A DNA stretch of 49,832 bases. It comes from an uncultured Intestinimonas sp. (lineage in GTDB: Bacteria; Bacillota; Clostridia; Oscillospirales; Oscillospiraceae). The position numbers were made by a program, and so were the translations under genes. A model generated the notes under the pieces. The model searched no databases and was not told the DNA's origin. It worked only from the letters and a program-made list of their open reading frames with translations. The DNA is taken from positions 1-49,832 of the forward strand of contig NZ_CALXEE010000006.1 of NCBI RefSeq assembly GCF_944387245.1, read 5' to 3'. Below, one piece after another: positions 1 through 49,832 of the stretch (within the stretch, counting starts at the first letter, position 1; every line of letters starts with the position of its first letter).

Positions 1-47
1 CTCTTGCAAACGAAAAAGCCCAGCTTTCGCCGGACTTTTTCGACAGA

Positions 48-78
48 CTGAGCCTGTCGACTTTGTCGACAGGCTCAG
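48..78. repeat. Perfect dispersed hairpin (copy 1)
   Basis: Perfect 14-base inverted repeat (48-61 and 65-78) with a TTT loop, built around GAGCCTGTCGAC. Its 27-base core (50-76) is present again, as its exact reverse complement, at 16684-16710. The preceding bases, ctttttcgacagactga, also resemble a stretch near 16949. Two copies between genes suggest a dispersed extragenic palindrome. Function unknown. Confidence 0.7.
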
Positions 79-112
79 GGGGCGCTCCCATCTCTGGGAG
101 CGCCCCCTTTTT
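78..112 (+). terminator. Rightward intrinsic terminator of a gene left of the window
   Basis: A perfect 13-base stem (GGGGGCGCTCCCA, loop TCTC) is followed by five T on the plus strand. The T-run is on the plus side, so it ends a rightward transcript entering from before base 1. Read leftward there is no T-run, so it does not obviously serve hsp20. Confidence 0.7.
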
Positions 113-140
113 ACAGATCAATGGGTATGGACTTGTCCCA

Positions 141-584
141 TCAGCCGATGGCGATGGTGGAGCGCTTGGGCAGCTCCTGCTTGCCCTGCTTGGGCATGGA
201 CAGCTTCAGGATGCCGTCCTCGTACTTGGCGGACACGTCCTCGGGCTTCACATCGCCCACGTAGAAGCTCCGGCTGCACGAACCGGCGTAGCGCTCCTGG
301 CGGATGTAACGGCCCTCCTTGTCCTTCTCGTCCTTATCCAGGCCCTTGGCGGCGCTGATGGTCAGGTAGCCGTCCTTCAGGTCCACGGCAATCTCGTCCT
401 TCTTGAAGCCGGGCAGGTCCACGTCCACCTCATAGGTGTTCTCGGTCTCCCGCACATCGGTCTTCATCAGGTTCTTGGCGTGCTTGCCGTACAGGGGATC
501 ATGGCCATTCCACATGGGGAACATACCAAAGCGGTCATTAAAGAAATCATCGAACAGGTTTTCACCAAAAATGCTGGGCAACAT
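141..584 (-). CDS. Hsp20 / alpha-crystallin family small heat shock protein
   Basis: A 147-aa ATP-independent holdase that binds unfolding cytoplasmic proteins during heat or other stress. The alpha-crystallin domain runs from about residue 38 to 140 (TDVRETENTYEVDVDLPGF ... GILKLSMPK) and ends in the family's A-x-x-x-G-x-L-type motif (here KYEDGILKLSMPK). The N-terminal arm is short and rich in F and N, and the C-terminal tail carries an I-A-I motif typical of the oligomerisation anchor. Length is normal for bacterial Hsp20. The ATG at 584 has a clear GGAGGAA site 7 bases upstream. The gene stands alone, with its own promoter overlapping a CIRCE element, so it is expected to be repressed by HrcA. 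Family assignment is secure; substrates are unknown. Confidence 0.95.
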   Translation of the reverse strand: MLPSIFGENLFDDFFNDRFGMFPMWNGHDPLYGKHAKNLMKTDVRETENTYEVDVDLPGFKKDEIAVDLKDGYLTISAAKGLDKDEKDKEGRYIRQERYAGSCSRSFYVGDVKPEDVSAKYEDGILKLSMPKQGKQELPKRSTIAIG

Positions 585-662
585 AAGTCATTCCTCCATT
601 CACAGCACTTATTTCTTGCCCTGCGGAGGAGCTCTCTGAACTCCTCTTCTTGGAACAATTAT

Positions 663-691
663 GTTATAGCACCGTGGATTAGCACTGTCAA
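663..691 (-). promoter_or_regulatory. hsp20 sigma-A promoter
   Basis: On the minus strand TTGACA (691-686) and TATAAC (668-663) are separated by 17 bases. This is a near-consensus vegetative promoter about 80 bases upstream of the hsp20 ATG. The -35 hexamer lies inside the CIRCE element. Confidence 0.85.
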
Positions 692-705
692 GGCGAGAGT
701 GCTAA
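679..705. promoter_or_regulatory. CIRCE operator (HrcA binding site)
   Basis: Half-sites TTAGCACTg (679-687) and GAGTGCTAA (697-705) are separated by 9 bases. This matches the CIRCE consensus TTAGCACTC-N9-GAGTGCTAA with one mismatch. The left arm overlaps the -35 box of the hsp20 promoter, so HrcA binding would block RNA polymerase directly. Confidence 0.93.
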
Positions 706-762
706 TGTTTACAAAAGGAACGATGTTTGTTCATAAAATATGCGATTTTCGGCGGGCGTGCC

Positions 763-1575
763 TCAGCCGATGATCTCCTCCAGGGCCTCATTGAGCTCCG
801 TGGGGCTGTGGGCGGTGTAGGAGACGGCGTCCACAGCGGTGCGGGTAAAGGGGGACCGGGCCAGAGACGTCAGGGCCTGGGCCCGACGGGCCGCCTGGTG
901 GCCGGTGAGGGCGGCCTCCACCGTCAGGGTCTCCGGCACCGCCCGCACCGGCAGAGGCCGGGTCAGGGCCGCCGCCACCCCCGCCCGGATGGCCTCGCAG
1001 GCGTCGTCAGGGTGGAGGTTGAAGGTGGAATTGCCCCGGCACTCCTTCACCGCCACGGTGGTGAGGCCGGGGATCTCCTCCGCCGCCAGTCGACAGATGG
1101 TCTCGTCCCCGCTGAGAAAAATGGACGACACCCCCTGCTGGGCGGCATACAGGGAGTTGAGGGTGAACTCGGAGGCGACGCGGCCGTTGACCTTCAGGCA
1201 GCGGATGACGTCCTTGTTGATGGTGTGGGCCAGGGGGCTGCCGTCGGTGCCGGCGGGGGCGTGGTAGCCGATGAAGAGGGCGCCGGCATAACCTCCGTCC
1301 AGGCCGGCCATCATGGAGCCGGGGTGACAGGCCCAGCCCCGCATGAGCCGGACCCCCCGGGGCAGCTTGTCGTGGAGGAGGTTCCGGGCGCAGCCGTGGC
1401 CGTCCCGGACCACCGCCTGGTGGCCGGCGTCCAGGATGGACTCACAGGCCGCCGCCACCTCCCGGGTCATCTGGGCCCGGGCCTCCTCATAGCCCTGGCC
1501 GCCAGGCTCGGTCTCGCACCAGGCGGTGACGTCGGTGATGCCCTCCAGGTCGGCGCTGATAAAGTATACCGCCAC
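763..1575 (-). CDS. M55 family D-aminopeptidase (DppA-like)
   Basis: A 270-aa zinc D-aminopeptidase of the DppA family, which removes D-amino acids such as D-Ala from short peptides and forms a decameric compartment in Bacillus. Visible family residues are D9-x-E11 (SADLEG), H60 (RDGHG), H105 (GYHA) and E136, matching the spacing of the metal ligands of B. subtilis DppA. I do not see a Cys at the position reported as a nucleophile in that enzyme (residue 115 here is Leu), so catalytic detail may differ. It is the last gene of a leftward operon, starting 12 bases after the dmpA-type gene. Together with the racemase and the DmpA homologue it points to use of D-residue peptides, perhaps from cell-wall turnover. 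Confidence 0.88.
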   Translation of the reverse strand: MAVYFISADLEGITDVTAWCETEPGGQGYEEARAQMTREVAAACESILDAGHQAVVRDGHGCARNLLHDKLPRGVRLMRGWACHPGSMMAGLDGGYAGALFIGYHAPAGTDGSPLAHTINKDVIRCLKVNGRVASEFTLNSLYAAQQGVSSIFLSGDETICRLAAEEIPGLTTVAVKECRGNSTFNLHPDDACEAIRAGVAAALTRPLPVRAVPETLTVEAALTGHQAARRAQALTSLARSPFTRTAVDAVSYTAHSPTELNEALEEIIG

Positions 1576-1587
1576 AGGATCGCCCCC

Positions 1588-2622
1588 TTAACCGCCGTAC
1601 CGGGCCACGAAGTCCCGGAGGCCCAGGTAGCAGTTGCACCGGATTCCCGTGGTGGTCTCGGCGTGGTAGAGGGAGCTGATGATGGCCTCCTCCACCGCCT
1701 CTACCCCGGCCACAAAGACCCGGTCGATGTTCTCATCATAGAACATCCTGGTCTCCAGGATGTTCTTCTCGCTGTAATGGGGCAGGCGGTTGGCGGTGGT
1801 AAAGGCGATGGCGATGTCGCCGCTGCCGTTGCCGCAGTAGGAACCCACCCGGCCCAGGGCCACCATGGACCGCTTGGCCAGCCGGCTCAGCTGCCGCTCG
1901 TTGAGGGGGATATCGGTGGCCAGGAGCATGATGATGGAGCCCTCGTCCTTCCGCTCGTCCCGGCCCAGTTTGGTGTCGTAGTGCTTCCCGCCGATGATGA
2001 GGTTGCCCGGCGCGCCGAAGTTGGACATGACCAGGGCGCCCACGGTGTAGGTCTGGCCGTCCACCTCCACCCGCCGGGAGGCGGAGCCGATGCCCCCCTT
2101 GAGTCCCAGGCAGACCATGCCGGTGCCGCCGCCCACGGCCCCCTCTTCAAAGTCCTCCCCGGCATTGGCCAGGGCCTCACGGACGTGCTCGGGTCGGACG
2201 TGGAGGCCCCGGATGTCGTTGAGCCGGCCGTCGTTGCACTCGGTGACCACACAGTTCACCGTGCCGGTGGTGACCCCGATGTCCGGGTTCCCCTCCAGCA
2301 TGTACCGGGTGAGCTCCTCACAGGCGGTGCCCACACTCAGGGTGTTGGTGAGGAGGATGGGGGTCTCAATGGTGCCCAGCTCCTGGATCTGGATGAGGCC
2401 CACGCTCTTGCCGAAGCCGTTGATGACCGACACCCCGGCCATCACCTTGTCCTGGAAGCAGTTGCCCCCGTGGGGCAGCACGGCGGTGACGCCGGTGTGG
2501 ATATCCCCTTCCTTTAATGTCACATGGCCCACCTTCACCCCGGGCACGTCGGTGATGAGGTCCCGCTTCCCCCGGGGCCACTTGGCGTGGAGGTCAAAGC
2601 CGCTGTTTTCGGGCAGTCCCAT
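1588..2622 (-). CDS. P1/S58 (DmpA family) aminopeptidase
   Basis: A 344-aa member of the DmpA/BapA family, self-processing N-terminal-nucleophile peptidases that act on L-aminoacyl, D-amide or beta-aminoacyl peptides. The opening TDVPGVKVGH, the glycine-rich GAVGGGTGM near 162-169 and the segment EGSIIMLLATDIPL match the family. By analogy with DmpA, the chain should cleave between G228 and S229, leaving S229 as nucleophile. The start ATG has an AGAGGAGAAGGAG-type site just upstream. It lies 18 bases after the racemase gene and 12 before the D-aminopeptidase gene, in one operon. Exact substrate (D-amide, beta-peptide or L-aminoacyl) cannot be told from sequence. Confidence 0.9.
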   Translation of the reverse strand: MGLPENSGFDLHAKWPRGKRDLITDVPGVKVGHVTLKEGDIHTGVTAVLPHGGNCFQDKVMAGVSVINGFGKSVGLIQIQELGTIETPILLTNTLSVGTACEELTRYMLEGNPDIGVTTGTVNCVVTECNDGRLNDIRGLHVRPEHVREALANAGEDFEEGAVGGGTGMVCLGLKGGIGSASRRVEVDGQTYTVGALVMSNFGAPGNLIIGGKHYDTKLGRDERKDEGSIIMLLATDIPLNERQLSRLAKRSMVALGRVGSYCGNGSGDIAIAFTTANRLPHYSEKNILETRMFYDENIDRVFVAGVEAVEEAIISSLYHAETTTGIRCNCYLGLRDFVARYGG

Positions 2623-2640
2623 AGTCTCCTTCTCCTCTCT

Positions 2641-3339
2641 TCAGCGATAGGTCTTTCCGGCGGTCTCGATGACCTTCCGGGCCAGGGTCTCCATGGGGTC
2701 CACATACCAGTCCCCCAGGCCCTCGTCGGCCTTGATGACCGAGAGCTCGGTGCAGGCCAGCACCACGGCGGCGCAGCCCGCCTGCCGGTAGGCCGCCTCG
2801 ATGCACCCCCAGCTCTCCTGGTCCCAGGGCAGGCCCTTTTTCACCCGGTCGTAGATCTGGTGCATGACCTCCTTCTGGATGTCCGCCGGAGGGGTCCAGG
2901 GGGTGAGGCCTCGCTCGGTCAGTGCCTTCTGATAAAGTCCGGTCTGCACCGTGCCGTCGGTGGCCATGACGCCGATGACGCCGCCGGGACACCGGCCGGC
3001 CAGAGTGGCCGCCGTCTCCCGGATCATATGGAGGATGGGGATACCGATCTTGTCGGCGATCATGTCGGCAAAGAAGTGGGCGGTGTTGCAGGTGATGGCG
3101 ATGGCGGTGCAGCCGCACTGCTCCAGCATCCGGGCGTCGGTGAGGAGCTGCTCGTAGGGCCCGTCGTACTGCCCGGACAGGATGGCCGCCGTCCGGTCAG
3201 GCATGGAGGCATCGCTGAGCAGGATGAGGTTGATGTGGTCCTGGTCCCGCTCCGCCGCCGTGTGCTCCGTCACCATTTTATAAAAGAGCTGGGAGGCCAT
3301 GGGACCCATGCCGCCGATGATACCGATGGGGTGCTCCAT
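2641..3339 (-). CDS. Aspartate/glutamate racemase family protein
   Basis: A 232-aa cofactor-independent amino-acid racemase of the Asp/Glu/hydantoin family. The N-terminus MEHPIGIIGGMGPMAS is the typical RacX/YgeA opening. The two catalytic cysteines lie in ITCNTAHFF and LACTELS. I chose the ATG at 3339, which has AGAGGG about 8 bases upstream; an in-frame extension to 3378 adds 13 poor residues. It probably interconverts D- and L-Asp/Glu or other amino acids. Its position between a serine hydrolase and two peptidases suggests it feeds D-amino acids released from peptides into L-amino-acid metabolism. Substrate is not determined. Confidence 0.88.
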   Translation of the reverse strand: MEHPIGIIGGMGPMASQLFYKMVTEHTAAERDQDHINLILLSDASMPDRTAAILSGQYDGPYEQLLTDARMLEQCGCTAIAITCNTAHFFADMIADKIGIPILHMIRETAATLAGRCPGGVIGVMATDGTVQTGLYQKALTERGLTPWTPPADIQKEVMHQIYDRVKKGLPWDQESWGCIEAAYRQAGCAAVVLACTELSVIKADEGLGDWYVDPMETLARKVIETAGKTYR

Positions 3340-3379
3340 CTTGTTTACCCTCTTTCTGGAATTTATCTGTATGCGCACG

Positions 3380-3417
3380 CTGGCGCCGGTACGAAGATAC
3401 CGGCGCCAGTGTTTTTT
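3380..3417 (+). terminator. Rightward hairpin-T6 with no matching gene
   Basis: A perfect 12-base stem CTGGCGCCGGTA/TACCGGCGCCAG (3380-3391, 3398-3409) is followed by TG and six T on the plus strand. No rightward gene ends here; both neighbours read leftward. It sits beside the truncation point of the permease gene and may be left over from a rearrangement. Confidence 0.5.
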
Positions 3418-3438
3418 GTCGGGATGGGATTTAGAAGC

Positions 3439-3738
3439 TCAGGTCGTTCCAGTACGGGCCATCATCAGGTCCCACACCGGCACCTTGTACCGGGTGGAGG
3501 TGCCGAAGTCCCGTTCAAATATGATCCCCTTGGCCCAGTCCACATACTGCTCCAGCAGGGGGCGGTCGTAGCCCATCTCGTGGGCGATCTCGGCCTTTTT
3601 CTCGGCCGACACCTTCCGGTCCACCACCATATCCACCGGGTTGCCCGGCATCATGTAGAGCAGACTGAACACCAGGATGGACACCGACACCACCAGCAGG
3701 ATACCCTGAAGGAGCTGCTTGATGATATAGCTTTTCAT
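3439..3738 (-). pseudogene. 5' fragment of a dipeptide ABC permease gene (dppB/oppB type)
   Basis: The 99 codons from the ATG at 3738 (MKSYIIKQLLQGI...) match the N-terminal quarter of DppB/OppB permeases: a first membrane helix (LLQGILLVVSVSILVFSLLYM), the PGNPVD motif and the FGTSTRYKVPVWDLM segment that precedes the second helix. The similarity stops abruptly near 3445 and the frame ends at 3439. Normal DppB is about 300-340 aa, so roughly two thirds is missing, together with any dppC, dppD or dppF. It lies 23 bases after the serine hydrolase gene. I read it as a deletion remnant of an oligopeptide transporter once encoded in this operon. Confidence 0.82.
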
Positions 3739-3761
3739 GGGGTCATCTTCCTCCTCCCCTT

Positions 3762-5186
3762 CTACGGCTCTTCCGTCCGGACCCGCTGATAGATCCGGGA
3801 GCCGCACTTCACGCCCCAGGCGGAGCCGTTCCGGGTGTAGAACCGCAGGGTTGTCACCCGCTTGGCCGGGTCCTTGGCGTCCACGGCGGTGAAGATGTTC
3901 TGCCCACACCAGCGCAGCACCACCGGCTTATCCTGATAGGTGCCGCCCAGGACCCCGTCCTTCTCCTCCACGATGCAGTGGACGGGCAGGCCCTCGTGGC
4001 ACAGGTAGTCGCCGCAGAGCATCTCCGGCCGGCTGAAGGCGCCGCCGTTGGGGATGTCCCAGTAGTGCTCCGTCTCCAGGGGCAGGCCCAGGATGTAGTT
4101 GTAGCAGATCCACTGGAAATCCTCCACATCCACATCGCCTTCGTTGCAGAGAACGGCCACGCCGTAGCCCCCCTCCATAAGGCCGCCCTCGGTGGACACG
4201 CCGTGGAGGCCGCCGGCGTGCTGGCACACCATTTTGCCTCCCAGCAGCCGCTTCTGAAGCCCCATGCAGTAGTAATACTTCTCCCGGAGGGGGAAGGCCT
4301 TGCCGATCATCAGCTCCACCGCTTCGGCGGGGATGACCTGTTTCCCCTCCCACACGCCGCCGTTGGAGAGCATCTGGTAGTATTTGGTGATGTCCTTGGC
4401 GGTGGACTTCACACAGGCGCAGCCCCGGAAGGGGGGCAGGATAGACCAGTTGTCATCCCAGACCAGCTTGCCGTCGTCGTCCCGCTCGAAGAGGCTGGTA
4501 ATGTTGTCCCCGGCCAGGGCCCGGGCCTCCGAGCAGTCCACGTCCAGCACCGTCCGGGTCATGCCCAGGGGCTCAAAGATCCGCTCCTTCAGGAATTCCT
4601 CCAGGGTGATGCCGGCCGCCTGGTCCACAATGTAGGAGAGGGCGGCGTAACCCTCGTTGGAGTAGCTCATGTACTCCCCCGGCGCTCCCACCGGCTCATA
4701 GTTGCCCGCCGTGATGTAGTCCACGATCTGCTCGATGCGGTCCATCTTGTTGGGGGCGGTGCGCACCATCTCCCGGTACCAGTGGGTGTCCCGCTCCTTG
4801 CTGTTCATGGCGATGGACCACTCCAGAGGCTCCATGGGGGGCAGGCCCGACCGGTGCATGGCCAAGGTCCGCACGGTGATACACTCGTCCGGCGCACCGG
4901 GGATGTGGAAGTTGGGGAAGTATTTGACCACCGGGTCCTCCAGGCTCATCTTCCCCTCCACATCCAGGATGCAGCAGGCCAGGGCCGTCATGGACTTGCT
5001 CATGGAGGCGATACCGAACACCGTGTCGGCGTCCACCGGCTTCTGGTGCTCAATGCTCCGGTACCCGAAGCCCTGCTCATAGAGAATGCCCTCCGGCCCC
5101 CGGATGCACACTGACATGCCGGGGTAGCCCCGCTTTCGAAACCGCTTCTCCAGGCAGGCTTCCAGTTCTTTCACATTTCGCTCCAC
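3762..5186 (-). CDS. Serine hydrolase, beta-lactamase/D-aminopeptidase (class C) family
   Basis: A 474-aa penicillin-binding-like hydrolase of the beta-lactamase class C / EstB / D-aminopeptidase family. Numbering from the chosen start, S61-M-S-K64 is the nucleophile motif, Y175-S-N177 the second motif and H322-A-G324 the KTG-equivalent. After about residue 360 there is an extra C-terminal domain, as in DAP-type enzymes. There is no signal peptide, so it should act in the cytoplasm on peptides or esters that have been imported. I chose GTG at 5186 because AGAGGTG lies 6 bases upstream; a longer frame from GTG at 5216 lacks a ribosome site. It heads the D-peptide operon behind a promoter at 5314-5342. 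The substrate is inferred only from context. Confidence 0.85.
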   Translation of the reverse strand: MERNVKELEACLEKRFRKRGYPGMSVCIRGPEGILYEQGFGYRSIEHQKPVDADTVFGIASMSKSMTALACCILDVEGKMSLEDPVVKYFPNFHIPGAPDECITVRTLAMHRSGLPPMEPLEWSIAMNSKERDTHWYREMVRTAPNKMDRIEQIVDYITAGNYEPVGAPGEYMSYSNEGYAALSYIVDQAAGITLEEFLKERIFEPLGMTRTVLDVDCSEARALAGDNITSLFERDDDGKLVWDDNWSILPPFRGCACVKSTAKDITKYYQMLSNGGVWEGKQVIPAEAVELMIGKAFPLREKYYYCMGLQKRLLGGKMVCQHAGGLHGVSTEGGLMEGGYGVAVLCNEGDVDVEDFQWICYNYILGLPLETEHYWDIPNGGAFSRPEMLCGDYLCHEGLPVHCIVEEKDGVLGGTYQDKPVVLRWCGQNIFTAVDAKDPAKRVTTLRFYTRNGSAWGVKCGSRIYQRVRTEEP

Positions 5187-5216
5187 TTCAATCACCTCTG
5201 GCCTTTGATTCTGCAC

Positions 5217-5305
5217 GGCCGGCCCGCTCTTTTTGCGGCCGCCGGCCGGCTTTGATATGTTGTATGCAAAGAAGGCGTCGCAACCTCCTCGATCGCGGCG
5301 CCTTC
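5217..5305 (-). other. GC-rich structured leader of the D-peptide operon
   Basis: Between the predicted transcription start (about 5307) and the first gene the leader can form two hairpins. One pairs GAAGGCG at 5271-5277 with its complement near 5299-5305 and is followed on the minus strand by CTTCTTTG, a poor T-run. The other pairs GGCCGG blocks between 5218 and 5253. It may affect expression or message stability. No known riboswitch class was recognised. Confidence 0.35.
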
Positions 5306-5313
5306 GCTTTCAT

Positions 5314-5342
5314 AGTTTACATCAGTAGAGGATGACTGTCAA
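5314..5342 (-). promoter_or_regulatory. Promoter of the D-peptide operon
   Basis: On the minus strand TTGACA (5342-5337) is a perfect -35 box, with TAAACT (5319-5314) 17 bases away as a 4-of-6 match to -10. It lies about 130 bases ahead of the serine hydrolase start and just after the LysR gene, which is a plausible regulator. Confidence 0.65.
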
Positions 5343-5377
5343 GTGCGCAGATTCCGGATTTTTCCGTTTCCCCTCCC

Positions 5378-6256
5378 TCAGGTTCCGGCGGCATGCAGCG
5401 CGATGTCCAGAAAACGCTTCAGAACGGGGTCAGAGGAATCCCTTTGGAAAATCATGCCGTAGGACAGGGGCGGCACGTTTTTGATGGGGACACAGACGGC
5501 AGCGCCGTCATAGAAGGACGGTATGGGCAGGATGGAGCAGCCATACCCCGCCCGGACCAGGGTGAGGACCGCCCGCGGATTGTCGCTGGCGTGGACCCGC
5601 TCGGGGGAGATGTGCTGGATCACCCGGTTCTGGACCTCCACCACCTTGGAGGGAACGGTGTAGGAATTGCAGAGGATGAGGTTCTGGCCGTAGAGCGCCT
5701 CCTCGCTGATCTCCGCCCGGCCCGCATAGGGATGGCTCCGGGGCAGGACGCAGCACAGGGGGATCTTTTCCAGCTCCCGAAACATCAGCTCCTCCTTGAC
5801 GGGCAGGTTCTCCCGGAAGCCCAGCAGGACCTGGATCTCGTGCTGGAAAAAGAGGTTGAGGAGGGAGCGGTGGGGAATGACCTTGAGAAAGGGGTGAAAG
5901 GCGGGAATCTGCTCCCGGCACAGGTCCAGAATGCCGCAGAGGAAGTCCAGGTCGGTCTCGCTCTCACAGCCGATGGTCAGGGGCTGGACCCGGGCGTTGG
6001 TGTGGTGCCGGATCTTGGCGGTGGCAATCTTCAGCTGTCCCAGAATCTGCTTGGCGTGCTCCAGAAAGATGGCTCCGTCGGAGGTGAGGGAGACCGTCCG
6101 GGTGGTCCGGCGGAAAAGCTTGGTGTCCAGCTCCTCCTCCAGGGTGCGGATCTGCCGGGAGACGGCGGACTGGGTGATGTTCAGGGCCTCCGACGCCCGG
6201 GCAAAGTTCAGATGCTCCGCCACCTGGATGAAGCTCTCCAACTGTTGTATATTCAA
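5378..6256 (-). CDS. LysR family transcriptional regulator
   Basis: A 292-aa LysR-type regulator. The winged helix-turn-helix fills residues 1-60 (QQLESFIQVAEHLNFARASE, ITQSAVSRQIRTLEEEL, LFRRTTRTVSLTSDG) and the effector-binding domain runs from about 90 to the end. Translation appears to start at TTG (6256), with GGGGGGTGA 7-12 bases upstream; no better ATG exists. It is transcribed leftward toward the D-peptide operon and divergently from the large activase gene, so it could regulate either. The 179-base AT-rich divergent gap (6257-6435) would hold its sites, but I could not pick out a convincing T-N11-A pair. Effector unknown. Confidence 0.9.
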   Translation of the reverse strand: MNIQQLESFIQVAEHLNFARASEALNITQSAVSRQIRTLEEELDTKLFRRTTRTVSLTSDGAIFLEHAKQILGQLKIATAKIRHHTNARVQPLTIGCESETDLDFLCGILDLCREQIPAFHPFLKVIPHRSLLNLFFQHEIQVLLGFRENLPVKEELMFRELEKIPLCCVLPRSHPYAGRAEISEEALYGQNLILCNSYTVPSKVVEVQNRVIQHISPERVHASDNPRAVLTLVRAGYGCSILPIPSFYDGAAVCVPIKNVPPLSYGMIFQRDSSDPVLKRFLDIALHAAGT

Positions 6257-6435
6257 GCACAGTCACCCCCCTATTTATGCGTTTTTCTCATCAATAATAC
6301 CATTTTTTCACTTCTATTTCAATATAAAACATGCTTTAATACTAAGATGGAAAGTTACTCCCGGCAAACAGGGGAGGCAGCAGGCGCCGGATGCCGTCCG
6401 CGCCGTGAATTTTAGAGAAAGAACGTAGGAAAACC

Positions 6436-9400
6436 ATGACAGCTAGCATGCAGAACAAGAGCTCCGGGCGGGGCCTGGCCGCGGGGATCGACATCGGCTC
6501 CACCACCACCAAGATCGCGGTCCTGGACCCGGAGACGGGGGAAATCCTGTACTCCGACTACCAGCGCCACCACGCCGACCAGGTTCAGAGCGTCATCCGG
6601 GTGATGGAGGAGCTGGAGCGGCGGTTCCCCGGCGAGACCTTCCGCTTCTGCCTGACGGGGTCGGGGGCCAAGCCCATCGCCGAGGGCCTGGACATCCCCT
6701 TCGCCCAGGAGGTGGCGGCCAACGCCGCCGCCCTGAAGCGCCGGTATGAGAGGGTGGGCTGCGCCATTGAGCTGGGGGGGCAGGACGCCAAGATGATCTT
6801 CTTCCAGACCGACCCCAACACCGGCGCCCTCACCGTGGCCGACATGCGCATGAACGGCAGCTGCGCCGGCGGCACCGGCGCCTTCATCGACGAGATCGCC
6901 TCCCTGCTGAAGGTGCCGGTTCAGGACTTCAACGCCCTGGCCGAGCAGGGCACGTGTGTCTACGACATCTCCGGCCGGTGCGGCGTCTACGCCAAGACCG
7001 ACATCCAGCCCCTCCTCAACCAGGGGGTGGCCAAATCCGACCTGGCCCTCTCCGCCTTCCACGCCATCGCCAAGCAGACCATCGGCGGCCTGGCCCAGGG
7101 CCTGGAGATCACCCGGCCCGTGGTCTTTGAGGGCGGTCCCCTCACCTTTAACCCCACCCTGGTGCGGGTCTTTGCCCAACGGCTGGGCCTGTCCAAGGAG
7201 GAGGTCCTCATCCCGCCCCACCCGGAGCTCATGGTGGCCTGCGGGGCGGCGGTGTGCGTGGACACCATGTTCCGCAACCGGGCCGCGGCGGCGAAGCCCG
7301 CCCGGCTGCTGGAGCAGCTGAAGCGCGGCCAGTTCCGGGCCCCGGAGGACCAGCCCCGGGAGTCCCGGCCTTTCTTCGCCACGGCGGAGGAGCGGCAGGC
7401 CTTCGAGGACCGCAACCGGAAGCGCCCCCTGGTCTGGAAGGAGCCCCAGGCCGGGGAGGAGGTGTGGGCCTACCTGGGCATCGACTCGGGGAGCACCACC
7501 ACCAAGTTCGTCCTCATGGACGACAACGAGGAGCTGCTGGGCTCCTTCTACGCCCCCAACGCCGGGGAGCCCCTGAAGGTGGCTAAGCGGGCTTTGATCG
7601 AGATCCGGGACCGCTACCGCGAGGCGGGCGCTACCTTACATATCCTGGCGGCGGGCACCACCGGCTACGGCGAGATGCTCTTCGCCAAGGCCTTTCAGGC
7701 GGAGTACCACACGGTGGAGACGGTGGCCCACGCCCGGGCGGCCAAGAAGTACGTGGCCGACGCCACCTTCATCCTGGACATCGGCGGCCAGGACATGAAG
7801 GCCATGTGGCTGGACAAGGGCATCATCACCAACATCCTGGTCAACGAGGCCTGTTCCTCCGGCTGCGGCTCTTTTCTGGAGAACTTCGCCTCCTCCCTGG
7901 GCATCCCCACCGAGGGCATCGAGGAGGCCGCCTTCGCCTCCCAACACCCGGCAGTGCTGGGCAGCCGCTGCACCGTGTTCATGAACAGCAGCATCATCAC
8001 CGAGCAGCGCAACGGCCGCAGCGCCGAGGACATCATGGCCGGCCTGTGCCGCTCCATCATCGAAAACGTCTTTACCAAGGTCATCCGCCTCTCCAACCTG
8101 GACTCCCCGGGGGACAAGATCGTGGTCCAGGGCGGCACCTTTGAAAACGACGCCGTCCTCCGGGCCATGGAGGAGTACACCGGCCGTGAGGTCCTCCGGG
8201 CCCCCTACCCCGGCCTCATGGGGGCCATCGGCATGGCCCTCATCACCCGGGAGCGGTACAAGAAGAACCCCGCCAACCGGACCTTCCTGGACCTGGAGGA
8301 GCTGGACGGCTTCTCCTACCGCCAGGAGGAGAACGCCCCCTGCCCCTTCTGCGCCAACCACTGCAAGCGGACCATCCTCCGCTTCTCCAACGGCAGCGCC
8401 TGGATCACCAACAACCGCTGTGAGCGGGGGGAGATTCTGGGCGACCCCAAGGACGAGGCGGTGCGCAAGCAGCTCCGGGAGACCACTGCCCGGGCCACTG
8501 CCGTGCCCAACCTCTTCCGGGAGCGGGAGAAGCTCCTCTTCCAGGACTACCCCTGTCCGGAGCCGGTCCAGGACCGGGGCGTCACCATCGGCATCCCCCG
8601 GGTCCTCTCCTTCTGGGAGGCCATGCCCTTCTGGAGCACCTTCCTCCGGGCCCTGGGCTTCACCGTCCGGCTCTCCGACCCCAGCACCCGGAAGATTTAC
8701 GAGGGGGGCATCTCCGCCGTCACCTCGGACACGGTGTGCTTCCCCGCCAAGCTGGTCCACGGCCACCTGCGCAACCTGGCCGAAAAGGGCGTGGACCGCA
8801 TCTTCATGCCGGTGGTCACCACCGTGCCCTCGGAGAACATGGAAAAGACCAGCCAGTCCATGTGCGCCGTGGTCAAGGGCTACCCCCTGGTCATCGGCAA
8901 CTCCGACGACCCGGAAAAGCTGTGGGGCATTTCCTACGACGACCCCATGTTCCACTGGTACACCATGGAGGACCAGGAGAAGCAGCTCAAGAAGTACATG
9001 AAGGAGAAGTTCCAGATCCCGGAGGCCGAGACCCTCCGGGCCCTCCAGGCGGGCAACCGCGCCCAGGACTCCTTCCGGGACCAGCTCAAGGCCCTGGGCC
9101 GGCAGGTGCTGGACCAGGTGGAGCGGGAGGGCAAATTTGCCGTGGTGCTGGCCGCCCGGCCCTACCACAACGACGCCCTGGTCAACCACGAGCTGCCTGA
9201 GATGTTCACCGGCACGGGCATCCCCGTGCTGACGGCGGACGCCCTCCCCGGCACCGAGGAGGAGGACCTGAGTCTGAGCCGGCTGGACATCGTCAACAAC
9301 TTCCACGCCCGGATGATCTCCTCCGCCATCCTGGCGGCCCGGAGCCCCCGGCTGGAGTACGTCCAGCTGGTCAGCTTCGGCTGCGGCCACGACGCCTACC

Positions 9401-10815
9401 TCTCCGACGAGATCATCCGCCTCATGAAGGAGATCTCGGGCAAGGTGCCCCTGGTGCTCAAGGTGGACGAGAGCGACGTCCAGGGTCCCCTCCACATCCG
9501 GGTGCGCTCCTTCCTGGAGACGGTGTCCATGCGCCGGGAGCAGGAGGAGGTCCGGGTCCCTCAGCCCCTCCCCGACCCCTACCCGGTAAAATTTGAAAAG
9601 GCCGACCTGGACCGCACCGTACTGGTCCCTAACACCTCCCACGCCTTCTGCCAGCTCCTCTCGGCGGTATTCCGCTCCCAGGGCGTCCGGGCCGTCCCCC
9701 TGGAGATCGGCCGGGACAACGCCATCACCATGGGCAAGCGGTACGTGCACAACGATATCTGCTTCCCCGCCCAGGTGGTCATCGGCGAGATCCTCTCCGC
9801 CCTGAAGAGCGGCAAATATGACCTTAAGAACACCGCCGTGGCCATGGCCAAGTACATCGGCGACTGCCGCCTCACCCATTACAGCGCCCTCCTCCGCAAG
9901 GCCATGGACGACGCCGGCTTTGACGGGGTGCCCATCCTCACCAACGACGACGAGGACGCCCACCACCTCCACCCCGGCTTCAAGCTCAACCTCCTGTCGG
10001 CGGCCCGGATCGCCTTCGGCCTGCCCATGATCGACGCCCTGGAGGAGCTGCTCCGCAAGATCCGGCCCTATGAGCTGGAGAAGGGCAGCGCCGACCGGGC
10101 CTTTGACCAGGCCATGGCCGAGGTCACCGGCGGCATGGCCAAGGGTGGAGTCCATGGCGCCGCCAAGGGCTTTAAAAAGGCCATCGAAATCATGAAGCGC
10201 CCCAAGTACGACCGCTCCAAGCTCCGCCCCCGGGTGCTCATCGTGGGCGAGTACCTCCTGAACTTCCACCCCGGCGCCAACCACGACATTGAGGACTATC
10301 TGGAGAAAAACGGCTTTGAGATCGTGGAGGCCCGCATGACCGACGTCATCCAGAAGACCTACTTCTACCAGGACCGTCAGGTCAAGGAGCAGCACGTGAA
10401 CCGGCCCGTGGGCAAGAAGCTCTTCTACGCCACCGCCGACCACATCTTCGACATGGCCCACAACATGACCGACCGCATCGCCGCCGACCACCCCCTCTAC
10501 GAGAAGGCGGCCCGCATCCAGGAGCTGGCCAAAAAGAGCGACCCCATCATTCCCCACACCTTTGACGCCGGCGAGGGCATTCTCATCCCCGGCGAGATCC
10601 TCCACCACGCCGAAAAGGGCTGCCGGGCCTTCGTGATCCTCCAGCCCTTCGGCTGCCTGCCCAACCATGTGGTGGGCCGGGGCATCACCAAGAAGATCAA
10701 GGAGGAGTACCCCGACGCCCAGATTCTCCCTCTGGATTACGACCCCGACGCCAGCTTCGCCAACATCGAAAACCGGCTCCAGATGCTGGTCATGAACATC
10801 CAAAACCACAGCTGA
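6436..10815 (+). CDS. Giant acyl-CoA dehydratase activase (double BcrA/BadF/HgdC ATPase with DUF2229)
   Basis: A 1459-aa protein combining two HgdC/BadF-type ATPase domains and DUF2229-like regions. Domain 1 (about 14-285) has the phosphate loop GIDIGSTTTK and cysteines C143 (GSCAGGTGAF) and C182 (GRCGVYAK). Domain 2 (about 345-610) repeats them: GIDSGSTTTK, C473 (EACSSGCGSF) and C512 (SRCTVFMN). In each pair the spacing is 39 residues, as for the [4Fe-4S] ligands that bridge the HgdC dimer, so one chain may form a pseudo-dimer. A Cys cluster CPFCANHCKR follows near 635, then a long dehydratase-like part. The family drives ATP-coupled low-potential electrons into 2-hydroxyacyl-CoA dehydratases or benzoyl-CoA-type reductases. 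No dehydratase subunits are nearby, so its partner is unknown. ATG at 6436 has AGGA upstream. Confidence 0.9.
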   Translation: MTASMQNKSSGRGLAAGIDIGSTTTKIAVLDPETGEILYSDYQRHHADQVQSVIRVMEELERRFPGETFRFCLTGSGAKPIAEGLDIPFAQEVAANAAALKRRYERVGCAIELGGQDAKMIFFQTDPNTGALTVADMRMNGSCAGGTGAFIDEIASLLKVPVQDFNALAEQGTCVYDISGRCGVYAKTDIQPLLNQGVAKSDLALSAFHAIAKQTIGGLAQGLEITRPVVFEGGPLTFNPTLVRVFAQRLGLSKEEVLIPPHPELMVACGAAVCVDTMFRNRAAAAKPARLLEQLKRGQFRAPEDQPRESRPFFATAEERQAFEDRNRKRPLVWKEPQAGEEVWAYLGIDSGSTTTKFVLMDDNEELLGSFYAPNAGEPLKVAKRALIEIRDRYREAGATLHILAAGTTGYGEMLFAKAFQAEYHTVETVAHARAAKKYVADATFILDIGGQDMKAMWLDKGIITNILVNEACSSGCGSFLENFASSLGIPTEGIEEAAFASQHPAVLGSRCTVFMNSSIITEQRNGRSAEDIMAGLCRSIIENVFTKVIRLSNLDSPGDKIVVQGGTFENDAVLRAMEEYTGREVLRAPYPGLMGAIGMALITRERYKKNPANRTFLDLEELDGFSYRQEENAPCPFCANHCKRTILRFSNGSAWITNNRCERGEILGDPKDEAVRKQLRETTARATAVPNLFREREKLLFQDYPCPEPVQDRGVTIGIPRVLSFWEAMPFWSTFLRALGFTVRLSDPSTRKIYEGGISAVTSDTVCFPAKLVHGHLRNLAEKGVDRIFMPVVTTVPSENMEKTSQSMCAVVKGYPLVIGNSDDPEKLWGISYDDPMFHWYTMEDQEKQLKKYMKEKFQIPEAETLRALQAGNRAQDSFRDQLKALGRQVLDQVEREGKFAVVLAARPYHNDALVNHELPEMFTGTGIPVLTADALPGTEEEDLSLSRLDIVNNFHARMISSAILAARSPRLEYVQLVSFGCGHDAYLSDEIIRLMKEISGKVPLVLKVDESDVQGPLHIRVRSFLETVSMRREQEEVRVPQPLPDPYPVKFEKADLDRTVLVPNTSHAFCQLLSAVFRSQGVRAVPLEIGRDNAITMGKRYVHNDICFPAQVVIGEILSALKSGKYDLKNTAVAMAKYIGDCRLTHYSALLRKAMDDAGFDGVPILTNDDEDAHHLHPGFKLNLLSAARIAFGLPMIDALEELLRKIRPYELEKGSADRAFDQAMAEVTGGMAKGGVHGAAKGFKKAIEIMKRPKYDRSKLRPRVLIVGEYLLNFHPGANHDIEDYLEKNGFEIVEARMTDVIQKTYFYQDRQVKEQHVNRPVGKKLFYATADHIFDMAHNMTDRIAADHPLYEKAARIQELAKKSDPIIPHTFDAGEGILIPGEILHHAEKGCRAFVILQPFGCLPNHVVGRGITKKIKEEYPDAQILPLDYDPDASFANIENRLQMLVMNIQNHS

Positions 10816-10823
10816 TCTGCACG

Positions 10824-10863
10824 AAAAACGGCGCTTCCGCATGAGCGGAAACGCCGTTTTTTC
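10824..10863. terminator. Bidirectional terminator between convergent genes
   Basis: A long stem of AAAAACGGCG-x-TTCCGC (one mismatch, loop ATGA) is flanked by A-runs on the left and TTTTTT on the right, so it can stop transcription both ways. It lies 9 bases after the activase stop, between convergent genes. Confidence 0.85.
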
Positions 10864-10889
10864 CTCATTTTTCTTTTCCTGCGGGACCG

Positions 10890-12005
10890 TCAGCCCTCCG
10901 GGTAACGGGTGGTCACATAAAAGCCCTCACTCTCCAGGCTGGAGCGGGTGATCTCCCGGCCCCAGTGGATGGAGCTGTTGTAGTTGCCCTCGGTGACGAT
11001 CACCGAGTCGGCCATCTTCTCCAGGACCACCACGCTGTGGTAATCGCCGATGCGGATGAGATCCCCCACCCGGATGTCGTCAAAGGACGTGTGGGTACGG
11101 GCGGGCAGATCGCCGAAGGCGGTATCGCTGCAGATGAAGGCAAACCCGGCGCAGCCGTAGCCGGTGATGTGCATGGCCTCGGAGTAATAGCCGTTGTCGT
11201 TGGTCCAGTGCATTCCCTCGGGGTACTGGGATTGGAGGGCCATAATGGCGTCATAGACCTCCTGCTCGGTGGGAACCTCAACGGCGGGCTCGGGGGTGGG
11301 TTCCGGGGTGACCTCAGGCGTGGGCTCAGGGGTCACCTCGGGGGTAGGCTCAGGAGTCACCTCGGGGGTAGGCTCGGCTGTCACCTCGGGAGTAGGCTCG
11401 GCTGTCACCTCAGGGGCGGGCGCCTCCTGGTTGAGGTCGGAGAGCTGCTTCCACAGGCAGTAGACCACGTCGGAGCGGGGGCAGTCGGCCTTGGCGGTGA
11501 AGGTGAGGCCGTCGGTGAGGCCGCTCTCCTCCGCCCACTCCACAGCGGCGGTGGACCAGTCGTCCCCGGAGGCCTCGGCTCCGGTGGAGCGGCACAGGAA
11601 GGTGAGGATCTGGTCGTAGGCCAGGGTGCCGTCCAGGCCGAAGGCACCGTCGCCCACGCCGCCGGTGATGTTCTGCTCGGCAGCCCAGAGCACGGCGTCA
11701 TAGTAGTAGGCGTCGGGGTCGGTGACGTCGGTGAAGGGGGAGGCGGAGGAGCGGGGGTTGGGGGACCCGGCCGCCCGCCACAGGAAGGTCACCGCCTCGG
11801 CCCGGGTGACGGTGGACTTGGGGGAAAAGGAGCCGTTGCCGGTGCCCTGGGTGACGCCGTTCTCCACGGCCCAGACCACGGCGTCGGCATAGTAGTCGTC
11901 GGTGCTCACGTCGGTGAAGCCGGTCTCCCCGGCGGCCCCCGCCGGGAGCGTCAAGCCCAGAGCCAGAGCCAGGGTCAATGTCAGTGACAGGATTCTCTTT
12001 CTCAT
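10890..12005 (-). CDS. Secreted SLH-domain protein with Pro/Thr/Glu linker and hydrolase-like C-terminal domain
   Basis: A 371-aa exported surface protein. The first 26 residues are a signal peptide (MRKRILSLTLTLALALGL, then AGAAG). Three S-layer homology repeats follow (about 28-80, 85-140, 145-185; the first carries FTDVSTDDYYADAV and TVTRAEAVTFLW), which normally bind pyruvylated secondary cell-wall polymer. Residues about 195-245 are tandem TPEVTAEP/TPEVTPEP repeats. The last 120 residues contain GCAGFAF and GDYHSVVV, a Cys/His pair resembling CHAP or NlpC-like amidase domains, so it may act on peptidoglycan or a peptide. I chose ATG at 12005, with GGAGGA 14 bases upstream, because it begins the signal peptide. 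Enzymatic activity is inferred. Confidence 0.85.
   Translation of the reverse strand: MRKRILSLTLTLALALGLTLPAGAAGETGFTDVSTDDYYADAVVWAVENGVTQGTGNGSFSPKSTVTRAEAVTFLWRAAGSPNPRSSASPFTDVTDPDAYYYDAVLWAAEQNITGGVGDGAFGLDGTLAYDQILTFLCRSTGAEASGDDWSTAAVEWAEESGLTDGLTFTAKADCPRSDVVYCLWKQLSDLNQEAPAPEVTAEPTPEVTAEPTPEVTPEPTPEVTPEPTPEVTPEPTPEPAVEVPTEQEVYDAIMALQSQYPEGMHWTNDNGYYSEAMHITGYGCAGFAFICSDTAFGDLPARTHTSFDDIRVGDLIRIGDYHSVVVLEKMADSVIVTEGNYNSSIHWGREITRSSLESEGFYVTTRYPEG
11290..11412 (-). repeat. 24-bp in-frame tandem repeat coding the TPEVT linker
   Basis: About five degenerate copies of a 24-base unit, each encoding the eight-residue TPEVTAEP/TPEVTPEP. Copies differ mainly at A/P codons and third bases. Such in-frame tracts expand and contract by slippage, so linker length may vary between strains. 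Confidence 0.8.
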
Positions 12006-12118
12006 GCTCGCATCCAACTTCCTCCATTTAAAAAAATAGCCCCCTGCTCCTGCGTCCGGCAGCACCGGTGCGGGCGCATGGGGGTCACCGGGGCAGACAC
12101 CCCGGTGTGTACCTATTT

Positions 12119-12147
12119 AGCATACATTTATTTCTGGTAAAAAGCAA
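12119..12147 (-). promoter_or_regulatory. Candidate promoter of the SLH gene
   Basis: On the minus strand TTGCTT (12147-12142) and TATGCT (12124-12119) are separated by 17 bases. The -35 box abuts the terminator of the upstream PEBP gene. The roughly 110-base leader contains a hairpin ACCGGGG-N6-CCCCGGT (12087-12106). No known riboswitch matched. Confidence 0.5.
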
Positions 12148-12167
12148 GCCCCGGCCGGGCCGGGGCT
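12138..12167 (-). terminator. Terminator of the PEBP gene
   Basis: The inverted repeat AGCCCCGGCC/GGCCGGGGCT (12147-12167) is followed on the minus strand by TTGCTTTTTACC. It lies about 40 bases after the stop of the PEBP gene. Confidence 0.75.
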
Positions 12168-12204
12168 GGAAGTTTTATGCAGGGCCGTCCCCTTTGTTCT
12201 CCCT

Positions 12205-12708
12205 TTAATTCCGGTAGGTCCCCTTGACGGTGACCTGCTCCAGGATGTGGCCCTCCATCTGGCGGAACATCTCGTGGAACCAGAAGCCGTCCTTCAGGTC
12301 CAGCAGGGTGTCCAGAGCGTAGACGTGCAGCTCGTAGGTGTGGGGCTCGTTGGGGGGCGCCATGCCGCCGTAGCAGGCGGAGAGGTGGGGGCTCTGGCTG
12401 CCGCCCTGCATGCTCACCCAGCTGTTGAGGCCCTGGACGAAGTCGGGATTGTTCTGGCTGGCGTTCTCCTCCACCGTGGTGCTGGTGATGTTGGCCGCCA
12501 CCCAGTGGACCCAGGAAAAGCCGCCGCTCACCGCGCAGGCGTCCTTGTCCTCCAGGAAGAGGGCAAAGCTCTTGGCGCCCTGGGGGGCGTCGTGGATCTC
12601 CAGGGGCAGGGAATAGGTGGGCACGCCGTTTTCGTTGTGGTGGTCGCCGTGCTTGCCGTAGCGGTCGTGGATCACGCCGTCCACAATACCGTGACTGGTT
12701 ACTCTCAT
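12205..12708 (-). CDS. YbhB/YbcL family PEBP (Raf-kinase-inhibitor-like) protein
   Basis: A 167-aa phosphatidylethanolamine-binding-protein fold of the bacterial YbhB/YbcL type. Family signatures seen are YSLPLEIHDAPQGAKSFALF, the DKDA...GFSWVHWVAANI segment (the bacterial equivalent of the D-P-D/W-V-N pocket) and YGGMAPPNEPHTYELHVYAL near 115-133, matching the GPCPP-type ligand loop. No signal peptide is visible, so it is probably cytoplasmic. The biochemical role of bacterial PEBPs is not established. ATG at 12708 has AAGGAGGA 7 bases upstream. An HxlR regulator lies immediately upstream on the same strand, and a palindrome overlaps this gene's promoter region, suggesting direct control. 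Confidence 0.92.
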   Translation of the reverse strand: MRVTSHGIVDGVIHDRYGKHGDHHNENGVPTYSLPLEIHDAPQGAKSFALFLEDKDACAVSGGFSWVHWVAANITSTTVEENASQNNPDFVQGLNSWVSMQGGSQSPHLSACYGGMAPPNEPHTYELHVYALDTLLDLKDGFWFHEMFRQMEGHILEQVTVKGTYRN

Positions 12709-12741
12709 GGGAAAATCCTCCTTGTGCTGTTGCGTGGGCCC

Positions 12742-12770
12742 ATCATAGCAGGCTTTTCCCTTTTCGTAAA
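12742..12770 (-). promoter_or_regulatory. Promoter of the PEBP gene
   Basis: On the minus strand TTTACG (12770-12765) and TATGAT (12747-12742) are separated by 17 bases, about 35 bases upstream of the ATG. Confidence 0.65.
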
Positions 12771-12771
12771 T

Positions 12772-12791
12772 TACCCACTTTTTTGTGGGTA
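12772..12791. promoter_or_regulatory. Probable HxlR operator
   Basis: Perfect palindrome TACCCAC-TTTTTT-GTGGGTA ending one base upstream of the -35 box of the PEBP promoter. It lies between the HxlR stop and the PEBP start. Size and position suit a dimeric winged-helix regulator. It is not a terminator, because no T-run follows. Confidence 0.6.
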
Positions 12792-12795
12792 TGGC

Positions 12796-13155
12796 CTACA
12801 ACAACCCACGCTGCCGCAGGGGCTCCTCCATGCCGTGCTCTTTCATATAGCCGATGCCGATCTCCTGCATGATGGTGAGGGCGGCCAGCACCCGCTCCCC
12901 CTGGGGCCGGGTGAGGAAGTAGACCGTCTTGAGGGGGTAGCCCTCCGACACCTCCTTGGCCACAAAGCCGAAGGCCATCAGCTCCTTCAGGTGCTCCAGC
13001 AGCATTTTCTGGGTGATGCCGTCGATGTCCCGCTCCAGCTGGGCCAGGGTGGTCTCCCCCAGGCGCAGCCGCCACAGGATGATGGGCTTCCACTTCCCCT
13101 TGAGCATGTCGTGGGTCAGCTCCAGGGGGCAGGTAAAGGTCTCGCGCAGCTTCAT
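12796..13155 (-). CDS. HxlR family winged-helix transcriptional regulator
   Basis: A 119-aa regulator of the HxlR/MarR-like type. The motifs CPLELTHDMLKGKWKPIILWRL, the recognition region GITQKMLLEHLKEL and the wing GYPLKTVYFLTRPQGE are all typical, including the conserved N-terminal Cys (residue 9) that senses thiol-reactive compounds in YodB-like members. ATG at 13155 has AAGGAG 8 bases upstream; longer in-frame starts lack a ribosome site. It precedes the PEBP gene on the same strand, with a 20-base palindrome in between, so it probably controls that gene and perhaps itself. The inducer is unknown, though quinones or electrophiles are common for the family. Confidence 0.93.
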   Translation of the reverse strand: MKLRETFTCPLELTHDMLKGKWKPIILWRLRLGETTLAQLERDIDGITQKMLLEHLKELMAFGFVAKEVSEGYPLKTVYFLTRPQGERVLAALTIMQEIGIGYMKEHGMEEPLRQRGLL

Positions 13156-13221
13156 GGTCGTGCTCCTTTTTGGCTTTTTCGGTGCGGTGTTCAGTATACC
13201 ACATCCCCTCCGCCCCGTCGA

Positions 13222-13266
13222 CAAAAAGCGGCGAAGCCGCCGGGATCGGACGATCCCGGCGGCTTC
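13222..13266 (-). terminator. Terminator of the fprA operon
   Basis: The 16-base stem GAAGCCGCCGGGATCG with its complement (13233-13266) is followed on the minus strand by GCCGCTTTTTGTCG. It is 26 bases after the fprA stop. Confidence 0.88.
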
Positions 13267-13291
13267 GTTCTTTTCCATAGGGCCCGTCGGC

Positions 13292-14506
13292 TCAGTTGGC
13301 CATGGACTCCTTGATGGCGTCGGCCAGAGCCTCCAGCTCGCCGGCCTTGTCGGGGTGGAGGGCGGAGGCCAGGGAGAGGCGCTCGTTGAGGACGGTCATG
13401 TTCTTCAGCTCGTCCTCCACGAACTTCTGCATCAGGTCCCCGGACTTGGGCGCCCAGGAGCCGTTCTCAATGAGGGCAAAGGTGCGGTTCTGGAGGTTGA
13501 GCCCCTTGAGGTGCATGAGGTAGTCGTGCATGACGGGGTAGATGCCCAGGTTGTAGGTGACGCTGGCCAGCACGATGTGGCTCAGGCGGAAGGACTCGCT
13601 CACCAGGTAGGAGACGTGGGTATTGGACACGTCGTACACCCACACGTTGGTGACGCCCTTCTCGCACAGCTTGGCGGCCAGAGCCTGAGCGGCGGCCTCG
13701 GTGTTGCCGTACATGGAGGCGTAGGCGATGAGCACGCCCTTCTCCTCGGGCTCGTAGCGGCTCCACTTATCGTACTTGTCGATGAAGTAGCCCAGATCCT
13801 TCCGCCACACGGGACCGTGGAGGGGGCAGATGTACTTGATCTGGTCCAGGATGCCGCCGGCCTTCTTCAGCAGCAGCTGGATGTGGGGGCCGTACTTGCC
13901 CACGATGTTGGTGAGATAGCGCCGGGCGTCGTCGATCCAGTCCCGGTCGAAGTTCACCTCGTCGGCGAAGAGCTTGCCGTCCAGGGCGCCGAAGGAGCCA
14001 AAGGCGTCGGCGGAGAAGAGGACGCCGTTGGTGGTGTCAAAGGTGACCATAGCCTCAGGCCAGTGGACCATGGGGGCGCCCACGAAGGTGACATTGTGCT
14101 TGCCGAAGGTGTAGCCGTCGCCCTCCTTCACCTCGATGCACTCATGGCCGTCCACCCGGAAGCCGAACTGCCGCATGAACATGAAGGCCTTCTCGGTGGA
14201 GATGATCTTCACCTCCGGCCAGCGGAGGAGGATCTCCTCGATGGAGGCGCCGTGGTCGGGCTCCATGTGGTTGATGACCAGGTAGTCCAGGGGGCGCTCC
14301 CCCAGCAGGTGCTCGATGTTCTCCAGCAGCTGGCGGCACACCGACCAGTCCACGGTGTCGAAGAGGACGGTCTTTTCGTCCAGGAGCAGGTAGGCGTTGT
14401 AGCTCACCCCCCGGGGAATGGGGTGGATGTTCTCAAACAGGTGGAGCCGGTGGTCGTTGGCTCCCACCCAGTACAGATCTTCCGTCACATTGCGGACACA
14501 ATACAT
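13292..14506 (-). CDS. fprA: Flavodiiron protein FprA (A-type flavoprotein)
   Basis: A 404-aa cytoplasmic flavodiiron oxidoreductase that reduces O2 to water or NO to N2O, usually with electrons from rubredoxin. Residues 1-250 are the metallo-beta-lactamase-like domain with all diiron ligands visible: H80-x-E82-x-D84-H85, H148, D167 and H230. Residues about 257-400 are the flavodoxin domain binding FMN (VLIAYASMYGNTEAAA). Length is the family norm. It begins 19 bases after the acyl-CoA dehydrogenase/EtfA/rubredoxin fusion, so both sit on one transcript. The fused rubredoxin is the obvious electron donor, which would connect acyl-CoA oxidation to oxygen or NO removal. Which gas is the true substrate cannot be told. 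Confidence 0.95.
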   Translation of the reverse strand: MYCVRNVTEDLYWVGANDHRLHLFENIHPIPRGVSYNAYLLLDEKTVLFDTVDWSVCRQLLENIEHLLGERPLDYLVINHMEPDHGASIEEILLRWPEVKIISTEKAFMFMRQFGFRVDGHECIEVKEGDGYTFGKHNVTFVGAPMVHWPEAMVTFDTTNGVLFSADAFGSFGALDGKLFADEVNFDRDWIDDARRYLTNIVGKYGPHIQLLLKKAGGILDQIKYICPLHGPVWRKDLGYFIDKYDKWSRYEPEEKGVLIAYASMYGNTEAAAQALAAKLCEKGVTNVWVYDVSNTHVSYLVSESFRLSHIVLASVTYNLGIYPVMHDYLMHLKGLNLQNRTFALIENGSWAPKSGDLMQKFVEDELKNMTVLNERLSLASALHPDKAGELEALADAIKESMAN

Positions 14507-14525
14507 GGTGATCCCTCCTTTTTAC

Positions 14526-16436
14526 TCAGGCCTCAATGAACATATCCTTGCCCTCGGCGCACTCGGGGCAGACCCACTCCGCGGGCAGGTTCTCGAACAG
14601 GGTGCCAGGGGCGATCTCAGCATCGGGGTCGCCCAGCTCGGGGACATACTCGTAGCCGCAGCCGCCGCAGACGTACCGCTTGCCGATGGGCTCGGGCTTG
14701 GGGGGCGCGGGGCGCTTCATCTTCACCATGGGAGGCGCGGGCTGCTTCTCCCCGGTGTCCAGGGCGGCGGCGAGCAGGGGCAGGATCTCATTGACGTCGC
14801 CCACGATGCCGTAGTCGCAGTTCTTAAAGATGGGGGCGTTGCCATTCTTGTTGATGGCCACGATGGTGGAGGCGTCCTTGATGCCCTTGAGGTGCTGGAC
14901 GGCGCCGGAGATGCCGCAGGCGATGTACAGGTTGCCCTTGAACTTCTGGCCGGACATGCCCACGTAGCGGTCCAGGGGGACATACTTCAGGGTCTCGGCC
15001 ACGGGGCGGGAGGAGCCCACGGCGGCGCCGGCGGCCTTGGCCAGGTTCTCAATGAGCTTCATGTTCTTCTTGTCGCCGATGCCCTGACCGGCGGAGACCA
15101 CCCGCTCGGCCTGGCTGATGGGGGTGTCCATGGGGATGCCCACGGTGAAGTCGTGGCCGTCCTTCTTCAGGTGCTCCACCAGAGCGGCCACCTGCTCGGC
15201 GGGGCTGCCCTCCTTCAGGAGGATGCGCTTGCGCACGCCGGTGATGGGGGCGGGCTTCTTGGGCCGGCTGGAGGAGCCGCCCTCGCTCTTGGGGGGCTTG
15301 CCCATGATGGCGGAGGAGATGACCACCCGCTGGATCTCGTTGGTGCCCTCATAGATGGTGGTGATCTTGGCGTCCCGGTACATCCGCTCCACGTCCATGC
15401 CCTTGAGGAAGCCGGTGCCGCCGAAGATCTGGACGGCGTCGTTGGTGACCTCCAGGGCGATGTCGGAGGCGTACATCTTGGCCATGGCGGACTCGGTGCC
15501 GTAGGGCTCGTGGTGCTCCTTCAGGTCGGCGGCGGAGTAGACCAGCAGCCGGGCGCAGCGCAGCTTGGTGGCCATGTCGGCCAGCTTAAAGCCGATGGCC
15601 TGGTTGAAGCCGATGGGCTTGCCGAACTGGACACGCTCCTTGGCGTAGTCCACGGCGGCCTCATAGGCCCCCTGGGCGATGCCCAGGGCCTGGGCCGCGA
15701 TGCCGATCCGGCCGCCGTCCAGGGTGGACATGGCGATCTTGAAGCCCTGGCCCTCCTTGCCCAGCAGGTTCTCCTTGGGCACCTTCACGTCGTTAAAGAT
15801 GAGCTCGGCGGTGGAGGAGGAGCGGATGCCCATCTTGTCGTAGTGGTCACCGAAGGTGAAGCCCTCCCAACCCTTTTCCACAATGAAGGCGGAGATGCCC
15901 TTGGTGCCGATGTCGGGAGTGGTCACCGCAAAGACCACGTAGGTGTCCGCCTTGGGGGCGTTGGTGATGAAGATCTTGCCGCCGTTGAGGAGCCAGTGGT
16001 CGCCCTTGTCCACAGCGGTGGTCTCGGTGCCGCCGGCGTCAGAGCCGGCGTTGGGCTCGGTGAGGCCGAAGGCGCCGATCTTCTCGCCCTTGGCCAGGGG
16101 CACCAGGTACTTCTTCTTCTGCTCCTCGGTGCCGTAGGCGAAGATGGGCCAGGAGCCCAGGGACACGTGGGCCGACAGGATGACGCCGGTGCCGCCGTCC
16201 ACCCGGGAGAGCTCCTCCACCGCGATGGCGTAGCTGAGGGCGTCCAGTCCGGCGCCACCGTACTCCTTGGGATAAGGGATGCCCATGAGGCCCATCTTCC
16301 CCAGCTTCTTGATGGCCTCGTCGGGGAACTGATTCTCCTTGTCCATCAGGAAGGCCTGGGGCTTGACCTCCGCCTCGGCAAAGGCCCGGATCTGGGCCCG
16401 CAGGGCCTCGTGTTGTTCCGTGGTCTTGAACAGCAT
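14526..16436 (-). CDS. Acyl-CoA dehydrogenase - EtfA (FAD domain) - rubredoxin fusion
   Basis: A 636-aa three-part flavoprotein. Residues 1-380 are a short-chain acyl-CoA dehydrogenase, with [14 protein letters not shown] for FAD/substrate binding and catalytic E363 in YEGTNEIQR. Residues about 400-560 are the C-terminal FAD domain of electron-transfer-flavoprotein alpha subunit ([45 protein letters not shown]). A PAPPK-rich linker leads to a rubredoxin (about 586-636) with iron ligands C590/C593 and C623/C626. EtfA domain I and EtfB are absent, so NAD-linked bifurcation is unlikely. The order suggests electrons pass from acyl-CoA to FAD, FAD and rubredoxin, then to FprA encoded just downstream. 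ATG at 16436 follows AAGGAGGAG. Substrate chain length is unknown; butyryl-CoA is likely in this group. Confidence 0.93.
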
Positions 16437-16461
16437 GGTGACTCCTCCTTATGTTTTAATT

Positions 16462-16480
16462 AGTAATAATAACCATTACT
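16462..16480. promoter_or_regulatory. Candidate operator at the acyl-CoA dehydrogenase/fprA transcription start
   Basis: Inverted repeat AGTAAT-N7-ATTACT lies just downstream of the -10 box, across the expected early transcribed region, where a bound repressor would block initiation. The sequence is not a clear match to PerR or Rex consensus. Confidence 0.4.
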
Positions 16481-16491
16481 TTTATATTGCG

Positions 16492-16520
16492 ATTCTAATC
16501 CCAAAAACATTGTTTGTCAA
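16492..16520 (-). promoter_or_regulatory. Promoter of the acyl-CoA dehydrogenase/fprA operon
   Basis: On the minus strand TTGACA (16520-16515) and TAGAAT (16497-16492) are separated by 17 bases. This is a near-consensus sigma-A promoter with a leader of about 50 bases. Confidence 0.88.
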
Positions 16521-16651
16521 TAGGATTTGAGTAGTTTAACAATTTTCTCCTTTTTGCCTTCCATATCAAGGGAGTAATGGTATCAATAGTAAAAAACTTT
16601 GGTATTTGGACCAAAAATGCCCCGGGCGGCAGCTTTACCCCGGATACCAAA

Positions 16652-16683
16652 AAGCATCCGGCGCCACAAGGCGCCGGATGCTC
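16652..16683. repeat. 32-bp direct repeat with hairpin, copy 1
   Basis: Contains the perfect stem GCATCCGGCGCC-ACAA-GGCGCCGGATGC (16654-16681). An identical 32-base copy is at 16963-16994 in the same orientation, 311 bases away. Confidence 0.9.
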
Positions 16684-16710
16684 GAGCCTGTCGACAAAGT
16701 CGACAGGCTC
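16684..16710. repeat. Perfect dispersed hairpin (copy 2)
   Basis: A 12-base perfect stem GAGCCTGTCGAC with loop AAA. It is the exact reverse complement of 50-76 at the left end of the window, 16.6 kb away. Confidence 0.85.
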
Positions 16711-16770
16711 TCTCAAAAATGCAAGCATTTTTTCGAAGAGATGCAGCCTGCTGCGTCGCACTTCCTCGAA

Positions 16771-16808
16771 GCCCCAAATAAGCCCCCTTTGCTGGGCTTA
16801 TTTGGGGC
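16771..16808. repeat. 15-bp perfect stem-loop
   Basis: GCCCCAAATAAGCCC pairs perfectly with 16794-16808 across an 8-base loop. No T-run follows on either strand, so it is not a classical terminator. Confidence 0.8.
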
Positions 16809-16884
16809 CCCGACTCGCACGCTTGCAGTCTGAGAAGTGTTTTTCCCGAGGCACATGTCCCCGGAAAAAACAGATTGGACTTGA

Positions 16885-16908
16885 TTCCGTCGTCTGCGGA
16901 CGACGGAA
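16885..16908. repeat. 10-bp perfect stem-loop
   Basis: TTCCGTCGTC-TGCG-GACGACGGAA, a perfect stem with a tetraloop and no flanking T-run. Confidence 0.75.
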
Positions 16909-16962
16909 CTCTGCGAGGCTCTTTCACAAAACCTGAGGCGTTTCTACTTTTTCGACAAGCTG

Positions 16963-16994
16963 AAGCATCCGGCGCCACAAGGCGCCGGATGCTC
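16963..16994. repeat. 32-bp direct repeat with hairpin, copy 2
   Basis: Identical to 16652-16683. It is preceded by TTTTTCGACAAGCTG, similar to the sequence before the hairpin at 48-78. It lies 20 bases downstream of the 2H phosphoesterase stop and could serve as that gene's hairpin, though a T-run is lacking. Confidence 0.9.
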
Positions 16995-17013
16995 AGTTTG
17001 AGGTTTTCCGTTT

Positions 17014-17436
17014 TTATTCCGCCGGGGCAAACATCACTGTTCCGTCCGGCAGATAGCCGCCGAAGCGGCCGGTCAGCAAAAATGGCTCCACGGGTGAAAA
17101 GGCCAGTCCCGCGGTGTCCACCGGCCGCCCCTTTAGGGAGACCGACAGCGTGATGTGGGGGGCCGGGATGCGGAGGGCCAGCTCCCGCAGTATGGGGTCC
17201 CGGGTCAGCACCTCCACCCGCAGGCCCTCGTTGCGGCCGTCGTTGCCGTAGCCGGTGACGCGCACCGTCACCTCCCGGCCGAAGAGCCGGGTATCCACCC
17301 GCTCCGGACGGTAGACGAAGGTGACGTGGGGGGCCCGCACGGGCCGCTCCAGCCGCCGGGGGGCGATGGACGCCACCGCCGCCTGCAGCTCGTCGAAGTC
17401 AAAAAAGCAGCCGATATAAATATAGTCCGGTCTCAT
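17014..17436 (-). CDS. 2H phosphoesterase superfamily protein (LigT/2'-5' RNA ligase-like)
   Basis: A 140-aa protein with the two H-x-T motifs that define 2H phosphoesterases: H37-V-T39 (APHVTF) and H94-I-T96 (APHITL), about 57 residues apart. The family opens 2',3'-cyclic phosphates or joins or splits 2'-5' bonds in RNA or nucleotides. It is shorter than LigT (about 180 aa), so it is a compact variant. ATG at 17436 has GGGGGGAA just upstream. It follows a membrane protein gene by 15 bases in an apparent two-gene operon. The actual substrate is unknown. Confidence 0.78.
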   Translation of the reverse strand: MRPDYIYIGCFFDFDELQAAVASIAPRRLERPVRAPHVTFVYRPERVDTRLFGREVTVRVTGYGNDGRNEGLRVEVLTRDPILRELALRIPAPHITLSVSLKGRPVDTAGLAFSPVEPFLLTGRFGGYLPDGTVMFAPAE

Positions 17437-17451
17437 GGCTTCCCCCCATCC

Positions 17452-18771
17452 CTATTGCCTGTCCGAGCGAATGAGGGTGATGATCCCCCAGGCCAGCGCC
17501 CCGATGACCAAAGCCGCGAATCCGTATTGAAGTCCCTCCACCAGCAGGGGCGGCAGATAGGGCGACGCATAGCTCTCGATGGCGGCGTGTCCGTCGGACA
17601 GCACGGAAAATCCCGTCAGCAGCGAGAGCACAAAGAGCATGCGGTTGATCCGCGCATCCTGTCTCTGCTGCTTTTTGGCGTCCTGCTCCAGCTGCAGATT
17701 CCGCAGCGCGGCCAGGGGCTCCCGCACATCGTCAAAGAGCTCCTCCAGGGCAAAGACATGCTGCAGGCGGTCGTACAGATTCTGATACTGGGGCACCTCG
17801 CTGATCCGGGAGAACACGAAGTCCGTCATGAAGTCATAGAGCCGCTCCCGGTAGGACTCCAGCAGCGCCAGATCGTCCCGGATGCCGGTGCCCACCTCGG
17901 TGAGGAAGAGGTAGAGCACATACTTCTGGTGGAGCAGCAGCACGTACATCAGCAGATACTGGCTTTTGAAGTTGCGGTAAAAGGCCCCCCGCAGAAACTG
18001 CTCCTTCCCCCGCTCCGGGCAGACCAGGCACACCGCCGCCTCGGCGGACATGCCCCACACCGTATCCTGTGTCGGGCGGTAGATCTCCTTGGCGTCCAGC
18101 TCCGGGTCGGGCTGGTAGAGATAGCCCTCGCTGTAACAGCGGCGCAGGTAGAACAGCTCCCGGTCATAGTCCTCCTGGGGCGGCACCTCCAGTCGGCTGA
18201 AGACATTGGCCCGCTCGCTGCCCGGATTGGCGAAAAAGAAGGGCACGGGCGGGACGTTCTCTCCCAGGGTGTCCATCAGCCTGCGGGCCAGCTCCAGAAG
18301 GGTGAAGCTGCCCGTCCCGCTCTGGGGGTAGACCTTCTCCTTGGCCACCTTTTTCAGATAGAACTGCCCGCTGGAGATGTGAATGGGGTCGTTTTTCAGA
18401 AAGCTGACCTGAATGGCCAGGATACACACCGACGTGCGGAAGCAGAACAGCTCCACATCCCCCAGGTAAAAGGGATAGGTCTCCTGCTCCACCACATGCC
18501 GTAGCGGCTCGATGTGGTACACGCTGTCCGGCTCTGAGAGACCGAATCTGCCCCGCGTCTCCGGGTTGAGGCAGAACCGAAAACACTGGCCGTGCTCCGG
18601 ATCGCCGGTATCCAGCTTGTCGGACACATATTTCATGAAATAGAGAATCCGCTCCCCTGCCGGCGTCCAGCAGTCGGACCGGTCAAGCCGCCGGACCGTC
18701 TCCGGGAAGTCCAGCGGCTCCTGAAGCTGAAAGGGAACAAAAAAATAGGAAGCATTCGACTGAACAGACAT
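17452..18771 (-). CDS. Uncharacterised protein with C-terminal membrane anchor
   Basis: A 439-aa protein I do not recognise. The first 370 residues look soluble and mixed alpha/beta. Residues about 340-385 are a charged, probably coiled-coil helix (LEELFDDVREPLAALRNLQLEQDAKKQQRQ). Two hydrophobic segments follow (MLFVLSLLTGFSVL and YGFAALVIGALAWGIITLI), leaving the bulk of the protein in the cytoplasm. The long helix followed by two closely spaced membrane segments recalls the CorA-type layout, but no GMN motif is present. ATG at 18771 has GGAGGAG upstream, which I prefer to a TTG at 18792. It is the upstream partner of the 2H phosphoesterase gene. Confidence 0.7.
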   Translation of the reverse strand: MSVQSNASYFFVPFQLQEPLDFPETVRRLDRSDCWTPAGERILYFMKYVSDKLDTGDPEHGQCFRFCLNPETRGRFGLSEPDSVYHIEPLRHVVEQETYPFYLGDVELFCFRTSVCILAIQVSFLKNDPIHISSGQFYLKKVAKEKVYPQSGTGSFTLLELARRLMDTLGENVPPVPFFFANPGSERANVFSRLEVPPQEDYDRELFYLRRCYSEGYLYQPDPELDAKEIYRPTQDTVWGMSAEAAVCLVCPERGKEQFLRGAFYRNFKSQYLLMYVLLLHQKYVLYLFLTEVGTGIRDDLALLESYRERLYDFMTDFVFSRISEVPQYQNLYDRLQHVFALEELFDDVREPLAALRNLQLEQDAKKQQRQDARINRMLFVLSLLTGFSVLSDGHAAIESYASPYLPPLLVEGLQYGFAALVIGALAWGIITLIRSDRQ

Positions 18772-18890
18772 AGGCGCTCCGTTCTCCTCCAAATATTTCT
18801 ATTCATGAAGTATACACCCTGGATCAGCGCTTCGCAACAGAATCCGGAGCGTACCGTATGCCTCGTCCCCGCCGGGGCTGTGGTTTCCCC

Positions 18891-19661
18891 CTATCCGAGG
18901 GCCGCTTTCATCTGCTTCACATACGCGCCGACCTGCCGGGGGGCGTCCTTGCCGTACTGCTCCAGCAGCTTGACGATGGCCGAGCCCACGATGGCCCCGT
19001 CGGAGACCTCCGCCATCCGTTTGGCCTGCTCCGGGGTGGAGATGCCGAAGCCCACGGCGCAGGGAATGGCGGTGTTCTGCCGCACTACCTCCACCATGGC
19101 GGAAAGATCCGTGGTGATCTCGCTCCGGGTCCCCGTCACCCCCAGGGAGGAGACGATATAGAGAAAGCCCTCCGCTTCCCGGGCGATTTTGGCGATGCGG
19201 TGGTCCGAGGTGGGGGCGATGAGGGAGATGAGGTCCACCCCGTACCGTTTGCAGAAGGGCAGAAATTCCTCCCGCTCCTCAAAGGGCACGTCGGGCAGGA
19301 TGAGCCCGTCGATCCCCACCTCCCGGCAGGTGGAGAGAAAGCGGTCCGCACCGTAGGAAAAGACCACGTTGGCGTAGGTCATAAAGACCATGGGGACCGT
19401 CACGTCCCGGCGCAGGTCCCGCAGCAGCCCAAAGATCCGGTCGGTGGTGACCCCACCCTTCAGGGCCCGCAGGTTGGCCCCCTGGATTACCGGTCCCTCG
19501 GCGGTGGGGTCGGAGAAGGGGATGCCCAGCTCGATGAGGTCGGCCCCGTTTGCCGCCGCGGCCCGGACGGCGGCGGCGGTGGTCTCCAGGTCCGGGTCCC
19601 CGCAGGTGAGGAAGGGAATAAAAGCCTTTCCGCCGGCAAAGGCGTCTGCAATCTTACTCAT
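18891..19661 (-). CDS. trpA: Tryptophan synthase alpha chain
   Basis: A 256-aa TIM-barrel subunit that cleaves indole-3-glycerol phosphate to indole and glyceraldehyde 3-phosphate, passing indole through a tunnel to TrpB. The signature [19 protein letters not shown] contains the catalytic Glu. The opposite catalytic Asp lies in [11 protein letters not shown], and the phosphate loop is in [12 protein letters not shown]. Length is normal. Its start overlaps the trpB stop by 8 bases, implying coupled translation. It is the last gene of the trp operon; I see no strong terminator in the 120 bases after it. Confidence 0.97.
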
Positions 19662-20844
19662 GGAGATCCTCCCCTCTGTAACGGGCGATGGCGGCGCAGT
19701 CCTTGTCGCCCCGGCCCGAGATGGTGATGACGATGATCTGCTCCCTCTCCATGGCGGGGGCCAGCTTCATGGCGTGAGCCACGGCATGGGCCGACTCGAT
19801 GGCGGGGATGATGCCCTCGGTGCGGGCCAGGTACTCGAAGGCGTTGACCGCCTCCTCGTCGGTGACGGGGACGTACTCCGCCCGGCCCATGTCGTGGAGG
19901 TGGGCGTGCTCAGGCCCGATGCCCGGATAGTCCAGCCCGGCGGAGATGGAGTACACCGGGGCGATCTGCCCATATTCGTCCTGGCAGAAGTAGGACTTCA
20001 TGCCGTGGAAGATGCCCAGCCTTCCGGTGGCAATGGTGGCCGCCGTCTCTGGGGTATCCGCCCCCCGGCCCGCCGCCTCGCAGCCGATGAGCCGCACCTG
20101 GGGGTCCTCAATGAAGTGGTAGAAGCTGCCGATGGCGTTGGAGCCGCCCCCCACGCAGGCCAGCACCGTGTCGGGCAGCCGCCCCTCCTTCTCCAGGAGC
20201 TGGGCCTTGATCTCCCGGGAGATCACCGCCTGAAAGTCCCGGACGATGGTGGGGAACGGGTGGGGCCCCATCACCGAGCCCAGGCAGTAGTGGGTGTCAG
20301 AAATGCGGGAGGTCCACTCCCGCATGGCCTCGGACACGGCATCCTTCAATGTGGCGGTACCGGTGGTGACGGGCACCACGGTAGCCCCCAGCAGGCGCAT
20401 ACGGTAGACGTTGAGGGCCTGTCGGACGGTGTCCTCCTCCCCCATAAAGACCACGCACTCCATGCCCATGAGGGCGGCGGCGGTGGCGGTGGCCACGCCG
20501 TGCTGGCCCGCCCCCGTCTCGGCAATGAGCCGCTTCTTGCCCATCCGCCGGGCCAGGAGGGCCTGGCCCAGCACGTTGTTGATCTTGTGGGCCCCGGTGT
20601 GGTTCAGGTCCTCCCGCTTGAGGTAGATCTTGGCCCCGCCCAGGTCCTCCGTCATCTTCTTGGCAAAATACAGCCGGGAGGGCCTGCCCGCGTACTCATT
20701 GAGCAGCTCGGTGAGCTCCCGGTTGAACTCCGGGTCGTTTTTATAGTGGTCATAGGCCTCTTCCAGCTCGATGACCGCGTTCATCAGCGTCTCGGGGATG
20801 TACTGCCCGCCGTGTACCCCGAAGCGGCCCTTGGGATTGGTCAT
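19654..20844 (-). CDS. trpB: Tryptophan synthase beta chain
   Basis: A 396-aa PLP enzyme that condenses indole with L-serine to L-tryptophan. The PLP lysine is K87 in [10 protein letters not shown], the phosphate-binding loop is GGGSNAIG and the catalytic Glu lies in AETGAGQHG. This is the canonical TrpB1 form that pairs with TrpA, and it starts [14 protein letters not shown] as expected. It overlaps trpF by 4 bases upstream and trpA by 8 downstream. Confidence 0.98.
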
Positions 20845-21455
20845 GGTCTTCCTTCCTTTCTGACGGCGGCCACAAAGGCCGCCATTTTCTCCGGGTCCTT
20901 GACCCCGTCCGTCTCGATGCCGGAGCTCACATCCACCCCGTACGGGTGCAGCTCCTCCACCGCCTTTTCCACATTGTGCAATCCCAGCCCCCCGGCCAGG
21001 AAATAGGGCCGCCGGATCTGCCGGAGCAGCCCCCAGTCGAAGACCGTGCCCGTACCGGCGCCGGCGTCCAGCAGGATGTGGTCGGCGCCGCTGTCCGCCG
21101 CCCTCCGGACGTCCTCCTCCGACCGGACGCGGAAGGCCTGGATGACCGGCTTATCGGTGAGGGCCCGCAGCCGCCGGATGTACCCGTTGTCCTCGGCGCC
21201 GTGGAGCTGGGCCAGGTCGATGACCCCGCTGCCCAGCAGCGCGGCCACCCGCTCCACCTCCTCGTCCACAAAGACCCCCACCGCCTGGATGCCGGGAGCG
21301 AGACGGCGCTTCAGGGACTTCGCCTGTTGGGGGGAGACATACCGCCTGCTGTTCAGCGCGAACACGAAGCCCACAAAATCGGGGTGCAGGGCGTTGGCCG
21401 CCCGGATGTCCCGGAGCTGGGAGAGCCCGCAGAGCTTGATTTTTGTTCCACTCAT
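20841..21455 (-). CDS. trpF: Phosphoribosylanthranilate isomerase
   Basis: A 204-aa TIM-barrel enzyme converting N-(5'-phosphoribosyl)anthranilate to the 1-deoxyribulose phosphate form. It opens with [12 protein letters not shown] (catalytic Cys), then [18 protein letters not shown], and the catalytic Asp in LLDAGAGTG, with the phosphate-binding [11 protein letters not shown] and GVDVSSGIE at the end. It is a separate gene rather than a trpC fusion, with 4-base overlaps on both sides. Confidence 0.96.
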
Positions 21456-22234
21456 ACGCCACCTCGCAATTCTGCCAGCGCCGCCTTTTTGTCCGCAGCC
21501 CGCATCAGGGTCTCCCCCACCAGCACCCCGTCGGCCCCCAGCGCCCGGAGCCGGGCCACGTCGCCGCCGTCCCGGATGCCGCTTTCGGAGATGAAAAGCA
21601 CGTCGTCGGGAATCAGGGTCCGGAGGCGGCGGCTGTTGTCCGTGTCCACGGAAAAATCCTTTAGGTTGCGGTTGTTGACCCCCACCATCCGGGCCCCCGC
21701 CCGGAGGGCGGTCTCCCCCTCTTCCTCATCGTGGATCTCCACCAGGGCGGACAGGCCCAGCTCGTCGCAGAGGTGCAGATAGTCTGTGAGCTGCCCCTGG
21801 GTCAGGATGGCGCAGATGAGCAGCACCGCCGACGCCCCCAGCAGCTTGGCCTCATAGATCATGTACTCGTCCACCGTGAAGTCCTTCCGCAGGCAGGGGA
21901 TGGAGACGGCCGCCGCAATCTCCTCCAGATACCGGTCGTTGCCCAAAAACCACTTGGGCTCGGTGAGCACCGAAATGCCGTCCGCCCCCGCCGCCTCGTA
22001 CTCTCTGGCGATTTGCAGGTAGGGGAACTCCGGGGCGATGAGCCCCTTGGAGGGGGAGGCCCGTTTGCACTCACAGATGAAGGAGAGCCCCTCCTTGCCC
22101 ATGGCACGCTCAAAGGCGAAGTCCCCTCTGGGGAGAGAACAGGCCTGCCGTCGCAGCTCCTCCAGAGGGACGGCCCCTTTGGCCGCCGCCACCCGTTCCC
22201 GGGCGTGGCCGGCCAGTTGGTCCAGAATGGTCAT
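21452..22234 (-). CDS. trpC: Indole-3-glycerol phosphate synthase
   Basis: A 260-aa TIM-barrel enzyme closing the indole ring. Key motifs are [13 protein letters not shown] (catalytic Glu/Lys), [44 protein letters not shown] and [10 protein letters not shown]. All catalytic positions look intact. It overlaps trpD by 4 bases (ATGA) and trpF by 4. Confidence 0.97.
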
Positions 22235-23262
22235 ACCCCCACCTCCGGGCCGTTGCTGACCTCCACCAGCCGCTCCAGGACGGCGGCGGCCTTTCCGGAG
22301 TCGATGAGCTCCCCCGCCAGGGCCACGCCGTCCTTCATGGTGTCCGCCCTGCCGCCGATGTACAGGGCCACTCCGGCGTTGAGAAGCACGGCGTTGCGTT
22401 TATGTCCCCGCTCTCCGCTCAAAATGGCCCGGGTGATGGCCGCGTTCTCCTGGGGGGTACCTCCTTTCAGATCCTCCTTGGCGCAGCGGGCAAACCCAAA
22501 GTCCTCCGGGGTGATGACCGAGGATTTGAACCAGCCGTCCCGGATCTCGCAGACGGTGGTGGGGGCGCTCAAAGAGATCTCGTCCAGCTTGTCCTGGCCG
22601 TACACAACCATGCCCCGTTTGATGCCTAAGTTGATGAGCACCTGGGCCAGGGGCTCCACCAGATATTCGTCATAGACCCCCAGGAGCTGGAGGGTGGGGG
22701 TGCCGGGGTTGGTGAGGGGGCCGAGGATGTTGAACACGGTGCGGAAGCCCAGCTCTTTGCGGATGGCCCCCACATATTTCATGGAGGTGTGGTAGTCCTG
22801 GGCGAAGAAGAAGCACATGCCCACTTCCCGGAGGAGCTCCACGCATTTGGCCGGGCTCTGGTGGATGTTGACCCCCAGGGCCTCCAGGCAGTCGGCGGTA
22901 CCGCACTGGGAGGAGGCCGCCCGGTTGCCGTGCTTGGCCACCTTCATGCCCCCCGCCGCCGCCACCAGGGCGGCGGTGGTGGAGATGTTGAAGCTGCCGG
23001 CGTTGTCGCCCCCGGTGCCCACGATCTCAAAGACCTCCATGCCGGTCTCCACCTTTGTGGCGTGGGCGCGCATGGCGGCGGCGCAGCCGGCGATCTCGTC
23101 GGTAGTCTCCGCCCGGGCGCTCTTGGTGGAGAGGGCCGCCAGGAAGGCGGCGTTCTGGGTGGGGGTGGTCTCGCCGCTCATGATCTCGTTCATGACGGTG
23201 TAGGCCTCCTCATAGGTGAGGTCCTCTTTATTGACGATCTTGACGATGGCTTCCTTAATCAT
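22231..23262 (-). CDS. trpD: Anthranilate phosphoribosyltransferase
   Basis: A 343-aa enzyme transferring phosphoribosyl from PRPP to anthranilate. It has the [14 protein letters not shown] signature for [25 protein letters not shown], and the metal-binding DE in KLDEISL. It is a stand-alone gene, not fused to trpG. It begins 3 bases after the trpG stop and ends overlapping trpC. Confidence 0.97.
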
Positions 23263-23265
23263 GGC

Positions 23266-23835
23266 TTACATCCCCTTTATGAAGTTTCGCAGCATGGTTT
23301 TCCCGTCGGGCGTCAGAATGGACTCCGGGTGAAACTGCACGCCGTAAATGGGATGGACGGTGTGCTGCACCGCCATCACCTCGCCGTCGGCGGTGCGCCC
23401 GGTCACCTTCAGGCACGCCGGGATGGTGTCCGCTTCGGCGGCCAGGGAGTGGTAGCGGGCCACAGGGGCGGTCTCCGGGCAGCCCCGGAAGAGGGGGCAG
23501 TCCCGGTCGAACCGGACCTCCGACTGCTTGCCGTGCATGAGCTCATTTGCGTAGGTTATCGTCGCGCCGAAGGCGGCGCAGATGGCCTGGTGCCCCAGGC
23601 AGACCCCCAGGATGGGGATGTCCCGCCCCAGGGCGGTGACCGCCTCCATGGTGACCCCCGCGTCCTCCGGCCTGCCCGGCCCCGGAGAGAGGATGATGTG
23701 GTCGGGGCCTATGGCCCGGATCTCCTCCACCGTACACTGATCGTTGCGGATGACCCGGATGTCCGGGTCCATCTCCCCCACCAGCTGGAACAGGTTGTAG
23801 GAAAAGCTGTCGTAGTTGTCAATGAGCAGGATCAT
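23266..23835 (-). CDS. trpG: Anthranilate synthase glutamine amidotransferase subunit
   Basis: A 189-aa class I glutamine amidotransferase that supplies ammonia to TrpE. The catalytic Cys is in ILGVCLGHQAI and the His-Glu pair in GVQFHPESIL. It starts MILLIDNYDSFSYN, the classic opening. The ATG at 23835 overlaps the trpE stop as ATGA, indicating coupled translation. PabA-type double function with a folate pathway partner is possible but not indicated here. Confidence 0.96.
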   Translation of the reverse strand: MILLIDNYDSFSYNLFQLVGEMDPDIRVIRNDQCTVEEIRAIGPDHIILSPGPGRPEDAGVTMEAVTALGRDIPILGVCLGHQAICAAFGATITYANELMHGKQSEVRFDRDCPLFRGCPETAPVARYHSLAAEADTIPACLKVTGRTADGEVMAVQHTVHPIYGVQFHPESILTPDGKTMLRNFIKGM

Positions 23836-25298
23836 AGGTCTACCTCCCCGGCCAGCTTCAGGGCGCTGACCACCGCCTGGGCCTTGTTGATGCACTCCTG
23901 GTACTCCTTCTCCGGCTCCGAGTCGGCCACGATGCCCGCCCCGCTGCGGACGAACACCCTGCCGTTCTTCTGGTAGGCGATACGGATGGCGATGCAGGTG
24001 TCCATATTTCCGGTAAAGTCGATGTAGCCGATGGCGCCGCCATAGATGCCCCGCTTGTTGTTCTCCAGCTCTGCAATGAGCTGGCAGGCCCGGAGCTTGG
24101 GCGCGCCGGAGAGGGTCCCGGCGGGCAGCACCGCTTCGATGGCGTCCAAAGCGTCCCTGTCCGCCCGCAGCTCCCCCCGCACCGTGGAGCCGATGTGCAT
24201 GACGTGGGAGAACCGCTCCACAGTGTGGAACTTCTCCACCTGGACGGTGCCGAAACGGCTGACCTTGCCCAGGTCGTTGCGCCCCAGATCCACCAGCATG
24301 TTGTGCTCGGCCAGCTCCTTCTCGTCGGAGAGCAGCTCCGCCTCCAGGGCCCCGTCCTCCTCCGGGGTCTTTCCCCTGGGACGGGTGCCCGCCAGGGGGA
24401 AGGTGTGGAGCACCCCGTCCTCCAGCTTCACCAGGGTCTCGGGCGACGCCCCAGCCACCTCCACGTCGGTGCCGGAGAAGTAGAACATGTAGGGGGAGGG
24501 ATTGAGGGTGCGCAGCACCCGGTAGGTGTCCAGGAGGCTGCCCTCGAAGGGGGCGGACAGGCGGTTGGAGAGGACGATCTGGAAGATGTCCCCCTCCCGG
24601 ATGTGGCCCTTGGCCCGCTCCACCATGCGGCAGAACTGCTCCTTGTCAAAGAGGGGCGTCACCTCCCCCAGCAGCCGTCCGGCGGGCTCCCGCCTCTTCT
24701 CCCCCTTCCGCAGCAGCTCCGCCAGCTGCCCCAGCTCCAGCACCGCCTTGTGGTAGCCCGTCTCCGGGTCCTCCAGGGACATGTTGACCATGAGAACGAT
24801 CTTCTGCCGCAGGTGGTCAAAGGCGATGACCTTGTCGAAGAGCATCAGGTCCAGGTCCCGGAAGGCCTCGGTGTCCTCCACCTCCGAGCGGACGGACGGC
24901 TCGCTGTACCCCAGGTAGTCGTAGGAGAAGTACCCCACCAGACCGCCGGTGAAGGGCGGGAGGTAGTCGAACCGGGGGCTTTTGTAGTCGGCCAGGATCT
25001 GACGCAGGCAGCGGGAGGGGTCCCCTGTGGGGAAGCGGAGGCTCCCCGCCTTCATCTCCCCGTTCAGGCAGGTGATCTCCAGCTTGGGGTCGAAGCCCAG
25101 AAAAGTATAGCGTCCCCAGCCCTCATGGCCGGCCGCCGACTCCAGCAGGTAACAGTGGGTGGATACGCGCTTCAGGGTCCGCAGGACCTCGATGGGCGTG
25201 GTGAAATCGGACAGGAGCTCGCAGCTCACCGGCAGCACGCGGTACGCGCCGCCGGAGGCCATCTCCCTGACCTGGTCCAGTGTGGGGCGAATCTGCAT
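23832..25298 (-). CDS. trpE: Anthranilate synthase component I
   Basis: A 488-aa chorismate-using enzyme forming anthranilate with ammonia from TrpG. The N-terminal LLESAAGHEGWGRYTFLG contains the LLES motif of the tryptophan feedback site, so the enzyme is probably inhibited by Trp. The C-terminal catalytic region shows FQIVLSNR, GASPETLVKL, the signature AGTRPRGKTPEED and GAPKLRACQLI. I chose ATG at 25298, which has GGAGGTG upstream; the frame extends further only into the T-box leader. It is the first gene of the operon. Confidence 0.97.
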   Translation of the reverse strand: MQIRPTLDQVREMASGGAYRVLPVSCELLSDFTTPIEVLRTLKRVSTHCYLLESAAGHEGWGRYTFLGFDPKLEITCLNGEMKAGSLRFPTGDPSRCLRQILADYKSPRFDYLPPFTGGLVGYFSYDYLGYSEPSVRSEVEDTEAFRDLDLMLFDKVIAFDHLRQKIVLMVNMSLEDPETGYHKAVLELGQLAELLRKGEKRREPAGRLLGEVTPLFDKEQFCRMVERAKGHIREGDIFQIVLSNRLSAPFEGSLLDTYRVLRTLNPSPYMFYFSGTDVEVAGASPETLVKLEDGVLHTFPLAGTRPRGKTPEEDGALEAELLSDEKELAEHNMLVDLGRNDLGKVSRFGTVQVEKFHTVERFSHVMHIGSTVRGELRADRDALDAIEAVLPAGTLSGAPKLRACQLIAELENNKRGIYGGAIGYIDFTGNMDTCIAIRIAYQKNGRVFVRSGAGIVADSEPEKEYQECINKAQAVVSALKLAGEVDL

Positions 25299-25349
25299 GG
25301 TGTGCACCTCCAAATAAAAATACTCCCCCGGCCTTTCTGCCAGAGGAGT

Positions 25350-25392
25350 AAAAAAATCGTCCCTGACAGAAAGATACAATCTGTCAAGGACG
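25350..25392 (-). terminator. T-box terminator hairpin ahead of trpE
   Basis: On the minus strand GTCCTTGACAG pairs with CTGTCAGGGAC and is followed by GATTTTTTTA. Its 5' arm can instead take part in the antiterminator fold that includes the T-box bulge at 25407-25421. It stops transcription when tRNA-Trp is charged. Confidence 0.9.
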
Positions 25393-25642
25393 AATAAACA
25401 CGTTATCCGCGGTGCCACCTTGATTCACGGTATGACCCGTGCACTTAGCAGGATACCAACATATCCCCGGCAAATGACGTCTGCCTGCAACGTCGCGGAA
25501 TACTCTGTGGAGCCCCACATTTCGCCGCGCCCTCAGCGGTCCATTTGACAACGTGTTTCTTGCCTGACTCTCAGCATCACAGGCTCTCTGTAAAGGCATC
25601 GTTGCCGTTATCTCCGCTTCAACGGTTTAAGTGATTAAATTT
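25350..25642 (-). promoter_or_regulatory. Tryptophan T-box riboswitch controlling trpEGDCFBA
   Basis: The leader contains the hallmark AAGGTGGCACCGCGG (minus strand of 25407-25421), whose bulge pairs with the uncharged tRNA end. Stem I begins AGAGAGCCTG near 25592 and carries the specifier TGG (minus strand of 25543-25541) within AAATGGACCGCTGAGGGC, that is, the Trp codon. The terminator at 25350-25392 completes the switch. Uncharged tRNA-Trp should favour antitermination and trp expression. Confidence 0.95.
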
Positions 25643-25648
25643 TGTCCT

Positions 25649-25677
25649 ACTATACCACCCCGCCCTCCCGTTGTCAA
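25649..25677 (-). promoter_or_regulatory. trp operon promoter
   Basis: On the minus strand TTGACA (25677-25672) and TATAGT (25654-25649) are separated by 17 bases, placing the transcription start near 25642, just ahead of the T-box. Confidence 0.9.
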
Positions 25678-26067
25678 GGAGAAAAATCACCGGGGCGTGT
25701 GGAGCGCTCATCTCTACCCCCCAGCGCTCCATCCAGTTATTGACCCGCAAAACATGGACGAGCATCTGGGGGCCCTGACATTCGCCGGCCGAATCCAGGC
25801 TCCGGACCGGAAACGACTGATGCAGAAGCCCGGCTTGCCCCACTGCTACCACAACAGCACTCGGATCTCCACGATCTTCCAGACAAGTGAAGTTTCTCTT
25901 TTCATGTGTCGGTCCAAAGCACAGCCAAAACAAGAGGAATTTCTTTGCGTATTCCTGCCTCACACATCCATATCTTTTTGTTCCGCATCTATGAGCAAGA
26001 TAAAAAAACCATTGATTTTCAAGCGTTTCAGCCTTTTTCCACCCATACCCTTCCGCCTTGCCTGGAT
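25678..26067. other. Intergenic stretch without a credible gene
   Basis: About 390 bases between the divergent trp and DUF401 promoters. Frames of up to about 150 codons are open on both strands, but none has a ribosome site or recognisable protein. The piece QAPDRKRLM (25796-25823, plus strand) recurs at 46936. I read the stretch as gene debris at an island boundary. Confidence 0.5.
25796..25823 (+). repeat. Island-flanking direct repeat, left copy
   Basis: A 28-base segment beginning CAGGCTCCGGACCGGAA matches 46936-46963 at 26 of 28 positions, in the same orientation. The pair brackets the catabolic region 26182-46350. It could be a pair of attachment-like sites or two relics of one gene family. 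Confidence 0.55.
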
Positions 26068-26097
26068 TTGACACAAAAAGTTTTGCCCTGCTATAAT
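26068..26097 (+). promoter_or_regulatory. Promoter of the DUF401/dehydratase operon
   Basis: TTGACA (26068-26073) and TATAAT (26092-26097) are both perfect hexamers with 18-base spacing. The transcription start is near 26104, giving a leader of about 78 bases. Confidence 0.88.
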
Positions 26098-26181
26098 TAG
26101 TTCAAATTTGTAAAGCCTGACCAGAATTTCGAGGCTTCTCGCCGTAAAAGACAGCAACTTTACTGCACAGGCACGGAAAGT

Positions 26182-27426
26182 ATGGTGTATCTTATGGAGC
26201 AGTTGATATCCGTTCTCATAGCCATCGCCTTTATTCCCATTTTACTCAGGCTTAAAATTCCCATTGGGCCTACGCTCATTATTTTGGGAATGTTTGTTGG
26301 AATCTTCAGCGGACTTGACCTAGGACAGATCAGGACAGCTTTCTTCAACGTGTTCTTGATTCCGGACACACTCGCCTCTGTCCTGATCGTGATTGAGATC
26401 GGCATGCTCAGCGTCCTTATGTCACATTATGGCCTGCTCAACCGGATGGAGCTGGCCATGCGCAGGCTGCTGCCTTATCCAAAGGTTTTGATGTTATTTT
26501 TTCCCGCATTGGTCGGCGTACTTCAGGCTCCGGGCGGAGCCGCTTTATCCGCTCCGCTGGTAAACCAGATAGGCAAGGAAATGGGACTTGCCCGCGAGAT
26601 GAGAGCCAACATCAATGTGGTTGGCCGGCACATCCTACCGGTCATCGCCCCGTTTTCCACCAACATGATTGTGGTTCACAGTGTTGCCCCTGATGTGAAC
26701 ATTGTCCTGCTGGGACTTTTGAATCTTGGATTTGTCGTCTTGATGCAGGTGTCGGGATATTTTATCCTTATGCGAAACGCCAAAGCCATAGAAACCAATC
26801 CATTGGATGGGACAACCTGGCTCCAGGCGTTTGGGGAATTCAATCTGACCTTTATCCCGGTCTATCTGGCGGTCCTGCCCAATGGATTGTTTGGCATCCC
26901 ATATACGGTTTCGATTGCTGTCGCAATCCTCTCCGTTTTCTTCCTTGGCGGAAAACACGACTTCGGCCAGCAGGTCGTCAAAAGCTTTAATGTCAATCTG
27001 GCGCTCTTGATCATCGGAGTCTATTTTTTTCAAAACATAGTGGGAGAACTGGATGCACTGCTGCTCCTGTTTGAACGGCTGGCCAGCAATCAGTCCAATT
27101 TGATGTTTCTCATTACCGTTGCGGTAATTGGAACGATTTTTGGTCTGGCAACCGGTTTGATGTATCTCCCTCTTGGCGTTCTGGTGCCAATTATCTGCCA
27201 AGCCTTCTATGGCAGCGAGATGGATATGATGGTGCACCTGTTCTATGCTTTCATCTGGTGTTTCATTGGCTATTACTTCTCTCCCATCCACCTTTGCCAG
27301 CTGCTGAGCGACAAGGAAACAGGATGTACGCCTGGTGAACGCTACCGGGCATACATTCCCGTCATGCTTTTATGGCCTGTATTTGCAGTTGTGCTCTATG
27401 CCGTCTACTCCATAACATTGGTCTAA
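26182..27426 (+). CDS. DUF401 family integral membrane protein, probable organic-acid transporter
   Basis: A 414-aa protein with about ten hydrophobic segments, recognisable as DUF401 (ion-transporter/AG-permease-like) by LRLKIPIGPTLIILGMFVGI, the loop VGVLQAPGGAALSAPLV and VVGRHILPVIAPFSTNMI. Such proteins are thought to be anion or organic-acid carriers. It is the first gene after a consensus promoter and is followed by the 4-hydroxybutyryl-CoA dehydratase homologue, so it may carry that pathway's substrate or product. ATG at 26182 or 26194 could both start it; neither ribosome site is strong. Codon use is visibly less GC-rich than in the trp genes. Transport role is inferred. Confidence 0.75.
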   Translation: MVYLMEQLISVLIAIAFIPILLRLKIPIGPTLIILGMFVGIFSGLDLGQIRTAFFNVFLIPDTLASVLIVIEIGMLSVLMSHYGLLNRMELAMRRLLPYPKVLMLFFPALVGVLQAPGGAALSAPLVNQIGKEMGLAREMRANINVVGRHILPVIAPFSTNMIVVHSVAPDVNIVLLGLLNLGFVVLMQVSGYFILMRNAKAIETNPLDGTTWLQAFGEFNLTFIPVYLAVLPNGLFGIPYTVSIAVAILSVFFLGGKHDFGQQVVKSFNVNLALLIIGVYFFQNIVGELDALLLLFERLASNQSNLMFLITVAVIGTIFGLATGLMYLPLGVLVPIICQAFYGSEMDMMVHLFYAFIWCFIGYYFSPIHLCQLLSDKETGCTPGERYRAYIPVMLLWPVFAVVLYAVYSITLV

Positions 27427-27487
27427 GATTCTGAGCATTTGAACCGCCCTTTGAAAAAACAAATATTTGTAGAAAGGAAGATCCCAT

Positions 27488-28951
27488 ATGGCGCTTATGA
27501 CCGGCGAACAGTACATCGAGAGCATTCGCAAGATTCCCATGCAGATCTACATGTTTGGTAAGAAAGTGGAAAATCCCGTGGATGATCCCATCCTTCGTCC
27601 CGCGCTCAACTCCGTTCGCATGACCTATGATCTGGCGCAGATGCCGGAGTATCAAGATCTGATGACGGCCATCTCTCCAGAGACCGGTGAGCGGATCAAT
27701 CGCTTTACCCACATTCATCGCTCCACGGATGATCTGCGCAAAAAGGTAAAAATGCAGCGTCTGCTGGGCCAGAAGACAGCCGCCTGTTTCCAGCGCTGTG
27801 TGGGCATGGATGCGTTCAACGCGGTATACTCCACCACTTATGAGATCGACCAGAAGTGCGGCACCCACTACCATGAGAATTTCAAAAAATTCATGCTCTA
27901 CTGCCAGGAAAAAGACCTGACCGTAGACGGCGCCATGACAGACACCAAGGGTGACCGGTCCAAAACGCCTCATGAGCAGGCCGACCCCGATCTTTTCCTG
28001 CATGTGGTGGAGCGCCGTCCTGACGGTGTGGTGGTCTGCGGTGCGAAGGCCCACCAGACCGGCATCATCAATAGCCACGAGGTCATCGTCATGCCCACCA
28101 TCGCCATGGGGCCCGAAGATAAAGATTACGCGATCTCCTTTGCCGTACCGCTGGACAGTGAAGGCCTTTATATGATCGTCGGTCGTCAGAGCTGCGATAC
28201 CCGTAAGCGGGAGGGCAGTGAGATGGACGTAGGCAACGCCGAGTTTGGCGGCGTGGAGGCTCTCACCGTATTCGACCATGTATTTGTGCCCAATGAGCGC
28301 ATTTTCCTCAACGGAGAGACGGAATTCGCAGGCATGCTGGTGGAACGCTTTGCCGGGTATCACAGGCAGAGCTATGGCGGGTGTAAGGTAGGCGTAGGGG
28401 ATGTGCTTATTGGCGCCGCCGCCGTGGCCGCAGAGTATAACGGGGCCTCCAAGGCATCTCACATCAAGGATAAGCTGATTGAAATGACCCATCTGAACGA
28501 GACTCTGTATTGCTGCGGCATCGCCTGTTCCGCCGAGGGCCATCAGACGGCAAGCGGGAATTATATCATCGATTTGCTGCTTGCCAATGTCTGCAAGCAG
28601 AATGTGACCCGGTTCCCCTATGAGATCGTTCGTCTTGCAGAGGATATTGCCGGCGGTTTGATGGTCACCGCCCCCTCTGAGGCCGATTTCCGGGATGCCA
28701 AGCTCGGCCCTGTCATCGATAAATACCTCAAGGGCGTCTCCGGCGTTTCCACCGAAAACCGTCTCCGCATTCTGCGCCTCATTGAAAATCTGGCGCTGGG
28801 AACAGCCGCTGTAGGCTATCGGACAGAGTCGCTCCATGGCGCAGGCTCTCCCCAGGCTCAGCGGATCATGATCGCACGTCAGGGCAATCTGGAACACAAA
28901 AAAGCCCTCGCCAAGGCCATTGCCCGTATCAAAGAGGATTCCTCTCTCTGA
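27488..28951 (+). CDS. 4-hydroxybutyryl-CoA dehydratase / vinylacetyl-CoA isomerase family enzyme (AbfD-like)
   Basis: A 487-aa FAD and [4Fe-4S] enzyme of the family that dehydrates 4-hydroxybutyryl-CoA to crotonyl-CoA by a ketyl-radical mechanism. All four cluster ligands of the Clostridium aminobutyricum enzyme are present at matching spacing: C100, C104, H292 and C299 (CFQRCVGMD and GYHRQSYGGC). Length is that of AbfD. This separates it from the cluster-less 4-hydroxyphenylacetate hydroxylase relatives. AAGGAAG precedes the ATG. Downstream are an Nfu Fe-S carrier and a small Cys-rich protein, probably for cluster assembly. Two AbfT-type CoA-transferases lie 14-17 kb to the right. A related 4-hydroxyacyl-CoA substrate rather than 4-hydroxybutyryl-CoA is possible. 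Confidence 0.88.
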   Translation: MALMTGEQYIESIRKIPMQIYMFGKKVENPVDDPILRPALNSVRMTYDLAQMPEYQDLMTAISPETGERINRFTHIHRSTDDLRKKVKMQRLLGQKTAACFQRCVGMDAFNAVYSTTYEIDQKCGTHYHENFKKFMLYCQEKDLTVDGAMTDTKGDRSKTPHEQADPDLFLHVVERRPDGVVVCGAKAHQTGIINSHEVIVMPTIAMGPEDKDYAISFAVPLDSEGLYMIVGRQSCDTRKREGSEMDVGNAEFGGVEALTVFDHVFVPNERIFLNGETEFAGMLVERFAGYHRQSYGGCKVGVGDVLIGAAAVAAEYNGASKASHIKDKLIEMTHLNETLYCCGIACSAEGHQTASGNYIIDLLLANVCKQNVTRFPYEIVRLAEDIAGGLMVTAPSEADFRDAKLGPVIDKYLKGVSGVSTENRLRILRLIENLALGTAAVGYRTESLHGAGSPQAQRIMIARQGNLEHKKALAKAIARIKEDSSL

Positions 28952-29015
28952 GCCGTGAACCCATCTCGGGGCGCAATATCTCGTCCACTGCCGTCATGAA
29001 AGGAAGGGCGTTTTT

Positions 29016-29300
29016 ATGGATCAGGAAATCGAACGGGTACTAGATGAATATGTGAGACCGCTTCTCCATTCTCACGGCGGTGATATAGAGGTCCTGGAGT
29101 TTACGGCCGACGGCCTGCTTCGTTTTCGGCTCAGGGGGCAGTGCGCAGGTTGTCCGGCCGCCGACCTGACCACAGAGGAGCTGATCCATACAGAGCTCAC
29201 ACAGCGGCTGCCTCAGGTCAAAAAAGCGGTTTTGGTACGCGAAGTGAGTCCTGACCTGCTGGAACAGGCCAGAAACATCCTCCGAAATCACCATGTCTAG
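29016..29300 (+). CDS. NifU C-terminal-domain (Nfu) iron-sulfur carrier
   Basis: A 94-aa Nfu domain. The N-terminal half has VRPLLHSHGGDIEVLEF and the cluster-binding C-x-x-C is in RGQCAGCPAADLT. Nfu proteins hold a transient [4Fe-4S] cluster between two subunits and pass it to target enzymes. ATG at 29016 has AAGGAAGGGCG upstream. It lies between the [4Fe-4S] dehydratase gene and a small Cys-rich gene, which it overlaps by 8 bases, so it is probably a dedicated maturation factor for that dehydratase. Confidence 0.9.
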   Translation: MDQEIERVLDEYVRPLLHSHGGDIEVLEFTADGLLRFRLRGQCAGCPAADLTTEELIHTELTQRLPQVKKAVLVREVSPDLLEQARNILRNHHV

Positions 29301-29595
29301 TCCGCTCAGCATTGGGGTTCGCTACTGCGGCGGGTGCAACCCACGGTACGACCGGGTCTCTTTTGTGAAACAGCTGGAGACAGCACTTCCCGAGATCCGT
29401 TTCCTCCCCGTGCAGCCGGGAGAGGCATATGCCGCTGTATTGTTGGTGTGTGGCTGCCTGAGCCAATGCGTCAGCTGGGAATTTCTCCCCGTGCCGCAAG
29501 AGCGGGTCATCTGTGTCACATGCCATCAGGATCTCGCCATGGCAATAGAACAGCTGCAAAAAATTACAGCGGTTGTTCGGCCGCATTCCCTTTAG
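29293..29595 (+). CDS. Small cysteine-rich protein with CGGCNPRYDR motif
   Basis: A 100-aa protein I cannot place in a named family. It contains YCGGCNPRYDR near residue 11, VCGCLSQC near 54 and CVTCHQD near 75, giving seven cysteines in CxxC-like arrangements that suit metal or Fe-S binding or thiol chemistry. No signal peptide or membrane segment is seen. Its start overlaps the Nfu gene by 8 bases, so translation is coupled, and a strong terminator follows immediately. A role with Nfu in building or protecting the dehydratase cluster is inferred only from position. Confidence 0.7.
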   Translation: MSSPLSIGVRYCGGCNPRYDRVSFVKQLETALPEIRFLPVQPGEAYAAVLLVCGCLSQCVSWEFLPVPQERVICVTCHQDLAMAIEQLQKITAVVRPHSL

Positions 29596-29596
29596 C

Positions 29597-29642
29597 GCAA
29601 AAAACGTGTCTGACCCTCCAGGGCCAGACACGTTTTTTGTGC
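29597..29642. terminator. Bidirectional terminator between convergent units
   Basis: A 14-base perfect stem AAAAAACGTGTCTG with its complement around a short GC loop, giving T-runs in both directions. It separates the rightward dehydratase operon from the leftward LysR gene. A second small hairpin, CCCTTGC-ATC-GCAAGGG, follows at 29647. Confidence 0.9.
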
Positions 29643-29679
29643 TCAGCCCTTGCATCGCAAGGGTTGGCATCTCTTATAT

Positions 29680-30621
29680 TTATATGATCTCTCGATTGAT
29701 ATTCTCATTTTGCTTGGTGATCAGAGTTCCATTTTTGGAATCCTCAATCAACATATCTAAAAAACACCGTGTCATGGGAGGAAGTTTCTTATCTCCTCTC
29801 CATACCACGTTGATATCGCGTACAAACGGCTTATTAATGTCCAGCTCAACCGGGACGACACTGTTGATGTTCAAAAATCCAGAGGTCGGAATAATTGCAA
29901 TCCCCCCTCCGGCAGCTACCATACCGATCACGCCATAATCATTATAGGCTTCCATAACGATGTTGGGCTCAAAACCGTAGGGCGCACACAAATCATAAAG
30001 CAGTCCGTTCGTGCCGCGTCTGCTGCGGATATAGACGATAAAGCGTTCATTTTTCAGCTCTGGAATGGATACCTTTTCCCGTTTTGCAAATGGGTGGTTC
30101 TTGGCAACGATCAGTCCCACAGGTTCCTCGTAGAGGGTGTATTTCTTCAGGGGCACATATTCATTTATGGGTTCAAAATTGCTGCACAATCCCAGCTCCG
30201 CCCGTTCATGGAGCACGTCCTGCAGAACGGAAGTCGTGTAGTGATATTGCAGGGAAAACTTACAAGTGGGCTCGATGCGCCGGAAGCGTATAATCTCTTC
30301 CGGCAGGAAAATGGCGTACATGGAAAAAAGTGCGCTGATGCAGACGGTGTCATTCTCCACGTCCACCATATGACGCACCGCAGCGATTCCTTTTTCCACC
30401 TCGTCCACCGATCGCTTTACGTATTCATAGAACATTTTGCCGTAGGATGTAAGGGAGACGTTCCTACCATCCTTCTCAAAAAGAGGGGCGCCCAGCTCAT
30501 GCTCCAAATTACGAATGGCTTTTGACAGGGCAGGTTGTGTGATATATAGGAGATTGGCAGCCCTTGTAAAATGGCACTGCTCCGCCACAATCTTAAAATA
30601 AATCAATGTCTGGTAGTTCAT
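29680..30621 (-). CDS. LysR family transcriptional regulator of the catabolic cluster
   Basis: A 313-aa LysR-type regulator. The HTH region is MNYQTLIYFKIVAEQCHFTR and ITQPALSKAIRNLEHELGAP, and the effector domain runs from about 90 to 300. ATG at 30621 has GGGAAGG upstream. It is divergent from the TRAP transporter operon across a 366-base gap and convergent with the dehydratase operon, so it most likely senses the substrate or an intermediate of the catabolic cluster and activates dctP onward. Codon use is more AT-rich than the rest of the window. Confidence 0.92.
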   Translation of the reverse strand: MNYQTLIYFKIVAEQCHFTRAANLLYITQPALSKAIRNLEHELGAPLFEKDGRNVSLTSYGKMFYEYVKRSVDEVEKGIAAVRHMVDVENDTVCISALFSMYAIFLPEEIIRFRRIEPTCKFSLQYHYTTSVLQDVLHERAELGLCSNFEPINEYVPLKKYTLYEEPVGLIVAKNHPFAKREKVSIPELKNERFIVYIRSRRGTNGLLYDLCAPYGFEPNIVMEAYNDYGVIGMVAAGGGIAIIPTSGFLNINSVVPVELDINKPFVRDINVVWRGDKKLPPMTRCFLDMLIEDSKNGTLITKQNENINREII

Positions 30622-30784
30622 AAAATAAAACCTTCCCTCTTAGGAACTCAATAATTGACAAAATATGTGTATAACTATGAAATGGCCAATCGTTCCCGCG
30701 GAAAACAAGTGAGCAAACTATCCAAAAACAAGGGTTGAAATTATCATTTATTGTCGTAAGTTATGATTGCAGCATGAAAAGGAG

Positions 30785-30814
30785 TTGGACGCCAGCCACG
30801 AGATACGCTATACT
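30785..30814 (+). promoter_or_regulatory. Candidate dctP promoter
   Basis: TTGGAC (30785-30790) and TATACT (30809-30814) with an 18-base spacer. Moderate match; it is some 170 bases ahead of dctP. Confidence 0.4.
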
Positions 30815-30884
30815 GACATCACAGTGAGATAGTCCAAAACCCAACGTGGCAAAGCAAGCGATCACATGCAGCTGAAATTCTATG

Positions 30885-30901
30885 TTTGTTAGTTTAACAA
30901 A
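30885..30901. promoter_or_regulatory. Palindromic operator candidate upstream of dctP
   Basis: Perfect palindrome TTTGTTA-GTT-TAACAAA about 85 bases upstream of the dctP start. The half-site TTGTTA resembles that of redox regulator Rex, but the 3-base spacer does not fit its consensus. It may bind the divergent LysR or another regulator. Confidence 0.4.
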
Positions 30902-30987
30902 GAATTTTTTTGCTGTCAACTTGACGCCACATGTCCAATTTGTGACTGTACCTGTGCACATTTTGAAAGGAAAAGGAGAGCAAAAAA

Positions 30988-32079
30988 GTGAAGAAGAAGT
31001 TTTGGCGCGTTATGACCGGAATCCTTTCTGTATCGTTGGTCCTCTCCCTGGCAGCTTGCGGCGGTGGCACCGAGGGCTCCAGCACCAATCCTGACGGAGG
31101 CACTGCTGAAGAAAAAATCCATCTCCGCATCGCTTCCTCCTCCCCCACTGTAGAGTTCGACGGCGATGGCACCACCTCTCTGGGTATTTCCGTAAACTAC
31201 TTCATCAAGGAGATCGAGGCCCGCAGCGGCGGCCGCATCACCGCTCAGGTGTTCCCTGATGGTCAGATCGCCTCTTCCACTCAGGAGTATATCGGCGGCC
31301 TCCAGAACGGCGCCTTTGACATCGGCATCCTCAATTGCGGCTCCTGGGGTGACTACACCTCCGCTTTCGCCGGTCTGAATATGCCCTACCTCTATTTTGA
31401 TTACGACACTGTTTATGCTCTGCTGGACTCCGAGATCGGCCAGAGCTGGCAGCAGAAGGCCTATGAGGACACCCAGTGCCTGCCCCTGGCCTGGTTCGAT
31501 ATTGGCTTCCGTGAGCTGACCTGCAACGTGCCGGTCCACAGCCCTGCCGACCTGAAGGGCGTGAAGATCCGTGTCATGCCCGACCCCATTCAGACCGCTA
31601 CCTGGGAAGCCCTCGGCTGCTCTGTGACCCCCGTGGCTTATTCCGAGCTGTATACCGCCCTTCAGCAGGGCCTGGTGGACGCTCAGGAGAACCCCCCCTC
31701 CAACATCGTTTCCTCCAAGGTGTATGAGCTTCAGGATTACATGGTCATTACCCACCACAACTTTACCGCCACCATCCCCGCTGTGAGCCCTGTGCTGTGG
31801 AACAAGCTGTCCGATGAGGATAAGACGCTCATCCAGGAGGTCATGATCGAGGCTCAGAACAAGGGCCGCGAGCAGACCGCCGCCCTTGCAGAAGGCTTCA
31901 TTCAGACTGTGGAAGATGATGCCGGAACTGAGATCATTCGTCTGACTGAGGACGAGCTTCTGGCCTTCCAGGAGGCCACCAAGAGCGTTTGGCCCATGGT
32001 GGAGGAGCAGATGGGTTCCGAGGCGTTCAACGCCATGATCGACTTTGTGGAGAATTATACACCTGAAGCCGAATCCTAA
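30988..32079 (+). CDS. TRAP transporter substrate-binding lipoprotein (DctP family)
   Basis: A 363-aa extracytoplasmic solute receptor. Residues 1-24 form a lipoprotein signal (ILSVSLVLSLAAC) with the acylated Cys at 24, so it is anchored outside the membrane. The DctP/TeaA fold shows in GGLQNGAFDIGILNCGSW, and the carboxylate-gripping Arg is expected in GVKIRVMPDPIQ. It delivers an organic acid to the DctQM permease by sodium-coupled symport. The GTG start at 30988 has AAGGAGAG 6 bases upstream. A terminator-like hairpin separates it from dctQ. Ligand unknown; the downstream enzymes suggest a hydroxylated or sugar acid. Confidence 0.93.
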   Translation: MKKKFWRVMTGILSVSLVLSLAACGGGTEGSSTNPDGGTAEEKIHLRIASSSPTVEFDGDGTTSLGISVNYFIKEIEARSGGRITAQVFPDGQIASSTQEYIGGLQNGAFDIGILNCGSWGDYTSAFAGLNMPYLYFDYDTVYALLDSEIGQSWQQKAYEDTQCLPLAWFDIGFRELTCNVPVHSPADLKGVKIRVMPDPIQTATWEALGCSVTPVAYSELYTALQQGLVDAQENPPSNIVSSKVYELQDYMVITHHNFTATIPAVSPVLWNKLSDEDKTLIQEVMIEAQNKGREQTAALAEGFIQTVEDDAGTEIIRLTEDELLAFQEATKSVWPMVEEQMGSEAFNAMIDFVENYTPEAES

Positions 32080-32122
32080 ATTTGTTTCCTAGGTTTCCCC
32101 CTATTACACAACCCAACACATG

Positions 32123-32157
32123 GCAAAAAGCCCGCCCGTTGCGGGCGGGCTTTTTGC
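32123..32157 (+). terminator. Hairpin terminator/attenuator between dctP and dctQ
   Basis: A perfect inverted repeat GCAAAAAGCCCGCC with its complement and five T on the right, 43 bases after dctP. Partial termination or 3'-end protection here would make the binding protein more abundant than the permease. Being symmetrical it could also act leftward. Confidence 0.88.
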
Positions 32158-32181
32158 ACGCTTTTTTAGGGAGGGTTATTG

Positions 32182-32757
32182 GTGAAAAACGGAAAATTTG
32201 ACCTAAAAACATTCTTAAACAACTTTGAACTGTATCTCGCCACACTCTGTTTTATTGTTCTGACTGTGATGCTTACTCTGCAGGTGTTCAGCCGATTTGT
32301 GCTGGGCCATTCCTGGACTTGGATGGAGGAATTCGCCACCATCATGTTCGTGTGGATGATCTACCTGGCTATATCTGCCGCTGTTACCCACCGTAAACAC
32401 CTGAAAATCGACGTCCTTCTGGAGGCTGTTCCCTTCCAGGTCAAGAAGGTCATGTTGATTGCCTCCAATGTGATCTTTGCCGCCTTCAATATTTATATCA
32501 GTGTGATCATGGTGAACGTCATTCAACTGCTGGGCAGCAGTAAGACCACCATGCTGGGTATCCCTCAGCAGCTGGTATATATCGTGATTCCTATCGGCCT
32601 TATCATCAGCGTCATCCGCCTGGTCCAGGACACTCTGAAGCTACTGAAAGAGGAAAAGAAGGACCTGGGCGCTTCCAAGCCCTCCATGGATCTGGATGCT
32701 TGTGAGCGGGCCTGGGAGGAAAAGAAGGCCGCCAAGGCGAAAGGAGAGTCGGTATAA
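32182..32757 (+). CDS. TRAP transporter small permease subunit (DctQ family)
   Basis: A 191-aa membrane protein with four hydrophobic helices (ELYLATLCFIVLTVMLTLQVF, WMEEFATIMFVWMIYLAIS, KKVMLIASNVIFAAFNIYIS, LVYIVIPIGLIISVI) and the conserved W-x-E-E motif after the first. It associates with DctM. I chose the GTG at 32182, which has GGGAGGG upstream. Its stop overlaps the dctM start (TAATG). The charged C-terminal tail (KKAAKAKGE) lies in the cytoplasm. Confidence 0.9.
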   Translation: MKNGKFDLKTFLNNFELYLATLCFIVLTVMLTLQVFSRFVLGHSWTWMEEFATIMFVWMIYLAISAAVTHRKHLKIDVLLEAVPFQVKKVMLIASNVIFAAFNIYISVIMVNVIQLLGSSKTTMLGIPQQLVYIVIPIGLIISVIRLVQDTLKLLKEEKKDLGASKPSMDLDACERAWEEKKAAKAKGESV

Positions 32758-34046
32758 TGGCAACCGGTATTATGTTCCTGGTGATGTTTGCCCTGATGTT
32801 CCTGGGTGTTCCCATCGCCGTGGCGATCTACATCGCTCTTTTTGTTCTCATTGGGTTAAACCCCGTTACCACCGCTAACTTTGTTGCTCAGACGCTGTAT
32901 GGCGGCGTAGCAAACTTTACGAACCTAGCACTGCCCTTCTTTATGATCTGCGGCACCATCATGGAGACCGGCGGCCTGTCCAAGCGTCTGGTCAAGTTCG
33001 CAAACTCCCTGGTGGGCGGCATCACCGGCTCTCTGGGCATGGTGACCGTAATCGCCTGTATGTTCTTCGGCGCCGTGTCCGGCTCCGCCCCCGCCACTGT
33101 GGCCGCCATCGGCTCCATCATGATCCCCATGATGGTGTCCAACGGCTACAACAAGTACTACGCCACCGGCCTGACCTGCTGTGCCGGCGGTCTGGGCGTC
33201 ATTGTTCCCCCCAGCTATCCCATGGTCCTCTATGGTGTGACCTGTAACGTGTCCGTGGGCGAGCTGTTCATCGCCGGCCTCGGTCCCGCTCTGGTCGTGG
33301 GCGGCATCCTGATGATCATCAACTATGTCATGTGCAAGCGCTGGGGCATCAAAGGCGACACCAAATTCGATCTGAAGAATGTGGCTGTCAGCTTCTGGGA
33401 AGCCAAGTGGGCCCTGGTCATGCCCGTCATCATTCTGGGCGGCATTTACTCCGGCGTGTTCACTGCCACTGAGGCGGCCGTTATCGCCTCCGTGTACGGC
33501 ATCATCGTCGGCCTGTTCATCCACCGTGAGCTTCGCCTGGAGCCCCTGTGGAGAATCTTCCGCGACAACGCCGCTTTCATCGCCGGCACCATGTTCGTTA
33601 TGGCTCCCTCCAAGGCCACCGGCCAGATCTTCGCCTACCTGAATATCACCCAGATCATCAGCGACTTCATGTTCGGCATCTCCAGCAACACCTATGTGGT
33701 TCTCTTGATGATCTTCATTATCATGTTCATCGTGGGTATGTTCGTCCAGACCACCCCCGCCATCGTCATCCTGGCCCCCACTCTGCTGGCCGTGGTGCAG
33801 CAGGTGGGCGTGGACCCCATCCACTTCGGTATCATTATGACCCTGGCTCTGGCCATCGCCTTCGTCACCCCGCCTGTGGCCCTCAACCTGTTTGTGGGCT
33901 CCTCCATGACCGGTCTGAGCATCGACAGGATCGTAAAGGCATTTATGCCGTTCCTCATCGGACTGATCATCGCATTCTTCGTTGTGGCGTTTGTCCCGGC
34001 CATCTCCTTGGGTATCTTGGGAGACTGGTCTTTGACATTTGGTTAA
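32757..34046 (+). CDS. TRAP transporter large permease subunit (DctM family)
   Basis: A 429-aa permease with about 12-13 membrane helices. Typical segments are ALMFLGVPIAVAIYIALF, LPFFMICGTIMETGGLSKRL, GAVSGSAPATVAAIGSIMIP, VIVPPSYPMVLYGV and the C-terminal ALAIAFVTPPVALNLFVGS. It is the ion-coupled translocating subunit and pairs with DctQ and DctP. Start and stop overlap dctQ by one base. Placed immediately ahead of two acid-sugar enzymes, it very probably brings in their substrate. Confidence 0.95.
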   Translation: MATGIMFLVMFALMFLGVPIAVAIYIALFVLIGLNPVTTANFVAQTLYGGVANFTNLALPFFMICGTIMETGGLSKRLVKFANSLVGGITGSLGMVTVIACMFFGAVSGSAPATVAAIGSIMIPMMVSNGYNKYYATGLTCCAGGLGVIVPPSYPMVLYGVTCNVSVGELFIAGLGPALVVGGILMIINYVMCKRWGIKGDTKFDLKNVAVSFWEAKWALVMPVIILGGIYSGVFTATEAAVIASVYGIIVGLFIHRELRLEPLWRIFRDNAAFIAGTMFVMAPSKATGQIFAYLNITQIISDFMFGISSNTYVVLLMIFIIMFIVGMFVQTTPAIVILAPTLLAVVQQVGVDPIHFGIIMTLALAIAFVTPPVALNLFVGSSMTGLSIDRIVKAFMPFLIGLIIAFFVVAFVPAISLGILGDWSLTFG

Positions 34047-34079
34047 CAAATATCTTCGCTCTGTAAGGAGAGATATCCG

Positions 34080-35258
34080 ATGAAAATTACAAAAGTCGAC
34101 GTTCTCCACCTCAAGACCAATCTGAAAAACGGCCACTGGCGTCCGATTGTCTGCCGGATCTATACCGACGAAGGGATCTACGGCGACGGTGAGGCCGCGC
34201 TGGCCTACGGCGAAGCCCAGGTAGCCGCCTTCGGCATTGTGCAGAATTTTGCCAAGCTGATCATCGGCATGGACCCCCTGGACCATGAGATCATTTGGGA
34301 CAAGCTCTACCGCAGCACCTTCTGGGGTCAGAACGGCGGACCGGTCATCTTCGCCGGTATTTCCGCCATCGACATTGCCCTGTGGGACATCAAGGGCAAG
34401 TACTTCAACGTGCCCATCTACAAACTGCTGGGCGGCAAGCGCCGTGAGCACCTGCGCACATATGCTTCGCAGCTGCAGTTTGGTTGGGGTCCTGACATCA
34501 TTCCCCAGCGCACCCCCGAGGACTACGCCAGGGAAGCCAAGAAGGCCGTTGCCGAAGGCTACGACGCCATCAAAATCGACTTCTTCACCTTCAAGCCGGA
34601 TGAGGGGAACTTTACCGACACCGACCGTATCGGCCTTCTGAGCCCTGAATATCTGAACATGTACGAAGCCCGTGTTCGCGCCGTGCGGGAAGCCATCGGT
34701 CCCAACGTGGACATCATCATCGAAAACCACTCCTTTACCGACTCTCAGTCCGCCGCGCAGCTGGGCAATCTGGTGAAAAAGTACGGTATCTTCTACTTTG
34801 AGGAGCCTTCCACTCCCACCCCTCAGCTCTCCAAGTTCGTTCATTCCGAGACCGGCCTCCCCGTGGCCAACGGCGAGCGAATCTACACCCGCTGGCAGTA
34901 CATTGAGTACTTCAAAGAGAACGCCATCCAGGTCATCCAGCCCGACGTGGGCACCTGCGGCGGCATCACCGAGATCAAGAAGATCTGTGACATGGCCTAC
35001 ACCTTCGACGTGGGTGTGCAGGTCCATGCCTGCGGCAGCCCGCTGTCCACCGCCGCCGCCCTCCATCTGGAGTGCGCGATCCCCAATTTCGTCATTCATG
35101 AGCACCATACCTACGCCCTGAGTCCCTATAACAAAGAGCTTTGCATCCATGATTATCAGCCCGTCAACGGCAAGTTTGCCGTTCCTGAGCTGCCCGGCCT
35201 GGGCAATGAGCTGAGCGAGACGGCTTTCCGGAACTGCGACATGGTCACCATCAGCTGA
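34080..35258 (+). CDS. Enolase-superfamily acid-sugar dehydratase/racemase, paralogue 1
   Basis: A 392-aa protein of the mandelate racemase/galactonate-dehydratase branch. An N-terminal capping domain (MKITKVDVLHLKTNL, YGDGEAALAYGEA) is followed by a TIM barrel with K165-x-D167 (AIKIDFF), Mg ligand candidates E215 (IIIENHSFT), E241/E242 (YFEEP) and E266 (NGERIYTR), and H316 (QVHACGSP). The usual D-x-H of galactonate-type dehydratases is E-N-H here (E215, H217), an uncommon first ligand. Such enzymes abstract the alpha proton of a hydroxy acid and usually eliminate water to a 2-keto-3-deoxy acid. It follows dctM directly. Related to the next gene (long identical stretches such as QLQFGW and CGGITE). 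Substrate unknown. Confidence 0.87.
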   Translation: MKITKVDVLHLKTNLKNGHWRPIVCRIYTDEGIYGDGEAALAYGEAQVAAFGIVQNFAKLIIGMDPLDHEIIWDKLYRSTFWGQNGGPVIFAGISAIDIALWDIKGKYFNVPIYKLLGGKRREHLRTYASQLQFGWGPDIIPQRTPEDYAREAKKAVAEGYDAIKIDFFTFKPDEGNFTDTDRIGLLSPEYLNMYEARVRAVREAIGPNVDIIIENHSFTDSQSAAQLGNLVKKYGIFYFEEPSTPTPQLSKFVHSETGLPVANGERIYTRWQYIEYFKENAIQVIQPDVGTCGGITEIKKICDMAYTFDVGVQVHACGSPLSTAAALHLECAIPNFVIHEHHTYALSPYNKELCIHDYQPVNGKFAVPELPGLGNELSETAFRNCDMVTIS

Positions 35259-35363
35259 CACTCCCCCCATCCCACAGCCTCATATGCGGATCAGGACCGG
35301 AGTCACTTTGAAAGGAAAAGTCCTCCGGCCCTGACTCGCAAAATATTGAAGGAGGAATCTGGT

Positions 35364-36566
35364 ATGAAAATTACAAAAGTAGATGTCTACGTTTTGGACG
35401 CCGGCGAGCAGCGCGGCGCCCGGTACCCCATCTGCTGCCGTGTGCATACAGACGAGGGCATCTATGGCGACGGCGAAGCAGGTATTGCTTACGGCACCGG
35501 GTATACTGCGGCTTATGGCATGGTCATCGATATGGCCCACCACATCATTGGCAAGGACCCCATGAATACCGAGGCCATCTGGGAGGAAATCCTGAAAGGC
35601 ACCTTCTGGGGCCAGGGCGGCGGCGTGGTCGTCTTTGCCGGCATGTCTGCTCTGGACATCGCCCTCATGGACATCAAGGGCAAGGCTCTGGGCGTGCCCA
35701 TCTACCAGCTGCTGGGCGGCAAGTGCCGTGACGAGCTGCGCTGCTACGCCTCCCAGCTTCAGTTCGGCTGGACCACCAAGATCGGTCCCTGGGGCAGCGA
35801 CAAGGAATATGTGGACATCGTGCGCCATGCTGTCAGCGAGGGCTACGATGCCGTTAAGATCGATTTTACTACTTATGACGAGGATGCCAAGAAGGTCCCC
35901 CACCTCTCCAAGGAAGGCTTCCCGGATCGCAAGCTGTATCGCCGTGTGGAGGGCCGCATGGCCGCCATCCGGGAGGAGTTCCCCGACATCGACATTATCG
36001 TGGAGAACCACTGCCAGACCGACCTCAACTCCGCCATCCGTATCGGCGAGCTGTGCGACAAGTACAACATGATGGCCTATGAGGAGCCCGTGTCCATGCT
36101 CAACCCCGAGATGATGAAGGAGCTGCACCAGCGCATCCGTACCCCCTTGGCTGCCGGTGAGCGCATCTACTCCCGCTGGGGCTATTACAACTTCTTTAAG
36201 GATAATTCCATCCAGCTCATCCAGCCCGACGCCTGCAACTGCGGCGGCATCACTGAGCTGAAGAAAATCGCCGATATGGCCCACGTGTTTGACGCCCGTG
36301 TCCAGGTCCATGTGGCCGGCGCCGTCATCACCAATGCCGCCTCCCTTCAGCTGGAGGCCGCCATTCCCAACTTCGGCATCCATGAGCACCACTTCCGCAC
36401 CACCCAGGAGTGTATCAACAAGCTGGGCAAATACGAGATGCAGCCCGTCAACGGCAAGTACATCGTTCCCGACCGTCCCGGCCTGGGCCAGGAGCTGTCT
36501 GACTTTGCTATTGAGACTGCTCTTATGCACACTGAGGTTACCGATTACGTCCCTGCCGCTCAGTGA
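35364..36566 (+). CDS. Enolase-superfamily acid-sugar dehydratase/racemase, paralogue 2
   Basis: A 400-aa paralogue of the preceding protein with the same opening (MKITKVDVYVLDAG) and the same active-site frame: AVKIDFTTY (K-x-D), IIVENHCQTD (E-N-H), AYEEP, AAGERIYSRW, PDACNCGGITE and VQVHVAGAV. The last motif differs from HACGSP in paralogue 1, so the two probably handle different stereoisomers or successive substrates rather than being redundant. ATG at 35364 has GAAGGAGGAA 7 bases upstream; a TTG at 35346 is unlikely. A terminator follows at 36605. The 105-base gap before it can fold but lacks a T-run. Confidence 0.87.
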   Translation: MKITKVDVYVLDAGEQRGARYPICCRVHTDEGIYGDGEAGIAYGTGYTAAYGMVIDMAHHIIGKDPMNTEAIWEEILKGTFWGQGGGVVVFAGMSALDIALMDIKGKALGVPIYQLLGGKCRDELRCYASQLQFGWTTKIGPWGSDKEYVDIVRHAVSEGYDAVKIDFTTYDEDAKKVPHLSKEGFPDRKLYRRVEGRMAAIREEFPDIDIIVENHCQTDLNSAIRIGELCDKYNMMAYEEPVSMLNPEMMKELHQRIRTPLAAGERIYSRWGYYNFFKDNSIQLIQPDACNCGGITELKKIADMAHVFDARVQVHVAGAVITNAASLQLEAAIPNFGIHEHHFRTTQECINKLGKYEMQPVNGKYIVPDRPGLGQELSDFAIETALMHTEVTDYVPAAQ

Positions 36567-36604
36567 TCCGTCGGCTGCTTAACAGATCCCATCCATAGGA
36601 TGAA

Positions 36605-36648
36605 CAGCAAATCGGCCGCCGAACAAGGAGGCCGATTTGCTGTTTTTA
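36605..36648 (+). terminator. Terminator after the second enolase-superfamily gene
   Basis: A 13-base perfect stem CAGCAAATCGGCC with its complement, followed by five T (TTTTTATC). It sits 39 bases after the stop and 42 bases ahead of the LarA-like gene, so it probably lowers expression of the genes beyond. Confidence 0.88.
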
Positions 36649-36689
36649 TCAAGCAGCAGCCGTCACCTTTTCGTAAGGGGGTAATTTTT

Positions 36690-37982
36690 ATGAGGGAGAT
36701 CGCAATACCATATCATACCGGGACCATGCCTCTCCATGTGGAGGAGTCCGCCCTGGAGGCTGTGCTGACCGCCCACATCCACGAGTTTGATCCGGGCAAG
36801 AGCGAGGAGCAGCTGGTTGAGGAGGCTCTGGCCAATCCCATCGGAACGCCCCGACTCCGGGACCTGGCGGCGGATAAGCAGCGTATTGTCATTGTCACCA
36901 GCGATCATACCCGGGCCGTGCCCAGCAAAATCACACTTCCTATCCTCCTGCGGGAGATCCGCTCCGGAAACCCCAAGGCGGAGATCACCATCCTCATCGC
37001 CACCGGCCTTCACCGGGCCACCACCGAGGCCGAGCAGCGCAAGATGTTTGGCGATCAGATCGTAGACCATGAGCACATCGTGGTCAACAATGCCTTCCGG
37101 CCCGAGGACTTTGTCTCCATGGGTGAGCTGCCCTCCGGCGCCGGTTTCTATGTCAACCGGCTGTCCGTGGAATGTGACCTTTTGGTGGCTGAGGGCTTTA
37201 TTGAGCCTCACTTCTTTGCCGGTTTTTCCGGCGGCCGCAAAAGCATCCTTCCCGGTATCTGTGCCGAGCAGACCGTCAATGAAAACCACTCCTTCCGCGC
37301 CGTTTCCAGCCCCTATGCCAAGACTGGCGTGCTGGAGGGCAACCCCATCCACGAGGATATGGTGGCTGCGGCACGCCGGGTGAACCTGCAATTTATCCTG
37401 AACGTGGCGCTGGGGGAGGAGAAGCAGATCATCGCGGCCTTTGCAGGCGATATGGAGCAGGCCCACGAAACTGGCGTGGAGTTTATCCGCAAATTCTCCC
37501 AGTGTCCGGCGGTGAAGGGCGATATCGTCATCACTTCCAACGGAGGCTATCCACTGGATCAGAACCTCTATCAGTCTCCCAAGGCGGTGGCCACAGCAGA
37601 GGCTTGCTGCAAAGAGGGCGCTGTTATCATCATGTGCTGCGGCTGTGCCGATGGCATGGGCGGAACCCATTTTGAAAAGCTCATCACCATGGGAACGCCG
37701 GAGGAGATTGAGGCATATCTTTCCAAAATCCCCTCTCAGGAAACCATTCCCGAGCAGTGGTGTCCCCAGATCTATGCCCGCATCCTGCGCAAACATGAGA
37801 TTATTTTGGTAACCACCTATCTGGATCACGAAATGGTGCGTAAGGCCAATATGATCCCTGCTTCCAGTGTGGACGAGGCCTTGGCACTGGCTTTTGAGAA
37901 AAAGGGCCGTGATGCCAGAGTGGTTGTGATTCCGGACGGCGTAGCTGTGCTGGCCGTTCAGGAGGGAGGAGAACAGGAATGA
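36690..37982 (+). CDS. LarA-like nickel-pincer-nucleotide racemase
   Basis: A 430-aa homologue of lactate racemase LarA. Visible family residues include SDHTRAVP, the GLHRAT His, EPHFFAGFSGGRKSILPGI (His plus the Lys that covalently holds the pincer cofactor) and NENHSF. LarA homologues epimerise alpha-hydroxy acids by hydride transfer through the nickel-pincer nucleotide. The cofactor makers LarB, LarC and LarE are not in the window and must be elsewhere. ATG at 36690 has AAGGGGG upstream. It overlaps the small lyase subunit by 4 bases (ATGA), so it probably presents the correct stereoisomer to that lyase. The natural substrate need not be lactate. Confidence 0.9.
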   Translation: MREIAIPYHTGTMPLHVEESALEAVLTAHIHEFDPGKSEEQLVEEALANPIGTPRLRDLAADKQRIVIVTSDHTRAVPSKITLPILLREIRSGNPKAEITILIATGLHRATTEAEQRKMFGDQIVDHEHIVVNNAFRPEDFVSMGELPSGAGFYVNRLSVECDLLVAEGFIEPHFFAGFSGGRKSILPGICAEQTVNENHSFRAVSSPYAKTGVLEGNPIHEDMVAAARRVNLQFILNVALGEEKQIIAAFAGDMEQAHETGVEFIRKFSQCPAVKGDIVITSNGGYPLDQNLYQSPKAVATAEACCKEGAVIIMCCGCADGMGGTHFEKLITMGTPEEIEAYLSKIPSQETIPEQWCPQIYARILRKHEIILVTTYLDHEMVRKANMIPASSVDEALALAFEKKGRDARVVVIPDGVAVLAVQEGGEQE

Positions 37983-38308
37983 GCGAGCAGAAGCTGGCGC
38001 TCCACGTCAATGACAAGGACAATGTAGCCACCATTTTTGCCAACGGCATCCGCAGCGGCGATGAGGTCGTTATCAAGGACAAGAATGGACACACGGAGAC
38101 CGTGCAGGTACTAGGGAACGTGCCCTACGGCCACAAAATCGCCACCTGCGACATCCCCAAGGGCGCTCAGATCATCAAGTACGGTGAGGAGATCGGCGTG
38201 GCCACCCGCGATATCCAGAAGGGCGAGTATGTCCACGTCCACAATCTGGACAGTATGCGCGGCCGCGGAGACCTTCCGGAAGAGGGGGAGAGAACGCATG
38301 AGCTATGA
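37979..38308 (+). CDS. UxaA/SuyA-type lyase small subunit (SAF domain)
   Basis: A 109-aa SAF-domain protein matching the N-terminal domain of altronate and galactarate dehydratases and the small subunit SuyA of (R)-sulfolactate sulfo-lyase. Typical pieces are NVATIFANGI, NVPYGHKIATCDI, AQIIKYGEEIGVAT and KGEYVHVHNLDSMRGRG. It is encoded separately and overlaps the large subunit gene by 11 bases, so a two-subunit enzyme is expected. The enzyme class performs metal-dependent beta-elimination from a 2-hydroxy acid. Sulfolactate, altronate and related acids are all possible. Confidence 0.9.
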   Translation: MSEQKLALHVNDKDNVATIFANGIRSGDEVVIKDKNGHTETVQVLGNVPYGHKIATCDIPKGAQIIKYGEEIGVATRDIQKGEYVHVHNLDSMRGRGDLPEEGERTHEL

Positions 38309-39467
38309 GTTTATGGGATATGTCCGGCCCGACGGACAGGTAGGCTGCCGCAATCATGTGGCGGTGATTCCCAGCGTGACTTGCGCCGGAGACGTGGCCT
38401 CCGCTGTGACCAGGCAGGTGGCTGGCACGGTGGGTTATTTCCACCATCAGGGCTGCTGTCAGCTGCCTCCTGATCTGGACCGGGTTACGGAGACACTGAT
38501 CTCATTGGGCTGCAGCCCCAATGTGGGCGCAGCCCTGGTGGTCAGTCTGGGCTGTGAGGGCACTGATACGGAGCGCCTGGTGGAATCCATCCGAAAAACC
38601 GGCAAGCCCGTCCGTGTGATCCGCATTCAGGAGCTGGGCGGCGTCAGCGCCGCCATCAAGGCCGGTATCGACGCGGCTCAGGAGCTGGTCATGGAGATCT
38701 CCGGCCTGCAGCGTACGCCCGTGGGCATCGAAAACGTCACCATGTCCATTAAGTGTGGAGCGTCGGACACCACCTCCGGTATGGCTTCCAACTGCGTGAT
38801 CGGCTATGTGGCGGACAAGCTGGTGGACCTGGGCGCCGCGGTGATATTCGGAGAAACGACGGAATTTCTCGGCGGTGAGCATCTCCTGGCCCGGCGGGCG
38901 GTAAATCAGGATGTGGCGCGGAGGATCTACGAGATCGTGGACAATATGGAACGCCGTGCCAGGAGCCTTGGCTGCGATATGCGGCGGGGCCAGCCCACCC
39001 CGGGCAACATCGAGGGCGGGCTGTCCTCCATCGAGGAAAAAAGCCTGGGCGCCATTGTCAAAAGCGGCAGCCGTCCCATCCAAGGCGTCCTGGATTATCC
39101 GGAACGCATCGCGGGCCGGAAGGGCCTGTGGATCAAGGACACCCCGGGCCGGGAACCCGAAATCCTGACCGGCATGGCCGCTTCCGGTGCCCAGTTCATG
39201 ATGTTCTCCACCGGCCGGGGCGCTCCGCAGGGCTTCCCCACCATGCCGGTGCTGAAGGTGTGCGGCAACCCCAACACCTACGAGCGCATGAAGCATGATA
39301 TGGACCTTAACGCAGGCCGGATCATCACCGGCGAAAAAAGCATCGCGGAAGTGGGCGAAGAGGCCTTCCAGGCGGTACTCGCCCTGCTCTCCGGTAAGCA
39401 GACCAAAAATGAAACCCTGGGCTATCACAGTTCCATCGATATCTATACCATGGGCCCAGTCATTTAA
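38298..39467 (+). CDS. UxaA/SuyB-type lyase large subunit
   Basis: A 389-aa catalytic subunit of the UxaA family. It starts with YVRPDGQVGCRNHVAVIPSV, as in altronate dehydratase, and contains HHQGCCQLPPD, VSLGCEGTD and IKCGASDTTSG; the several Cys and His are consistent with a bound iron centre. The C-terminal part has KDTPGREPEILTGMAASGAQ and FSTGRGAPQGFPTMPVLKVCGN. Length fits SuyB or UxaA without its N-terminal domain. Start chosen at ATG 38298 with GGGGGAG upstream. Works with the small subunit encoded just before it. Confidence 0.9.
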   Translation: MSYEFMGYVRPDGQVGCRNHVAVIPSVTCAGDVASAVTRQVAGTVGYFHHQGCCQLPPDLDRVTETLISLGCSPNVGAALVVSLGCEGTDTERLVESIRKTGKPVRVIRIQELGGVSAAIKAGIDAAQELVMEISGLQRTPVGIENVTMSIKCGASDTTSGMASNCVIGYVADKLVDLGAAVIFGETTEFLGGEHLLARRAVNQDVARRIYEIVDNMERRARSLGCDMRRGQPTPGNIEGGLSSIEEKSLGAIVKSGSRPIQGVLDYPERIAGRKGLWIKDTPGREPEILTGMAASGAQFMMFSTGRGAPQGFPTMPVLKVCGNPNTYERMKHDMDLNAGRIITGEKSIAEVGEEAFQAVLALLSGKQTKNETLGYHSSIDIYTMGPVI

Positions 39468-39496
39468 TCATGAATCAATCAAAGGAGGAACCTATT

Positions 39497-40024
39497 ATGT
39501 GTACCGAAGCCGAGAAAAACGAGATGTGTGAACTGGCCAGCCAGTATGCCATTGAGAACTTTAAGCATGGACTCAACTGCGCGGAGAGCGTATACAACGC
39601 TCTGGTGCGGGCCGGGGCCCTGGACGTATCACCGGAGACGGTGGCTATGTGTCTGGGCTTCGGTGGCGGCGTGGGCCTATCCGGCTGTATCTGCGGCGCT
39701 TTGGCCGCCTCTGTCATTGCCAACGGCGCCAAGTACGGTCGGAAAGATCCCTACTCCGTCCCCGAAGATATCAGAGGGAGCGAAATTGCCGCCCGCTATT
39801 ACCGCCGCTACAACAATCTGATCCACGATTTTACCGAAGCCTATGGCAGCCCCTTGTGCAAGGACATCTGCAGCAAGTACGCCGAGTTCAGCAGCAAGGA
39901 GCGGAAGGTGGGCTGTCTTAAAATGATCGGCGGCACAGCCGCTCTGGCCTGCCGCTACCTCCAGATGTCCCAGGAGGAGTCGGAAGCCCTTCCCTACCAG
40001 GAGAACCTGGCCGGCAACAAGTAA
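39497..40024 (+). CDS. C_GCAxxG_C_C family protein
   Basis: A 175-aa Cys-rich protein of the C_GCAxxG_C_C family. Motif cysteines are visible in GLNCAESVYN, GGGVGLSGCICGALAAS, PLCKDICSKY and RKVGCLKM. Members are often next to redox or metal enzymes and are suspected to carry electrons or bind metal, but none is well characterised. ATG at 39497 has AAAGGAGGAA 7 bases upstream. It lies between the lyase and a transporter gene in the catabolic cluster. Confidence 0.87.
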   Translation: MCTEAEKNEMCELASQYAIENFKHGLNCAESVYNALVRAGALDVSPETVAMCLGFGGGVGLSGCICGALAASVIANGAKYGRKDPYSVPEDIRGSEIAARYYRRYNNLIHDFTEAYGSPLCKDICSKYAEFSSKERKVGCLKMIGGTAALACRYLQMSQEESEALPYQENLAGNK

Positions 40025-40060
40025 AATACCCCACAAGGCGGGGCACGGTATCTGGGGGTG

Positions 40061-40996
40061 ATGAAAATCGGAGCCATTTTAAGACTGTTGACGATCATCT
40101 GTACGATGATGGCCATCATTGCTCTGGGCTTTGCAGCCGCACACTTCGGTATCATTGGCGATCAGGGAAGAAAAAATATTTCCTCGCTCGTCATCGACCT
40201 GGTTTACCCCTGCTACGTACTCAACAGCTTCATCAATAACATTGGGCTTTTCACAGGCGGCGCGATGCTGTTTATCTTTCTCCTGGGCACCCTGGCGCAG
40301 GGGGCAACCCTCCTGTGCAACCATGCCTTGTATCGGAAAGCCCCCCCAGACAAGCAGAGTGTCCTGCGCTACGGCACGGTGGTCTCCAATTCCGCCTTTT
40401 TGGGAGTACCAATGGTAGAGAGCGTTTTTGGAAACGCCGGACTGATCTGCGCATCCATCTTTGTCATCCCGCTGAGGATCAACACCTTCGGAGTCGCGGT
40501 GGGATATTTTCTCTCCCAGGATGGCGAAGGCCTTGGCAGACGGCTCAGACGTATCCTGACGCAGCCATCTATTCTGGCCACCATTGTAGGGATCGTCATC
40601 ATGCTCGCGGAGTGGCAGCCACCTGTGCTGGTGACTTCCGTGCTCTCCTCCATGGCCGGCTGCTCTACACCGCTTTGCATGATGACCATCGGTATGGTGA
40701 TACAGGCCAATGCAAAGCAAATCCACATGGACAAGCTCACCGCCAAATTCACGCTGGCCAGGCTGGTTCTGATCCCGGCCGTCACCTTTGCCATATTTCG
40801 TCTGTGCGGTCTGGACCAGATACTGGTGGGGACTGCCGTGCTGCTGGCCGCCATGCCCATTGGTACCACTGTGGCTCTGCTGGCCGACAAATATGGGAAA
40901 AACGCGGCCTACGCCGGAGAACTGGTTTTGGTCACGACCCTGTGCTCCATGCTCACACTACCGGTCTGGAGCTATCTGTGCCTTTTTTGGGCCTAG
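40061..40996 (+). CDS. AEC (auxin efflux carrier) family transporter
   Basis: A 311-aa membrane protein with about ten helices in the AEC/BART pattern: IIALGFAAAHFGIIGDQGRK, the DLVYPCYVLNSF helix, NSAFLGVPMVESVFGNAG in the middle and AAMPIGTTVALLADKYG near the end. Such carriers move organic anions such as malonate or malate. It may be a second importer or may export a pathway end product. Start is ambiguous between GTG 40058 and ATG 40061, since the GGGGGTG motif is immediately adjacent. A hairpin terminator follows. Confidence 0.87.
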   Translation: MKIGAILRLLTIICTMMAIIALGFAAAHFGIIGDQGRKNISSLVIDLVYPCYVLNSFINNIGLFTGGAMLFIFLLGTLAQGATLLCNHALYRKAPPDKQSVLRYGTVVSNSAFLGVPMVESVFGNAGLICASIFVIPLRINTFGVAVGYFLSQDGEGLGRRLRRILTQPSILATIVGIVIMLAEWQPPVLVTSVLSSMAGCSTPLCMMTIGMVIQANAKQIHMDKLTAKFTLARLVLIPAVTFAIFRLCGLDQILVGTAVLLAAMPIGTTVALLADKYGKNAAYAGELVLVTTLCSMLTLPVWSYLCLFWA

Positions 40997-41012
40997 CGGG
41001 TCCGGAAGATCC

Positions 41013-41057
41013 CGGTTCCCGGCGTCACATCCGACGCCCGCCGGGAACCGTATTTTC
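41013..41057 (+). terminator. Terminator after the AEC transporter gene
   Basis: A 12-base perfect stem CGGTTCCCGGCG with its complement (41013-41024, 41039-41050), followed by TATTTTCT. Moderate T-run, 16 bases after the stop. Confidence 0.7.
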
Positions 41058-41102
41058 TACCGGTGGGTCCGGCCTAGTCACAACGGAAAGGAAGCGATGC
41101 CA

Positions 41103-42395
41103 ATGAGTTGGAAGGAATATTATCAATCCCATCAAATGACCGCCGACGAGGCTGTTGCTCATATCAAATCCGGAAACCGGGTGGTGGTCGGACACGCCGT
41201 AGGCGAGCCCTGCCACCTGGTTTCCACCATGGTCCAGCACGCCGAAGATTACCGGGATGTGGAGATCGTCCACATGGTGGCCATGGGCAAGTGCGAATAT
41301 TGTAAACCTGAATACGCCGGGCACTTCCGACACAACTCCCTGTTTCTGGGTGGGACCAGCCGGGAAGCCGTGGCAGCCGGACGGGCCGACTTTACTCCCT
41401 GTTTTCTTTTTGAGGTACCCAAGCTCTTTGAAACCACTCTGCCGGTGGATGTGGCCTTGATTTCCGTCACACCCCCCGATGAAAACGGGCGGTGCAGCCT
41501 GGGCGTATCCGTGGACTACACCTACGCCGCCGCCAAGCACGCAAAATACGTCATTGCCCAGGTCAACGCCAAAATGCCCCGAACCTTTGGCGCTTATCTG
41601 GATGTGACTGATATTGACAGCTTCGTCCTGTGGGACGAGCCCATTCTGGTCCTCCCACCTCCCAAAATCACCGAGGTGGAGGAGGCCATCGGCCGGAACT
41701 GCGCCTCCCTGATCCAGGACGGGGATACCCTGCAGCTGGGCATCGGCGCCATCCCGGACGCCGTGCTCCGCTTCCTCCGGGATAAGAAAGACCTGGGCAT
41801 CCACTCCGAGACCTTTTCCGACGGCGTGGTGGACCTGGTCGAAGCCGGTGTAATTACCAATGCAAAGAAGAAGCTGCACCCCGGAAAATTTGTCTCCACC
41901 CTGATGATGGGGACGCAGCGCCTTTACGATTTCGTGGACAACAACCCCGATGTGGAGCTCTATCCGGTGGACTATTCCAACCATCCCAACACCATCGCCA
42001 AAAATGAAAATATGGTATCCATCAACTCGGCCATTCAGGTGGATCTGATGGGACAGGTCAACGCCGAAACCATCGGTCCCAGACAATTCTCCGGGATCGG
42101 CGGACAGGTGGACTATATTCGCGGCACGGCCCTCGCTGTCAATGGCCGCTCCATCATCGCCATGCATTCCCAGGCCAAGGGCGCATCCAAGATCGTTGCT
42201 GATCTGGATGACGGCGCTGTGGTTACCACTTCCCGCTGCGACGTGGACTATGTGGTCACCGAATACGGCGTGGCACACCTGAAGGGCCATACCCTGCGGG
42301 ATCGGGCACGGGCCTTGATTTCCATCGCCCACCCGGACTTCCGGCCGGAGTTGGCCAAAGCCTATGAGGCCCGTTTCCACGAGCCCCTTCCCTAA
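41103..42395 (+). CDS. 4-hydroxybutyrate/acetyl-CoA hydrolase-transferase family CoA-transferase (AbfT-like), 1
   Basis: A 430-aa family I CoA-transferase. The start MSWKEYYQSHQMTADEAV aligns with the first residues of 4-hydroxybutyrate CoA-transferase AbfT. QLGIGAIPDAVL and the catalytic Glu E236 (GIHSET) are present, as are SGIGGQVDYIRG and TSRCDVDYVVTEYGVAHL. It moves CoA from acetyl- or butyryl-CoA onto a hydroxy acid. GGAAAGGA lies upstream. With the AbfD-like dehydratase it would make and dehydrate a hydroxyacyl-CoA. A paralogue is encoded two genes later, so substrate choices may differ. Confidence 0.88.
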   Translation: MSWKEYYQSHQMTADEAVAHIKSGNRVVVGHAVGEPCHLVSTMVQHAEDYRDVEIVHMVAMGKCEYCKPEYAGHFRHNSLFLGGTSREAVAAGRADFTPCFLFEVPKLFETTLPVDVALISVTPPDENGRCSLGVSVDYTYAAAKHAKYVIAQVNAKMPRTFGAYLDVTDIDSFVLWDEPILVLPPPKITEVEEAIGRNCASLIQDGDTLQLGIGAIPDAVLRFLRDKKDLGIHSETFSDGVVDLVEAGVITNAKKKLHPGKFVSTLMMGTQRLYDFVDNNPDVELYPVDYSNHPNTIAKNENMVSINSAIQVDLMGQVNAETIGPRQFSGIGGQVDYIRGTALAVNGRSIIAMHSQAKGASKIVADLDDGAVVTTSRCDVDYVVTEYGVAHLKGHTLRDRARALISIAHPDFRPELAKAYEARFHEPLP

Positions 42396-42427
42396 AACCC
42401 TTTCCAATCACCGAAGAAGGAGAACAA

Positions 42428-43192
42428 ATGATGGGAACCTACGACTGGAAAGAGATCACGGATAAGCTCAACCGATACCTTCATCTCATGCAGACGCCTG
42501 TAGGAATGAAGTGGATCGTTTCTGAAGAAGAATTATCGGCCATTCCAAAGCTCCGGATTCACCAGAAACGTTTCTCTCCCTGTACCATCGTCAGCCAGGC
42601 GGTCCAGTTTGGGTGGACAGTCGCGTGCAAGGCTGAAAACATCCATGCGGATTATTGCCGGGGCATCCACGGCATGGCGCCGCTGGATGAGAAATGGTAC
42701 TCCGGAGAAATGTTTCAGGGGGTGTGGTTTGACGACATAGAGATGTCAAAGGCCCATAACCGGGCGCTGGAATGTGTGCCCAACCAATACATTGCTCTGG
42801 TGGTATCCCCCCTGACTGCCGGACGCATCGAGCCGGAGGTATGTGTCCTGTATACAAGCTCCGCGCAGGCCTTTATGCTCTTTGCCGCCTGGCAGCGCAA
42901 GGCATATGAAAAACTACAGTTCACCTTTGTGGGCGAGTCCACCTGCGCCGACTCCTGGGTCCACACCCGCAACACCGGTAAGCCCGGCTTTGCCATCCCC
43001 TCTTTTGCCGACCGGAAATTCGGCGGTGTGGGCGAGTGGGAGGTGCGGGTCACCTTTACGCCGGAGGACCTGGTCCGGGCCGTGGACGGGCTGGAGGCCA
43101 TGTTCCGCAGCGGCCTGCGCTATCCCATCGGCTCTTACAGCCTGACCACCGACATCATTCAGGGGCTGCCGCCCCACTATATGAATTACTGA
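42428..43192 (+). CDS. DUF169 family protein
   Basis: A 254-aa protein of the DUF169 family, recognised from LNRYLHLMQTPVGMKW near the start, FSPCTIVSQAV, VWFDDIEMSKAHN and the end IGSYSLTTDIIQGLPPHYMN. The biochemical role of the family is unknown. Several conserved-looking Cys (for example in SPCT, ACKAEN, DYCRG and STCADSW) could bind metal or a cofactor. AAGGAG precedes ATG 42428, and ATG 42431 is possible too. It is encoded between two CoA-transferase paralogues, which suggests a role in the same pathway. Confidence 0.8.
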   Translation: MMGTYDWKEITDKLNRYLHLMQTPVGMKWIVSEEELSAIPKLRIHQKRFSPCTIVSQAVQFGWTVACKAENIHADYCRGIHGMAPLDEKWYSGEMFQGVWFDDIEMSKAHNRALECVPNQYIALVVSPLTAGRIEPEVCVLYTSSAQAFMLFAAWQRKAYEKLQFTFVGESTCADSWVHTRNTGKPGFAIPSFADRKFGGVGEWEVRVTFTPEDLVRAVDGLEAMFRSGLRYPIGSYSLTTDIIQGLPPHYMNY

Positions 43193-43245
43193 TATGCCTT
43201 GCCACAAGTAACTGAGCTGATTCCAACCTGAAAGGAGATGGACCC

Positions 43246-44547
43246 ATGACCGATTGGAAGTCTTATTATCAAGACCATAAAATGACGGCAGAAGAGGCCG
43301 TGAACCATATCAAAAGCGGAGATCGCGTCATCAATTCCCACTTGGGCGGCGCGCCTCTGCCCATTGTCGAGGCGATGGTCAAAAATGCTGCCGCCTATGA
43401 GAACGTAGAGATCTGCTGTATGCTGACCTCGGACGGTATCCCCTACGCCCAGGAGCAATACCGCGGCCACTTCCACATGAATCCGTGGTTTGTGGCCTCC
43501 AATTCCGCCAAGGCTCTGGCAGAGGGCTACGGCGACTTCACCCCCAGCCATTTCTCTGAGATTCCCGGCCTGCTGCGCACGGTGATGAAGCCGGATGTGG
43601 CACTGATCCAGGTCTCCCCTCCGGATGAGCACGGCTATGTGAGTTTAGGCCTGAGCACTGACTATATGGTCTGCGCCTCCAAGATGGCCGGCACCGTCAT
43701 CGCCGAGGTCAACGCCCAGTGCCCCCGTCTGTTCGGCGAGTCCATGATGCACGTCACGGACATTGACTGCTTTGTGGAGACCGACCGGCCCATTCCGCCC
43801 GCACCGGTCACGCAGATCACCGATATTGAGCGGCAGATCGGCAGCTACTGTGCCGACCTCATTGGAGACGGCGCCTGCCTCCAGATCGGCATCGGCGCCA
43901 TTCCCGACGCGATCCTGGGATTTCTGGATCAGAAAAAGGACCTGGGCATCCACTCGGAGATCATTGGCGACGGTGTACAGCACCTGTGTGAGATCGGCGT
44001 CATCAACGGCAGCCGGAAGGAGCTGAATAAAGGTAAGGTGGTCTGTACCAGCCTGTACGGCACAGACAAGCTCTATCACTTTGCCAATGATAACCCCATC
44101 TTCGAACTATACCCGGTGGACTATACCAACGATGTCCGCATCATCTCTCAACACAGCAATATGGTATCGGTAAACTCCTGTGTCGAGGTAGATCTGACCG
44201 GGCAGGTGTGCTCCGAGGCAGTCGGGCCCCGGCAGATCAGCGGTATCGGCGGACAGGTCGACTTTGTCCGGGGCGCCAAGATGTCCCAGGGCGGCAAGTC
44301 CATCATCGCCTGCTATTCCACAGCCAAGGGCGGTACGATCTCCAAGATCGTACCGGCGCTCAAGCCCGGCACTCCGGTGACCACCTCCCGCACAGATGTG
44401 GATTACATCGTCACCGAATACGGCGTGGCCCATCTGCGGGGGAAATCTCTTCGGGCGCGGGCAGAGGCCCTAATTTCTGTCGCCCATCCGGATTTCCGTG
44501 ACGAACTGCGCGCGCAGTACCGGCAAATCTACGGCAGAGCGTTGTAA
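43246..44547 (+). CDS. 4-hydroxybutyrate/acetyl-CoA hydrolase-transferase family CoA-transferase (AbfT-like), 2
   Basis: A 433-aa paralogue of the first CoA-transferase (opening MTDWKSYYQDHKMTAEEAV). Catalytic Glu E238 lies in GIHSEI, with QIGIGAIPDAIL, SGIGGQVDFVRG and TSRTDVDYIVTEYGVAHLRG conserved. The N-terminal substrate-side segment differs (SHLGGAPLPIVEAM against GHAVGEPCHLVSTM), so the acid accepted is probably different. AAAGGAGATGG lies upstream of the ATG. Together the pair could activate an incoming acid and release the end product, recycling CoA without ATP. Confidence 0.88.
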   Translation: MTDWKSYYQDHKMTAEEAVNHIKSGDRVINSHLGGAPLPIVEAMVKNAAAYENVEICCMLTSDGIPYAQEQYRGHFHMNPWFVASNSAKALAEGYGDFTPSHFSEIPGLLRTVMKPDVALIQVSPPDEHGYVSLGLSTDYMVCASKMAGTVIAEVNAQCPRLFGESMMHVTDIDCFVETDRPIPPAPVTQITDIERQIGSYCADLIGDGACLQIGIGAIPDAILGFLDQKKDLGIHSEIIGDGVQHLCEIGVINGSRKELNKGKVVCTSLYGTDKLYHFANDNPIFELYPVDYTNDVRIISQHSNMVSVNSCVEVDLTGQVCSEAVGPRQISGIGGQVDFVRGAKMSQGGKSIIACYSTAKGGTISKIVPALKPGTPVTTSRTDVDYIVTEYGVAHLRGKSLRARAEALISVAHPDFRDELRAQYRQIYGRAL

Positions 44548-44652
44548 ACTACCCTTTGCAGGATTCACCGGCCAAGCAGGTCATATTACCCTCTGGCCCT
44601 TGCATACAGGTAGTTTCAACCCCCAGTAAAAAGACAGGTAAGGAGAACGGTT

Positions 44653-46350
44653 ATGTCCAAAAAAATAGTCATTGTCGGCGGCGTCGCCGGCGGCGCATCG
44701 GCCGCGGCCCGGATCCGGCGTCTGGATGAGCAGGCGGAGATTGTCATGCTGGAGCGCGGGCACCACGTATCTTTTTCCAACTGCGCCCTCCCATTCTATC
44801 TCAGCGGTATGGTGGCAAGCAGCGGCAGTCTGGTCCTGATGGACCCGGTCAAGTTCAAAAAGCAGTATAATATTGACGCCCGCGTCAACAGCGAGGTCAC
44901 CCAGATTGACCGAACCCACAAGGTCGTCAAGGTAAAAGACCTCAGCACCGGGTCTTGCTATGATGAGCCCTACGATGTGCTGGTGCTCTCCCCCGGAGCC
45001 GCGCCCATCCGTCCGGAGAGTATCCAGGGAATCCATCTGCCCCATGTATTCACTGTACGGAATGTGGACGACATCGTGGCCCTGAAGCAGTATGTGGACA
45101 CCAACGCTGTGGCACAGGTCGCCGTGGTCGGGGGCGGTTTCATTGGCGTAGAGGTGGCTGAGAATCTGCGGGAGAGCGGTAAGGCCGTCACAATGATCGA
45201 GGCCATGGACCAGATTATGGCGCCTTTCGATCTTGATATGGCCCAGATCCTCCACAAGGAGATGGCGGATCACGGCGTAGATCTGATCCTGGGTGACGGT
45301 GTGAAGCAGATCGAGCCGGACAAGGTGATCCTGAACTCCGGCAAAGCTGTGGAAGCAGGTGCCGTGGTCATGGCCATCGGCGTACGTCCTGAGACCTCGC
45401 TGGCGAAGGACGCCGGACTGATACTGGGCGAGACCGGCGGTATCCAGGTAGACACCAATTACAAAACCAGCGATCCCTCCATCTATGCGGTAGGCGATGC
45501 CATTGAGGTATACAATCGCCTGGCCCATAAAACGGTTCGCCTTCCGTTGGCCGGTCCTGCGCAGAGACAGGCCAGGGCCGCCGCCAATGATATCTGTGGT
45601 CTGGGCAGCAAGAACCGCGGTGTGATCGGCTCCTCCATCGTCAAGCTCTTCGGCCTCAAGGCAGCCTCCACCGGTCTGAATGAAAAGACGGCCAAGGCGG
45701 CCGGCATTCCCTATGATTTTGTCTATATCATCCCCAATGACAAGGTCAGCATCATGCCCGGCAACAGCCCTGTCCACTTCAAGCTTCTCTTTGAGAAACC
45801 CACCGGCCGTATCCTGGGTGCACAGGCCATCGGCAAAGGAAGCGTGGACAAGCGCATAGATGTGATTGCCGCTATGATCGCCATGAACGCCGACCTGGAG
45901 GATCTCCAGGATCTGGAGCTGTGTTACGCCCCCCTGTTCGGCACAGCCAAGGATGTGGTCAACTACGCCGCCATGGTAGCGCTGAACGTGCAAAACGGTG
46001 TCTTCCGCCAGGTCCCCGTTACCGCCGTCCGGTCGCTTGTGGAGAATAACGCCTGCATCATCGATGTCCGAGAGGAAAATGAATTTGAAGCCGGCCATCT
46101 GCTCAATGCCAAAAATATTCCCCTCAGTCAGCTGCGGGCACGTATGGCTGAGATCCCCAGAGATCGCCCTGTATACCTCCATTGCCGCTCCAGCCAGCGC
46201 AGCTACAATGCCATCATGGCTTTACAGGGTCACGGTTACGATAATCTGTGGAACATTTCCGGCTCCTTCCTGGGTATCTGCCTATATGAGTATTTTACCG
46301 ATCTAACCGAAGGCAGAGAAAAGATTGTAACCGCCTATAATTTTAAGTAA
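44653..46350 (+). CDS. CoA-disulfide reductase/NADH oxidase-like flavoprotein with rhodanese domain
   Basis: A 565-aa protein. Residues 1-450 are a pyridine-nucleotide-disulfide oxidoreductase of the CoA-disulfide reductase type: FAD motif IVGGVAGGASAAARIR, single active Cys C44 in VSFSNCALP, NAD(P)H motif VAVVGGGFIGVEVAEN and the FAD motif IYAVGDAIEV. Residues about 465-560 form a rhodanese domain with catalytic C511 (YLHCRSSQRSY). CoADR-rhodanese proteins reduce CoA disulfides, persulfides or polysulfide with NAD(P)H. GGAGAACGG precedes the ATG. In this cluster it may keep CoA reduced or deal with sulfur released by the lyase. It is the last gene of the catabolic region. Confidence 0.92.
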   Translation: MSKKIVIVGGVAGGASAAARIRRLDEQAEIVMLERGHHVSFSNCALPFYLSGMVASSGSLVLMDPVKFKKQYNIDARVNSEVTQIDRTHKVVKVKDLSTGSCYDEPYDVLVLSPGAAPIRPESIQGIHLPHVFTVRNVDDIVALKQYVDTNAVAQVAVVGGGFIGVEVAENLRESGKAVTMIEAMDQIMAPFDLDMAQILHKEMADHGVDLILGDGVKQIEPDKVILNSGKAVEAGAVVMAIGVRPETSLAKDAGLILGETGGIQVDTNYKTSDPSIYAVGDAIEVYNRLAHKTVRLPLAGPAQRQARAAANDICGLGSKNRGVIGSSIVKLFGLKAASTGLNEKTAKAAGIPYDFVYIIPNDKVSIMPGNSPVHFKLLFEKPTGRILGAQAIGKGSVDKRIDVIAAMIAMNADLEDLQDLELCYAPLFGTAKDVVNYAAMVALNVQNGVFRQVPVTAVRSLVENNACIIDVREENEFEAGHLLNAKNIPLSQLRARMAEIPRDRPVYLHCRSSQRSYNAIMALQGHGYDNLWNISGSFLGICLYEYFTDLTEGREKIVTAYNFK

Positions 46351-46560
46351 GGCAGATGAGTCAGGTTAATTCCCGTACTCATAAAAAGCGCGGATAGCCA
46401 GTCTCAGGGCTCTGGAGAGGATAACCGTGACCTGGCTGTAGACTTGGCATAAGTTCTACGCCAAACCCAATGTGCGCACCGCCATGGCAAGCCGGTACGA
46501 GAGTCCCACCGAGGCCTGTACCATCCCCACATCGGGTATGTGAAGTTGAAAAAGCTGACC

Positions 46561-46606
46561 AAAAAAACAGCAGACCTCGGGAGTATAACTCCGGAGGTCT
46601 GCTGTT
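46561..46606 (-). terminator. Leftward terminator
   Basis: A 13-base perfect stem AACAGCAGACCTC with its complement, with seven T on the minus strand and only three on the plus strand. It therefore best serves a leftward transcript, although the nearest intact gene is rightward. It fits a decayed leftward gene at 46640-46905. Confidence 0.7.
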
Positions 46607-46639
46607 TCTGCCTGCGGCTTGTTCTGTGGTAAAACCCAT

Positions 46640-46905
46640 TCCGGTGCAAAGGATGACAGTCAGAGCACCATGCAGCAGATAACGCCCAATCCGGTCCCCG
46701 GGATTGTTGAACCGAACCGACATGAGCAATACACGCAGCTGCGGCAGATGGTTTTGATCCAGATGCCAAAAGATTCACCAACATGAAGATCCCCAAAATA
46801 GGACAAACAATATTTATGATAAGTGAAATATTCTCCATCCTCTGGAAGGAATTGATCAGAGCCGCCACCACAGGATTGGGGGAACGCTGCAAGCGGAAAC
46901 CCATA
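46640..46905 (-). pseudogene. Possible remnant of a leftward membrane-protein gene
   Basis: On the minus strand one frame reads NPVVAALINSFQRMENIS then LIINIVCPILGIFMLVNL, a plausible membrane helix. A second frame continues with GSTIPGTGLGVICCMVL and a stop near 46658, and the third reads IGRYLLHGALTVILCTGMGF. Hydrophobic, protein-like pieces spread over three frames suggest frameshift decay. I cannot name the family, and chance is possible. Confidence 0.3.
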
Positions 46906-46935
46906 AACTGACGGGAAAAAAGCCGGTGAAAAGAG

Positions 46936-46963
46936 CAGGCTCCGGACCGGAACCGGCTGATGC
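46936..46963 (+). repeat. Island-flanking direct repeat, right copy
   Basis: Matches 25796-25823 at 26 of 28 bases in the same orientation; both translate as QAPDR(K/N)RLM. The copies lie 386 bases before and 586 bases after the catabolic genes. Confidence 0.55.
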
Positions 46964-47023
46964 CTCAGATGCGGTTGATGGCGCCATATTGTTTGCCACA
47001 CCCTTGAGACAGTTTTATCTACC

Positions 47024-47052
47024 TTGACCAAAGATATCAAGAATAGTAAAAT
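47024..47052 (+). promoter_or_regulatory. Promoter of the CAP/SLH gene
   Basis: TTGACC (47024-47029) and TAAAAT (47047-47052) are separated by 17 bases, giving a leader of about 30 bases. Confidence 0.82.
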
Positions 47053-47090
47053 ATTCCTGGTCAATCTTACACAGAAGGTGAGGTTTTTTT

Positions 47091-49043
47091 GTGAAGCGAC
47101 GTATCTGTTCCCTACTGGTCTGTCTCTGCCTGTGTCTCTCCCTGCTGCCCGTGGGCGCCGGGGCGGCCTCCGACACCACCACCGTGCGCATTGAGGTGGA
47201 GGTCTACCACCAGGAGGCCTTCGCCGCTTTGGAGTTTCTCAACGAGTGGCGCCGGGAGGCGGGCGTTCCGGAGCTGGTGATGGATGAGACCCTGATGGAA
47301 GCGGCCATCCGCCGGGCCGCCGAACTGGCTTTTTTATTCCAGCCTGCCCATATCCGCCCCAACGGTGAGGCAGATACCACCGTCTTTGAGGATGGGCAGA
47401 ACCCGATGGGCTTAAATCCCCGGGAAAACGCCCAGGAAAATACCGGCGGACATATGATCTGGGGAGAGGATTCCATCAAGAACTTCAAAACTTCTGCGAT
47501 GCACCATGACAACCAGATGGGCCAATACCACCAGTCGGTGGGAATAGGCTGCGTCCGGGACGCGGATGGAAACACCTACTGGATTCAGATTTTTGGCAAC
47601 CTGCCCGCCTTTTCGGAGGCCACCCCCACCACTGCCCGGGAGATGAGGGTCTATGACATAGAGCTGGTCGACTGGCTTTATGACTTCCACCTCACCGAGT
47701 CCGACCTGGACCTGGCGGTGAACGAGAACGCGGTGGTTTACCTCTACAACGAAGAGGCCAGAATTCTGCCCGACGTGATGCGCTCCAGCAATGAGAACGT
47801 CGTCGCCCTCCGGGAGGAGGAAGCGGGCGGCGTAGGGCTCTACGCCGTGGGCACAGGCACCGCCTCCGTCACCCTGGGGGCGGGGGATCTGAGCGACACC
47901 ATCCAGGTCACCGTATCCCCCATCTCCACCACCGGTCTGGAGATCATCGCCCCTTCAGGGGAACGCTACCTCCAGGTGGGAGAGAGCATGGAGCTCCAGG
48001 CTGTCACCAAGCCCCAGGGCGCGCCCGCCTATACCGGGGCACTGAACTGGACCTCCTATGATCCCACGGTCCTCTCCGTTACCCCCCATGGGGACCGGGC
48101 TACCGTCACCGCCCTCGCCCCCGGCTATGCCATGGTGGGCGTGAGCGCGGCGGAACAGGTGGACTGGGCGTTTCCCAGCGTGCAGACCCGCGTCGATGTC
48201 TACGCCCAGGGGAGCAAGCCCGCCTCCTCTGCCGTGATGCTGCCCATCTACGCCCTGGACCTGGCTCCTGGACAGCAGGTGACTCTGCCCGCCTACGTCC
48301 GGCCCAGCCTGGCTAACCAGAGCGTGGTATGGAGCAGCGACAACCCTTGGGTGGCCTCGGTGGACCAGAACGGCAAGGTCACCGCCAATGCCAAGGGCTT
48401 TGCCACCCTGAACATTGCCTCCGACGACGGAAAGTCCAGTATCATCTGCAACGTGATGGTACGGGACACCCCCGACGGCGGGCCCTGGACCTTCACCGAC
48501 GTAGATCGGAGCGACTACCTCTATGAGCCGGTGGTGTGGGCCACCGCCCTGGGGCTGGAGCACTCGGACTACCTGGGCTCCCCCACCCTGGATCACATCA
48601 CGACTCGGATGGAGCTGGTGCGCTATCTGTGGGAGCTCAACGCCAAGCCATCGCCCGGCAACCTTACCTTCTCCTCCTTCACCGACGTGGACCCCTTCCG
48701 TCAGGTCACCGGCACCGACCCGGATAAGGAGGACCGCTTGGCTGCGGAGTGGGCCTTGGAGAGCGGGGTGACCGCCGGCACCGGCAACGGCAGCACCTTC
48801 AGCCCCGACGACACGGTGACCCGGGCCCAGGCGGTGACCTTCCTCTACCGGGCCGCGGGCAGTCCCGCCGTGACGGGCAGCGTGGGCTTTACCGACGTGG
48901 ACCCCAACGGCTGGTTTGCCGACGCCGCCGCCTGGGCGGTGTCGGCCGGCATCGCCTCTGGCACCGGCAGCAATACCTTCTCCCCCGACCGGCCCTGTAC
49001 CCGGGGTGAAATCCTCACCTTCCTTTACCGGCTCTACGGCTGA
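47091..49043 (+). CDS. Secreted CAP-domain (SCP-like) protein with Ig-like and SLH repeats
   Basis: A 650-aa surface protein. Residues 1-26 are a signal peptide (LLVCLCLCLSLLPVGAGA). Residues about 38-175 are a CAP/SCP domain (FLNEWRREAGVPELVMDETL, AHIRPNGEADT, ENAQENTGG, AMHHDNQMG, SVGIGC) with the expected His and Glu positions. Residues about 210-465 contain Big2-like Ig repeats (ITVSPISTTGLE..., VWSSDNPWVASVDQNGKVTA). The end (about 465-650) has three SLH motifs (WTFTDVDRSDYLYEPVVWA, AEWALESGVTAGTGNG, VGFTDVDPNGWFADAAAW) that attach it to the cell wall. It starts at GTG with GAAGGTGAGG upstream. The role of bacterial CAP proteins is uncertain. Confidence 0.9.
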   Translation: MKRRICSLLVCLCLCLSLLPVGAGAASDTTTVRIEVEVYHQEAFAALEFLNEWRREAGVPELVMDETLMEAAIRRAAELAFLFQPAHIRPNGEADTTVFEDGQNPMGLNPRENAQENTGGHMIWGEDSIKNFKTSAMHHDNQMGQYHQSVGIGCVRDADGNTYWIQIFGNLPAFSEATPTTAREMRVYDIELVDWLYDFHLTESDLDLAVNENAVVYLYNEEARILPDVMRSSNENVVALREEEAGGVGLYAVGTGTASVTLGAGDLSDTIQVTVSPISTTGLEIIAPSGERYLQVGESMELQAVTKPQGAPAYTGALNWTSYDPTVLSVTPHGDRATVTALAPGYAMVGVSAAEQVDWAFPSVQTRVDVYAQGSKPASSAVMLPIYALDLAPGQQVTLPAYVRPSLANQSVVWSSDNPWVASVDQNGKVTANAKGFATLNIASDDGKSSIICNVMVRDTPDGGPWTFTDVDRSDYLYEPVVWATALGLEHSDYLGSPTLDHITTRMELVRYLWELNAKPSPGNLTFSSFTDVDPFRQVTGTDPDKEDRLAAEWALESGVTAGTGNGSTFSPDDTVTRAQAVTFLYRAAGSPAVTGSVGFTDVDPNGWFADAAAWAVSAGIASGTGSNTFSPDRPCTRGEILTFLYRLYG

Positions 49044-49113
49044 GCCGGAGCCACGTGAAACGGCCCTCGCCATCGGCGGCACAGAAAAGAACATCCAATC
49101 GCAATCCCAACTG

Positions 49114-49141
49114 TTGTTTAAACCGGATAGCGATATAAAAT
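49114..49141 (+). promoter_or_regulatory. Candidate promoter of a small RNA
   Basis: TTGTTT (49114-49119) and TAAAAT (49136-49141) with a 16-base spacer. Start expected near 49148. Confidence 0.45.
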
Positions 49142-49147
49142 GATTGC

Positions 49148-49325
49148 TCTGTTACCATGAGGGCCAATCAAATCGCCGCAAGTATGCTGAGCAGGCCAAA
49201 GGCGTGCACCAAAATGGCTCAGCATCGAACAAGAATTTTCCGCCGGATCACCGGGCACATGAGAGAAACACAAGACCAGGCAGTCCCCTGCCGGTCACCA
49301 TGTTCTTTTCTGTGCCCGGTTTTTT
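49148..49325 (+). ncRNA. Candidate structured small RNA
   Basis: About 178 bases from the promoter at 49114 to a T-run. Hairpin one: ATGCTGAGC (49184-49192) pairs perfectly with GCTCAGCAT (49217-49225). Hairpin two is a long stem: ACCGGGCACA (49250-49259) pairs perfectly with TGTGCCCGGT (49311-49320), enclosing GACC-GGCAG/CTGCCGGTC, and ends in five T. It matches no RNA family I know. It could instead be a long terminator for the gene upstream. Confidence 0.4.
49250..49325 (+). terminator. Long-stem terminator
   Basis: The 10-base perfect outer stem described above with TTTTT directly after. It is the only terminator between the CAP/SLH gene and the next SLH gene. Confidence 0.75.
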
Positions 49326-49340
49326 CCCTATCAAAATCAC

Positions 49341-49369
49341 TTGTGATGGCCATTTTTATTTAGTAAAAT
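49341..49369 (+). promoter_or_regulatory. Promoter of the terminal SLH gene
   Basis: TTGTGA (49341-49346) and TAAAAT (49364-49369) with 17-base spacing; the -10 context TAGTAAAATATT matches that of the promoter at 47024-47052, suggesting shared control of the two surface-protein genes. Confidence 0.7.
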
Positions 49370-49404
49370 ATTGTCAAATAAAAAAGAAAGAGGATGATTG
49401 CACG

Positions 49405-49832
49405 ATGAAAAAACTGGTTCGGCGGCTGCTGCCTCTTTTACTGGCTGCGGTCCTGTTGGCGGGAGCCGTTCCCGCCTGGGCGGCCGGCTCCGTCCCAGAC
49501 CCTAGCCCCACCCCTGAGACCCTGAATCAGAAAGTGCTCATGGACCGTTACGACGGTAATCCCATCACCATTACCATCACCAACATCGACGCCGTCAGCC
49601 TGGCGGGCGGTCAGGTGTCCGGATTCAGCGACGTGGCGGTCACCGACTACTTTTCCGACGCGGTGAAGTGGGCCGTGGAGGAGGGGGTCACCCAGGGCAC
49701 CGGCAACGGCGCCTTCTCCCCCAAGTCCACCGTTACCCGGGCTGAGGCGGTCACCTTCCTGTGGCGGGCTGCCGGGTCCCCGGCGCCTAAGACTTCCGCC
49801 TCCTCCTTCTCCGACGTCACCGACCAAAACGC
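49405..49832 (+). CDS. SLH-domain surface protein (5' part, cut by window end)
   Basis: The first 142 codons of an exported protein running off the right edge. Residues 1-27 are a signal peptide (MKKLVRRLLPLLLAAVLLAG, then AWAAG). A short PDPSPTPETL segment follows, then NQKVLMDRYDGNPITITITN, and an SLH repeat begins near residue 74 (FSDVAVTDYFSDAVKWAVEE, then TVTRAEAVTFLWRAAGSP), closely similar to the first SLH repeat of the protein at 10890-12005. ATG at 49405 has AGAGGATGATT upstream. The functional domain lies beyond the window. Confidence 0.88.
   Translation, partial: MKKLVRRLLPLLLAAVLLAGAVPAWAAGSVPDPSPTPETLNQKVLMDRYDGNPITITITNIDAVSLAGGQVSGFSDVAVTDYFSDAVKWAVEEGVTQGTGNGAFSPKSTVTRAEAVTFLWRAAGSPAPKTSASSFSDVTDQN

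Follow-up and report, generated by a model that had tools for sequence, protein, structure and literature searches.

A probable hydroxy-acid operon carrying a LarA-SAF-GD_AH cassette and interleaved with a predicted 4-hydroxybutyrate gene set in an uncultured Intestinimonas sp.

Our analysis suggests that positions 26182 to 46350 of a 49,832-nucleotide stretch of DNA from an uncultured Intestinimonas sp. (the window) hold a composite catabolic locus, in which a C3-acid operon and a 4-hydroxybutyrate gene set would be coupled by something other than a single carbon chain. We give this reading a probability of roughly 0.43. Gene content, linkage and orthology were observed directly. Profile searches of the region found the genes at or near the positions given in an earlier note on this DNA, and every part it had named (a TRAP importer, two enolase-superfamily enzymes, LarA, SAF/GD_AH, two AbfT-type CoA-transferases and AbfD) was confirmed by family matches. 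Eight further products went unnamed there: a DUF401 permease, a NifU-like protein, a small Cys protein, a LysR regulator, a C_GCAxxG_C_C protein, an AEC permease, a DUF169 protein and a CoA-disulfide reductase. ORF picking was crude in high-GC DNA.

All features lie on the plus strand except the LysR regulator (29680..30621, minus strand), which is divergent from the TRAP operon. The importer comprises the solute-binding protein DctP (30988..32079), DctQ (32179..32757) and DctM (32757..34046). It is followed by MR1 (34080..35258), an acid-sugar-dehydratase-like enolase-superfamily enzyme, a second such enzyme, MR2 (35364..36566), and a LarA-family nickel-pincer racemase (36690..37982). Next come the SAF subunit (37979..38308) and the catalytic subunit, of the UxaA C-terminal type (38298..39467), of a two-subunit GD_AH dehydratase, a C_GCAxxG_C_C redox protein (39470..40024) and an AEC-family permease (40061..40996), and these products, like LysR and the TRAP subunits, were recognised by family matches. 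No intergenic gap across 30988-46350 exceeds 123 bp. A strong terminator-like hairpin with a T-run (32123..32157, 16-bp stem) splits dctP from dctQ and is a candidate attenuator; the scan behind it gave 23 terminator-like sites where 14.8 were expected. Further upstream lies the DUF401 permease (26182..27426; PF04165, 56.6 bits), a candidate second importer of the operon.

The order DUF401-LysR-TRAP-two enolase-superfamily enzymes-LarA-SAF-GD_AH-AEC is syntenic in Oscillospiraceae CE91-St43 (locus L074), without butyrate genes, at identities of 58% for DUF401, 60% for LysR and 62% for AEC. Locus L076 keeps DctP through GD_AH up to its contig end, and MR1 is 92-93% identical in both. MR2 shares 51% identity with MR1. 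Both carry PF02746 and PF13378, and all of their NCBIfam matches fall below cut-off, so neither was assigned a substrate. The absence of an aldolase, as the earlier note had claimed, holds for the scanned region of the window; elsewhere in the genome, one KDPG-aldolase-family gene was found on a different contig, which makes a normal sugar-acid route conceivable.

The LarA-SAF-GD_AH cassette is the novel part of the locus, and no description of it was found in the literature text available. Among 80 GD_AH loci from other genomes, SAF was present in 79 and LarA (at least 55% identity) in 66; identity of the cassette GD_AH was 73-78% in 74 loci and higher in the other six. The loci are mostly Bacillota-labelled, many from gut samples, and six bear other labels (L106, L128, L129, L134, L135 and L140; MAG labels as given). 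Neighbouring clusters included a GntP permease (40 loci), a GntR/FCD regulator (37) and a MOFRL glycerate 2-kinase (27), each named from one representative; these counts are lower bounds, with contigs reaching at least 9.9 kb on both sides in 27 of the 80 loci and at least 5 kb in 37. In eight loci the MOFRL kinase immediately precedes LarA in the same orientation. In L078, LarA follows a c19-cluster aminotransferase gene, RidA and a D-2-hydroxyacid dehydrogenase, a set that hydroxypyruvate/glycerate metabolism would need. The genes that usually accompany this widespread, stand-alone cassette suggest a C3 acid as substrate, with pyruvate as the product.

LarA scores 589.8 bits on NF033504 (cut-off 460), a model that names lactate racemase, and this name counts against the composite reading. 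The protein shares with that enzyme its His, His and Tyr-Gln-x-x-Lys motifs, which we take to be the catalytic residues and which are invariant in 63 aligned rows and the same in 6c1w. It also retains the Phe-Phe pocket of lactate racemase, which fits a C3 substrate, and LarC (PF01969) was found in the genome (C79). However, a loop that reads DG-H-GG-E in 2yjg and 6c1w is DG-M-GG-T in the cassette proteins (M in 58 and T in 52 of 63), and the neighbours of the cassette LarA are dehydratase and glycerate-type genes, unlike those of the nickel-pincer lactate racemase. A family scan of 59 of the 203 neighbouring proteins matched 205 and 66 families in two libraries. The 25 families listed for one of these libraries did not include lactate permease, but did include Ldh_2 (one neighbour) and D-2-hydroxyacid dehydrogenase (two neighbours). 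Despite the family model, the GntP, GntR and glycerate-kinase neighbours suggest a substrate other than lactate.

The GD_AH subunit was placed in a clade of its own (support 100/100) with a Sporomusa sequence as sister (96/99) and SuyB elsewhere, in a tree with long branches whose references were two SuyB, one UxaA and one GarD. Both SuyB references, from Rhodobacteraceae SC52 and Variovorax operons, were identified from gene context alone. Identity is 37% to SuyB and 30% to UxaA. The clade stands apart from both SuyB and UxaA/GarD, and assignment of the subunit as SuyB was dropped, given its tree position and the 37% identity. With SuyAB the window's enzyme shares SAF and GD_AH subunits encoded as separate genes, but LarA here replaces the sulfolactate dehydrogenases. 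UxaA and GarD have the same two domains in one chain, whereas the window's enzyme is split between two genes.

The 4-hydroxybutyrate genes occupy two sites. At the first, AbfD (27488..28951; 791 bits against 1u8v) adjoins a NifU-like protein (29016..29297; PF01106, 70.8 bits) and a 100-aa Cys-rich protein without a Pfam match (29293..29595). AbfD residues C100, C104, H292 and C299 align with C99, C103, H292 and C299 of 1u8v, presumably its cluster ligands. This agrees with the four ligands noted earlier, and AbfD is by alignment a predicted 4-hydroxybutyryl-CoA dehydratase family member with all four Fe-S ligand positions. In 17 of 25 AbfD loci a homologue of the NifU-like protein lies no more than 4 kb from AbfD, and the Cys protein recurs in 12 of 26 AbfD loci versus none of the 80 cassette loci. 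DUF401 had no match in the AbfD loci compared. The second site holds the AbfT-type transferases CoAT1 (41097..42395) and CoAT2 (43246..44547; 465 bits against 3gk7). Each is 79% identical to a gene beside AbfD in the relative G253 (100 bp and 456 bp away, respectively), where orthologues of CoAT1, CoAT2, NifU and AbfD stand together, and each pairs with its G253 counterpart in the transferase tree (100/100). On this gene order and tree we dropped the idea that the transferases were original members of the MR/LarA operon. Relatives of CoAT1 were found in 11 of 21 genomes searched, drawn from 50 cassette genomes. Judged by these sequences, AbfD and both transferases are probably one set, interleaved with the hydroxy-acid operon.

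This set appears to be of a known type, drawing a butyrate precursor from 4-hydroxybutyrate. It resembles the 4-hydroxybutyrate branch of the 4-aminobutyrate butyrate pathway, of the Clostridium aminobutyricum type, in having AbfD with aligned ligands and in that its AbfT-type transferases belong with those found next to AbfD. It differs in being split around a hydroxy-acid operon and in having two transferases. It differs further in that a scan of 26.2-49.0 kb revealed no gene for a 4-hydroxybutyrate dehydrogenase or a succinate-semialdehyde step, in agreement with the earlier note as regards the succinate-semialdehyde enzymes.

Based on these observations, we predict every substrate and reaction of the composite model as follows. 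Under LysR control, a small hydroxy acid would be imported by the TRAP system, perhaps also by DUF401 or AEC, and the LarA-family racemase would interconvert its C2 stereoisomers. Elimination of the C3 substituent by SAF/GD_AH would then leave a 2-oxo acid; the most likely case is glycerate (or a close C3 acid) yielding pyruvate. MR1 and MR2 would act on other sugar acids as dehydratases that form 2-oxo-3-deoxy acids. CoAT1 and CoAT2 would move CoA from acetyl- or butyryl-CoA onto 4-hydroxybutyrate, and AbfD would dehydrate 4-hydroxybutyryl-CoA to crotonyl-CoA. Acetyl-CoA, NADH and common regulation would probably be what couples the two sets. Neither GntP nor a glycerate kinase is present in the window, and a search of the 82%-complete genome gave no MOFRL kinase, so the argument for glycerate is borrowed from relatives.

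A single linear route, near that proposed in the earlier note, is an unlikely alternative. A C4 polyhydroxy acid (threonate/erythronate type) would be converted to 4-hydroxy-2-oxobutyrate by an MR enzyme or GD_AH, reduced, and racemised as 2,4-dihydroxybutyrate, a compound that a LarA homologue accepts according to the available text of PMC11851776. After CoA transfer, a 2-hydroxyacyl-CoA dehydratase and a further reduction would yield 4-hydroxybutyryl-CoA for AbfD. The two-site placement within the operon favours this route, as does G150, a genome of the same genus. There, a CitMHS-type permease, an acyl-CoA dehydrogenase, a type III CoA-transferase, an activase, two HGD-D genes and an MR1-like gene (50%) form a run 5.6 kb from AbfD-NifU-AbfT. 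On account of this run, the linear route and the boldest reading described below were rated up, and both the composite reading and mere neighbourhood were rated down; together with the two-site placement, the run suggests a tighter link than the composite model assumes. In the G150 stretch examined, however, neither LarA nor a close GD_AH was present. Seven HGD-D matches were found in the window's genome, spread over three contigs, with one group accompanied by acyl-CoA dehydrogenase-like, activase-like and transferase genes. None of them lies on the window's contig, and a scan of 26.2-46.9 kb recognised no HGD-D gene. The linear route would need a reductase and an HGD dehydratase from outside the locus. 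In L075 and L078 a transferase directly after GD_AH groups with the HGD-D-side transferase of the window's genome, yet falls outside the AbfT group. A pair of SAF/GD_AH genes 8.9 kb from AbfD in G064 also favours one route, although this pair is of a different clade.

Against any joining of the two sets, AbfD adjoins the cassette in none of the 80 other loci (27 of which reach at least 9.9 kb on both sides), and the syntenic operon in the complete L074 genome has neither AbfD nor transferases, the nearest AbfD being about 134 kb away. In G253 the AbfD set and the cassette lie on different contigs. These facts would also fit two independent catabolic sets that are adjacent in this strain only by position, an explanation that we again consider improbable. 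It is opposed by the placement of the 4-hydroxybutyrate genes at two sites within the locus rather than alongside it, by the tight spacing of 30988-46350, and by the recurrence of the CoAT1 linkage in L073, a second assembly at 94-99% identity in which LarA-SAF-GD_AH-CGCA-AEC-CoAT1 is contiguous. The AbfD insert was seen in the window's contig only; its bordering genes, DUF401 and LysR, adjoin each other in L074, which together with the L073 contiguity argues against an assembly chimera.

Across genomes, evidence was mixed on co-occurrence of the two sets, whose complete lack the earlier note had named as a refutation. Among 250 family genomes, AbfD was found in none of the seven others with a GD_AH of at least 69% identity, versus 36 of the 242 remaining, hinting that AbfD and the cassette never co-occur; this was contradicted by a separate collection of 50 cassette genomes, 14 of which carry AbfD. 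Those six whose GD_AH is nearest (L073-L078) are evenly divided: AbfD is present in G251, G253 and G255, and absent from G250 (whose sequence covers only 1.1 Mb), G252 and G254.

The boldest reading is in our view a long shot. The cassette would serve across phyla for both glycerate enantiomers (or a close C3-C4 analogue) as a kinase-free, UxaA-family glycerate dehydratase route to pyruvate, and in this genus sugar-acid dehydratases, a 2-hydroxyacyl-CoA dehydratase and AbfD would act in series to strip a C4 polyhydroxy acid of its hydroxyls, giving butyrate. Sulfolactate as substrate is quite improbable: LarA would racemise it, SAF/GD_AH would act like SuyAB to release sulfite and pyruvate, and the CoA-disulfide reductase/rhodanese would handle the sulfur, in keeping with the two-subunit architecture, the rhodanese domain and the likeness of the L078 aminotransferase and D-2-hydroxyacid dehydrogenase to cysteate/sulfolactate operons, but GD_AH lies outside the SuyB clade at 37% identity, the cassette has glycerate-kinase neighbours, no sulfite exporter or sulfite reductase is among the 25 families listed per library for the 59 neighbours scanned, and the sole NIR_SIR gene detected in the genome is an ORF of 254 aa for which no partners were recognised.

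Two further known systems invite comparison. The reductive 2-hydroxyacyl-CoA branch shares its CoA-transferase, activase, HGD-D and acyl-CoA dehydrogenase with the genes near AbfD in G150 and with those grouped elsewhere in the window's genome; it differs from the locus in its HGD-D. The commensal gud/gar pathway for oxidised sugars (PMC11775122) is, in the text available, likewise a gut-bacterial hydroxy-acid route to glycerate with a glycerate kinase, but an aldolase and an ABC transporter are named there. That text never mentions UxaA and has racemase twice, within one reference entry. The nickel racemase and two-subunit dehydratase are a clear target that could be tested with purified proteins, and LarA genes in gut genomes should not be taken as lactate use. 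Since 4-hydroxybutyrate genes lie inside a hydroxy-acid operon, it is doubtful whether abfD alone can mark the 4-aminobutyrate pathway; in the available text of one survey, abfD attracted proportionally high read numbers (PMC5715108).

The DUF169 protein (42428..43192) and the CoA-disulfide reductase with a C-terminal rhodanese domain (44653..46350), both found by family matches, were rejected along with C_GCAxxG_C_C as 4-hydroxybutyrate genes. DUF169, C_GCAxxG_C_C and the reductase recur in 8, 7 and 5, respectively, of 16 MR loci (from 32 genomes with an MR match, paired MR genes preferred, clusters named from single representatives). No description of a gene set around these three families was found in the literature text available. 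DUF169 genes adjoin MR enzymes in other genomes, but at about 20% identity they are too distant from the window's DUF169 for an orthologue call. A C_GCAxxG_C_C copy (59-60% identical) lies near an MR enzyme in L173, where a type I transferase is also found near MR; in G150 the transferase near MR is of type III.

The reading that we rank first is that of a hydroxy-acid operon around a conserved cassette, a LarA-family racemase with a two-subunit SAF/GD_AH dehydratase, with which a 4-hydroxybutyrate gene set of known type is interleaved. Pfam, NCBIfam and PDB searches confirmed that the enzymes named in the earlier note are present in the window. Its 4-hydroxybutyryl-CoA dehydratase (AbfD) matched 1u8v with 791 bits, and the cluster-ligand positions of 1u8v are matched by C100, C104, H292 and C299, which we take to be ligands here as well. 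Further genes extend that list: DUF401, a NifU-like gene, a 100-aa Cys protein, LysR, C_GCAxxG_C_C, an AEC permease, DUF169 and a CoA-disulfide reductase with a rhodanese domain. The stretch that begins with dctP (30988) and runs to 46350 has its genes on a single strand, with intergenic gaps of at most 123 bp. A strong terminator-like hairpin (32123-32157, 16 bp followed by a T-run) separates dctP from dctQ, perhaps an attenuation device favouring the binding protein over the permease.

The cassette proved to be widely conserved. Eight GD_AH orthologues were aligned and used to scan the genome collection, and of the 237 relatives confirmed the best 80 were kept. All but one of these 80 loci contain SAF, and 71 contain LarA, whose identity is at least 55% in 66 and 33-35% in five (L100, L102, L123, L126, L152). 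Clustering of the neighbouring genes, with cluster names taken from a scan of one representative each, placed a GntP permease in 40 of the 80 loci, a GntR/FCD regulator in 37 and a MOFRL glycerate 2-kinase in 27; in eight loci the kinase gene immediately precedes LarA in the same orientation. The cassette substrate is probably glycerate or a close analogue, and all substrates for this locus are ones that we infer. LarC and one KDPG-aldolase-family gene are encoded in the window's genome, and no MOFRL kinase was found in this 2.31-Mb assembly, which is 82.1% complete and holds the window as one entire contig of 49,832 bp. The only siroheme-type reductase found there is an ORF of 254 aa with a sulfite/nitrite-reductase domain (L202:3752-4516). 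A search of open-licence PMC papers found no description of the cassette.

Other settings of the cassette include a RidA and D-2-hydroxyacid dehydrogenase set (L078), enolase-superfamily (MR_MLE) enzymes (L074, L076, L118, L121, L128 and a Sporomusa termitida plasmid), and a tricarboxylate transporter with MmgE/PrpD, a fumarase-superfamily lyase and FumC (e.g. L102, L152). GD_AH and LarA-family genes adjoin the tricarboxylate-transporter set, MmgE/PrpD and an adenylosuccinate-lyase/CMLE-like lyase in six loci (L100, L102, L114, L123, L126, L152), five of which have the class II fumarase cluster; such a neighbourhood suggests the breakdown of an acid that is split into fumarate and a hydroxy acid, for instance, by analogy, an imino- or ether-linked succinate. 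In L075 (2142) and L078 (11180), 13-22 bp separate GD_AH from a downstream CoA-transferase gene; this transferase lies outside the AbfT group, together with a transferase encoded next to 2-hydroxyacyl-CoA dehydratase genes elsewhere in the window's genome (L181).

In a tree of 30 GD_AH proteins, the window's protein belongs to a compact clade (100/100) whose sister (96/99) is the Sporomusa protein. This clade is separate from SuyB and from UxaA/GarD, the references being two SuyB named by operon context only and one sequence each of UxaA and GarD, with several long branches. The catalytic motifs of LarA are invariant over 63 aligned rows. Its loop reads DG-M-GG-T in the cassette (M in 58 and T in 52 of the 63), whereas 2yjg and 6c1w have DG-H-GG-E. 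Cassette LarA retains the Phe-Phe pocket of L. plantarum LarA, which restricts the substrate range of that enzyme according to an excerpt of PMC11851776.

AbfD, NifU, the Cys protein and the two AbfT-type CoA-transferases (CoAT1, CoAT2) look like a single 4-hydroxybutyrate set, because of four observations. NifU-like genes were found no more than 4 kb from AbfD in 17 of the 25 loci whose AbfD exceeds 60% identity, and CoAT1-like transferases in 11 of them. One cluster of the L076 genome (G253) unites CoAT2 (79%), NifU (57%), AbfD (88%) and CoAT1 (79%). Each window transferase pairs with its G253 counterpart (100/100) within the AbfD-adjacent group of the tree, and the small Cys protein has a homologue in 12 of 26 AbfD loci versus none of the 80 cassette loci. 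In another genome (G132), which has four AbfD matches, a CoAT1-like gene sits between two AbfD copies (L065).

These genes occupy two sites of the hydroxy-acid locus, as judged from a locus without them at those points. Oscillospiraceae CE91-St43 (L074) has DUF401-LysR-DctPQM-MR1-MR2-LarA-SAF-GD_AH-AEC in the window's order, the enolase-superfamily enzymes (MR1, MR2) each being 92% identical to the window's. There DUF401 adjoins LysR, where the window carries AbfD-NifU-Cys; AEC follows GD_AH after ~60 bp, whereas in the window C_GCAxxG_C_C lies between the two; and 3' of AEC no transferase was matched. The nearest AbfD in that complete genome is ~134 kb away. The order GD_AH-C_GCAxxG_C_C-AEC-CoAT1 was confirmed by a separate assembly (L073). 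The 4-hydroxybutyrate set may perhaps be co-regulated with the hydroxy-acid operon.

The earlier note had proposed a single route from a hydroxylated acid to crotonyl-CoA through three dehydratase classes. Co-occurrence agreed with it in part: AbfD was found in 14 of 50 genomes reached from the first 50 cassette loci, including three of the six whose GD_AH is closest to the window's, but it adjoined the cassette in none of the 80 loci, 27 of which extend at least 9.9 kb on both sides. Among 250 family genomes (AbfD threshold E 1e-60), seven besides the window's own have a close GD_AH (at least 69%) and none of them has AbfD, which occurs in 36 of the other 242. In two genomes a looser linkage favours the single route. 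One of them (G064) has a distance of 8.9 kb between AbfD and a SAF/GD_AH pair of a different clade (42%; L048:1343-13087). The other, G150, belongs to the window's genus. It has a one-strand run of two 2-hydroxyacyl-CoA dehydratase (HGD-D) subunits, a BadF-type activase, a type-III CoA-transferase, an acyl-CoA dehydrogenase and a CitMHS permease that ends in an MR1-like gene (50%), and this gene is 5.6 kb away from AbfD-NifU-CoAT1 (L179:3643-15725, L063:7703-17637). Stepwise dehydroxylation of a sugar acid would require such a run; between it and AbfD are a LysR gene and a sigma-54 activator. The HGD-D genes of the window's genome lie on three other contigs, one group being accompanied by a transferase, an acyl-CoA dehydrogenase-like gene (46% to G150) and an activase-like gene (49%). 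The single route is a conjecture that the G150 run makes more plausible and that ranks below the interleaved sets.

Around the enolase-superfamily enzymes, C_GCAxxG_C_C was found in seven, DUF169 in eight and CoA-disulfide reductase in five of 16 fetched loci, chosen partly for paired genes, and these three may serve those enzymes. One locus of the window's genus (L173) joins such an enzyme to AEC, a type-I CoA-transferase, CoA-disulfide reductase (48%) and C_GCAxxG_C_C (59-60%). Enolase-superfamily enzymes with DUF169 (absent from L173), C_GCAxxG_C_C and CoA-disulfide reductase recur as a set in L167, L168, L169, L177 and L173. Directly past the operon, the window encodes a protein with SLH, Big_2 and CAP/YkwD domains (47091-49043).
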